The position numbers were made by a program, and so were the translations under genes. The notes beneath the pieces were generated by a model that saw nothing but the letters and a program-made list of their open reading frames with translations, had not been told where the DNA came from and did no database searches. A stretch of DNA of 38,198 bases from the NCBI GenBank assembly GCA_019118935.1, contig DWXY01000005.1, positions 1-38,198 on the forward strand. The letters run 5' to 3'. Source of the stretch: Candidatus Oscillibacter pullicola (GTDB lineage: Bacteria; Bacillota; Clostridia; Oscillospirales; Oscillospiraceae). Shown one piece after another: positions 1 through 38,198 of this stretch. Position 1 is the first letter of the stretch. The number at the start of each line of letters is the position of its first letter.

Positions 1-105
1 AAGTTCTGTTCATTCTTTCAGATAGTTTTCAGTTTCTTTTTTTATACTGTGAGAGCTGACTGGAGCGGACCCTGCCCGTCTCCATCCCTGAAGGAGGTTA
101 TTTGT

Positions 106-1119
106 GTGATCGAGGTCAAAAACCTGGTGAAGCGCTATGGCAACCGCTATGCGGTGAACCATCTGAGCTTCACGGTGGAGGACGGCCAGATTTTCGGCTT
201 CTTGGGGCCGAACGGCGCCGGCAAATCCACCACAATGAATATCATGACCGGCTATCTGGCGGCCACGGAGGGACAGGTCCTGGTGGAGGGCCATGATATC
301 CTGGAAGAGCCGGAGGCCGCCCGGGCCTGCATCGGCTATCTCCCCGAGATCCCGCCGCTGTATCCCGATATGACGGTGGAGGAGTACCTGCGCTTCTGCG
401 CGGAGCTGAAGAAGATCCCAAAGGAGCAGCGGACGGACCAGCTGGCGAAGGTCCTGGCCCTGACCCATCTGGAGGACATGAGCGCCCGGCTGATCCGGAA
501 CCTGTCCAAGGGCTACCGCCAGCGGGTGGGCCTGGCCCAGGCCATCCTGGGCTTCCCCAAGATCATCATTCTGGACGAGCCCACCGTGGGCCTGGATCCC
601 AAGCAGGTGGTGGAGATCCGGGATCTCATCCGGCATCTGGCCAAGGACCACACCGTGATCCTCAGCTCCCACATCCTCTCTGAGATCCGGGCGGTGTGCG
701 ACCGGGTCCTCATCATCCGCAAGGGCCGGTTTGTGGTGTGCGACACCCCGGAGGACCTGGAGGAGAAGCTCTCCGCAGGAGGCTCCCTGGAACTGACGGC
801 AAAGGCCGCGCCGGAGGCGGCAGAGGCCGTGCTGGACCGGGTGGCGGGCATCACCGGCCGGACCCTGCTGGGGCGGACGGAGGACACGGCCCGCTTCGCC
901 ATCCAGATGGAGGGGGACATCCGGGAGGCGCTGTTCTTCGCCTTTGCAAAGGCGGGGCTGCCCCTGCTGGAGCTGCGGCCCCGGACGGCCTCTCTGGAGG
1001 AGGTCTTCCTGGACCTGACGGACGATGACGACACGGTGGCCGCCCGGGCGGCGGCGCTGTTCCAGACCCCTGCGGAAACTGCGGAAAAGGAGGCGGGCGG
1101 CGATGAAGGCGATTTATAA
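106..1119 (+). CDS. ABC transporter ATP-binding protein (GldA/CcmA type)
   Basis: ATPase subunit of an ABC-2 type exporter, expected at the inner face of the membrane with the permease encoded next. It is 337 residues long. Walker A GPNGAGKST is at residues 34-42, an LSKGYRQ signature follows in the middle, and Walker B reads IIILDEPTVGLDP. A C-terminal ~100-residue extension is typical of this subfamily. I chose the GTG at 106 because an AAGGAGG ribosome site lies 8 nt upstream and the protein then opens directly with the ABC fold (MIEVKNLVKRYG); a longer reading from 49 would add residues with no homology. The gene overlaps the permease by 17 nt, so the two are translationally coupled. Upstream sequence holds a possible -10 (TATACT, 43-48) without a convincing -35. 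Substrate is unknown. Confidence 0.93.
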   Translation: MIEVKNLVKRYGNRYAVNHLSFTVEDGQIFGFLGPNGAGKSTTMNIMTGYLAATEGQVLVEGHDILEEPEAARACIGYLPEIPPLYPDMTVEEYLRFCAELKKIPKEQRTDQLAKVLALTHLEDMSARLIRNLSKGYRQRVGLAQAILGFPKIIILDEPTVGLDPKQVVEIRDLIRHLAKDHTVILSSHILSEIRAVCDRVLIIRKGRFVVCDTPEDLEEKLSAGGSLELTAKAAPEAAEAVLDRVAGITGRTLLGRTEDTARFAIQMEGDIREALFFAFAKAGLPLLELRPRTASLEEVFLDLTDDDDTVAARAAALFQTPAETAEKEAGGDEGDL

Positions 1120-1969
1120 GCGGGAGGTCAGCTCCTATTTCAACTCCATGATCGGCTGGATCTTCGTGGCGGTCCTGACGGTCTTCATCGGCATCTATTT
1201 CTTTGCCTACAACCTGTTTCAGGGATACCCCTATTTCTCCCTCTCTCTGGGCTCCTCTCTCTTCATCTTCATGGTGGTGGTCCCCATTCTCACCATGCGC
1301 TCCATGGCGGATGAGCGCCACACCAAGACGGACCAGCTGCTGCTGACGGCGCCGGTATCCGTCACCGCCGTGGTGCTGGGGAAGTACTTCGCCATGCTGA
1401 CGGTGTTCGCCGTGCCGGTGGCCATCGCCTGCCTGTGCCCCCTCATCATCGCGCTGAACGGCACGGCCTTCCTGCTGGCGGACTACGGCGCCATTCTGGC
1501 CTTCTTCCTGCTGGGCGCGGTGGAGATCGCCGTGGGCATGCTGATCTCCTCCCTGACGGAGAGTCAGATCATCGCCGCGGTGGGCACCTTCGGCCTGCTG
1601 CTCCTGCTGTATCTGTGGGACGGCCTGGTGGGCTTCCTGCCCTCCACCGCCGTCGGGTCCCTGCTGGGCTTCTTTGTGGTGCTGATCCTGGTGTGCTTCC
1701 TCATCAACGCCCTGTCCAACAACTGGAAGGTCACAGCCGGCGTGCTGGTGGCCGGCGCTGCGGTGCTGATCGCCTTCTACCTGCGGGACTCCTCCGTCTT
1801 CGCCAACCTGCTGCCGGATGTGCTGGGCAAGTTCTCCCTGCTCTCCGCCTTCGACAGCTTTTCCACAGACCACGTCTTCGACGTGCCCGGGATCCTGCTG
1901 TACCTGTCCATCAGCGCGCTGCTGGTCTTTCTGACCGTCCAGGTCATCCAGAAGCGCCGGTGGAACTGA
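1103..1969 (+). CDS. ABC-2 type permease
   Basis: Membrane permease partner of the preceding ATPase, 288 residues. The start ATG at 1103 lies inside the end of the ATPase gene and has AAAAGGAGG 9 nt upstream. About six hydrophobic segments are visible, beginning with one near residues 15-38 (SMIGWIFVAVLTVFIGIYFF) and ending near the C-terminus (GILLYLSISALLVFLTVQVI). The charged stretch MRSMADERHTKTDQLLLTAPV after the second segment is the characteristic cytoplasmic loop of ABC-2 permeases in gliding-type systems. The next gene starts about 17 nt downstream behind its own GAGGAGG, so this is the second gene of a four-gene operon. The exported substrate cannot be read from the sequence. Confidence 0.92.
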   Translation: MKAIYKREVSSYFNSMIGWIFVAVLTVFIGIYFFAYNLFQGYPYFSLSLGSSLFIFMVVVPILTMRSMADERHTKTDQLLLTAPVSVTAVVLGKYFAMLTVFAVPVAIACLCPLIIALNGTAFLLADYGAILAFFLLGAVEIAVGMLISSLTESQIIAAVGTFGLLLLLYLWDGLVGFLPSTAVGSLLGFFVVLILVCFLINALSNNWKVTAGVLVAGAAVLIAFYLRDSSVFANLLPDVLGKFSLLSAFDSFSTDHVFDVPGILLYLSISALLVFLTVQVIQKRRWN

Positions 1970-1985
1970 GAGGAGGCGTGTGAAC

Positions 1986-3404
1986 ATGGAACACATGGAT
2001 TGGAAAAACAGCCTGCGGGAGACCGCGGGGCGCCACGCCTCCCGCAGGGGCGCCTTCTCCGCCGGACTGACGGCCCTGGCCGTGGCGGCGGTGCTGGTGT
2101 TCAACCTGCTGGCGGCACAGCTGCCGGAACAGTGGGCCCAGATCGACCTGACGGGCAGCGGGATCTACGACATCAGCGAGACCTCCCAGGACTACCTGGC
2201 GGGGCTGGAGGACGACGTGGTGATCCACGTGCTCACCGACAAGGACACGCTGGATACCCGGATCGTCCGCTTTCTGGACATCTATACAGATCTCAGCGAC
2301 CACCTGACCCTGGAATACACCGACCCCACGGTCTATCCCTCCGCCCTGTCCCAGTACGGCGTGGAGGCGGATACCATCGTGGTCACCTGCGAGGCCACCG
2401 GCCGGCAGGAGTCCTTTGACATCAGCGACATAATCGGGTATGATATGATGTCGTATTACTATTACGGCACTTACACGGAGACGGACTTCGACGGAGAGAG
2501 CCTGCTGACCTCCGCCATCGACAGCGTGCTCACCGGCGTGACCCGGATGGTGTATGAGACCACGGGCCACAACGAGACCGCCGTCCCCATCAGCGTGAAG
2601 GAGCGGTTCACGCGGCTTCACATGTCCGTGGAGCGGGTGAACCTGCTCACCGACGGCGGCATCCCCGAGGACTGCTCCCTGCTGATCCTCAACGAGCCGG
2701 ACCAGGATCTGGCGGACGATGAGCTGGATATGATCCTGAACTATTTGGCGGAGGGCGGCCAGGTGATCTACAACATGGCCGGCGAGCTGGTGGACCTGCC
2801 CAACTTCAACGCCCTGTGCGCCGCCTACGGAATGCAGGTGGCGGACGGCATGATCGCGGACACCTCCCAGGGCTATCAGAACAACCCCTATCTGTTCTTC
2901 GCGCAGGTGGACACCTCTGTGGATGCGGCCAGCAGCCTCACCAGTGATTCCATGGTCCTGTTCTACGCCTCCCGGGGCTTCACCCTGGCGGATCCCGCCC
3001 GGGACACCATCACGGTCCAGCCCTTCCTGACCACCACGGAGAACGGCTATGCCGTGCTGGACGCGGACAACATGACCCAGGGAACCTATGTGGTGGGCGC
3101 CGTGGCCACGGAGGAAATCAGCGAGGACACCACTGCCCGCCTGACGGTCTACGGCGCGGACACGCTGATCAACACCGATGTGACCAACAGCTTTACCAAT
3201 GTGGACAACGTGGATCTCTTCATCCACTCCGCCACCGTGGGCTTTGACGATGTGTCCGCCATTTCTGTGGAGCCGGTGAGCCTGCTGACGCCCACCAACA
3301 CCATCACGACCGGCGGCATCTGGGGCCTGCTGTTTATCCTGGTGATCCCCGCGGCGCTGCTGATCTACGGCTTCGTCCGCTGGATGCACCGCCGGAAACT
3401 GTGA
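1986..3404 (+). CDS. GldG-family ABC transporter auxiliary protein
   Basis: A 472-residue protein of the GldG / ABC_transp_aux family, which accompanies GldA/GldF-type ABC exporters in many bacteria. It has one N-terminal membrane segment (about residues 23-44), a long extracytoplasmic region, and one C-terminal membrane segment (about 447-466) followed by a short basic tail. In the family the large domain resembles a solute-binding fold, but its ligand is not known. ATG 1986 is preferred over GTG 1980 because the AGGAGG site is 9 nt from the former and only 3 nt from the latter. The gene ends 17 nt before the chosen start of the next one, so the operon is tight. Confidence 0.88.
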   Translation: MEHMDWKNSLRETAGRHASRRGAFSAGLTALAVAAVLVFNLLAAQLPEQWAQIDLTGSGIYDISETSQDYLAGLEDDVVIHVLTDKDTLDTRIVRFLDIYTDLSDHLTLEYTDPTVYPSALSQYGVEADTIVVTCEATGRQESFDISDIIGYDMMSYYYYGTYTETDFDGESLLTSAIDSVLTGVTRMVYETTGHNETAVPISVKERFTRLHMSVERVNLLTDGGIPEDCSLLILNEPDQDLADDELDMILNYLAEGGQVIYNMAGELVDLPNFNALCAAYGMQVADGMIADTSQGYQNNPYLFFAQVDTSVDAASSLTSDSMVLFYASRGFTLADPARDTITVQPFLTTTENGYAVLDADNMTQGTYVVGAVATEEISEDTTARLTVYGADTLINTDVTNSFTNVDNVDLFIHSATVGFDDVSAISVEPVSLLTPTNTITTGGIWGLLFILVIPAALLIYGFVRWMHRRKL

Positions 3405-3421
3405 CGAAGGAGCATATGAGC

Positions 3422-4462
3422 ATGAATCGAGCACAGAAGAAGAAGACGCTGTTCCTCCTGCTGGGGATCCTGGTGGTCCTGGGCATCCTGCTGGCGGTGG
3501 TCTCCGCCGTCAAGCGGTCCAGCGCCCAGCGGGAAGCCGAGGAGGCCGCCGCCCAGGACGCCGCCAGCGTCATCACGGAGACGGAGGCCGCCTACTCGTC
3601 CCTCACCTATGACAACGGCAGCGCCACGCTGTCCTTCCACCTGGATGAGGCGGGCACGTGGGTCTGGTCCGACGACCCGGAGTTTCCCCTGGACGACTCC
3701 ACCATCCAGTCGATCCTGGCCCTTCTCACCAACCTCAAGCCCCAGCAGACCATCACGGAGGGCGATACGCTGGAGGCCTACGGCCTGGACCAGCCCTTCG
3801 CCACCCTGACCGCGACCAAGCCGGACGGCGGGACGCTGACCATCTCCCTGGGCAACACCACCACGGACGGCAACAGCTACTATATGCTGATGAACGGCCA
3901 GGAGAGCCCGGTGTATATCATCTCCAACTCCCTGTACACCGAGATGTCCAAGACCATCTATGACATGTGCGACCTGCCGGAGCTGCCCCAGCTGACGGAG
4001 GAAAACCTCCAGTCCGTCACCGTTGAGGGCGCCGCCAGCACCCTGCTGCGGCCCATCGACAAGGAGACCTCCACCGACGAGGAGACCGGGGAGGAGACGG
4101 TCACCGTCACCTGGGCCGCCGGCGGCGAGGACGTCACCGGCAGCGCGGACACCGCCTCTCTGCTGGCGGAGCTGGGGTCGCTGACCTTCACCAAATGCGT
4201 GGACTACAAGCCCACGGACGAGGCGGCTGCCCTGTGCGGCTTCGACGCGCCCCAGGCCACGGTCACCATCCTCTATCTGAACGACACCGGCACGGAGGGG
4301 ACGTTGACCCTGACCTTCGGCAGCGAGAACCTGGACCAGACCGGCTACTACGTCCGCATGGAGGGGGATTCCACCATCTACCAGATGGACACCGCCTCGG
4401 TGGACACCATCCTCTCCGTGGCGGAGAACGGCCTGACTGCGGCGGACGCCGCGGGCGAATAA
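3422..4462 (+). CDS. DUF4340 domain-containing membrane-anchored protein
   Basis: A 346-residue protein with one N-terminal membrane anchor (about residues 8-27, KTLFLLLGILVVLGILLAVV) and a Thr/Asp/Glu-rich extracytoplasmic region with repeated beta-type segments. This matches the DUF4340 proteins commonly found last in GldA-permease-GldG operons. AAGGAG lies 9 nt before ATG 3422 and only 3 nt before ATG 3416, which decides the start. Function is unknown; position and topology suggest an outer-face accessory part of the same ABC system. The assignment rests on context and general appearance more than on a diagnostic motif. Confidence 0.8.
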   Translation: MNRAQKKKTLFLLLGILVVLGILLAVVSAVKRSSAQREAEEAAAQDAASVITETEAAYSSLTYDNGSATLSFHLDEAGTWVWSDDPEFPLDDSTIQSILALLTNLKPQQTITEGDTLEAYGLDQPFATLTATKPDGGTLTISLGNTTTDGNSYYMLMNGQESPVYIISNSLYTEMSKTIYDMCDLPELPQLTEENLQSVTVEGAASTLLRPIDKETSTDEETGEETVTVTWAAGGEDVTGSADTASLLAELGSLTFTKCVDYKPTDEAAALCGFDAPQATVTILYLNDTGTEGTLTLTFGSENLDQTGYYVRMEGDSTIYQMDTASVDTILSVAENGLTAADAAGE

Positions 4463-4497
4463 ACTCGATCTCGTTTCCCATCCGTCGCATCTGACCA

Positions 4498-4521
4498 GGG
4501 GGGAGCCCCCGGGCTCCCCCC
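4498..4521 (+). terminator. Perfect 11-bp GC hairpin after the ABC operon (possible terminator)
   Basis: A perfect inverted repeat (GGGGGGAGCCC / GGGCTCCCCCC) sits 36 nt after the DUF4340 stop codon. No T-tract follows, so it may only attenuate transcription into the response regulator gene or protect the upstream mRNA 3' end. Confidence 0.45.
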
Positions 4522-4575
4522 TGTGTGGCGCTGCCGGCGGAAACGGTGCGCGATCCTGCAAACGGAGGTGATCTC

Positions 4576-5259
4576 ATGCGCGTACTGGTGGTGGAGGATG
4601 AGGTCCGCCTGGCCGCCACCCTCCAGGACCTGCTGGAGCTGAACGGCTACACGGTGGACGTCTGCCACGACGGCGAGGCGGGGCTGGACAACGCCCTGAC
4701 CTCCATTTATGACGTGATCCTGCTGGACGTGATGCTGCCCAAGCTGGACGGCTTCACCGTGCTGCGCCGCCTGCGGGCGGAGGGCAGCACCACGCCGGTG
4801 CTGATGCTCACCGCCCGGTCCGAGCTGACGGACCGGGTGAACGGGCTGGACTCCGGCGCGGACTACTATCTCACCAAGCCCTTTGAGCCCAAGGAGCTGC
4901 TGGCCTGCATCCGGGCCCTGACCCGCCGCCAGCCGGAGCTGCGGCAGACCGACGCCCTGGAATATGGGGACCTGCGGCTGGAGAAGACCTCCTTCACCCT
5001 CTCCTGCGGCGAGCGATCCGTGCGGCTCAGCCGGAAGGAGTTCGACATGATGGAGATGCTGATGCTGAACCGGAAGCTGGTCATCACCAAGGAGAAGCTG
5101 CTGCTGAAGGTCTGGGGCTATGAGTCCGACGCGGAGGACAACAACGTGGAGGTCTACATCTCCTTCCTGCGGAAGAAGCTGGACCATCTCCACTCCCGGG
5201 TGAAGATCCGCACGATCCGCATGGTGGGCTACTGCCTGGAGGCGCCGGAGGAAGCGTAG
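4576..5259 (+). CDS. OmpR/PhoB-family response regulator
   Basis: A 227-residue transcription factor with an N-terminal receiver domain (about 1-115) and a C-terminal winged-helix DNA-binding domain (about 130-225). The acidic pocket E7/D8 and the phospho-acceptor D51 (LLDVMLP) are present, with the conserved Lys in LTKPFEP. The DNA-binding half carries the family's VRLSRKEFDMMEMLM and ...NNVEVYISFLRKKL signatures. ATG 4576 has GGAGGTG upstream. It is followed after 67 nt by a sensor kinase gene, its likely cognate partner. Lying directly after the ABC operon, it may control it; that is inference. Confidence 0.93.
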   Translation: MRVLVVEDEVRLAATLQDLLELNGYTVDVCHDGEAGLDNALTSIYDVILLDVMLPKLDGFTVLRRLRAEGSTTPVLMLTARSELTDRVNGLDSGADYYLTKPFEPKELLACIRALTRRQPELRQTDALEYGDLRLEKTSFTLSCGERSVRLSRKEFDMMEMLMLNRKLVITKEKLLLKVWGYESDAEDNNVEVYISFLRKKLDHLHSRVKIRTIRMVGYCLEAPEEA

Positions 5260-5307
5260 TTTTCCACAAAGTCCACATTTTTCCACTTTTCCACAGAGTT
5301 TTCGACA
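5260..5307 (+). promoter_or_regulatory. Cluster of DnaA-box-like 9-mers
   Basis: The gap between the response regulator and kinase genes is filled by head-to-tail 9-mers: TTTTCCACA at 5260, AAGTCCACA at 5269, TTTTCCACT at 5279, TTTTCCACA at 5287 and TTTTCGACA at 5299. Two are exact matches to the relaxed DnaA-box consensus TTWTNCACA and the others differ from TTTTCCACA by one to three bases. All are on the same strand with starts 8-12 nt apart, about one helical turn. It may bind DnaA away from oriC or act as an operator for the kinase gene. Confidence 0.6.
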
Positions 5308-5326
5308 GGAATGGGGCGATCCTCCC

Positions 5327-6553
5327 ATGATCCGAAAATTGCAGATCAAATTCGTGGCCATGTGCATGATCCTGGTGACGGCGGTGCTGGGCGTGGTGTT
5401 CACGGCCGTGTTCTCCTCCGCCAAGCAGAATATCGAGGTCATCAGCCATCAGGTGCTCCAGCGGGTCATGGAGGACGACACCCCCAGCGGCCGGCCGGAT
5501 CTGGGGCTCAACCGGGGCGGGGAAGACGTTCTGCTGCCCTATTTCACGGTGAATCTCTGGGACCGCAGCGGGGTCTACGAGGCCTTTGTCACAGGCGGGA
5601 CCTATTCCAACCTGCAGGACACGCAGGAGCTGAAGGCCATTCTTTCCGACTGTCTCCAGCAGAACCGGCCAGAGGGCACCATCCACAGCTACGGCCTGCG
5701 GTATCTGCGCCAGGACTACGGACTTTACGAGCGCATCGCCTTTGTGGACATGTCCATGGAGCAGGCCACGCTGCAGGAGATCATGGGCTCCTATCTCCAG
5801 ATCGGCCTGGCGGCGCTGCTGCTGCTTCTGGGCGTCTCCATCCTGCTGGCCCGGTGGGCCACCCGCCCGGTGGCAAAGGCCTGGCGGCAGCAGCGGCAGT
5901 TCCTCTCCGACGCCTCCCACGAGCTGAAGACGCCGCTGACCGTGATCCTCTCCAACGCGGAGCTGCTGGAGGCGGCGCCCCTGGATGACCGCCCGGCCCG
6001 GTGGGCGGACAACATCCGCTCCGAGGCCAAGCAGATGAAATCCCTGGTGGAGGAGATGCTGACCCTGGCCCGGGCGGACAACGCGGTCCCCACTGCGGTG
6101 ATGGGGGAGGTCTCGCTCTCCGATCTGGCCACGGACTGCGTGCTAGCCTTTGAGCCGGTGGCCTTTGAGGCCGGAAAGCCCCTGAAGAGCGACATCGCCC
6201 CGGACGTGACGGTCACCGGCGACGCCGACAAGCTGCGCCAGCTGATCGGGGTCCTGCTGGACAACGCCATCAAGTATGGGCAGGCGGGGGGCGCCATCAG
6301 CCTGACCCTGCGGCGCACAGACCGGCAGGCCCGGCTGCTGGTATCCAACCCCGGCGAACCCATCCCGCCGGACCAGCTGGGCCGCCTGTTCGAGCGGTTC
6401 TACCGGGCGGACGCCTCCCGGGGGGAGCAGTCCGGCTTCGGCCTGGGGCTGCCCATTGCCGCCGCCATCGCGGCGGAGCACAAGGGGACTCTGAAGGCGG
6501 AGAGCGACCAGGCCTCCACCCGATTCCTCTTCTCCATGCCACTGAAAAAGTGA
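5327..6553 (+). CDS. Sensor histidine kinase
   Basis: A 408-residue membrane histidine kinase. Membrane segments lie at about residues 7-29 and 158-175, with an extracytoplasmic sensor region of about 125 residues between them. The dimerisation/phospho-acceptor helix reads FLSDASHELKTPLTVIL with His198 as the phosphorylated residue, followed by the ATPase domain with an N box (NAIKYG) and a glycine box (GFGLGLPIA). There is essentially no HAMP linker: segment 2 runs almost directly into the His helix. ATG 5327 has only a weak ribosome site, and the DnaA-box-like cluster lies immediately upstream. Likely partner of the preceding response regulator. Confidence 0.92.
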   Translation: MIRKLQIKFVAMCMILVTAVLGVVFTAVFSSAKQNIEVISHQVLQRVMEDDTPSGRPDLGLNRGGEDVLLPYFTVNLWDRSGVYEAFVTGGTYSNLQDTQELKAILSDCLQQNRPEGTIHSYGLRYLRQDYGLYERIAFVDMSMEQATLQEIMGSYLQIGLAALLLLLGVSILLARWATRPVAKAWRQQRQFLSDASHELKTPLTVILSNAELLEAAPLDDRPARWADNIRSEAKQMKSLVEEMLTLARADNAVPTAVMGEVSLSDLATDCVLAFEPVAFEAGKPLKSDIAPDVTVTGDADKLRQLIGVLLDNAIKYGQAGGAISLTLRRTDRQARLLVSNPGEPIPPDQLGRLFERFYRADASRGEQSGFGLGLPIAAAIAAEHKGTLKAESDQASTRFLFSMPLKK

Positions 6554-6565
6554 TCCATTGAAAAG

Positions 6566-6597
6566 AAGGGCTTTCCTTCCCGGGAGGGCCCTTTTTT
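6566..6597 (+). terminator. Intrinsic terminator
   Basis: Stem AAGGGC / GCCCTT with further inner pairing (CCT/AGG) followed by a run of T, just after the kinase stop. It ends the first two-component operon. Confidence 0.85.
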
Positions 6598-6612
6598 GTG
6601 CCGCTTGAAACC

Positions 6613-6672
6613 GTAAGAAATCTGTAAGAAATTTCTCCGGGTGTTTGTAAGAATTCCCCGGTATGCTACAAT
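6613..6672 (+). promoter_or_regulatory. Promoter with three GTAAGAA direct repeats
   Basis: A sigma-A type promoter (TTGTAA 6645-6650, 16 nt, TACAAT 6667-6672) stands in front of the second response regulator. Three copies of GTAAGAA start at 6613, 6624 and 6647, i.e. 11 and 23 nt apart, on one face of the helix; the last overlaps the -35. This is the usual arrangement for an OmpR-family regulator binding its own promoter, so autoregulation is likely. Confidence 0.72.
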
Positions 6673-6692
6673 CAGCTCAAGGAGGGATCGAG

Positions 6693-7400
6693 ATGAACGC
6701 GTGCATTCTGGTGGTGGACGACGATCCGGAGATCGTGGGGGCCATCGCCATCACCCTGGAGCGGGAGGGCTACCGGGTCCTGCGGGCCTATGACGGCATG
6801 GAGGCCCTGGATCTGGCCCTGGACCCGGCGGTGCGGCTGATCCTCATCGACGTGATGATGCCCAAGCTGGACGGCTTGTCCGCCCTGCTCCGCATCCGGG
6901 AGAAGCGGAACCTGCCTGTGATCGTCCTCTCCGCCAAAAGCGAGGACACGGACAAGATCCTGGGCCTTTCCATGGGGGCGGACGACTATGTGACCAAGCC
7001 CTTCAACCCCCAGGAGCTGGCGGCCAGGGTCCGGAGCCAGCTGCGGCGGTACACCCTGCTGGGGGACGTCCACGCGGAGGAACAGCAGGGCCTGCTGGTC
7101 AACGGCCGGCTCACCTACGACCCGGCGCGGCGGGAGCTGCGGGCGGACGGGGAGACGGTGAAGCTCACCGCCACGGAGACGAAGATCGTGGACCTGCTGA
7201 TGCGCAACCCCGGCCGCATCTTCCCGGCGGAGGAGATCTACCGCCGGGTGTGGGACGGGGAGGCGGCCTACGCCTGCGAAAACACGGTGATGGTCCACAT
7301 CCGGCGCATTCGGGAAAAGATCGAGCTCAATCCCAAGGAGCCAGATTACATCAAGGTGGTGTGGGGCATTGGATACAAAATGGAACAGCACGGGACCTGA
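6693..7400 (+). CDS. OmpR/PhoB-family response regulator (second system)
   Basis: A 235-residue regulator with a receiver domain (acidic residues D9-D11, phospho-acceptor D53 in LIDVMMP, Lys in VTKPFNP) and a winged-helix DNA-binding domain (VKLTATETKIVDLLM, ...CENTVMVHIRRIREKIE). It resembles VanR-type regulators of Clostridia. AAGGAGGG lies 6 nt before ATG 6693. The kinase gene overlaps its 3' end, and the GTAAGAA repeats upstream are candidate binding sites for its own product. Confidence 0.93.
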   Translation: MNACILVVDDDPEIVGAIAITLEREGYRVLRAYDGMEALDLALDPAVRLILIDVMMPKLDGLSALLRIREKRNLPVIVLSAKSEDTDKILGLSMGADDYVTKPFNPQELAARVRSQLRRYTLLGDVHAEEQQGLLVNGRLTYDPARRELRADGETVKLTATETKIVDLLMRNPGRIFPAEEIYRRVWDGEAAYACENTVMVHIRRIREKIELNPKEPDYIKVVWGIGYKMEQHGT

Positions 7401-9702
7401 CGAAGGTCTGGAACAGTTTGTGGCCGGGGAGGTCCGGGAGGCTCTGAAGGGGGCGGAGGACGCCCCCGGCGTGGCGAAGGTCCGCGTCTCCGAAAAGACC
7501 TGCGGCAGGCTGCGGGCGGCGGCCGGGCTGGCGGCCCTGGTGCTGGGCGTGAGCCTGGTGCTGGGGAGCCTGGGGCAGACGGCGGGACGCCTGGCCAGCG
7601 GGGTCGACAGCGGCTCCTTCGGCAGCGGATGGCGGAGTACAGACTGGCAGGAGACCCCGGCCTTCCGGCAGGAGGTGGCCCAGCGGCTGCGGGCCTTTCT
7701 GGCCATGGCCACCGGCAGCGACCTGGAGTGGTGGGATACCGCTTCCGGGGACACCTACGTCGTGTCCGGTGATGGCGGCGCCTGGTACGAGTGGGGATTC
7801 ACGGACACTGCCACAGAAGATATAACGACCGCGGAAGAGGAGGCGCCGGATGCCTCCTATGCAGAGGACAAGAATCTCCTCTACCGGGTCCGGGGACCGG
7901 GGGAGGACTCCTATTACAGCAATGCTCCGGCGGATATGATCCTCTCCTCCAGCTGGACCGTGCCGGAGAGCTACAACTTCCTGCTGACCTTCCAGAACGG
8001 CACCGTCACCATCACCAAGGATGGAGAGCCGGTGGACGTTTACGGCGATGGATTTTTCACAGAGGATTCCCTGTGGGATGTCCCGGGCTATGAGAACTTC
8101 ACCGCCGGAGAGGACGTGGCGGGCGTGACCGTCTACATGGCCATCCGGCAGGAGCCGGTGCCCTATCTCCAGTTGAAGAGCGATGGAGTATCCCGCTCCT
8201 ACAATGATTTCTACGGCCTGTATCAGCGCATTCGGGAGATGCAGGGGTTCTACCTGCTGCGGGCGGTGCTGTGCGCGGCCGGAGCCGTATGCCTGATTGC
8301 CGCCCATTTCCTGCGGGCGGACCGGCGGCGGGCGGAGAAAAAGCTGGCCGCCCTCACTCGCCGCGTGCCCGGGGAGATCTGGTGGCTGGCGGCGGCCCTG
8401 GCAGTCCTCTCCATGGTGTTTTTCACAGGATACAGCGGGCTCTCACCCTACGGTGGCGGGTTCTCTCCCTTTGAGCTCTGGTACTACGGCTGGATGGGGT
8501 CCTCTCTGACGGACGTTCTGCGGCTGCTGGCGCTGCTGCCCGCCAATGCCCCGGCGCTGCTGGCGCTGGTGTGGGCCCTGTGGCTGCGGCACATCACCCG
8601 GAAAAACACGCAGCCGGACCAGCGGTGGAGTCTGCTGGGGGCGCTGTCCGTTCGCGCTAAGAAATACCCCTTCCAGCGCAGTCTCAGCCGCTGGAATCGT
8701 TTGGCGCTGGTCCTGATCTGCCTGCCAGCTGCCTTCTGGCTGCTGGTACTGACCCGTATTCTGGGCATCTCCGCCTATGACGATCTCTTCTGGTTCACAT
8801 TCCTTCCGCTTCTGCTGCCAGCTGCCGTACTCTGCTGGATCCTGCGGAAAAACGCCGCCCTGGCCCGGGACATCGGCCTGCTGGCGGACCAGGTGACGGC
8901 CATCCGGGACGGGGACCTGGAGACGCCCCTGAACCTGCCGGCGGACGCGGACCTGCACCAGACGGCGGAGCAGCTGAACGACATCCAGGCGGGCCTCCAC
9001 CGGGCCCTGGCGGAGCAGACCCGCAGCGAGCGGATGAAGGTGGAGCTGATCTCCAACGTGTCCCACGACCTGAAGACGCCCCTGACCTCCGTGCTCTCCT
9101 ACGCGGAGCTGCTGCGGCAGGAGCCCCTGGAGGGCGCGGCGGCGGACTACGCCCGGATCATCGACGAGAAGGCACACCGGCTGGCGGTGATGGTCCAGGA
9201 CGTGTTCGAGGTCAGCAAGGCCGCCTCCGGCCAGCTGCCGGTCCACTTGGGCCGGCTGGATTTTGCCAAGCTCCTGCGGCAGACCCTTGCGGACCTGGAA
9301 GGGCCTATCTCCAGAAGCGGGCTGACCTTCCGGGTGGATCTGCCGGAGGCCCCGGTGATGATCACGGCTGACGGCCGGCGGCTGTACCGGGTGTTCCAGA
9401 ATCTCATCGACAACGCCCTGAAATACGCCCTGGCTGGGAGCCGGGTCTACCTCTCCTTGAAGACCGGAGCGGGCAGGGCGGAGGCCAGTCTCCGGAACAC
9501 CTCCCGAGAGGAACTGCCCGACGGCGTGGATCTGACCGCCCGGTTCGTCCGGGGCGACGCCAGCCGCACCGACGGCGGCAGCGGCCTGGGACTCTCCATC
9601 GCCAGCTCCTTCACCGAGGCCTGCGGCGGAGATTTCCACGTGGAGACGCTGGCGGACCTGTTCACCGCCGTGGTGTCCTTCCCCCTGGCGGAGGCGTCCT
9701 GA
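7369..9702 (+). CDS. Large multi-pass sensor histidine kinase
   Basis: A 777-residue kinase. A short cytoplasmic leader precedes a first membrane segment (about residues 48-65). An acidic extracytoplasmic sensor of about 220 residues follows, then roughly five further membrane segments between about 290 and 510. After these come a HAMP-like linker and the kinase core with phospho-acceptor His566 (NVSHDLKTPLTS), N box (NLIDNALKYA) and glycine box (GSGLGLSIA). The architecture matches the VanS-like kinases with an extra membrane block seen in Clostridia. The start is uncertain: TTG 7369 has AAGGTGG 9 nt upstream and overlaps the regulator by 32 nt; GTG 7420 and GTG 7471 are alternatives with poorer spacing. 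The stimulus is unknown. Confidence 0.88.
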   Translation: MDTKWNSTGPDEGLEQFVAGEVREALKGAEDAPGVAKVRVSEKTCGRLRAAAGLAALVLGVSLVLGSLGQTAGRLASGVDSGSFGSGWRSTDWQETPAFRQEVAQRLRAFLAMATGSDLEWWDTASGDTYVVSGDGGAWYEWGFTDTATEDITTAEEEAPDASYAEDKNLLYRVRGPGEDSYYSNAPADMILSSSWTVPESYNFLLTFQNGTVTITKDGEPVDVYGDGFFTEDSLWDVPGYENFTAGEDVAGVTVYMAIRQEPVPYLQLKSDGVSRSYNDFYGLYQRIREMQGFYLLRAVLCAAGAVCLIAAHFLRADRRRAEKKLAALTRRVPGEIWWLAAALAVLSMVFFTGYSGLSPYGGGFSPFELWYYGWMGSSLTDVLRLLALLPANAPALLALVWALWLRHITRKNTQPDQRWSLLGALSVRAKKYPFQRSLSRWNRLALVLICLPAAFWLLVLTRILGISAYDDLFWFTFLPLLLPAAVLCWILRKNAALARDIGLLADQVTAIRDGDLETPLNLPADADLHQTAEQLNDIQAGLHRALAEQTRSERMKVELISNVSHDLKTPLTSVLSYAELLRQEPLEGAAADYARIIDEKAHRLAVMVQDVFEVSKAASGQLPVHLGRLDFAKLLRQTLADLEGPISRSGLTFRVDLPEAPVMITADGRRLYRVFQNLIDNALKYALAGSRVYLSLKTGAGRAEASLRNTSREELPDGVDLTARFVRGDASRTDGGSGLGLSIASSFTEACGGDFHVETLADLFTAVVSFPLAEAS

Positions 9703-9714
9703 TCCCTCAAAATA

Positions 9715-9744
9715 AAAAGCCCCGTCCTTTCGGACGGGGCTTTT
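9715..9744. terminator. Bidirectional intrinsic terminator
   Basis: Perfect 13-bp stem (AAAAGCCCCGTCC, loop TTTC, GGACGGGGCTTTT) with A and T tracts on either side. It lies between the convergent kinase and spoIIP genes and can serve both strands. Confidence 0.92.
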
Positions 9745-9792
9745 GCCATCGGGCCGGGGCCGGATGGCCTGCTCTCCGCGGGGCCGCCGCTG

Positions 9793-10959
9793 TCACTTGC
9801 CCAGGTCAATGAGATAGTCCGCCATCTGCTGGGCGAATAGGCGGCCCGCCAGGGCGGCCTCCTCCGGAGAGTTGCCGGCGGCCCCCACCTCCACCAGCAT
9901 GGAGCCGGTGGTGGCGTGCTGGTTGTAGCGGGAGTTCCGCAGCAGGATCGGCCGCATCAGGGTGGGATAGCTCTGCAGGATATTGTTCTGAAGGGCCACC
10001 GCCAGTTTCAGGTTCTCCATCCAGTGCGCATGAGCCAGGCCGCTGCCGTCGCTGCCCATCACCAGGGTCATCTGGGCGGAAGTGCCCACCCCGTCGATCT
10101 CCGAGATCACCTTGTACTGGTTGCCCTCCGCGTCGCCGATGGCGTCCCGGTGGACATCCAGGATGAAGCGGATGGAGGGGTATTCCGCCAGATAGGTCTC
10201 AATGGCCGCCAGGGCGTTGTTATAGGCGTCGTTGTACGACGAGTAGTCGTACAGTGTCCGGTCGTGGAGGACGGAGATCCCGGCAGCGGTGAACACCTCC
10301 GCCATCTCGTCTCCCACTCCCACCACGTTGTAGCGGGAGTCCGTGGTGCGGTAGTTGCCGGACCAGACGATGTCCGTGCCCGGAGGCGGGGTGTAGGCCT
10401 CGCTGCCGTGGGTGTGGAGGATCAGGATCTGAGGCTCCCCATCGGTGAGCCGGGCGTCAAAGGGCTCCGACAGCTCCGTGACAGTGAGGGCGTGGTCTGT
10501 GCTGTTGGAGATGTAGGCCCGGCCGCAGACCGTATAGCCGCTGGGGTCCGTGGGCACCAGCGTCCTGGCCGGAACGCCGTTGTCCGTCTCTCCCGTGGTC
10601 TCCAGCGGCGTCTCCTCCACCGGCTCCGTGACAGTCTCCTCCCGGCCGTCCGCACCGGATTCCTCCGTCCGCTCGGTGGACCACAGCTCCGCCACAGCCG
10701 CCCGGGCGGACAGCAGCAGGGGAGACTCTCCCAAAGTCATCACTGCGGCGGGGGAGAGGTCGTCGTCCGCCCACAGGTCCCCCAGCTCCCATTTCAGCGC
10801 CGCCAGGGGAGACGCCGCCCGCAGGGCCGCCCAGGCCGCAGACGCGCTGTCGCTACCGGCGGTGACCACAACCGCCCAAAGGGTCCCGGCCGCCAGCCCG
10901 GCCGCACCCAGCCGCCGGAGCCCTCTTCTGAGCGGGCCTGGAAAAACCGGTCTCTTCAT
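9793..10959 (-). CDS. spoIIP: Stage II sporulation protein P (engulfment peptidoglycan hydrolase)
   Basis: In the family SpoIIP is an amidase/endopeptidase that acts with SpoIID and SpoIIM to thin septal peptidoglycan during engulfment. This 388-residue protein has an N-terminal membrane anchor (about 15-35), an acidic linker (about 95-130) and the catalytic domain. Visible core motifs are ILHTHGSEAY (His182, His184, Glu187), FILDVHRDAIG and LVEVGAAGNSPEEA near the C-terminus. A minus-strand sequence resembling a sigma-E promoter lies upstream (10980-11009), consistent with mother-cell expression. The gene stands alone between terminators. It is the main evidence in this window that the organism forms endospores. 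Confidence 0.93.
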   Translation of the reverse strand: MKRPVFPGPLRRGLRRLGAAGLAAGTLWAVVVTAGSDSASAAWAALRAASPLAALKWELGDLWADDDLSPAAVMTLGESPLLLSARAAVAELWSTERTEESGADGREETVTEPVEETPLETTGETDNGVPARTLVPTDPSGYTVCGRAYISNSTDHALTVTELSEPFDARLTDGEPQILILHTHGSEAYTPPPGTDIVWSGNYRTTDSRYNVVGVGDEMAEVFTAAGISVLHDRTLYDYSSYNDAYNNALAAIETYLAEYPSIRFILDVHRDAIGDAEGNQYKVISEIDGVGTSAQMTLVMGSDGSGLAHAHWMENLKLAVALQNNILQSYPTLMRPILLRNSRYNQHATTGSMLVEVGAAGNSPEEAALAGRLFAQQMADYLIDLGK

Positions 10960-10979
10960 ATCGCCTCACCTCTGGGACA

Positions 10980-11009
10980 ACCTTATGCGGCGGCGGGCGG
11001 AGATATGAC
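10980..11009 (-). promoter_or_regulatory. Candidate sigma-E type promoter of spoIIP
   Basis: On the minus strand GTCATATC (-35) and CATAAGGT (-10) are 14 nt apart and end about 20 nt before the spoIIP start. This resembles the Bacillus sigma-E consensus (GTCATATT / CATACAAT). The -35 is very good, the -10 only its CATA core. Confidence 0.5.
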
Positions 11010-11033
11010 GGCCCGGTTTTCCACAGTATCCGG

Positions 11034-11063
11034 AAAAAATGGGAGAGGGGCCCGCCCTCTCCC
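11034..11063 (-). terminator. Intrinsic terminator of the thioesterase gene
   Basis: Minus-strand stem GGGAGAGGG / CCCTCTCCC with a 5-nt loop, followed by ATTTTTT, just downstream of the thioesterase stop. Confidence 0.87.
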
Positions 11064-11072
11064 GCATCTTTC

Positions 11073-11519
11073 TTATTTCTGCTCAGCGGCCGCCTTCTGG
11101 TCCATCAGCGCCTTGTCCACACAGAAGAAGGTGAACTCCCCCGTGGCCAGCAGCCTGCCGCCCTCTCCGGTGATGTCCACAGCGGTGAGGACTGTGGACT
11201 TTCCCCGGTGCCGGACCCAGGCGGAGGCCCGCACCGTTCCCGTGGCCTGGTTGCGCAGGAAGTGGAGCGCGCTGGTCTGTGTGACGTAATACCGCCCGTC
11301 GCTGTGGGCGGCCGCGCCGGTGGCGTTGTCCGCCAGGGTGTAGATGGCGCCGCCATGGATCAGTCCGTAGGGGTTGCAGCTCTCCGGGCGGATGTCCAGC
11401 TTGAAGACCGCCCGGTCTTTTTCCACACTCTCCAGCTCGATATAGTTATGGAGCATGAAGGCGTTCTTCTTCATCCGCCTCTCCGCGCTCTCCCGGATGT
11501 GTTCCAGAGAATCTTCCAT
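11073..11519 (-). CDS. PaaI-family hotdog-fold thioesterase
   Basis: A 148-residue cytoplasmic acyl-CoA thioesterase-like protein of the PaaI group. The family hallmark is in NPYGLIHGGAIYTLADNATGAAA, where the HGG turn and the acidic residue in the following helix form the active site. Length and single hotdog domain fit the family. The physiological thioester is not predictable. I chose ATG 11519 over ATG 11543 because AAAGGAAG lies 6 nt before it. A good sigma-A promoter lies upstream (11558-11587) and a terminator downstream, so the gene is monocistronic. Confidence 0.9.
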   Translation of the reverse strand: MEDSLEHIRESAERRMKKNAFMLHNYIELESVEKDRAVFKLDIRPESCNPYGLIHGGAIYTLADNATGAAAHSDGRYYVTQTSALHFLRNQATGTVRASAWVRHRGKSTVLTAVDITGEGGRLLATGEFTFFCVDKALMDQKAAAEQK

Positions 11520-11557
11520 CGTGTGCTTCCTTTCCGTTTTCAAACAATTTTTCTTCT

Positions 11558-11587
11558 ATTTTAACGGGAGGGGGGAGAATCTGTCAA
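11558..11587 (-). promoter_or_regulatory. Sigma-A promoter of the thioesterase gene
   Basis: Minus strand: TTGACA (plus 11582-11587), 18-nt spacer, TAAAAT (plus 11558-11563), about 40 nt before the start codon. Confidence 0.75.
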
Positions 11588-11705
11588 GAACTGTGAAAGT
11601 TCTGTGCTGCCTGTCCGTGTTTGTCCGTATACGCGCAAAAAGGCCAGAGCGCCGGCCGTACAGCCGGCACCCTGGTCCGTTTTCCACATGCTGTTGAAAA
11701 TACGC

Positions 11706-11767
11706 TTACTCCAGCGTCTCCAGCTCTGCCTGCCACAGCGCAGCGCTGGCGTCGCTCGGCATCCGCC
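11706..11767 (-). repeat. Exact 62-bp copy of the nadE 3' end
   Basis: These 62 bp are identical to 11904-11965, the last 62 bp of nadE including its stop codon, in the same orientation and 198 bp downstream in the gene's sense. Read on the minus strand it again encodes ...MPSDASAALWQAELETLE and a stop, but nothing upstream of it is in frame as nadE. The 384-bp gap between the thioesterase and nadE (11520-11903) otherwise holds the thioesterase promoter, a GCCGGC inverted repeat near 11650-11667, a TTTTCCACA at 11680, and the spacer described next. Confidence 0.92.
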
Positions 11768-11903
11768 GCGTCGTCGCAAAGTCCGCCTTCCTCCGCTTCT
11801 GCCTGCGGCAAAAGCTCCGAACGCTCCCTTGCTCCTCCTTTCCCCAAAAAATCTTTGATTTTTTGGGGACCCCGATGTTCGGCGACTGGCTCCTCTCTTC
11901 CGT
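11768..11903 (-). repeat. Spacer of the nadE tail-duplication element, with 12-bp hairpin
   Basis: This 136-bp stretch separates the nadE stop codon from the second tail copy. It contains a perfect hairpin at 11842-11868 (stem CCCCAAAAAATC, loop TTT). It also contains, on the minus strand at about 11781-11823, a block related to one downstream of glyS (TTTTGCCGcAGGCAgAA, then GGAaGGCGGA). At 11881-11890 GGCGACTGGC is the inverse of 11963-11972 inside nadE, so the gene tail is bracketed by a 10-bp inverted repeat. No T-tract follows the big stem, so it is not a normal terminator. Confidence 0.75.
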
Positions 11904-13829
11904 TTACTCCAGCGTCTCCAGCTCTGCCTGCCACAGCGCAGCGCTGGCGTCGCTCGGCATCCGCCAGTCGCCGCGGGGGGAGAGCGCCGCAGAGCCCACC
12001 TTGGGGCCGTCCGGCAGGCAGCTACGCTTGAACTGCTGGGAGAAGAAGCGGCGGTAGAAGCTCTTCAGCCACTTCAGGATCACGTCCCGGGTGTAGGTCT
12101 TCCCCAGGGCATACAGCGCCAGACGGTAGATCTTCCGGGGCGGGAAGCCCCAGCGGAGCATGTAGTACAGGAAGAAGTCGTGGAGCTCGTAGGGCCCCAC
12201 CAGATCCTCCGTCCGCTGGCTGATCTCCCCCTGGACGGCGGGCAGCAGCTCCGGGGACACGGGGGTGTCCAGAATGTCCTCCAGCACGTCGTGGAGGGCC
12301 TCGTCCTTCTCCGCGTTGTCCCGGGCCAGATAGGCCACCAGATGCCGCACCAGGGTCTTGGGGATGGAGCAGTTGACCGCGTAGTTGCTCATGTGGTCGC
12401 CGTTGTAGGTGCACCAGCCCAGGGCCAGCTCGCTGAGATCCCCCGTGCCGATCACCAAGCCGCCGGTCTGGTTGGCGATGTCCATCAGCACCTGGGTCCG
12501 CTCCCGGGCCTGGCCGTTTTCAAAGGTCACGTCATGGTTCTCCATGCTCTGGCCGATGTCGGTGAAATGGCGCCGCACCGCCTGGGAGATGTCGATGATC
12601 TTCAGCGTGGCGCCCATCCGCTCCGCCAGAAGCTCCGCGTTGGACTTCGTCCGGGCGGTGGTGCCGAAGCAGGGCATGGTGACAGCCACGATGTCGCTGG
12701 CGGGCCGGTTCAGCATCCCCATGGCCAGGGCCGTGATCAGCAGGGCCAGGGTGGAGTCCAGGCCGCCGGAGAGGCCCACCACCGCCGTCTTGGCGCCGGT
12801 GTGCTCCAGCCGCTTCTTCAGGCCCAGGGAGGCGATCCGCAGGATCTCCTCACACCGCTCCGCCCGGCCGGCGGCATCCTCCGGCACGAAGGGGGAGGGG
12901 GAGACGTACCGGGTGAGCCGGGTCTCCTCCACCGGCAGAGTGAAGCTGCACCGCCAGATTTCCGGCGGCTCCTTGCCGAAGGTGAAGGTGTTGGTCCGGC
13001 GGCGGTCATGGACCAGCCGGTCCACATCGATCTCGCTGACGGTGAGCCCGGTGGCGAACCGCCGCTCCGCCAGCAGGGTGCCGTTTTCCGCGATCATGTT
13101 GTGGCCGGTAAACACCACGTCGGTGGTGGACTCTCCCTCCCCGGCGTCTGCGTACACATAGCCGCACATCAGCCGGGCGGACTGGCCCGTCACCAGGGAG
13201 CGGCGGTAATCCGCCTTGCCCACCAGCTCATTGGAGGCGGAGAGGTTCAGGATCACGGTCGCGCCCTTCCGGGCCAGCTCCACAGAGGGAGGCGCCGGGG
13301 CCCACAGGTCCTCGCAGATCTCCACGCCGATCACCAGGTTAGGCATGGTGTCGCAGGCAAAGGTCTGGTTCGTACAGAGGCTCACATGCTGGCCGCACAG
13401 CTCGATCCCGTGCTCCACGCCGCTGCCGGACGCAAACCACCGCTGCTCATAAAACTCCCCGTAATTGGGCAGATAGACCTTGGGAATCAGCCCCAAAATC
13501 TCTCCTTTTTGTATAACAGCTGCACAGTTATACAGTTTGTTGTCCCATTTGTCCCACACGGGCAGACCAAGTGCTGTCACGATGTCCAGATTCCGGGTGG
13601 CCTCCAGAATGGTCTGAAGGCCCTCCTCGGCACCCCGAAGCAGCGTGTCCTGCAGGAACAGATCTCCGCAGGTGTAGCCGGTGAGGCACAGTTCCGGAAG
13701 AGCCAGCACCTTGACGCCCTGCTTGTCCGCCTCCCGCATCAGGGTAAAAATCTGTTCCGCGTTATAGCGGCAGTCCGCCACCCGGATTTTGGGGGTGCCT
13801 GCGGCCACGGAGATAAAACCGTCTCTCAT
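11904..13829 (-). CDS. nadE: Glutamine-dependent NAD+ synthetase
   Basis: Catalyses the last step of NAD synthesis: amidation of deamido-NAD with ammonia from glutamine and ATP hydrolysis. This is the 641-residue two-domain form. The N-terminal nitrilase/glutaminase domain shows the Glu-Lys-Cys triad at about E46 (LALPELCLTG), K117 (IPKVYLPNYGEF) and C172 (GVEICEDLW). The C-terminal synthetase domain has the PP-loop SGGLDS at 354-359. ATG 13829 has CAAGGAGG about 10 nt upstream. A sigma-A promoter lies at 13870-13898. The last 62 bp are repeated downstream. Confidence 0.96.
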   Translation of the reverse strand: MRDGFISVAAGTPKIRVADCRYNAEQIFTLMREADKQGVKVLALPELCLTGYTCGDLFLQDTLLRGAEEGLQTILEATRNLDIVTALGLPVWDKWDNKLYNCAAVIQKGEILGLIPKVYLPNYGEFYEQRWFASGSGVEHGIELCGQHVSLCTNQTFACDTMPNLVIGVEICEDLWAPAPPSVELARKGATVILNLSASNELVGKADYRRSLVTGQSARLMCGYVYADAGEGESTTDVVFTGHNMIAENGTLLAERRFATGLTVSEIDVDRLVHDRRRTNTFTFGKEPPEIWRCSFTLPVEETRLTRYVSPSPFVPEDAAGRAERCEEILRIASLGLKKRLEHTGAKTAVVGLSGGLDSTLALLITALAMGMLNRPASDIVAVTMPCFGTTARTKSNAELLAERMGATLKIIDISQAVRRHFTDIGQSMENHDVTFENGQARERTQVLMDIANQTGGLVIGTGDLSELALGWCTYNGDHMSNYAVNCSIPKTLVRHLVAYLARDNAEKDEALHDVLEDILDTPVSPELLPAVQGEISQRTEDLVGPYELHDFFLYYMLRWGFPPRKIYRLALYALGKTYTRDVILKWLKSFYRRFFSQQFKRSCLPDGPKVGSAALSPRGDWRMPSDASAALWQAELETLE

Positions 13830-13869
13830 GTTGAAAAGCCTCCTTGAAGGAAAAACCTGTATGTTGGAT

Positions 13870-13898
13870 ATTCTACACCCGGCAGCCCGGATTTACAA
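13870..13898 (-). promoter_or_regulatory. Sigma-A promoter of nadE
   Basis: Minus strand: TTGTAA (plus 13893-13898), 17-nt spacer, TAGAAT (plus 13870-13875), about 40 nt before the nadE start. Confidence 0.7.
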
Positions 13899-13907
13899 GA
13901 AAGGGCC

Positions 13908-13936
13908 TTGTTTTTTTGGCGGCATTCTGATATTCT
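13908..13936 (+). promoter_or_regulatory. Candidate promoter of the TIGR00300-type gene
   Basis: TTGTTT (13908-13913), 17 nt, TATTCT (13931-13936), divergent from the nadE promoter. It would give a leader of about 145 nt before the start codon; I see no clear riboswitch in that leader. Confidence 0.45.
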
Positions 13937-14089
13937 GAATGCGATCAAACTTCCCGCGCCCTCTTGCCGGATGGGAATGCCGACGGGCCTGGAGGCTGCT
14001 CCGCAGGTATTGTGAGGAGCGGTCCCCGGGCTTTTCTTCTCTGCATCTGGCGGGACGCCGACACCATCTTTCAAAGGAGGAACGTCATC

Positions 14090-15181
14090 ATGCCGTTTCA
14101 GCTGCGCCCCTATTTTCCGCCGGACTTTTCCACACCCGCACTGGAAAACGCGCCGGACGCCGTCTTCCGCCCGGCGCCACGGGACGGCGTGGCGCCGGAG
14201 AATTTCCACGCCATGAGCATCTTTCCGGAATATTTCAAGATCGCGGGGCAGTGGCATCTGGCCCGGGAGAGCCGGATGGACTGTGTGGCCGTGTGGGACC
14301 GGGGCCGCATCGACGTCCGGGAATTCCGCCGGCTGCGGCAGGGAGAACTGGTGGCCGTCGGCCGCACAGAGCAGGGGGAGGAGGGAATCCTCGTCCACCC
14401 GGACGGCTTCCGGGAGCGGCGGGTTGCCAGAGACGTGTTCGCCTTCCGGCAGGGCCGCTCCCGGGAGACCGCCTTTTCCCGGGACTATGACGAGCTCTAT
14501 GAGCTGCTGCGCCACGAGCGGGACCACGGCAAGGTGGTCTGGGTGATGGGCCCCGCCTTCGCCTTTGACCACGACGCCCGCAACGCCTTCTCCCGGCTCA
14601 TCGCAGGCGGCTATGTCCATGCCGTGCTGGCGGGCAACGCGCTGGCTACCCATGACCTGGAGGCGGCCTACCTCAACACCGCCCTGGGGCAGAACATCTA
14701 CACGCAGGAAAGTCAGCCCAACGGGCACTACAACCACCTGGACACCATCAACCGGGTGCGGCTCCACGGGTCGATCCCCGCCTTTCTGAAAGCGGAGCAG
14801 ATCGACAGCGGCATTCTGTACACCTGCGAACAGCATGGCGTCCCGTACGTGCTGGCGGGCTCCATCCGGGACGACGGGCCTCTGCCGCCGGTGCTGGCGG
14901 ACGTCTACGCCGCCCAGGACGCCATGCGGGCAGAGATCCGCTCCGCCACCACGGTGATCTGCATGGCCACCGCCCTCCACACCATCGCCGCCGGAAACAT
15001 GACCCCCTCCTACCGGGTGCTGGCAGACGGAACGGTGCGGCAGGTGTATTTCTACTGCGTGGACATCTCGGAATTTGCCGTGAACAAGCTCAGTGACCGG
15101 GGAAGCCTCTCCGCCCGGGGCATCGTCACCAATGTGCAGGACTTCATCGTCCATCTCAGCAAGGAACTGATCCAGCCGTAA
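14090..15181 (+). CDS. TIGR00300-family (LOR/SDH domain) protein, ornithine cyclodeaminase-like
   Basis: A 363-residue cytoplasmic protein that I recognise as the LOR/SDH, TIGR00300 group. The diagnostic C-terminal half contains VHAVLAGNALATHDLEAA, a histidine-containing NHLDTINRVR, VPYVLAGSIRDDGPLPPV, TALHTIAAGN and VDISEFAVNKLSDRGS. In archaea and in cyanobacterial AgrE/ArgZ, members of this domain convert ornithine to proline with bound NAD. Whether this enzyme does the same is inference. ATG 14090 has AAAGGAGG 9 nt upstream. It is monocistronic between its own promoter and a strong terminator, with no arginine or proline gene nearby. Confidence 0.8.
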   Translation: MPFQLRPYFPPDFSTPALENAPDAVFRPAPRDGVAPENFHAMSIFPEYFKIAGQWHLARESRMDCVAVWDRGRIDVREFRRLRQGELVAVGRTEQGEEGILVHPDGFRERRVARDVFAFRQGRSRETAFSRDYDELYELLRHERDHGKVVWVMGPAFAFDHDARNAFSRLIAGGYVHAVLAGNALATHDLEAAYLNTALGQNIYTQESQPNGHYNHLDTINRVRLHGSIPAFLKAEQIDSGILYTCEQHGVPYVLAGSIRDDGPLPPVLADVYAAQDAMRAEIRSATTVICMATALHTIAAGNMTPSYRVLADGTVRQVYFYCVDISEFAVNKLSDRGSLSARGIVTNVQDFIVHLSKELIQP

Positions 15182-15184
15182 ACA

Positions 15185-15230
15185 CACAAAGGACCGCCGG
15201 GTGGCGGTCCTTTGTGCTGTGTGTGTTTTT
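15185..15230 (+). terminator. Intrinsic terminator
   Basis: Perfect 14-bp stem (CACAAAGGACCGCC / GGCGGTCCTTTGTG, 4-nt loop) four nucleotides after the TIGR00300-type gene, ending in a GTGTG-TTTTT tail. Confidence 0.9.
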
Positions 15231-15264
15231 AGGAGGGAGAAAACGCATCGGGTTTGGGAGGACC

Positions 15265-15395
15265 CTTTGCTTGATTATAAAGATATCCGAAAATTTTTTC
15301 TAAATTATGTTTTTCTTATGAACAGATTGTAAATGTTTTTTTCTGTTTCCGTAAACAGCGGAAAAATTTAGAAAAAGTTGTATTTTTTTGGAAGA
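15265..15395. other. AT-rich island in a non-coding gap
   Basis: The 15231-15653 gap begins with about 130 bp that are far richer in A+T than the rest of the window. Runs of five to seven A or T start near 15294, 15310, 15336, 15362, 15372 and 15383, partly at helical spacing, with a small CTGTTT/AAACAG hairpin at about 15344-15359. No coding potential is seen. It could be intrinsically curved DNA, a foreign remnant, or a promoter region that lost its gene. Confidence 0.5.
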
Positions 15396-15457
15396 TGGGT
15401 CTGTTTCCCTCACTTTTTCTCCCTATGAGAAGAGGGCGGGGTCTATCGGGATTTCCG

Positions 15458-15505
15458 GCCGCCGCCCGCTCATCACAGCGGTCGCCGTATGCGTTCTTCA
15501 GATGG
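15458..15505 (-). pseudogene. Diverged fragment of the rnhA 3' region
   Basis: In rnhA orientation this reads ...NAYGDRCDERAAA, matching [13 protein letters not shown] of the intact gene. At DNA level 15458-15505 aligns without gaps to 15676-15723 (offset 218 bp) with about 37 of 48 identical bases, including a 15-nt exact run. It is an isolated tail fragment with no start and no upstream rnhA sequence, and lies downstream of the intact gene's stop. Confidence 0.72.
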
Positions 15506-15653
15506 TTCCCCACCCGGCTCTGCCGGGCGGGGAAGCTATTTTTTTGATTTGCCCGGCGGAAGGAAATTCCGAATCCGCCAAGGCTTTGCCTTTGTCAAAC
15601 GGCTTGTACGGCCCCTGCCCGCTCCGGCGGGTGCAAGAGCCATGCCCGGTCCC
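15506..15653 (-). repeat. Spacer between rnhA and its tail fragment, with 13-bp hairpin
   Basis: Directly next to the tail fragment is a hairpin at 15506-15534 (TTCCCCACCCGGC, loop TCT, GCCGGGCGGGGAA; one G-U pair). Further along, at about 15550-15597, lie an inverted pair around AATTCC and a GGCAAAGCC/GGCGGATTC block that resembles part of the glyS spacer (GGCAAAATC, GGCGGATTC). A small CCCGC..GCGGG repeat lies near 15617-15631. No gene is visible. Confidence 0.65.
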
Positions 15654-16091
15654 TTACTTGTATTTCTGGCTCTCCGCCACCGCCAGCTCATCACAGCGGT
15701 TGTTGTACGCATTTTCCGCATGGCCCTTGACCCAATGGTAACGGAGGGAATGAACCTCTGTCAGGGCCAGCAGCTGGTCCCAGAGATCCGGATTCAGGGC
15801 GGGCTTCTTGTCGGCCTTTTTCCAGCCCCGGGCCTTCCAGCCCTTGGCCCAGCCCTTCTCCAGCCCGTCGATCACATACTTGGAATCGGACCAGAGGTCC
15901 ACGATACAGGGCTCCTTCAGCAGGGACAGCGCCTGGATCACGGCGGTGAGCTCCATGCGGTTGTTGGTGGTGGCGGCCTCGCCGCCGGAGAGCTCCCGGC
16001 TGTGGGGGCCGTACATCAAAATCGCGCCCCAGCCGCCGGGGCCCGGATTGCCGGAGCAGGCGCCGTCGGTGTAGATGGTGACTGTTTTCAT
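15654..16091 (-). CDS. rnhA: Ribonuclease HI
   Basis: A 145-residue RNase HI that degrades RNA in RNA-DNA hybrids (primers, R-loops). The four catalytic acids are recognisable: Asp in [12 protein letters not shown] (residue 9), Glu in [13 protein letters not shown], Asp in [11 protein letters not shown] and Asp in [10 protein letters not shown], plus the basic substrate loop [21 protein letters not shown] 16091 is 7 nt from AAAGGA; ATG 16094 is an alternative one codon longer. It lies downstream of gyrA on the same strand across a 117-bp gap (16092-16208) containing a GAGCCGT/ACGGCTC hairpin. Its 3' end is partly repeated 218 bp downstream. Confidence 0.94.
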
Positions 16092-16208
16092 CATGAAATC
16101 CTTTTGGAAGATGGTTTTGAATGGGAGAGCCGTTCCCGAGGAGACGGCTCCCCCTGTGCTCTGACAAACCTCCCGGCGGAGGCGTTTTCGCCCCGGATCC
16201 GGGCGGCC

Positions 16209-18695
16209 TTACTCCTCGGCCTCGGCGCTGTCCTCTTCATGGTCTGTGAGCGCCAGGGAGATCACGTGATCCCCCTCCTCCTTGAACCGCATGACGATGA
16301 CGCCCTGAGTGGCCCGGCCCGCGGTGCGGATGCTGTCCACCGGGGTGCGGATCAGGATGCCCGCCTGGGTCACCAGCAGCAGGTCCTCCGTGCCGTCCAC
16401 CACCTTGATGCCCACCACGGGGCCGGTCTTGTCCGTCACCATGTAGTTCTTGATGCCGAGGCCGCCCCGGTTGGTGATCCGGTAGTCCTCCACCGGCGTC
16501 CGCTTGCCGTAGCCGTTTTCCGTGATGGCCAGCACCGCATGATTGGCCTTTGCCCGGGCGGCGCCCACCACGTAGTCGCCCTGGCGCAGCCGGATGCCCC
16601 GCACGCCCACGGCATCCCGGCCCATGGGCCGCACATCGTTTTCGTCAAAGCAGACCGCCATGCCGTCATGGGTGGCGATGAGGATCTTCTGGTTGCCGTC
16701 GGTCTCCCGCACAGCGATCAGTTGGTCGCCCTCCTCCATCCGCAGGGCGCGGATGCCGTTGTTCCGCAGATTCTTCAGGGTATTGGCCGGCAGGCGCTTC
16801 ACCGTGCCGTTCCGGGTGACCATGAAGAGGAAGCGGCCGTCGTCCTCGATGGACCGGGTGTGGATCATGGCCTGGATCCGCTCGCCCTGTTCCACCTGAA
16901 GGATGTTGACGATGTTGGTCCCCTTGGCGGCCTTGCCGGACTCAGGGATCTGATAGCCCTTCTTCCGGTAGACCTTGCCGGTATCTGTGAAGAAGAGGAT
17001 ATAGTCGTGGGTGGAGGCGGTAAACACATCCACCACGTAGTCCTCCTCCCGGGTGGTGATGCCCTTCTTGCCCATGCCGCCCTTGGACTGGGCGGTGTAC
17101 TCGCTGGCAGGCGTCCGCTTGATGTAGCCCGCCTGGGTCAGGGTGAAGACGCACTGCTCCTCCTCGATCAGGTCCTCGATGTCGATCTCATCCTCCACAT
17201 CCTGGATCTCCGTGACCCGGTCGTCGCCGAATTTGTCGGAGATGGCCTGGAGCTCCTCCTTCAGCACCTTGCGCAGCAGCTCGTCGGAGGAGAGCAGCTG
17301 GTTGAAGTAGGCGATCTTCTCCTCCAGCTCCTTGTACTCCGCCTCCAGCTTCTCCCGGTCCAGGCCCTGAAGGGCTTTCAGCCGCATATCCAGAATGGCC
17401 TGGGCCTGGATGTCGTCCAGACCGAAGCGGGACATCAGGTTCTCCTTGGCGTTGTCGTAACTGCTGCGGATGATCTTGATGACCTCGTCGATATTGTCCT
17501 GGGCCACCAGCAGACCCTCCAGCAGGTGGGCCCGCTCCTGGGCCTTGCGCAGGTCGTACTTGGTGCGGCGGATGATGACCTCCTCCTGGAAGGCCAGATA
17601 CTCGTCGATGATGTGGCGCAGGGAGAGGATCTTGGGCTGGGACTGGTTGTTCACCAGGGCCAGCATGTTGATGGCAAAGCTGGTCTGCAGCTGGGTCTGG
17701 GCGAACAGGCGGTTCAGAACCACCTGGGGGTTGGCGTCCCGCTTCAGCTCAATGACGATGCGCATGCCGTCCCGGTCGGACTCGTCCCGGATGTCGGAGA
17801 TGCCGTCCAGCCGCTTGTCCTCCACCTGGTCGGCCATGTTCTTGATGAGCATGCGCTTGTTGACCTGGTAGGGGATCTCGGTGATGACGATGCGGGTGCG
17901 GTCCTTGCCGAACTCCTCAAACTCATGCCGGGCCCGGATCACCACCCGGCCCCGGCCGGTGGCGTAGGCCTGCCGGATGCCGCTGCGGCCCATGATGATG
18001 CCCCGGGTGGGGAAGTCCGGCCCCTTGATGTACTGCATCAGGTCACTGAGCTGGGCCTCCGGATTGTCCAGCACGCAGATGCAGGCGCCGATCACCTCCC
18101 GCAGGTTGTGGGGCGGGATATTCGTGGCCATGCCCACCGCGATGCCGCTGGAGCCGTTCACCAGCAGGTTGGGAAACCGGGAGGGCAGGACACGGGGCTC
18201 CCTGCGGGTCTCGTCGAAGTTGGGGTCCCAGTCCACGGTGTCCTTTTCAATGTCCCGCAGCATCTCGTCGGAGAGCCGGGACATCCGAGCCTCCGTGTAC
18301 CGGTAGGCCGCCGGGGGGTCGCCATCCACGGAGCCGAAGTTGCCGTGGCCGTCCACCAGGGGATAGCGCATGGAGAAATCCTGGGCCAGGCGGACCAGGG
18401 CGTCATAGACGCTGGCGTCGCCGTGGGGATGGTACCGGCCCAGCACGTCGCCCACGCAGGTGGCGGACTTCTTGAAGGGTTTGTCCACCGTGAGGCCGTC
18501 CTCGTACATGGCGTAGAGGATCCGGCGGTGGACGGGCTTCAGGCCGTCCCGCACGTCAGGGAGAGCCCGGCCCACGATGACGCTCATGGCGTACTCGATA
18601 TAGGATTTCTCCATCTCGGGGACCAGCGGCGACTCCACGATCTTCTGTTCGGGGTACCGGATCTCCTCAGGATCGTATTGGGGCTTTTTGCTCAT
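16209..18695 (-). CDS. gyrA: DNA gyrase subunit A
   Basis: The breakage-reunion subunit of gyrase, 828 residues. The catalytic tyrosine is Y133 in YRYTEARM. Conserved N-terminal motifs ([27 protein letters not shown]) are followed by the tower and coiled-coil regions and a C-terminal beta-propeller for DNA wrapping. The quinolone-determining region reads [10 protein letters not shown], so the residue equivalent to E. coli Ser83 is Ala94 while the Asp87 equivalent is retained (D98). ATG 18695 has AGGAGGA 10 nt upstream; a longer reading adds only spacer sequence. Downstream of gyrB on the same strand, separated by 246 bp of hairpin-rich DNA. Confidence 0.97.
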
Positions 18696-18941
18696 TTGCA
18701 AATATTCCTCCTTCAGAGGCGTTTTCATGGTAGGGGCACACCCGTGTGTGCGCCCGGATTTTCCGGGGCAGGCCGACACATAGGTCGGCCTGCTCTCTCA
18801 AGAGACATTAAATCTTTACATTCAAATCATTTTTGTCAGGACATGCGCCTGACAAAAATACATTGATCCAGCCGCCCTGGGCGGCGTCACCAGTGCGCAC
18901 ACTGGTGGGGGGAATCTAAGGGGGGGGACGAAGTCCCCTCT
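18696..18941. repeat. gyrB-gyrA spacer with five or more hairpins
   Basis: In 246 bp I find several inverted repeats. They are GGGGAC/GTCCCC right after the gyrB stop, a perfect palindrome ACCAGTGNGCACACTGGT-like near 18890-18907, and GCCGCC/GGCGGC near 18871-18886. A 12-bp stem ATTTTTGTCAGG/CCTGACAAAAAT lies at 18829-18859 with a 7-nt loop, CAGGCCGAC/GTCGGCCTG at about 18765-18792, and a GGGGCACAC/GTGTGCGCCC repeat near 18733-18752. The 12-bp stem has T on its 5' side and A on its 3' side on both strands, so it is not an intrinsic terminator. Some of these resemble dispersed GTAGGGGC-type repeats of related genomes, from memory only. Confidence 0.65.
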
Positions 18942-20891
18942 TTAATAGTCCAGGTTGACCGCGTACTGGGCGTTGCGCTCGATGAACTCCTTCCGGGGCT
19001 CCACTTTTTCGCCCATCAGGATGGTAAAGGTCTCGTCCGCGGCCACGGCGTCATCCAGCGTGATGCGCCGGAGGGTCCGGGTGGTGGGGTCCATGGTGGT
19101 CTCCCACAGCTCATGGGGGTTCATCTCGCCCAGGCCCTTGAACCGGGAGATGTCGATCTTGGCGTTGGGGTTGTCGCCCCGCATCTCAGCGGCGATCTTC
19201 TCCCGCTGAATGTCGTCAAAGGCCACCCGGGTGGTCTTTCCACGGGTCAGCTTATACAGGGGCGGAACGGCGGAGTAGACATAGCCCTCCTCGATCAGGG
19301 GCCGCATGAAGCGGAAGAAGAAGGTCAGCAGCAGGGTGCGGATATGGGCGCCGTCCACATCGGCATCGGCCATGATGATGACCTTGTGATACCGGAGCTT
19401 GTTCAGATCGAACTCGTCCCCGATGCCCGCGCCCAGGGCCGTGATGACGGGCTGGAGCTTGTCGTTGCCGTAGACCTTGTCCGCCCGGGCCTTCTCCACG
19501 TTCAGCATCTTGCCCCACAGGGGGAGGATGGCCTGGAACCGGGAATCCCGCCCCTGGGTGGCGGAGCCGCCTGCGGAGTCGCCCTCCACGATATAGAGCT
19601 CCGTCAGCTCCGGATTGTTCTCATTGCAGTCCCGCAGCTTATCCGGCATGGCGGCGCCGCCGAGAGCCGTCTTGCGGCGGATGGACTCCCGGGCCTTTTT
19701 GGCGGCCTCTCTCGCCCGGTTGGCGGTGAGGGCCTTGTCCAGGATCATCCGGCCCACCTGGGGATTCTCCTCCAGGAAGATCTCCAGCTTTTCGGAGACG
19801 ATGTTGTTCACCAGAGTCCGGATCTCGCTGTTGCCCAGCTTGGCCTTGGTCTGGCCCTCGAACTGAGCCTCCGTCAGCTTCACCGAGATCACGCAGGTGA
19901 GGCCCTCCCGGCAGTCCTCGCCGGAGACCTTCTCGTCGTCCTTCAGCAGCTTGATCTTCCGGCCATAAGCGTTCAGCACATTGGTGAGAGCCCGCTTGAA
20001 GCCCTCCTCGTGCATGCCGCCCTCCGGCGTGTGGACGTTGTTGGCGAAGGAGAGGATCGTCTCGTTGTAGCCGTCGTTATACTGCATGGCCACTTCCGCC
20101 ACGGAGTCCTCCCGGGCGCCGGACATGTAGATCACGTCATTGTGGAGCACATCCTTGCTCTTGTTCAGCCAGGTGACAAACTCCCGGATGCCGCCCTCGA
20201 AGCACATGTTGTCCTCCTGCTCCCGTCCGGGGCGGGCATCCACAGTGCGGATGCGCAGGCCGGCGTTCAGGAACGCCTCCTCCCGCATCCGGGTGTGGAG
20301 GGTGTCGTAATTGTACTCCGTGTCCTCGAACATCTCCGGGTCCGGCTTGAAGGTGACAGTGGTGCCGGTGTGGTCCGTATCGCCCACAATGGTCATGGGC
20401 TGGGTCACATTGCCCCGGGAAAATTTCATCTCATAGATGTGCCCGTCCCGGTGGACCTGGACCGTCAGCCATTCGGAAAGGGCGTTCACCACGCTGGCGC
20501 CCACGCCGTGGAGACCGCCGGAGACCTTGTAGCCCCCGCCGCCGAACTTGCCGCCGGCATGGAGGACGGTGTAAACCACCTCCAGGGCGGGCTTGCCGGT
20601 CTGGGCTTGGATGTCCACGGGGATGCCGCGGCCATTGTCCACCACGGTGATGGTATCCCCCTCGTTAATCTGCACCAGAATGTCGGTGCAGTAGCCGGCC
20701 AAAGCCTCGTCGATGGCGTTGTCCACGATCTCATAGACCAGATGGTGCAGGCCGGAGGTGGACGTGGAACCGATATACATACCGGGCCGCTTCCGGACGG
20801 CTTCCAGGCCTTCCAGCACCTGAATTTCCGATGCGTCGTACTCGTTGGCCGTGTCCACCGCAGTGGAGTTCAACAGTTCATTTTCTGCCAT
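18942..20891 (-). CDS. gyrB: DNA gyrase subunit B
   Basis: The ATPase subunit of gyrase, 649 residues. The N-terminal GHKL ATPase shows [17 protein letters not shown] and [15 protein letters not shown]. The TOPRIM domain shows EGDSAGG and the metal-binding [22 protein letters not shown] 20891 has AAAGGAG 8 nt upstream; a longer upstream reading lacks homology. Neighbouring genes on the same strand are remB-like and membrane-protein genes upstream and gyrA downstream, the usual Firmicutes origin order. Confidence 0.97.
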
Positions 20892-20940
20892 GCAGGTTCT
20901 CCTTTCAGGATATTCATATCCGTTCCAAGGCAAGAAGAGC

Positions 20941-20964
20941 CGGGCCGGAGCCGCCTCCGGCCCG
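20941..20964 (-). terminator. GC hairpin upstream of gyrB (possible terminator of the recF-remB operon)
   Basis: Perfect 10-bp stem CGGGCCGGAG / CTCCGGCCCG with 4-nt loop between the small membrane protein gene and gyrB. On the minus strand only a mixed pyrimidine tail (GCTCTTCTTG) follows, so termination may be partial. Confidence 0.5.
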
Positions 20965-20996
20965 TTTCTCCTTGCCCTGAACCATGTAAGTTGGAA

Positions 20997-21365
20997 TCAA
21001 GTGCGTAATTTCTTCAAAATCAGATATGTCAGCAGAGCCAGGAGGGCGGTGAACAGCGCCATCCAGGCAAAATACAGCAGCAGAAGGAACGCGCTGTACA
21101 CCAGAAGCAGCGGGCTGGACCAGCCGTCTCCGGAAAATACGGACAGGAACAGGTATTTTACCGCCAGAATCCCAAGCTCCAAAGCCAGCAGCGCCGCGGC
21201 ACACAGGATCAGCGGCAGCCATCTCCGGCGCCCGCTGTAACTTTGCAGCAGGATCAGCTGCACCGTGAACACTGCCGCCAGAAAGAGCACCAGAGCTCCT
21301 GTCTCTAGGGATGTGAACGAGGATAAAAAGTGGGGAAGGTTTACCAGTGTCGTATATGCCGCCAT
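20997..21365 (-). CDS. Small integral membrane protein, function unknown
   Basis: A 122-residue hydrophobic protein with three clear membrane segments: about residues 21-40 (GALVLFLAAVFTVQLILL), 50-72 (LPLILCAAALLALELGILAV) and 85-115 (LLLVYSAFLLLLYFAWMALFTALLAL), ending in a basic LKKLRT. I recognise no family. ATG 21365 is chosen because AGGAGGGGG lies 5 nt upstream. An alternative ATG at 21386 would overlap the remB-like stop codon (ATGA). It sits between remB and gyrB, a place normally empty in Bacillus. Confidence 0.75.
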   Translation of the reverse strand: MAAYTTLVNLPHFLSSFTSLETGALVLFLAAVFTVQLILLQSYSGRRRWLPLILCAAALLALELGILAVKYLFLSVFSGDGWSSPLLLVYSAFLLLLYFAWMALFTALLALLTYLILKKLRT

Positions 21366-21382
21366 GGGATCCCCCTCCTGAC

Positions 21383-21646
21383 TCATTCCAGGTTTCCGCT
21401 CTCCGCCCGCTTCTGGAGGGTGGTGGAATTCAGCTGGCTGAGGTACACGATCTGCCGGTGATAGGGGTGGTCACACACCACGAAGGACTTGGGGATCTCG
21501 CCGGACACATCCAGCACCACCCCCTCTTTCTCCGCGGCCGCCAGATACTCCCGGGTCCGCTTGCCGTAACTGCATTTGTCCAGGTCAAAGATGCCGATGA
21601 CCCGGCGGTCGGGAAGGATTTCGTTTTGGCCGATGTGCAGGTACAT
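21383..21646 (-). CDS. remB: DUF370 / RemB-like regulatory protein
   Basis: An 87-residue protein matching the DUF370 group (extracellular matrix regulator RemA/RemB). The opening MYLHIGQNEIL..RRVIGIFDLDKCSYGKRTREYL is characteristic, as is the C-terminal YLSQLNSTTLQKR. In Bacillus subtilis remB (yaaB) lies between recF and gyrB, as here, and RemA-type proteins bind DNA as oligomers to control matrix genes. Role in this organism is inference. It follows the 22.5-kb membrane protein gene with a 3-nt gap, so the two are co-transcribed. Confidence 0.85.
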   Translation of the reverse strand: MYLHIGQNEILPDRRVIGIFDLDKCSYGKRTREYLAAAEKEGVVLDVSGEIPKSFVVCDHPYHRQIVYLSQLNSTTLQKRAESGNLE

Positions 21647-21649
21647 CGT

Positions 21650-22510
21650 TCATGCCTCCTCCGAAGCCTGGAGTAAATCGTAAAACCACAGGCGCTGCCG
21701 AACCATCTTTTGGAACGTTCCTTCGTAATTTTCATAAATGACCACGGACAATTCTTCCTCTGGATCTCCGCTGTAAACGGCGACTGTCTTTCTAAAGTCC
21801 CCGGTGCTCAGCTTTTCTGTAATGATCCTGATGCCCTCTTCCCGGTCGAAAATATCATAGTACAAAGTGCCGATTTCGCCGAACTGCGCGATGGTGCCGA
21901 CCTCGGAAAACTGATACTGCCCTTCCTCCAGAAATTCTGACAAAATCTTCTGGACATCCGCGTGTTCCGCCGGCACCAGGCTGTTAATTGTGACTTTATC
22001 CCCTTCGCCGATGGCTGCCTGAACAGAGGAACTCGCCTCCAGGGCGGAGAGAATCTTCCGGTCCGTATCCGTAATGGCCAGCTCCGGGATCTCAGACAGC
22101 GCATTCTCCTCGCTGATGACTTCCTCCACCATGGTGTAATTGGCCGTCCGCATCTCGTGCGAGATCAGTACGCCGAAGCCGACAGCCAGCGCCACGCCGG
22201 AGCACAGGGCCATTCCCCGGCATATCCGCTTTTTCCAGCGGAGATCCCCTGTGGTCCGCAGCTGGGAAAGGCTCCATCCGAAGAGAAGCGCGCATCCATA
22301 AACTGCCCAGAACCCCAGCAGGAAGGACAGCGAAAGGGAGGAGGGCGCCAGCAGGCAGAGAACCAGTCCCAATGCGCCCGCCAGCACCGGAAGGAACAAC
22401 AGCCAGCGGTTTTTCCGGCAGAACAGACCCACCAGCAGCTCCCACAGAAAGCCGGCGAGCGGGACGCCGAAGACGATGAGGGGCATCGCGTCATACCAAA
22501 TCCAGTTCAT
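21650..22510 (-). CDS. Hypothetical membrane protein with acidic C-terminal domain
   Basis: A 286-residue protein from ATG 22510 (AAAGG 5 nt upstream). Four membrane segments occupy roughly residues 7-28, 36-55, 60-80 and 98-118. A soluble acidic domain of about 165 residues follows, with a motif rich in Glu and Asp and no recognisable catalytic residues. Base composition is visibly lower in GC than the neighbouring recF and gyrB. It is inserted between recF and remB, an interval that is short in Bacillus. I do not recognise a family; a signal-sensing or envelope role is only a guess. Confidence 0.72.
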   Translation of the reverse strand: MNWIWYDAMPLIVFGVPLAGFLWELLVGLFCRKNRWLLFLPVLAGALGLVLCLLAPSSLSLSFLLGFWAVYGCALLFGWSLSQLRTTGDLRWKKRICRGMALCSGVALAVGFGVLISHEMRTANYTMVEEVISEENALSEIPELAITDTDRKILSALEASSSVQAAIGEGDKVTINSLVPAEHADVQKILSEFLEEGQYQFSEVGTIAQFGEIGTLYYDIFDREEGIRIITEKLSTGDFRKTVAVYSGDPEEELSVVIYENYEGTFQKMVRQRLWFYDLLQASEEA

Positions 22511-22565
22511 TCTGCCTTTCCCCGCTTTCACTCTGTTTTCCGCTGTCAGAAAAAGGAAATCCACT

Positions 22566-22593
22566 CCCCGCGGACAGATGATGCGCCGCGGGG
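22566..22593 (-). terminator. Hairpin downstream of recF
   Basis: 8-bp stem CCCCGCGG / CCGCGGGG with 12-nt loop, about 30 nt after the recF stop. The T-rich stretch on the minus strand (ATTTCCTTTTTC) begins several nucleotides later, so it is at best a weak terminator. Confidence 0.35.
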
Positions 22594-22624
22594 CTCCCGC
22601 GCTCGCGCTTGGTTGCGGTGTTCA

Positions 22625-23728
22625 TCACCCGATAGCACCCTGTTTCACATGGAACACCTTCCCGCCCAGGAGGACCGGCAGACGGTCGTCCTCGCAGCAG
22701 GTGATGAACACCTGTCCCCCTGCGATGCGGTTGAGGACGAACTCCTGCCGGCGGGGATCCAGCTCGCTGAGAACGTCGTCCAGCAGCAGCACCGGGTATT
22801 CGCCGGTGGCGTTCTGGTAGATCTCCCGCTCCGCCAGCTTCAGCGCCAGGGCCGCCGTGCGGGTCTGACCCTGGGAGGAGTAGGACTTGGCCTCCCGGCC
22901 GTCGATGGTGATGACCAGATCATCCTTATGAGGGCCGGAGAGGCACATCCGGGAGGCCCGCTCCGCCGCCTGGTGGGATTCCATGTGGGCCCGGAGCTGC
23001 TCCGTGAGGACCTCCACCTCTGCCGCCGGGTCCGTGACGGAGGAGACAGTCTGATAGGTGACCTCCAGGCGCTCCCTTCCGCCGGAGCACTCCCGGTGGT
23101 GGCGTGCGGCATAGCGGTTCAGCGCCTCCGCAAACTGCCGGCGGTAGTGGACCAGCACCGCGCCGAAGTGGACCATCCGCTCGTTGAAGTCCGGCAGCAG
23201 CTCCAGGAGATCCGGCCGCTCTTCACTGTCCCGCAGGATGCGGGTTTTGTGGTCGTAGAGCCGGTGGTACTCCGCCAGGGCGGCCGCGTATCTCGGCCGC
23301 AGCTGGCAGAGCGCGGTATCCATGAAGCGCCGCCGGGCGGCAGCCCCCTCCCGGATCAGGTACAGGTCGTCCGGGCAGAAGAATACGGTGTGGTACACCT
23401 GACTCAGGGCGGCGCTGTTTTTGGCAGGCACCTGATTCACCCACATCTTCCGCCGCCGGTCCCGGTACAGCTCCACCCGGGTGCGGAACTCCCGGTCCCG
23501 GGCGGAGATCCCGGCTTCCAGCACAGCGGCGGGCGCATCGAACGCGATCATCTCCCGGTCCGTCCTGGCCCGGGGGGATTTCCCGCAGGAGAGGTAGACG
23601 ACGGCCTCCAGCAGATTGGTCTTGCCCTGGGCGTTCTCCCCGAAGATCACATTGCAGTCCGGGTCAAAGGATACCCGCTGGCCGGAGTAGTTGCGGAAAT
23701 GCTGCAGCTCCAGCTCAAGAATCCGCAT
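22625..23728 (-). CDS. recF: DNA replication and repair protein RecF
   Basis: A 367-residue SMC-like ATPase that helps load RecA at single-strand gaps. Walker A GENAQGKT is at residues 30-37. The signature and Walker B region is near [11 protein letters not shown] and [21 protein letters not shown] 23728 lies inside the end of the S4-domain gene (14-nt overlap), giving translational coupling; no strong ribosome site is visible. The last codons (VFHVKQG) are encoded by a parS-like palindrome. Confidence 0.95.
22641..22656 (-). promoter_or_regulatory. parS-like centromere site
   Basis: On the minus strand the 16-mer TGTTCCATGTGAAACA differs at one position from the Bacillus parS consensus TGTTNCACGTGAAACA. 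It lies within the 3' end of recF, about 2.5 kb from the probable oriC. Firmicutes parS sites bind ParB (Spo0J) and load SMC near the origin. No parA/parB gene is in this window. Confidence 0.8.
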
Positions 23729-23933
23729 AGGCCACCGTGTAGTGGGCGCCCTGGAAGGCCACGTCGTCTCCGGGGCGGATCTTTTTGCCCCGCATGGTGC
23801 AGATCTCGCCGTTGACGGTGACCTCACCGCCCTGGATCCGCTCCTTGGCCTCGCCGCCGGAGGACACCAGATTGGCGAATTTCAGCAGGTCCTGGAGCTT
23901 GATGAACTCCGTGTGAATCGTGATCGTCTCCAT
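23715..23933 (-). CDS. rlbA: S4-domain RNA-binding protein RlbA/YaaA
   Basis: A 72-residue S4-domain protein, the standard small gene between dnaN and recF in Firmicutes (YaaA). The S4 core is visible as [33 protein letters not shown] followed by [10 protein letters not shown]. In the family it is a presumed RNA/ribosome-binding protein; its exact role is not established. It starts 4 nt after the dnaN stop, using a GGAGTGA inside the end of dnaN, and overlaps recF by 14 nt. Confidence 0.9.
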
Positions 23934-23937
23934 CTGC

Positions 23938-25050
23938 TCACTCCGCGCTCTTCAGCCGCACCGGCAGGACCATATAGAGGAAGTTCTCCTCGCCCTCCGT
24001 GGGGACGATGATGGCGGGGGAGACGCCGGTGTTCAGCTCAATCTTCACCGTGTCCGCCGGCGCGTACCGCAGGGCCTCCATCAGATAGCGGTTGTTGAAG
24101 CCGATCTCCAGCCCGCCGCCGTCGCCGGACAGGCGGCAGATGTCCTTGGCCTCGCCGTTGCCGGTCTTGGCGGAGAGCAGCACCTTGTCATGGTCGAACA
24201 GGCACCGGACCGGACTCTTCTGCTTCTCGGAGATCACCACGCTGACGCGGTCGATGCTCTCGATCAGGGCCTTGGTGTCCGCAATGACGGAGATGGGATT
24301 CTTCCGGGGGATGGCGTTCTTGTAATCCAGGAACTCTCCCTCCAGCCGGCGGCAGATCAGCTCCGTATCGCCCACCTCAAAGAGGATATGGCTCTTGCCC
24401 AGGGTCACGGCGGCCAGATCCTCCACGTCGGAACAGATGTTTTTCACCTCGCCCAGGGCGCTGCCCGGCGCCACGAAGGAGAAGGCGCCGCCGTCGATCT
24501 TTTCCAGCGGCTCCCGCCGGATAGCCAGACGGAATCCGTCCACCGCCACCATGGTCAGGCCCTGGTCCGTGATCTCAAACAGGGCGCCGGTGTGGATGGG
24601 GCGGCTCTCATTGGTGGAGACGGCGAAGGCCGTCTCCTCGATCATGGCCCGCAGCAGCTTCTGCTGGATGGAGACGGAGAAATCATCCTCCACCATGGGA
24701 AGCTCCGGATAGTCCGCGGCGGAGAGGCCCAGGATGTCAAAGTCCGCATCGCCGCAGGAGAGATGGACCAGCTGTTTGTCATCCGCGGTGAAAACCACCA
24801 CATCGTCGGGCATTCGGCGGATGATGTCGCCGAAGAGGCGGGCGTTCAAAACGATCTCGCCGGGTTCCGTCACATCGGCGGAGACCTTCGTGCGGATGCC
24901 GGTCTGCAGGTTGTAGCCGGAGATAGTCAGCTGGCTGTCCGCGTGGAGCAGCAGTCCTTCCAGCGCGGGGATGGAGCTCTTCTGGGCCACGGCGCGGCTG
25001 GTGACGGCGATGGCGCTTTGCAGAAGGGCCTTTTCACAGGAGAATTTCAT
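23938..25050 (-). CDS. dnaN: DNA polymerase III beta subunit (sliding clamp)
   Basis: A 370-residue clamp protein that forms a ring dimer tethering DNA polymerase III to DNA. It shows the three-fold clamp architecture: an N-terminal [21 protein letters not shown], the central [11 protein letters not shown] region, and a C-terminal ..[11 protein letters not shown]. Length is standard. The start has GAGGAAGTG upstream. It follows dnaA on the minus strand after a 257-bp gap that holds the probable oriC. Confidence 0.97.
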
Positions 25051-25100
25051 GCATGCACTTCCTCTCTAGTCGGGGTTTGAAGATATGGGTCGGAATCGCT

Positions 25101-25301
25101 CTTTTCAAAAAGAAAGAAATGTATTTTTTAGAAAAAGCAGCCGTAGGAAAAAAAGCTGTGGAAAAGGCGGGGAAAGGCTTGCGCTGTCGGATTTTGAGGC
25201 TCCACAGGGGATGTGGAAGGATCCGGGGATTTTTCCACGGACTTTTTTGAAAGACCATTTTCCACAGGAAAGTTTTTCTTTTCCACGGGAGATGTGGAGA
25301 A
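25101..25301. other. oriC: Probable origin of replication (oriC): AT-rich stretch plus DnaA boxes
   Basis: The dnaA-dnaN gap contains DnaA-box-like 9-mers. They are TTTTCCACA on the minus strand at 25157-25165, TTTTCCACG at 25231-25239, TTTTCCACA at 25258-25266, TTTTCCACG at 25279-25287, and TTCTCCACA on the minus strand at 25293-25301. Weaker TCCACA-containing sites lie near 25201-25220. Next to them at about 25101-25155 is an A/T-rich run with long A and T tracts, a candidate unwinding element. The dnaA-dnaN position and flanking genes are standard for Firmicutes origins. Confidence 0.85.
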
Positions 25302-25307
25302 ATCCGG

Positions 25308-26624
25308 TCACCGCTTGGAGTTGATATTCGTCTTGATCTCCTTCACCATTTCGGCGAATGCGGCGTCCTTTTTCATCTTCTTCTCGATCTGCTGGATGGA
25401 GTAGAGAACGGTGGAGTGGTCCCGGTTGTCAAAGACCTTGCCGATCTCGTCCAGACTGAGATTCGTCATGGAGCGGATCAGGTACATGGCGATCTGCCGG
25501 GCGGAGACCGCGTCCCGCACCCGCTGCTGGCCCCGGATCACGGACTCGTCCAGGCTGTAATATTTGGAGATATATTCAAGAATGGCCTCCGGCGTGGGCA
25601 CGTACTCGTTGCTGCGGCGCAGCATGTCCTGGATGGCCCGGGTGACGGTCTCCTCGTCGGTGTCGTTGCCCAGCAGATCCTTGTAGGCCAGGATCTTGTT
25701 GATGGTGCCCTCCAGCTGGCGGACATTGGCGGTGACGTTTTCGGCGATGTAGGCGGAGATCTTGTCCGGCAGCTCCATGCCCAGCAGGGCGGCCTTGTTC
25801 TTCACGATGGCAAGGCGCGTCTCAAAATCCGGCGGCGCCACGTCCACCAGCAGGCCCCACTCGAACCGGGTGCGGAGGCGGTCCTCCAGCTGGGTCATCT
25901 CAGAGGGGGGACGGTCGGAGGTCAGGACGATCTGCCGGCCGGACTCGTACAGGGTGTTGAAGGTATGGAAGAACTCCTCTTGCGTCTGCTTCTTGCCGGC
26001 GATGAACTGCACGTCGTCCACCAGCAGCAGGTCTGCCTGGCGGTACTTCTCCCGCATCTCCGCGGTCTTGCCCTCCCGGATGGCGTCCACCAGCTCATTG
26101 GTCAGGTCGTCGCCCTTCACGTAGGCGATCTTGGATCGGGGGTCGTTCCGGCGGATGACGTTGGCGATGGCATAGATCAAATGGGTCTTGCCCAGGCCGG
26201 AGTCCCCGTAGATCAGCAGGGGGTTGTAGTTCTGGGCGGGATGCTCCGCCACGGAGACGGAGGCGGCGTAGGCCAGCTTGTTGGAGGGGCCCACCACGAA
26301 GGTCTCGAAGGTGAACTCCGCGGAAGTGAACCGCTCGCTCTGGCGGTGCGGGCGGTTGTCCTTGAGTTCTGCATAATCCAGGTCGTCCAGAATCTTCACT
26401 TCAAAATCCGTGGAGAAAATGTCGTGAAGGGAGGCCTTGATGTTTTTCATGAACAGGGACTCGATATAGCCTTTTTTGAAGTCGTTGGAACAGTGGAGGA
26501 TAAACGTATTGCCCTGGATGTCCACAGCCTCCAATTCGTCGAACCAGGTGGCGATGGTGGTCTCCGAGAGCTCGCCCTTCAGCTGGGATAGTACATTGTC
26601 CCACACGTCGGCGACGGAATTCAA
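25308..26624 (-). CDS. dnaA: Chromosomal replication initiator DnaA
   Basis: A 438-residue initiator. Domain I (about 1-80) starts MNSVADVWDNVLSQLKG. The AAA+ domain has Walker A GDSGLGKT at 140-147, Walker B LLLVDD at 199-204 and a sensor region SDRPPSEMTQLEDRLRTRFEWG. Domain IV carries the DNA-binding signature NRDHSTVLYSIQQIEKK. The only start that fits domain I is TTG 26624, with GAGAGGTG 7 nt upstream; no in-frame ATG lies nearby. A consensus-like promoter is at 26673-26701. Domain II is short. Confidence 0.96.
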   Translation of the reverse strand: MNSVADVWDNVLSQLKGELSETTIATWFDELEAVDIQGNTFILHCSNDFKKGYIESLFMKNIKASLHDIFSTDFEVKILDDLDYAELKDNRPHRQSERFTSAEFTFETFVVGPSNKLAYAASVSVAEHPAQNYNPLLIYGDSGLGKTHLIYAIANVIRRNDPRSKIAYVKGDDLTNELVDAIREGKTAEMREKYRQADLLLVDDVQFIAGKKQTQEEFFHTFNTLYESGRQIVLTSDRPPSEMTQLEDRLRTRFEWGLLVDVAPPDFETRLAIVKNKAALLGMELPDKISAYIAENVTANVRQLEGTINKILAYKDLLGNDTDEETVTRAIQDMLRRSNEYVPTPEAILEYISKYYSLDESVIRGQQRVRDAVSARQIAMYLIRSMTNLSLDEIGKVFDNRDHSTVLYSIQQIEKKMKKDAAFAEMVKEIKTNINSKR

Positions 26625-26672
26625 AAGGAAACACCTCTCTCTAGTAAAAAAATAGACATGACAGTACGCTTT

Positions 26673-26701
26673 ATTATACCAAAGACAGCCGGAAATTACA
26701 A
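26673..26701 (-). promoter_or_regulatory. Sigma-A promoter of dnaA
   Basis: Minus strand: TTGTAA (plus 26696-26701), 17-nt spacer, perfect TATAAT (plus 26673-26678). It lies about 50 nt before the TTG start. The 378-bp gap 26625-27002 holds this promoter, an A/T-rich stretch around 26800-26860 and the divergent rpmH promoter; I see no DnaA box in it. Confidence 0.85.
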
Positions 26702-26858
26702 CACTTATTCTAATAATAAGAACCGGGGAGATCCGGCTGCGCAGGCAACAAGATATAGCGGCTTTGGGCCGCATGAGGCACCAGATTTTGAAATTTTCGA
26801 GAATCGCAACCGAAAAAAGAAAAAAATACGGAAATTTCGCAAAACTTTCAAGTTTTAG

Positions 26859-26887
26859 TTGACATATTTTCAAACAGTCTGTATAAT
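26859..26887 (+). promoter_or_regulatory. Consensus sigma-A promoter of rpmH
   Basis: TTGACA (26859-26864), 17 nt, TATAAT (26882-26887): a perfect match to the consensus, preceded by an A/T-rich UP-like region. The leader of about 105 nt contains a CCGCCC/GGGCGG hairpin near 26930-26945. Confidence 0.93.
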
Positions 26888-27002
26888 ATCGGTTGCGCCG
26901 CGATCACGCGGTCTTGATCTGTTTACTGCGCCGCCCTCCGGGCGGTGTCGAGTAAGTGCCGCCCTGCAAAAGGGCCGCAATTCTGACAGGAGGTGTCTCA
27001 AC

Positions 27003-27143
27003 ATGGCAACGAAACGTACCTATCAGCCCAAGAAGCTGCACGGCCAGAAGGTCCACGGTTTCCGCAAGAGAATGGCAACCGCCAACGGCCGCAAGGTCCT
27101 GGCCCGTCGCCGCGCCAAGGGCCGCGCCCGTCTGTCCTACTGA
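27003..27143 (+). CDS. rpmH: 50S ribosomal protein L34
   Basis: A 46-residue, very basic ribosomal protein: it begins [11 protein letters not shown] and contains [20 protein letters not shown]. An AGGAGGTG ribosome site lies 7 nt before the ATG and a consensus promoter upstream. First gene of the rpmH-rnpA-yidD-yidC-jag block, divergent from dnaA as in most Firmicutes. Confidence 0.97.
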
Positions 27144-27171
27144 GAAACGGACCGTGCGGGAGACACTTGAA

Positions 27172-27221
27172 CAACGTCTTCAGGGACGGCGGGAATTCTG
27201 TGATTCCTCCGTCCCTCGTTG
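27172..27221 (+). promoter_or_regulatory. Long stem-loop between rpmH and rnpA
   Basis: An interrupted hairpin: CAACG/CGTTG at the base, AGGGACGG/CCGTCCCT in the middle and GGAAT/ATTCC at the tip. No strong T-tract follows, so it looks more like an mRNA processing or stability element that uncouples abundant L34 from scarce RnpA than a full terminator. Confidence 0.6.
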
Positions 27222-27264
27222 AGTTTGTGTCAGCTGTGTCAAATGGGAGAAGGCAGGTGGCAGC

Positions 27265-27609
27265 ATGAAGCGGGCAGTGACCCTGAAAGAGAATTATGAA
27301 TTCCGCCGGCTGTACCAGAAGGGCGCCTCCGCCGTGGGCGGAGGGATGGTGCTTTACTGCCGGAAAAACCGGCTGGGGCACAACCGCCTGGGCGTGACGG
27401 TATCCGTCAAGCTGGGCCACGCGGTGGTCCGCAACCGGGCCCGCCGCCGCCTGCGGGAGGTCTACCGGCTCAATTCCGGACGGCTCCGCCAGGGGTACGA
27501 CATGATCCTGGTGGCCAGGGGCCGGACCCTGACCGCGTCCTGGAAGGAGCTGAACGACACCTTCCTGCGTCTTTGCAGGAAGCTGGAGCTGCTGGAGGTC
27601 CGGTCATGA
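27265..27609 (+). CDS. rnpA: Ribonuclease P protein component
   Basis: The 114-residue protein partner of RNase P RNA for 5' processing of tRNA precursors. It shows the N-terminal [14 protein letters not shown] and the hallmark basic helix [15 protein letters not shown], followed by [12 protein letters not shown] 27265 has AGGTGG upstream. Its stop overlaps the yidD start. Confidence 0.96.
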
Positions 27610-27818
27610 TGAAAAAGGTCCTGCTGGCCCTGGTGAAATTTTACCGGGTGGCCATCTCCCCGTACCGGCCGCCCTGCTGCCGGTATATTCCTACCTGTTC
27701 CCAATATGCGCTGGAGGCCATTGAGAAGTACGGCGCCCTCAAGGGCGGCTGGCTGGCGTTCCGGCGCATCCTGCGCTGCAATCCGTTTCACAAGGGAGGA
27801 TATGATCCGGTCCCATGA
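27606..27818 (+). CDS. yidD: Membrane protein insertion efficiency factor YidD
   Basis: A 70-residue protein that assists YidC-dependent membrane insertion. The family pattern [32 protein letters not shown], a [15 protein letters not shown] and a final GYDPVP are all present. ATG 27606 (GGAGG 7 nt upstream) overlaps the rnpA stop. The 151-bp gap to yidC holds a GAGGGG/CCCCTC hairpin right after the stop and a GAGCGGAG/CTCCGCTC stem near 27903-27923. Confidence 0.94.
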
Positions 27819-27969
27819 GAGGAGGGGACAAGCCCCTCTGCCGGACCCTGCGCCGCCGTCCGGCCGTCTGCCGGCCGGCACTGCGGAATGCGGACAGGCC
27901 GGGAGCGGAGCTGCTCCGCTCTGCGGGTGCTGAAAGCCCGGGTCCCATTACGATTTGGAGGAAGCATCT

Positions 27970-29100
27970 ATGTTTTCAACCATCGGATACGCAATCTGTA
28001 TCCCCTTTGCGGCCCTGCTGCGGCTGTTTTACAACCTGACAGGGTCCTACGGCGTGTCCCTGATCCTGTTCACGCTTGTCATCAAGCTGATCCTGCTGCC
28101 CTTCCAGATGAAGTCCAAGAAGAGCATGGTGCGGATGAGCCGCATGTCCGGCAAGATGCAGGAGATCCAGAAGAAATACGCCAACAACCAGCTGAAGATG
28201 CAGGAGGAGATGCAGAAGTTCTACCAGGAAGAGGGCTTCAATCCCATGAGCGGCTGCCTGTGGAGCTTTCTGCCCCTGCCCATCCTGATGGCCCTGTACT
28301 ATATCATCCGGGAGCCCATTGTCTACTTCATGAACTTCGGCGGCAAGGACGCCGGTCTGGCAGTGGTGGATGCGGCCAGAAGCCTGATTGAAGGCGCCGG
28401 CATTGAGATCGTGGCCAGCCCCGGCTATGAGCAGATCGCCATTTCCAACATCATCAACAGCCAGTTCCCCGACTTCATTGCAGAGAATCCCGGCTGGGTG
28501 AACATCGATTACCACTTCCTGGGGATTGACCTGATCCAGACGCCCTGGAGCGCTGTCAGCAGCCTCTCTACCGGCATCACGCTGGCCGCGGTGGGACTGA
28601 TTCTGATTCCCATCATTTCCGGTGTGTTCAGCTTCCTGCTGAGCAAGGTCAGCATGAGCCAGTCCGCCCAGACCGCGGCTGCCAACGGTTCCACCAAGAT
28701 GATGATGTGGATGATGCCCCTGATGTCCGTCTACATCGCCTTCATCGTGCCCGCCGCCCTGGGCGTGTACTGGGCTGCCCAGAGCGCGTTCTCCATTATT
28801 CAGGAGATGGTCCTGGGCAAGTTCTACACCAAGAAGCTGCAGGAAGAGGAGGACGCCCGGCAGGAGCTGATCCAGGCGGACCGCCAGAAGCGGATGGAGG
28901 AGGCCAAGCTGCTTCAGGAGCAGCAGCGCCAGCAGGCCGCCCAGAAGAAGAGCCTGAAGGAAAAGCGGCAGGAGGCCCAGGCGGCCAAGGCCCTGAAGGC
29001 CAAAAAGGCGGCCACCAGCACCACAGAAGCGGGCCGTGTGGGCGACCGGCCCTATGCCCGCGGCCGGTCCTACAAGGCGGACCGCTATGATGATCAGTAA
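27970..29100 (+). CDS. yidC: Membrane protein insertase YidC/Oxa1
   Basis: A 376-residue insertase of the 60 kDa inner-membrane protein/Oxa1 family. Membrane segments lie at about residues 7-25, 30-48 (SYGVSLILFTLVIKLILLPF), 92-115, 195-222 and 238-268, with a hydrophilic loop rich in Met, Lys and Gln after the second. The position of the conserved groove Arg of SpoIIIJ-type proteins appears to be Lys here (VIKLILLPF). A long charged, coiled-coil-like C-terminal tail (about 285-376, rich in Gln, Lys, Ala) may bind ribosomes. GGAGGA lies 7 nt before ATG 27970. Co-transcribed with jag. Confidence 0.94.
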   Translation: MFSTIGYAICIPFAALLRLFYNLTGSYGVSLILFTLVIKLILLPFQMKSKKSMVRMSRMSGKMQEIQKKYANNQLKMQEEMQKFYQEEGFNPMSGCLWSFLPLPILMALYYIIREPIVYFMNFGGKDAGLAVVDAARSLIEGAGIEIVASPGYEQIAISNIINSQFPDFIAENPGWVNIDYHFLGIDLIQTPWSAVSSLSTGITLAAVGLILIPIISGVFSFLLSKVSMSQSAQTAAANGSTKMMMWMMPLMSVYIAFIVPAALGVYWAAQSAFSIIQEMVLGKFYTKKLQEEEDARQELIQADRQKRMEEAKLLQEQQRQQAAQKKSLKEKRQEAQAAKALKAKKAATSTTEAGRVGDRPYARGRSYKADRYDDQ

Positions 29101-29115
29101 GGAGCTTGTTACGCC

Positions 29116-29940
29116 ATGAGACAGTTTATTGATGTAACGGGCAAGACCGAGGATGAGGCCATCCAGAACGCCCTGCGGCAGCTTGGCCTGGACCGGGACG
29201 ATGTGTCCGTTGAGATTTTGGAGCGTGCAAAGTCCGGTTTCCTGGGCCTGGGCAGCTGCCCGGCCAAGGTCCGGGTGAGCTACGGCCCGGAGGAGGAAGA
29301 GGAGGTCCTCGCCCCCGCGCCCGCCCCCAAGGAGGAGCCGCGGGAAGAGCGGCCCAAGCCGCCCAAAGCGGAAAAGCCGCCCAGACAGGAGCGCAAGCCG
29401 GCGGAGGCGCCGGCGCCCGCCCCGGAGGAGAAGGCCCGGCAGGCCGCTCCCGTGCAGACGCTGGGCGAAGAGGTGGACGACGAGAAGGCCCAGGCCATCC
29501 GCAAGTTCCTCTCCGGCCTGCTGGAGCAGATGGAGAGCGCTGCGGAGATCCACATCTACCTGCTGGAGAAGGGCCGCTACAAGGTCATCCTGGAGGGCAA
29601 GAACCTGGGCGCGCTGATCGGCCGCCGGGGCGAGACTCTGGACGCCATCCAGCAGCTGACCAGCTATGCGGTGAACCGCAGCGGCAGCGGCCGGGTGCGG
29701 GTGCAGCTGGACGCGGAGAATTACCGGGAGAAGCGGGAGCAGAGTCTGCAGCATCTGGCCCGGAAGGTGGCCGCCAAGGTCACCAAGTACCGCCGCAGCG
29801 TGACGCTGGAACCCATGAACGCCTATGAGCGGCATGTGATCCATACGGCGCTGCAGGACGTGCCCAATGTGACCACCTACTCCACCGGCACGGAGCCCAA
29901 CCGCCGGGTGATCGTGGCCTACGACCGGGAGAAGAAGTGA
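29116..29940 (+). CDS. jag: RNA-binding protein Jag/KhpB
   Basis: A 274-residue RNA-binding protein that partners KhpA in Gram-positives and affects cell elongation and division. An N-terminal Jag_N domain (about 1-55, ending RAKSGFLGLGSCPAKVRV) is followed by a Pro/Glu/Ala-rich linker. A KH domain with an IGRRGE loop (about 145-195) and a C-terminal R3H domain (REKREQSLQHLARKVA ... MNAYERHVIHTALQD) complete it. It starts 15 nt after yidC. A strong terminator follows, so the mnmE/mnmG genes that often come next are not in this operon. Confidence 0.94.
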   Translation: MRQFIDVTGKTEDEAIQNALRQLGLDRDDVSVEILERAKSGFLGLGSCPAKVRVSYGPEEEEEVLAPAPAPKEEPREERPKPPKAEKPPRQERKPAEAPAPAPEEKARQAAPVQTLGEEVDDEKAQAIRKFLSGLLEQMESAAEIHIYLLEKGRYKVILEGKNLGALIGRRGETLDAIQQLTSYAVNRSGSGRVRVQLDAENYREKREQSLQHLARKVAAKVTKYRRSVTLEPMNAYERHVIHTALQDVPNVTTYSTGTEPNRRVIVAYDREKK

Positions 29941-29945
29941 ATTGG

Positions 29946-29974
29946 AAAAGGCCGCCCCATGGGGCGGCCTTTTT
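29946..29974 (+). terminator. Intrinsic terminator after jag
   Basis: Full palindrome AAAAGGCCGCCCC-AT-GGGGCGGCCTTTT running into a T-tract, 5 nt after the jag stop. Confidence 0.93.
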
Positions 29975-30056
29975 CTGCGCTCCGGATGAGAGGGATCAGA
30001 CCGGGGGCCGGAGGGGGAGAATGCTCTGCCCGGTGCGGCTTCTGCGGGACTCGGCC

Positions 30057-30085
30057 TTGACATTCTGACGAAAACGTGATACAGT
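30057..30085 (+). promoter_or_regulatory. Promoter of the glyS T-box leader
   Basis: TTGACA (30057-30062), 17 nt, TACAGT (30080-30085). It places transcription start just before the conserved T-box stem I. Confidence 0.75.
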
Positions 30086-30091
30086 TCTCAC

Positions 30092-30331
30092 GATATCCAA
30101 AAGGCAGTGACAGGGAGAAGTATCCCCCATACCCCGGCAAAGAGAGAGGGCGGCTGGTGTGAGCCCTTGCGGGGAGGCGGAAGAACAGGCACCCTGGAGC
30201 CGCGGGGCGGAAATGCCCTGCCGGTCCCCGCCGTTACCGGGTGAAGAGTGCGCGTCAGCCAGGCGCGAATTCAGGTGGAACCACGGACTGATTGTTCGCC
30301 CTGAGCCGAAAACCGGCTCGGGGCGTTTTTT
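30092..30331 (+). promoter_or_regulatory. Glycine T-box riboswitch with terminator
   Basis: Leader RNA that reads uncharged tRNA-Gly and permits glyS transcription. Stem I elements are visible: GTGACAGGGAGAAGTA (about 30106-30121) and the distal AGAGAGGGCGGCTGGTGTGAGCC region. The T-box core AGGTGGAACCACGG is at 30273-30286. The likely specifier is GGC (Gly) at 30188-30190 in the 3' half of stem I. The terminator stem CGCCCTGAGCC / GGCTCGGGGCG with TTTTTT is at 30297-30331, and it competes with the T-box antiterminator. Confidence 0.93.
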
Positions 30332-30362
30332 CTGTCCGGGCCGCCGAAAAGGAGAATGGAGC

Positions 30363-31778
30363 ATGAAAAACACCGAGAAGACCATGGAGAAGATCGTGGC
30401 CCTGTGCAAGAACCGGGGATTCGTCTTCCCCGGCAGCGAGATCTATGGCGGCCTCGCCAACAGCTGGGACTACGGCCCCCTGGGCGTGGAGATGAAGAAC
30501 AATGTCAAGCGGGCCTGGTGGAAGAAATTCGTCCAGGAGAATCCCTACAACGTGGGACTGGACTCCGCCATTTTGATGAATCCCCAGGTGTGGGTGGCCA
30601 GCGGCCACGTATCCACCTTCAACGATCCTCTGATCGACTGCAAGGCCTGCAAGATGCGCCACCGGGCGGACAAGCTAGTGGAGAGCTATGTGCAGGAACA
30701 CGGCATGGACGTGAACGTGGAGGCCATGACCCAGGAGGAGCTGGTGGCATTCATCCGGGACAACCAGGTGCCCTGCCCCGGCTGCGGCAAGAGCGACTTC
30801 ACCGACATCCGCAAGTTCAACCTGATGTTCAAGACCCACCAGGGCGTCACGGAGGACACCGCCAACGAGGTGTACCTGCGGCCGGAGACCGCCCAGGGCA
30901 TTTTCGTCAACTTCCCCGCCATCCAGCGGACCACCCGCCGGAAGCTGCCCTTCGGCGTGTGCCAGATCGGCAAGTCCTTCCGCAACGAGATCACCCCGGG
31001 CAACTTCATTTTCCGCATCCGGGAGTTCGAGCAGATGGAGCTGGAGTTCTTCTGCAAGCCGGACACGGATCTGGAGTGGTTCCAGTATTGGCGGACTTAC
31101 TGCCACGACTGGCTGAAGGGCCTGAACATCAAGGAGGAGAATCTGCGGCTGCGGGATCACGAGCCCGAGGAGCTGAGCTTCTACTCCAAGGCCACCACGG
31201 ACTTTGAGTATCTGTTCCCCTTCGGCTGGGGCGAGCTGTGGGGCGTGGCGGACCGCACCAACTACGACCTGACCCAGCATCAGGAGCACTCCGGCCAGGA
31301 CCTGACCTATTTCGATCAGGAGAAGAACGAGCACTATATTCCCTATGTGGTGGAGCCCTCCCTGGGCGCGGACCGGATGACCCTGGCCCTGCTGGTGGAG
31401 GCCTACGACGAAGAGGTGGTGGATGCGGAGAAGAACGACGTCCGCACCGTCATGCGATTCCATCCAGCCATCGCGCCTTTCAAGTGCGCGGTGCTGCCCC
31501 TTTCCAAGAAGCTCTCCGACAAGGCCCGGGAGATCCAGGCGGAGCTCAGCAAGGACTGGATGGTGGACTTCGACGACACCGGCTCCATCGGCAAGCGGTA
31601 CCGCCGGGAGGATGAGATCGGCACGCCCTACTGCATCACGGTGGACTTCGACACCGTGGGCGACGCGGACAAGGCCGGCGACAACTGCGTCACCGTCCGG
31701 GACCGGGACACCATGGAGCAGGTGCGGCTGCCTATCGACCAGCTGAAGGGCTATCTGGCAGAGAAACTGGCGTACTGA
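30363..31778 (+). CDS. glyS: Glycyl-tRNA synthetase (homodimeric class II type)
   Basis: A 471-residue class II synthetase that charges tRNA-Gly; the single-chain alpha2 type. It has the family's N-terminal [27 protein letters not shown]. Motif 2 is in [25 protein letters not shown], motif 3 is in [14 protein letters not shown], and a C-terminal anticodon-binding domain follows. ATG 30363 has AAAAGGAG 8 nt upstream. Expression is governed by the T-box leader. Its last 62 bp are repeated 205 bp downstream. Confidence 0.96.
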
Positions 31779-31984
31779 TGCCTGCGCCGATCCTGCTCCA
31801 GAACGCCGCGGCGCGGCGTCCGAGCATTTTGCCGGAGGCAAAATCTCGCCGGAGGGCGGATTCATTTCGCCCGAGGAATGAGATGGGGCAGGTGCCGCGC
31901 AAAAGCGGTGCTTTTGCGCGGGGCAGGTGCGGCTGCCTATCGACCAGCTGAAGGGCTATCTGGCAGAGAAGCTGGCATACTGAT
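31718..31984 (+). repeat. glyS tail-duplication element
   Basis: The end of glyS (31718-31779, stop included) recurs at 31923-31984 with 60 of 62 bases identical. Both differences (31766/31971 and 31772/31977) are synonymous in the glyS frame. The 143-bp spacer has no coding potential. It holds ATTTTGCC/GGCAAAAT at 31826-31844, a GGCGGATTC block, and a 12-bp hairpin at 31895-31921 (CCGCGCAAAAGC, loop GGT). That hairpin is flanked by an 11-bp direct repeat GGGGCAGGTGC (31885-31895 and 31920-31930). Confidence 0.9.
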
Positions 31985-32049
31985 CGGAGATCATCGGGGC
32001 TGCGGGAAATCCCCGCGGCCCTTTTTATAACCTGGGAAATGAGGTAGAC

Positions 32050-33999
32050 GTGTTGAAGAGACAGAAGCGGCCCCGGGCGCTGGGGCCGGTGTGGCTGCGC
32101 TGGTGCATGTTTCTGGGCGGCAGCCTTTGCATGGGGCTGGCTGTGGCGGTGGCCGTCCAGTGGGTGGTTACCGGCTCCCTCTCCATCGTGTGGGAGTGGT
32201 TCGTGAAATGGCCCACGTATCTGCTGCTGACCGGCGTCCTTTACGGCGCCGTGGTGTTCACCCTGGGTGCGCTGCTGGGAAGATTGTGGCTTTCCGCCAT
32301 ACTGGTGGGGGTTGCCGGGCTGGTGCTGTCCCTGGTGGACTATTTCAAGACAGCCATCAACGGCACGCCGTTGGTGCTGGCGGACTTCGGCCTGGCGGCA
32401 CAGGTGGGAGAGGTGGCCGGTGTGGCGGGGGAGCTGCGCCCGCCGGTGGATTTCTGGATGGCGCTGATCGCCCTGGGGATGTGTGTGGGGATTCTGATTC
32501 TGGTGCGGCGGCTGACACTGCTCACCGGGCGGTGCCGCTTTGTCACCTTTTCCATCGCCCTGGCCCTGACCATGGGGCTGTTTTCCACACAGGGAGCCCA
32601 GACGGCGGGGGCGGTCTTTCAGGTGGATGTGAACACCCGCCTGGCCGCGGCCAACAGCCACGACACCTACGGTTTGACGCTGAGCCTCTGGCGGGACTGC
32701 TTTCTTCAGGCCAAGAAGAGTCCGGAGGGATACAGCGAGGCCTACATGGAGCAGGTCCTGGCCCGGATCGACGATATCCTGGCGGAGGACAGCGCCGCCC
32801 CCGCCCCGGCGGTACAGCCCAACATCATCGTGGCCCAGTCGGAGTCCTTCTACGATCTGACCCGGCTGCCGGGCCTCCAGTATGAACGGGATCCCCTGGA
32901 GAACTTCCACGCCCTGGAGAGCGAAGGCATCAGCGGCACGTTCCACAGCCACTACCTGGGCTACGGCACCGGCTATCTGGAAATGTCCATGCTGTACGGC
33001 ATCACGGAGCTGGACTTCGGCGCGGGGACGAACATCTGCTTCCTGGAGGACGACGCCTATGAGAAATTCGACGCCCTGCCGGAGCAGTACACCGAGAGCG
33101 GCTACCGGGCGGAGATGCTCCACGGGTATAACGACAGCCTGTACAACCGGACGGTGACCTATCCCAGGCTGGGCTTTTCCGACCTGCTGTTCTCCGCGGA
33201 TATCCAGGCCCTGGGCTTTCCCTGGGAGGGGGGCGTCTACGGCGGGTATTACATGCGGGACAGCTACTTCTTCCGGGCCATGCTGGACCGGATGGAGGAC
33301 ATCAACAGCAGCGGGGAGCGGGCGTTCCTCTATGGCATCACCATGGAGAACCACCAGCCCTTTGACCCGGAGAAATTCAACTACGAGTGCCAGATCGGCG
33401 TCACCAGCGAGAGCCTCAGCGAGGAGGACATGGCCATCGTCCGGGTCATGCTGGAGGGCATCACCCGGGCGGACCAGGCCCTGGGAGATTTGACAGACGC
33501 CCTGCGGGAGAGCGAGGAGCCCACCATCGTGGTGTTCTTCGGGGATCACAGGCCCAACCTGTTCATGACGGACGGGGACACGGTGTACACGAAGCTGGGC
33601 CTCTGCCCGGACAACGACACGGTGGGCTGGACCCCGGAGGAGATCAGCGACCTGTATTCCACGGACTACCTGATCTGGGCCAACGATGCGGCCCTGCTCC
33701 AGGGGCAGGCAGGCACCCGGCGGGACAGCAGCATCACCGCCATTGGCCCCCAGCTGCTGGAGCTGACCGGCCAGCCGGTCACCCGGTACTGGGCGCTGCT
33801 GGAGAAGGTGAGCCAGGTGTGCCTCACCAACACGGAGCTGTACTTTGTGGATGGAGCGGGGACGCCCAGCGCCGGCGTGGAGGAGGCGGATCTCTCCGAC
33901 GAGGACCGGGAGCTGCTGCAGCTGCGGGAGGATGTGCTGTACGACGCCATGTACGGCCAGCAGTATATCACCGCAGAGATGAACAAACCCGTCCAGTGA
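32050..33999 (+). CDS. LtaS-family membrane sulfatase-fold protein (polyglycerol-phosphate transferase-like)
   Basis: A 649-residue protein with about five N-terminal membrane segments (within residues 12-185) and a large extracytoplasmic alkaline-phosphatase/sulfatase-like domain. Recognisable parts are PNIIVAQSESFYD (metal-binding Glu), HYLGYGTGYLEMSMLYG with a Thr as likely nucleophile, YGITMENHQPFD and IVVFFGDHRPNL with the metal-binding Asp-His. LtaS enzymes polymerise lipoteichoic acid glycerol phosphate; here the exact polymer is inferred. The start is GTG 32050 or TTG 32053, with GAGGT just upstream. A terminator follows. Confidence 0.85.
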   Translation: MLKRQKRPRALGPVWLRWCMFLGGSLCMGLAVAVAVQWVVTGSLSIVWEWFVKWPTYLLLTGVLYGAVVFTLGALLGRLWLSAILVGVAGLVLSLVDYFKTAINGTPLVLADFGLAAQVGEVAGVAGELRPPVDFWMALIALGMCVGILILVRRLTLLTGRCRFVTFSIALALTMGLFSTQGAQTAGAVFQVDVNTRLAAANSHDTYGLTLSLWRDCFLQAKKSPEGYSEAYMEQVLARIDDILAEDSAAPAPAVQPNIIVAQSESFYDLTRLPGLQYERDPLENFHALESEGISGTFHSHYLGYGTGYLEMSMLYGITELDFGAGTNICFLEDDAYEKFDALPEQYTESGYRAEMLHGYNDSLYNRTVTYPRLGFSDLLFSADIQALGFPWEGGVYGGYYMRDSYFFRAMLDRMEDINSSGERAFLYGITMENHQPFDPEKFNYECQIGVTSESLSEEDMAIVRVMLEGITRADQALGDLTDALRESEEPTIVVFFGDHRPNLFMTDGDTVYTKLGLCPDNDTVGWTPEEISDLYSTDYLIWANDAALLQGQAGTRRDSSITAIGPQLLELTGQPVTRYWALLEKVSQVCLTNTELYFVDGAGTPSAGVEEADLSDEDRELLQLREDVLYDAMYGQQYITAEMNKPVQ

Positions 34000-34018
34000 C
34001 AGAAGCTGAATCAAAGAG

Positions 34019-34050
34019 AGCGCCGCAGGCATCCGCCTGCGGCGCTTTTA
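34019..34050. terminator. Bidirectional intrinsic terminator
   Basis: 12-bp stem AGCGCCGCAGGC / GCCTGCGGCGCT, loop ATCC, then TTTTATTT; it lies between the convergent LtaS-like and msrA genes. Confidence 0.88.
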
Positions 34051-34098
34051 TTTGCACAAACATGGACAGCCTGTGGAAAACAGAGCTCCCCCCGCCCG

Positions 34099-34677
34099 TC
34101 AGGAAGACGCCTCTCCGGCCTCTTTCCAGGCCCGCAGCAGCTCTTTTGCAGGACGGGTGTAGGCTTTTGTGGAAAACGGGAAGTCCGGCAGGGCCGCCAG
34201 CTTCCAGGGGGCCACATGGCAGTAGCCCCGCGGGTGCTTTTCCAGATACCGCTGATGGAATTCCTCCGCCGGATAGAAACACGCCAGGGGTTTCAGCTCC
34301 ACGGCGAAGAAGGGGACGGCCGCGGCCTCCAGGGCGGCGATGGAGCGGATGACGCCCTCGTCCGCCGGGTCCGTCCAGTACACGCCGGTTTGGTACTGGC
34401 TGCCCACATCCGGTCCCTGACGGTTGGGGGTCTCCGGGTCGATGGCGGCAAAAAAGGCAAAGAGCAGGTGAGGCAGGGAGACGGCCCCGTCTTCATACGT
34501 CACCTGCACCGCCTCCCGGAAGCCGGTGCGGCCGGTGCAGACATCGTCATAGTTGGCGTGGTCCGCTGTGTCTCCGTTGGCATAGCCGGCGGTGACATCC
34601 AGTACGCCGGGCAGGCGGCGGTACAGGGCCTCCATGCCCCAGAAGCAGCCCCCGGCAAAACAGATGGTTCTTCTCAT
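34099..34677 (-). CDS. msrA: Peptide methionine (S)-S-oxide reductase MsrA
   Basis: A 192-residue repair enzyme that reduces methionine-S-sulfoxide. The catalytic motif GCFWG (Cys11) is present in TICFAGGCFWGMEALYRRLPGV. The family follow-ups YANG.T...YDDVCTGRTGFREAVQV, DPETPNRQGPDVGSQYQTGVYW and AEEFHQRYLEKHP are also present. The start ATG shares its A with the stop of the upstream gene (TGATG), indicating translational re-initiation. Last gene of a minus-strand cluster. Confidence 0.95.
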   Translation of the reverse strand: MRRTICFAGGCFWGMEALYRRLPGVLDVTAGYANGDTADHANYDDVCTGRTGFREAVQVTYEDGAVSLPHLLFAFFAAIDPETPNRQGPDVGSQYQTGVYWTDPADEGVIRSIAALEAAAVPFFAVELKPLACFYPAEEFHQRYLEKHPRGYCHVAPWKLAALPDFPFSTKAYTRPAKELLRAWKEAGEASS

Positions 34678-34982
34678 CAGGCAAACATCCCCATGAAGCC
34701 GTCCGGCCGCTCCTGGGCCTGTCCCCAGATCTCCCGGAACGCTGCCGGAGTGATGGCGCGGGCGGCGACCTCCCCGGGGCGGTTCAGCGTCCGCAGGTCC
34801 TCCGGGTAGGGGTCGGGGGAGAGGGCCTCCTCCCGGCCGTAGTCGCCGCCGTAGGCAAAGCAGAGGCCGTTGGGGTAGAACTCCACCCGCCGGATCTCCC
34901 GGCGCCCGCTGTCCAGCTCCGCGTAGATGAGCCGGGGCTCGTCCTCTTCCTCCGGACTCTGTTCGATCAGCACGTAGGACAT
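34677..34982 (-). CDS. Small protein resembling DUF6881
   Basis: A 101-residue soluble protein. The segment RLIYAELDSGRREIRRVEFYPNG with a following YGGDYG and a C-terminal ITPAAFREIW matches what I remember of DUF6881 proteins; this is recall, not a search. Function unknown. AAGGAGGGG lies just before ATG 34982, inside the end of the alaX-like gene (16-nt overlap). It is coupled to msrA downstream. Confidence 0.75.
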   Translation of the reverse strand: MSYVLIEQSPEEEDEPRLIYAELDSGRREIRRVEFYPNGLCFAYGGDYGREEALSPDPYPEDLRTLNRPGEVAARAITPAAFREIWGQAQERPDGFMGMFA

Positions 34983-36139
34983 TCGATCCCCTCCTTATGG
35001 AAAAAGTCACAGATGGCGGTCCGGTCCGCCTGCACGCTGCCCTGGGCAAAGCCATTCCGCCCGCCGCCCCGGCCGGAAAGAGCGGCGTTCAGCCGCTTCA
35101 CCAGGGGAGAGATGTCCGCCCCGTCGGCCTGGACAAGGGCATAGACGTAGGAGGAATCCGCTCCCGCGAACACCGCCGCCAGACCGCCGGAGGCCTTTGC
35201 CGCCGCGTCCGCCAGCTTTCTGGCTCCGTCCGGCCGCGTGGGGGGTTCCAGAAGCAGCAGATCTCCCCGGCCCGTCAGGGCCTGGGCCCGGAGGGAGAAG
35301 AGCTGATCCTCCAGCTCCGTCATCCGCTGCTTGGCGGCGGCCAGCTCCTCCGCCTGCCGTTCCGCGGCGGCCAGGGTGTCCTGGGGTTTTACGGATAGCA
35401 GCTGGGCCACGGCCCGATCCTGGTCGTATACCTGGGAGAGATACCGGTAGGCCCGCGCTCCGCAGAGGATCTCCAGCCGCACCCCCTCCCGGAACTTCTG
35501 GCAGGAGAGGACCTTGATGATCCCCACCTCTCCGGCCCGACGCACGTGGGTGCCGCAGCAGGCGCAGCAGTCCGCCCCGGGAAAGGCCACGATCCGCACC
35601 TGGCCGGTGAGCGCCTTCTTGCTGCGGTAGTTCAGCCGGGCCAGCGCATCCGGCGCGGGGAAGGTGATCTCCACCGGGGTGTTCTGCCAGATCACCTCGT
35701 TGGCGGCCTTTTCCGCGGCCATGACCTGTTCCCAGGTCAGCTCGGCATTGTAGTCGATGGTCACCGTGTCCGCCCCCAGGTGGAAGCCCACATTGTCACA
35801 GCGGTACAGCGAGCACAGCAGGCCGGAGAGAATGTGCTCCCCGGAGTGCTGCTGCATGTGGTCGAACCGGCGGGGCCAGTCGATGGCCCCCTCCACTTCG
35901 GCGCCGATCTCCACAGGGCCGTCACAGGTGTGGAAAATCACGCCGTTTGTTTCATGAACATCCGTGACCTGGACTGCGCCCAGGGTGCCGTGGTCCGCCG
36001 GCTGTCCGCCCCCCTCCGGGTAGAAGGCGGTGCGGTCCAGCACTACGGCCCAGCCGGATTTGGATTTTTCACAGGAGAGCACCCGGGCGGTGAAGGCGGT
36101 GAGATAGGGGTCTTGGTAATAAAGTTTTTCCGTTTCCAT
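34967..36139 (-). CDS. Alanyl-tRNA editing protein (AlaX-like, with DHHA1 domain)
   Basis: A 390-residue free-standing relative of the AlaRS editing domain, expected to hydrolyse mischarged Ser/Gly-tRNA-Ala. The AlaRS-type beta-barrel (RTAFYPEGGGQPADHG) comes first. It is followed by the zinc site, HSGEH (His98, His102) and CCGTH (Cys194 or 195, His198). A coiled-coil segment (about 255-285) and a C-terminal DHHA1-like domain ending in GRGGGRNGFAQGS follow. AAAGGAAG lies upstream of ATG 36139. It starts 44 nt after the lipoprotein gene and overlaps the DUF6881-like gene. Confidence 0.9.
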   Translation of the reverse strand: METEKLYYQDPYLTAFTARVLSCEKSKSGWAVVLDRTAFYPEGGGQPADHGTLGAVQVTDVHETNGVIFHTCDGPVEIGAEVEGAIDWPRRFDHMQQHSGEHILSGLLCSLYRCDNVGFHLGADTVTIDYNAELTWEQVMAAEKAANEVIWQNTPVEITFPAPDALARLNYRSKKALTGQVRIVAFPGADCCACCGTHVRRAGEVGIIKVLSCQKFREGVRLEILCGARAYRYLSQVYDQDRAVAQLLSVKPQDTLAAAERQAEELAAAKQRMTELEDQLFSLRAQALTGRGDLLLLEPPTRPDGARKLADAAAKASGGLAAVFAGADSSYVYALVQADGADISPLVKRLNAALSGRGGGRNGFAQGSVQADRTAICDFFHKEGIECPTC

Positions 36140-36183
36140 GTGGAAAACTTCCTTTCTTTCAGGGGATGGGACCGGGACGTATG

Positions 36184-37362
36184 TTACAGCAGCCCCAGAT
36201 TCTGCTTCCAGGTCAGCACCCGGCGGCAGGCGGCGTCGATGGTCTCCCCGGACAGGGCGCCGCTTTCCAGCGCCTCCAGGACCTTGGGGATCTGGGTGCG
36301 GTAGTCGGTGGTGATGACGAGGTCGTTTCCCGCCTCCAGGGCCATCACCGCCACGGCGCCGTCGGCGCTGTACGCCGCCACCGCCTCCATGGCCAGATCA
36401 TCGGTCATCACCACGCCGTCAAAGCCCAGGTCGTCCCGGAGCAGGCCGTGGACCTTCGGAGACAGGGAGGCGGGGAGATCTCCATCCACAGCGGCCATGA
36501 TATTGTGGGAGACCAGCACGGCGGTCTTTCCGCCGCCGCTCTCCATGCCCGCCTGGAAGGGGAGGAAGTCAGAGGACGTGAAGGACTCCAGCGGCCGCTG
36601 GTCCACGGCGATGCCGGTGTGGGTATCCACATTGTTCCCATAGCCGGGGAAGTGCTTGAGAACGCTGCCCATGCCGTCCTCCGCCATCCGGGAGACCACC
36701 TGGGCCACATAATCCGCGGTGTCCGCCGCATCCTGACCGAAGGACCGGTCATACATGAAGTCGCCGGGGTCCGTGGACACGTCCGCCACCGGCGCCAGAT
36801 TCACGTTGAAGCCCAGGGCGGAGAGAAGGCGGTCCTTCTCTCGGGTATCTGCCAGCACGGCCTCCATGCCGCCGGAGGCATAGGCTTTCTGGGGAGAGGG
36901 GAACTTGGCGGCCCGCAGGTGGGGATTGGAGCTGACCCGCACCACCGTGCCGCCCTCCTCGTCCACGCCGATCAGCAGCGGGATTCCGGTGTCCGCCGCG
37001 GCGGCGTCCTGATAGCTCTGAATGGTCTGGATCAAGGCGTCGGCGGTCTTGTCCGCCGTATCCCGGCCGAAGAGGATGTAGCCGCCCAGATGATAGGTGC
37101 TCACGTCGGAGACCGCGTCCGCGTCGGGCACCCGGACAAAGAACAGCTGGCCGACCTTTTCCTCCAGGGTCAGGGAGGCAAGCAGGTCCTCCACCTCCCG
37201 GGCGGCCAGTTCTTCCGGCGTGGGTTCCGGAGGCGTCTCCGGCTCCTGGGGCTGGGTGTCCGCGGCGGGCGTTTCCGGGACAGCATCCGCCGGGGTGCCG
37301 CCGCAGGCGGGCAGGGATAACAGCAGGAGAGCGGCCAGTGCCGCCGTCAAAAAGCGTTTCAT
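36184..37362 (-). CDS. Lipoprotein glycoside hydrolase family 3 (NagZ-like beta-N-acetylhexosaminidase)
   Basis: A 392-residue surface lipoprotein. A signal peptide with lipobox (LSLPAC, Cys20) is followed by a Pro/Glu-rich linker (about 25-55) and a GH3 catalytic domain. Visible are GVDEEGGTVVR, the NagZ loop KHFPGYGNNVDTHTG with its His-Asp pair, and the nucleophile region VVMTDDLAM. In Gram-positives such enzymes cut GlcNAc from muropeptides outside the cell. AAAGGAG precedes ATG 37362. It heads a minus-strand cluster with alaX-like, DUF6881-like and msrA genes; the functional link among them is not obvious. Confidence 0.92.
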   Translation of the reverse strand: MKRFLTAALAALLLLSLPACGGTPADAVPETPAADTQPQEPETPPEPTPEELAAREVEDLLASLTLEEKVGQLFFVRVPDADAVSDVSTYHLGGYILFGRDTADKTADALIQTIQSYQDAAAADTGIPLLIGVDEEGGTVVRVSSNPHLRAAKFPSPQKAYASGGMEAVLADTREKDRLLSALGFNVNLAPVADVSTDPGDFMYDRSFGQDAADTADYVAQVVSRMAEDGMGSVLKHFPGYGNNVDTHTGIAVDQRPLESFTSSDFLPFQAGMESGGGKTAVLVSHNIMAAVDGDLPASLSPKVHGLLRDDLGFDGVVMTDDLAMEAVAAYSADGAVAVMALEAGNDLVITTDYRTQIPKVLEALESGALSGETIDAACRRVLTWKQNLGLL

Positions 37363-37505
37363 AGGAGCTCCTTTCCAGAGGGGAGGTACAGGTACCAGCA
37401 GTGTATCACATTTTCAAAGGAAAAAAAAGACTGTTACCGGTTTGTGGTGGAACCTAGTCCGCCTCCGTGATATGTTGAGAAAAAACAGAAAGGGCGTGTG
37501 GCAGG

Positions 37506-38198
37506 ATGCGGATGGCTGCGATGCTGATGGCAGTGCTCTCTCTGCTGGCGGTCCCCCAGGGACAGGGAACAGACCCGGGGATTACCTGGGAGACGGTGGC
37601 GGTGCAAGTCCTGGAGGAGTCGCCGGAAACGGCGGCTCGGACGCTGGTGGACTGGGCGAGGTCTGGGCAGACAGCGCCGGAGGAGGACGCGGTCCTGGCC
37701 CTTCTGGAGGAGATGGGAGCGGAACCGGCAGCTTCCGCAGCGGCATTTGATGCGGTACTGGATGCAGCGGACAGCCTGCGGGAAGCAGGTGAGGCGCCTG
37801 AGCTGGGGGAAGAAACCTACCGGGCGGCGGTCCGGTCCCTGTCTCCCTTTTTCACCAGACTTCTGGAGACGGAGACCACGCCCTGGAGGGAGGAGCCCTC
37901 TGCCTGGCCTGCGGATCTGGCGGCGTTTGACGGCATCTGGTGCGACAGCACCTTGCGGGAGCTGCTGATCTTCCGGAACGGCACCTGCCGGGTGGTGATC
38001 CCCTATCTGGACTACTATGGGGAAACGGCCTTCCCCGCCCGGCTGCGGGACCGCAGTGGCATGGGCTGGTGCCCGTCGCTGGAGATAGATATCCACAAAT
38101 CCGGCGATTTCTCCGGGCCGCTGGCCTATTACATCTCCGGTCTGGCGGAGGACCATTTCTGGTGCAATACCAAGGGACAGCGGTTTGACAGGCTCCGG
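37506..38198 (+). CDS. Secreted protein of unknown function, 3' end outside the window
   Basis: An open reading frame from ATG 37506 (or ATG 37512) continues without a stop to the right edge, giving at least 231 residues. It opens with a hydrophobic signal-like stretch (MRMAAMLMAVLSLLAVPQG). An Ala/Glu-rich helical region to about residue 130 follows, then a part with Trp, Cys and aromatic residues (FDGIWCDSTLRELLIF, VVIPYLDYYGE) that looks like a beta domain. Codon use is GC-rich at third positions like the neighbours. No family recognised. It diverges from the nagZ-like gene across a 143-bp gap in which I see no convincing promoter. Confidence 0.72.
   Translation, partial: MRMAAMLMAVLSLLAVPQGQGTDPGITWETVAVQVLEESPETAARTLVDWARSGQTAPEEDAVLALLEEMGAEPAASAAAFDAVLDAADSLREAGEAPELGEETYRAAVRSLSPFFTRLLETETTPWREEPSAWPADLAAFDGIWCDSTLRELLIFRNGTCRVVIPYLDYYGETAFPARLRDRSGMGWCPSLEIDIHKSGDFSGPLAYYISGLAEDHFWCNTKGQRFDRLR

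Follow-up and report, generated by a model that had tools for sequence, protein, structure and literature searches.

Dozens of very small structured DNA elements sit at conserved gene ends in gut bacteria of the Oscillibacter group, and they resemble a small mobile element of a new kind. In the window analyzed here (the whole 38,198-nt stretch of contig DWXY01000005.1 from Candidatus Oscillibacter pullicola), three such inserts accompany nadE, rnhA and glyS, gene identities that are backed by Pfam/NCBIfam. At each of them the functional gene end (T1) is followed by a run (x') complementary to gene sequence (x) around the insertion point (p), then by a structured module (E) and a second copy of the gene end (T2). 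We regard it as an even bet that these E units are non-autonomous, guide-directed, site-specific mobile units that bring a replacement gene end to p.

Structured modules between repeated gene ends

The direct repeats described in the initial annotation are present at all three genes, at offsets of 198 (nadE), 218 (rnhA) and 205 (glyS), as is a hairpin in each spacer. The repeat is 65 nt long at nadE (98% identity, core 62/62) and at glyS (95% identity, core 60/62), and 48 nt at rnhA (77% identity), where it extends to 59 nt at 47/59. The short blocks that the spacers had been noted to share do belong to dispersed families, of structured modules of ~110-140 nt, but not to a single class: the glyS and rnhA inserts are type B (model R1) and the nadE insert is type A (model R2). 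The features are as follows, the bit scores coming from models built from sequences that included the three window inserts.

11902..11963, minus strand: nadE T1, functional last 62 bp of the nadE region, upstream repeat copy
11704..11765, minus strand: nadE T2, the downstream copy of the repeat, with a terminator-like hairpin after it
11963..11973, minus strand: nadE x, the target, lying where the repeat starts (insertion point p)
11880..11890, minus strand: nadE x', inverted copy of x on the 5' side of the insert, 11/11 complementary
11766..11873, minus strand: nadE E, type A structured module (R2, 112.3 bits; in the R2 training set)
15665..15723, minus strand: rnhA T1, functional gene end
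15446..15505, minus strand: rnhA T2, downstream copy, decayed
15718..15729, minus strand: rnhA x, straddling p
15634..15645, minus strand: rnhA x', 12 nt including one G-U pair
15507..15623, minus strand: rnhA E, type B structured module (R1, 79.7 bits; in the R1 training set)
31718..31779, plus strand: glyS T1, functional last 62 bp of the glyS region
31923..31984, plus strand: glyS T2, the downstream copy of the repeat, with a terminator-like hairpin after it
31714..31722, plus strand: glyS x, straddling p
31792..31800, plus strand: glyS x'
31804..31922, plus strand: glyS E, type B structured module (R1, 93.3 bits; in the R1 training set)

The idea that a family of small noncoding elements turns up repeatedly at gene ends is borne out by a covarying structure, with two-sided change in 18 of its 31 pairs. 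A covariance model recovers 37 copies of type B from the genome that contains the window, and matches are found, in a patchy distribution, in 23 of the 60 genomes searched (own included). An R1 match also lies on a plasmid of Pusillibacter faecalis MM59. The targets are mostly conserved housekeeping genes, and a 28-nt core of E has no exact match in viral contigs.

The modules group according to the gene they target and not according to the genome they come from: similarity is 0.794 for the same target in different genomes (56 pairs), 0.700 for different targets in the same genome (630 pairs) and 0.695 where neither is shared (3230 pairs). The nearest E belongs to the same target in only 30/89 copies, or 30/59 when the count is limited to copies whose target also bears E in another genome. 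Since unrelated loci share E at ~70% identity, E was copied somehow.

Against Rfam, the window yields one T-box at the gathering threshold. With E-values up to 10, the glyS insert has no match, the nadE insert two weak ones far below gathering scores, and the rnhA insert five weak ones (best E-value 0.036 at 16.7 bits, where the gathering score is 45), all of which we take as chance.

Gene-end repeats and their divergence

Outside G042, one distant genome, a gene-end direct repeat starts no more than 9 nt from E in 87 of the 102 copies examined. The repeat ends at -5 to +15 nt of a stop codon (longest sense frame) in 54/89 copies, compared with 8/178 in a shifted control, and an antisense ATG lies within 10 nt of the repeat end in 7 further copies. 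Random pairing of flanks gives a median score of 8.5, with the 95th percentile at 12 and the 99th at 33.5. The initial annotation describes the repeats at gene 3' ends; they also occur at gene 5' ends (prfC, mutL, hisS). The motif at p is a weak purine/G preference, in part an effect of repeat alignment.

The initial annotation had envisaged a genome-wide comparison of gene tails with mid-gene segments, which, taken literally, goes against it. In 400 kb from each of two relatives, chosen without regard to E and amounting to ~11-13% of the two genomes, duplicates scoring at least 20 were found for none of the gene tails (0/336 and 0/320; 0/656 overall), for 3/343 and 3/331 mid-gene controls (6/674 overall), and for 2/318 (both inside an E array) and 0/311 gene heads, while the counts within the window are 2/27 for tails and 0/27 for mid-gene segments. 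These counts indicate that tail duplications go with E and are not general to gene ends. Because the samples are small and the crude gene caller overlooked the only E array in the G108 sample, the case rests on the E copies outside G042. In G042 itself 21/23 copies are without a tail repeat, and among type A copies it is missing from 19 of the 24 testable, so E can evidently spread by other routes as well.

The two copies of a gene end differ mainly at third codon positions, with mismatches of 54:49:177 by codon position in 68 of 71 pairs, those with an identity of 0.75 or more (L164, L123 and the rnhA pair of the window fall out), and of 48:38:147 in the 59 pairs left when those sharing their last 12 residues are counted once. 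The 68 include one pair from G042 (L117) and three at antisense gene starts (L139, L096, L052), where the frame is therefore not a gene frame. Diversity-generating retroelements carry a near-copy of a gene 3' end beside hairpins, and in this the E loci resemble them, but the mismatch spectrum is not adenine-specific (transitions 187/261), and RVT_1 has no match in the window's genome.

At 3 of 20 compared sites (prfB, mutL, prfC), T1 looks foreign, being closer to another species' element-linked tail than to its own T2. The analogy with elements that bring a replacement tail is supported at these three sites; the other 17 do not show the foreign-T1 signature. The mutL flank on the upstream side of p is closest to that of the E-less G108 and T1 is nearest to G062, although T1 and T2 are equally distant from E-less relatives (7-8 vs 8); at prfC, the relative resembling T2, G108, itself has E. 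At nadE and glyS, T1 and T2 evolve together and are homogenised within a genome, which calls for recombination rather than homing. Divergence is then not simply a matter of age, since some repeats are homogenised and some upstream tails look foreign, and the picture of one insertion class of graded age gives way to two structural classes that also use 5' ends and group by target gene. Empty glyS sites, which had been proposed as a check, do exist.

The repeats span 30-128 bp (median 64, arrays included) and so do not show the short fixed-length target duplication of a classical transposon or MITE; nor did terminal inverted repeats stand out when the inserts were aligned. A transposon whose every insertion produced a very long duplication of the target site and copied the site into x' would suit this variable length, the identity or near-identity of T1 and T2 at many sites, and the case of one gene hit at different p by modules 0.90 alike (target cluster 8, L129 and L102). 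We nevertheless find it improbable, given that the ends of the repeats lie close to stop codons and are not random, that their differences are biased to third positions, that T1 looks foreign at three sites, and that E does not cluster by genome.

A serious rival is recombination together with template switching, in which there would be no dedicated mobility at all: E would be an old structured repeat, while replication slippage, template switching at inverted repeats and homologous recombination with relatives' DNA made and kept the tail repeats, x' and the arrays. The joint evolution of T1 and T2 at nadE and glyS, the arrays of 3-4 tails, and the remnants of E that follow the hisS and uppP tails of G108 all favor it. 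It sits poorly with the ~70% identity of E at unrelated loci and with the mixed affinities of flank and T1 at mutL. Mismatches are moreover spread along the repeat at 0.04-0.12 per tenth, lowest in the first tenth, which argues against tracts with random ends inside T2. On balance we judge it unlikely.

Complementarity around the insertion point

Many inserts carry x' just before E, a feature that is an addition of this analysis and absent from the initial annotation. The complementarity score is at least 10 in 43/89 repeat-flanked copies vs 17/526 mismatched-pair controls, and at least 11 in 36/89 vs 3/526; the remaining 46/89 copies score below 10. In 34 of the 43 copies scoring at least 10, the start of x falls between -9 and -1 relative to p, most often at -5, the search having spanned 36 nt. 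Of 8 differences in x between genomes at shared sites, 5 are matched by a two-sided change and 3 by a G-U pair, and 0 break the pairing. That x' tracks x is also what template switching could yield; the preferred offset of x to p counts against the reading without dedicated mobility.

Group I introns have a short internal guide that is described as pairing across the insertion point with both exons (PMC3984707), and the pairing around p is like theirs. An intron-like ribozyme, with x' as its internal guide, [T1-x'-E] spliced out and T2 as the tail in use, would also account for T2 keeping its frame and stop in 54/68 pairs. Of the readings considered we think it the least probable: the three window inserts match no Rfam intron family at E-values up to 10, and so show no group I catalytic core; the rnhA T2 is decayed and the nadE T2 of G108 no longer has its stop; and, unlike an intron, the E unit includes a copy of the gene end after p.

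In the guide-directed mobile unit that we favor, the order would be a replacement gene end (T1), a linker, the guide x' and the module E, placed at p in a conserved gene end with the host's original end (T2) left downstream. As RNA or single-stranded DNA, x' would base-pair with x and so choose p, and E may be catalytic itself or may be the scaffold on which an enzyme, of the host or acting in trans, works. Active insertion guided in this way would allow the unit horizontal spread among orthologous genes that stay unbroken, since the unit supplies the missing end, and later recombination between repeats would give arrays, losses and homogenised copies. We hold more tentatively a narrower version, a protein-free or trans-served, nucleic-acid-guided homing of ~200 bp in which each lineage would reach one housekeeping gene end via x' and repair the gene with its replacement end.

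Partner enzymes and known systems

Profiles for RVT_1, Y1_Tnp and RRXRR, run over 86 genomes of the genus, revealed no enzyme common to the E-bearing genomes, which for these three families favors the reading without dedicated mobility. RVT_1 is present in the E-bearing G108, G013, G008 and G007 and had 0 matches in G000, G018, G061, G004, G027 and G028, draft assemblies in which absence is not proof; a retroelement served by the RVT_1 of its own genome does not fit, reverse transcriptase being undetected in several drafts that include E-bearing ones. The Y1 transposase is present in G000, G108, G004, G007, G013, G018, G027 and G028, and near nine weak Y1 genes there is one R1 match (12.9 bits, E-value 0.034). 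An IscB-guided system fits no better, with IscB (RRXRR) in 4/86 genomes, including G007 but not G000 or G108.

Genomic islands placed at gene ends by a site-specific recombinase leave their target gene intact. Such islands and integrative elements resemble the E unit in sitting at the end of an intact gene, but the E unit is ~200 bp, has no recombinase gene and has many targets. We know of no site-complementary x' or gene-end copy in REP/BIME repeats. These, together with other small palindromic repeats, are described as dispersed, hairpin-rich and noncoding (PMC2817692, PMC2229807), as E is, but REP/BIME repeats use Y1 (RAYT) transposases, and no Y1 protein was detected in the E-rich G008 or the E-bearing G061. 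Among the gene-end islands, SGI1 is described as inserted at the 3' end of trmE (PMC8409611). In IS110 elements a noncoding RNA picks the site by base pairing, which is like the role proposed for x', but the bridge RNA is described as having two guides that pair with both target strands (PMC11208160), whereas the x' seen here is a single unbroken stretch with complementarity to one strand. The literature titles and abstract openings searched, a set outside which subscription journals and preprints fall, contained no description of the E element.

If the guide-directed reading is true, this would be a minimal selfish element, able to insert into genes that are among the cell's most conserved and to leave them unbroken, and a very small addition to the nucleic-acid-guided insertion systems. 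It would offer guides and insertion points that nature has already diversified, and it would pose a directly testable question, whether x' chooses the site. The rival reading, too, would leave an unusual force on coding sequence, namely a family that repeatedly duplicates and homogenises conserved gene ends across the genome.

A dispersed family of structured modules

The tail duplications of nadE, rnhA and glyS (encoding NAD+ synthase, RNase H and glycine--tRNA ligase) are present in the window as the initial annotation described them, each gene's own 3' end being directly repeated across an element of about 200 bp. A search of the window's genome (G000) with the inserts of nadE, glyS and locus L012 showed that the spacers recur beyond the window loci as part of dispersed families, and several further copies sit between long direct repeats that come from very different genes. 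The glyS gene is also preceded by a T-box leader (window 30098-30306; Rfam RF00230, 108.2 bits).

The common core is a noncoding module of about 110-140 nt, here called E. Alignment of 11 type B inserts (the class at glyS and rnhA) revealed a common structure with 31 predicted pairs, 18 of them showing at least one two-sided change, and a model built from these inserts, R1, gave 37 matches in G000 at an E-value <= 0.01 and 31 in the close relative G108. In a search of 60 genomes with stricter Infernal filters (E-value <= 0.001), 23 contained R1 matches, G000 included, and many same-genus genomes had none. Type A, the second module and class of the nadE insert, is present in all 7 genomes searched with its model R2, G000 again included. 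We regard E as a real family, for which no description was found in the titles and abstracts of the literature searched.

E copies that share a target gene but not a genome have a similarity of 0.794 (56 pairs), against 0.700 for different genes of one genome (630 pairs) and 0.695 for unrelated copies (3230 pairs). When each of 89 copies was assigned its single nearest E, 30 paired with a copy at their own target and 19 with one at a different target in their own genome, array mates among these; the remaining 40 fell in neither group.

Several settings were read individually. R1 matches lie on the Pusillibacter faecalis plasmid pMM59_01 (NZ_AP023421.1; L356) and on two unannotated phage-deposited contigs, close to one end in each (L354, MT838853.1; L355, MT838705.1). 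Of 80 named glyS loci, 3 have an R1 match immediately 3' of the gene (L303, L291, L306). In G042, which belongs to a different family of the same order, E forms a fairly uniform dispersed repeat that frequently adjoins another repeat (L105-L124), and in G018 both loci read (L419, L412) show a longer repeat-like noncoding stretch that ends in a type A copy.

Repeated gene ends and their targets

The flank analysis covered 125 R1 copies, 31 from G000 (out of its 37) and 94 from relatives; most of the relatives' copies were best-ranked matches, and most lay away from contig ends. One copy had no usable flank. A direct repeat (score >= 21, starting at most 9 nt past E) was found in 87 of 102 copies outside G042 and in 2 of 23 within it, the other 21 lacking a tail repeat; random flank pairs had a median score of 8.5, a 95th percentile of 12 and a 99th percentile of 33.5, this last value perhaps reflecting copies that share a gene. 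Among the type A copies that could be tested, 5 of 24 had a tail repeat. In 54/89 repeat-flanked R1 copies the repeat ended between -5 and +15 nt from the stop codon that closes the longest sense frame, compared with 8/178 when its end was shifted 40 nt either way; in 7 further copies, including the tRNA-side copy L045, it ends within 10 nt of an ATG on the antisense strand.

As a genome-wide control, 400-kb samples of G108 and the E-poor G014 were scanned for duplicates (score >= 20), and gene tails were not duplicated more often than mid-gene segments: tails gave 0/336 and 0/320, mid-gene segments 3/343 and 3/331, and gene heads 2/318 and 0/311, both duplicated heads lying in the G108 sample's E array, which the gene caller misread. 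Gene tails are therefore not duplication-prone in themselves; the repeats accompany E.

A family name could be assigned at 18 of the 20 anchor sites of G000; the anchor of L027 had no family match and that of L038 matched a repressor domain only. In prfC, mutL and hisS the element is at the gene's 5' end.

Named target genes in G000
EF-G-like, prfC, glyS, fhs, dnaB, hisS, rnhA, HIT family, PhoB-like regulator
aspS, alr, murE, yjbQ, lepA, prfB, mutL, pgi, uppP

Some loci depart from the single insert. The G108 glyS locus (L166) is an array of period 206 that comprises 4 glyS tails and 3 E copies, and the dnaB end on G000:C42 (L016) carries 3 tail copies and 2 different E sequences in tandem. 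L010 (G000:C119:38831-38913) is a type A-like module closed by a long inverted repeat, within what we take to be an RNase P RNA gene; no long direct repeat was found alongside it. Copies L032/L045 (G000:C86) and L123 (G042) adjoin what are presumably tRNA 3' ends, with several short tRNA-end copies and a different geometry of the complementary runs described next.

Site-complementary sequence and the history of the two ends

Many inserts carry, upstream of E, a run (x') complementary to the gene sequence (x) around the insertion point. Scores >= 10 occurred in 43/89 repeat-flanked copies vs 17/526 mismatched pairs, and scores >= 11 in 36/89 vs 3/526. Among those 43, x starts at -9 to -1 of the insertion point in 34 (most commonly -5), and the 3' end of x' adjoins the first hairpin in 20, lies 13-20 nt ahead of it in 15 and is elsewhere in 8. 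Shared sites in different genomes (19 non-independent pairs; a 20th, cluster 19, was a mis-pairing and was left out) gave 8 differences in x: 5 two-sided changes, 3 G-U and no broken pairs, a zero that is partly built in since the windows were picked for complementarity.

Where anchors allowed, the 20 G000 sites were compared with their counterparts in G108, G061 and G062. Seven sites differ between G000 and G108 in E presence; for hisS and uppP, two of the seven, G108 retains E remnants and so has lost E. At prfB in G000, the downstream copy of the gene end (T2) and its flank match the E-less G108 and G061 (5 and 4 differences), while the upstream copy (T1) differs from these by 11 and 9 and is closer to the E-bearing G062 (6). 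At mutL, G062 is closer to T1 (4-6) than to T2 (12-14) and shares a ribosome-binding region with T1; the T2 flank matches E-less relatives, from which T1 (7-8) and T2 (8) are equally distant. For prfC, T1 is close to G062 (5-6) and T2 to G108 (7-8), which is also E-bearing. At nadE and at glyS the repeats are similar within each genome and differ between G000 and G108; at site 5, across G061 and G062, T1 clusters with T1 and T2 with T2; sites 6 and 14 have clustered T1 copies and diverged T2 copies; and at sites 1, 10 and 12 divergence is too low to discriminate tail origin. Over 68 pairs, T1/T2 coding differences fall 54:49:177 by codon position, with 161 differing codons synonymous and 70 other, a pattern that fits both copies having once been functional gene ends and to which homogenisation could contribute.

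The main rival explanation, recombination and template switching, dispenses with dedicated mobility; we think it less likely than the reading favoured below. Candidate mobility domains were sought in draft genomes, where absence is not proof: RVT_1 had no match in the E-bearing G000, G018, G061, G004, G027 and G028 and was found in the E-bearing G108, G013, G008 and G007; Y1_Tnp was not found in G008 or G061 (E copies in G061 being known from single sites and R2 matches); and 4 of 86 genomes have RRXRR (IscB), with none in G000 or G108. The architecture of the E family is a replacement end, a site-complementary sequence and a structured module, and the reading that we favour, at roughly even confidence, is guide-directed homing.
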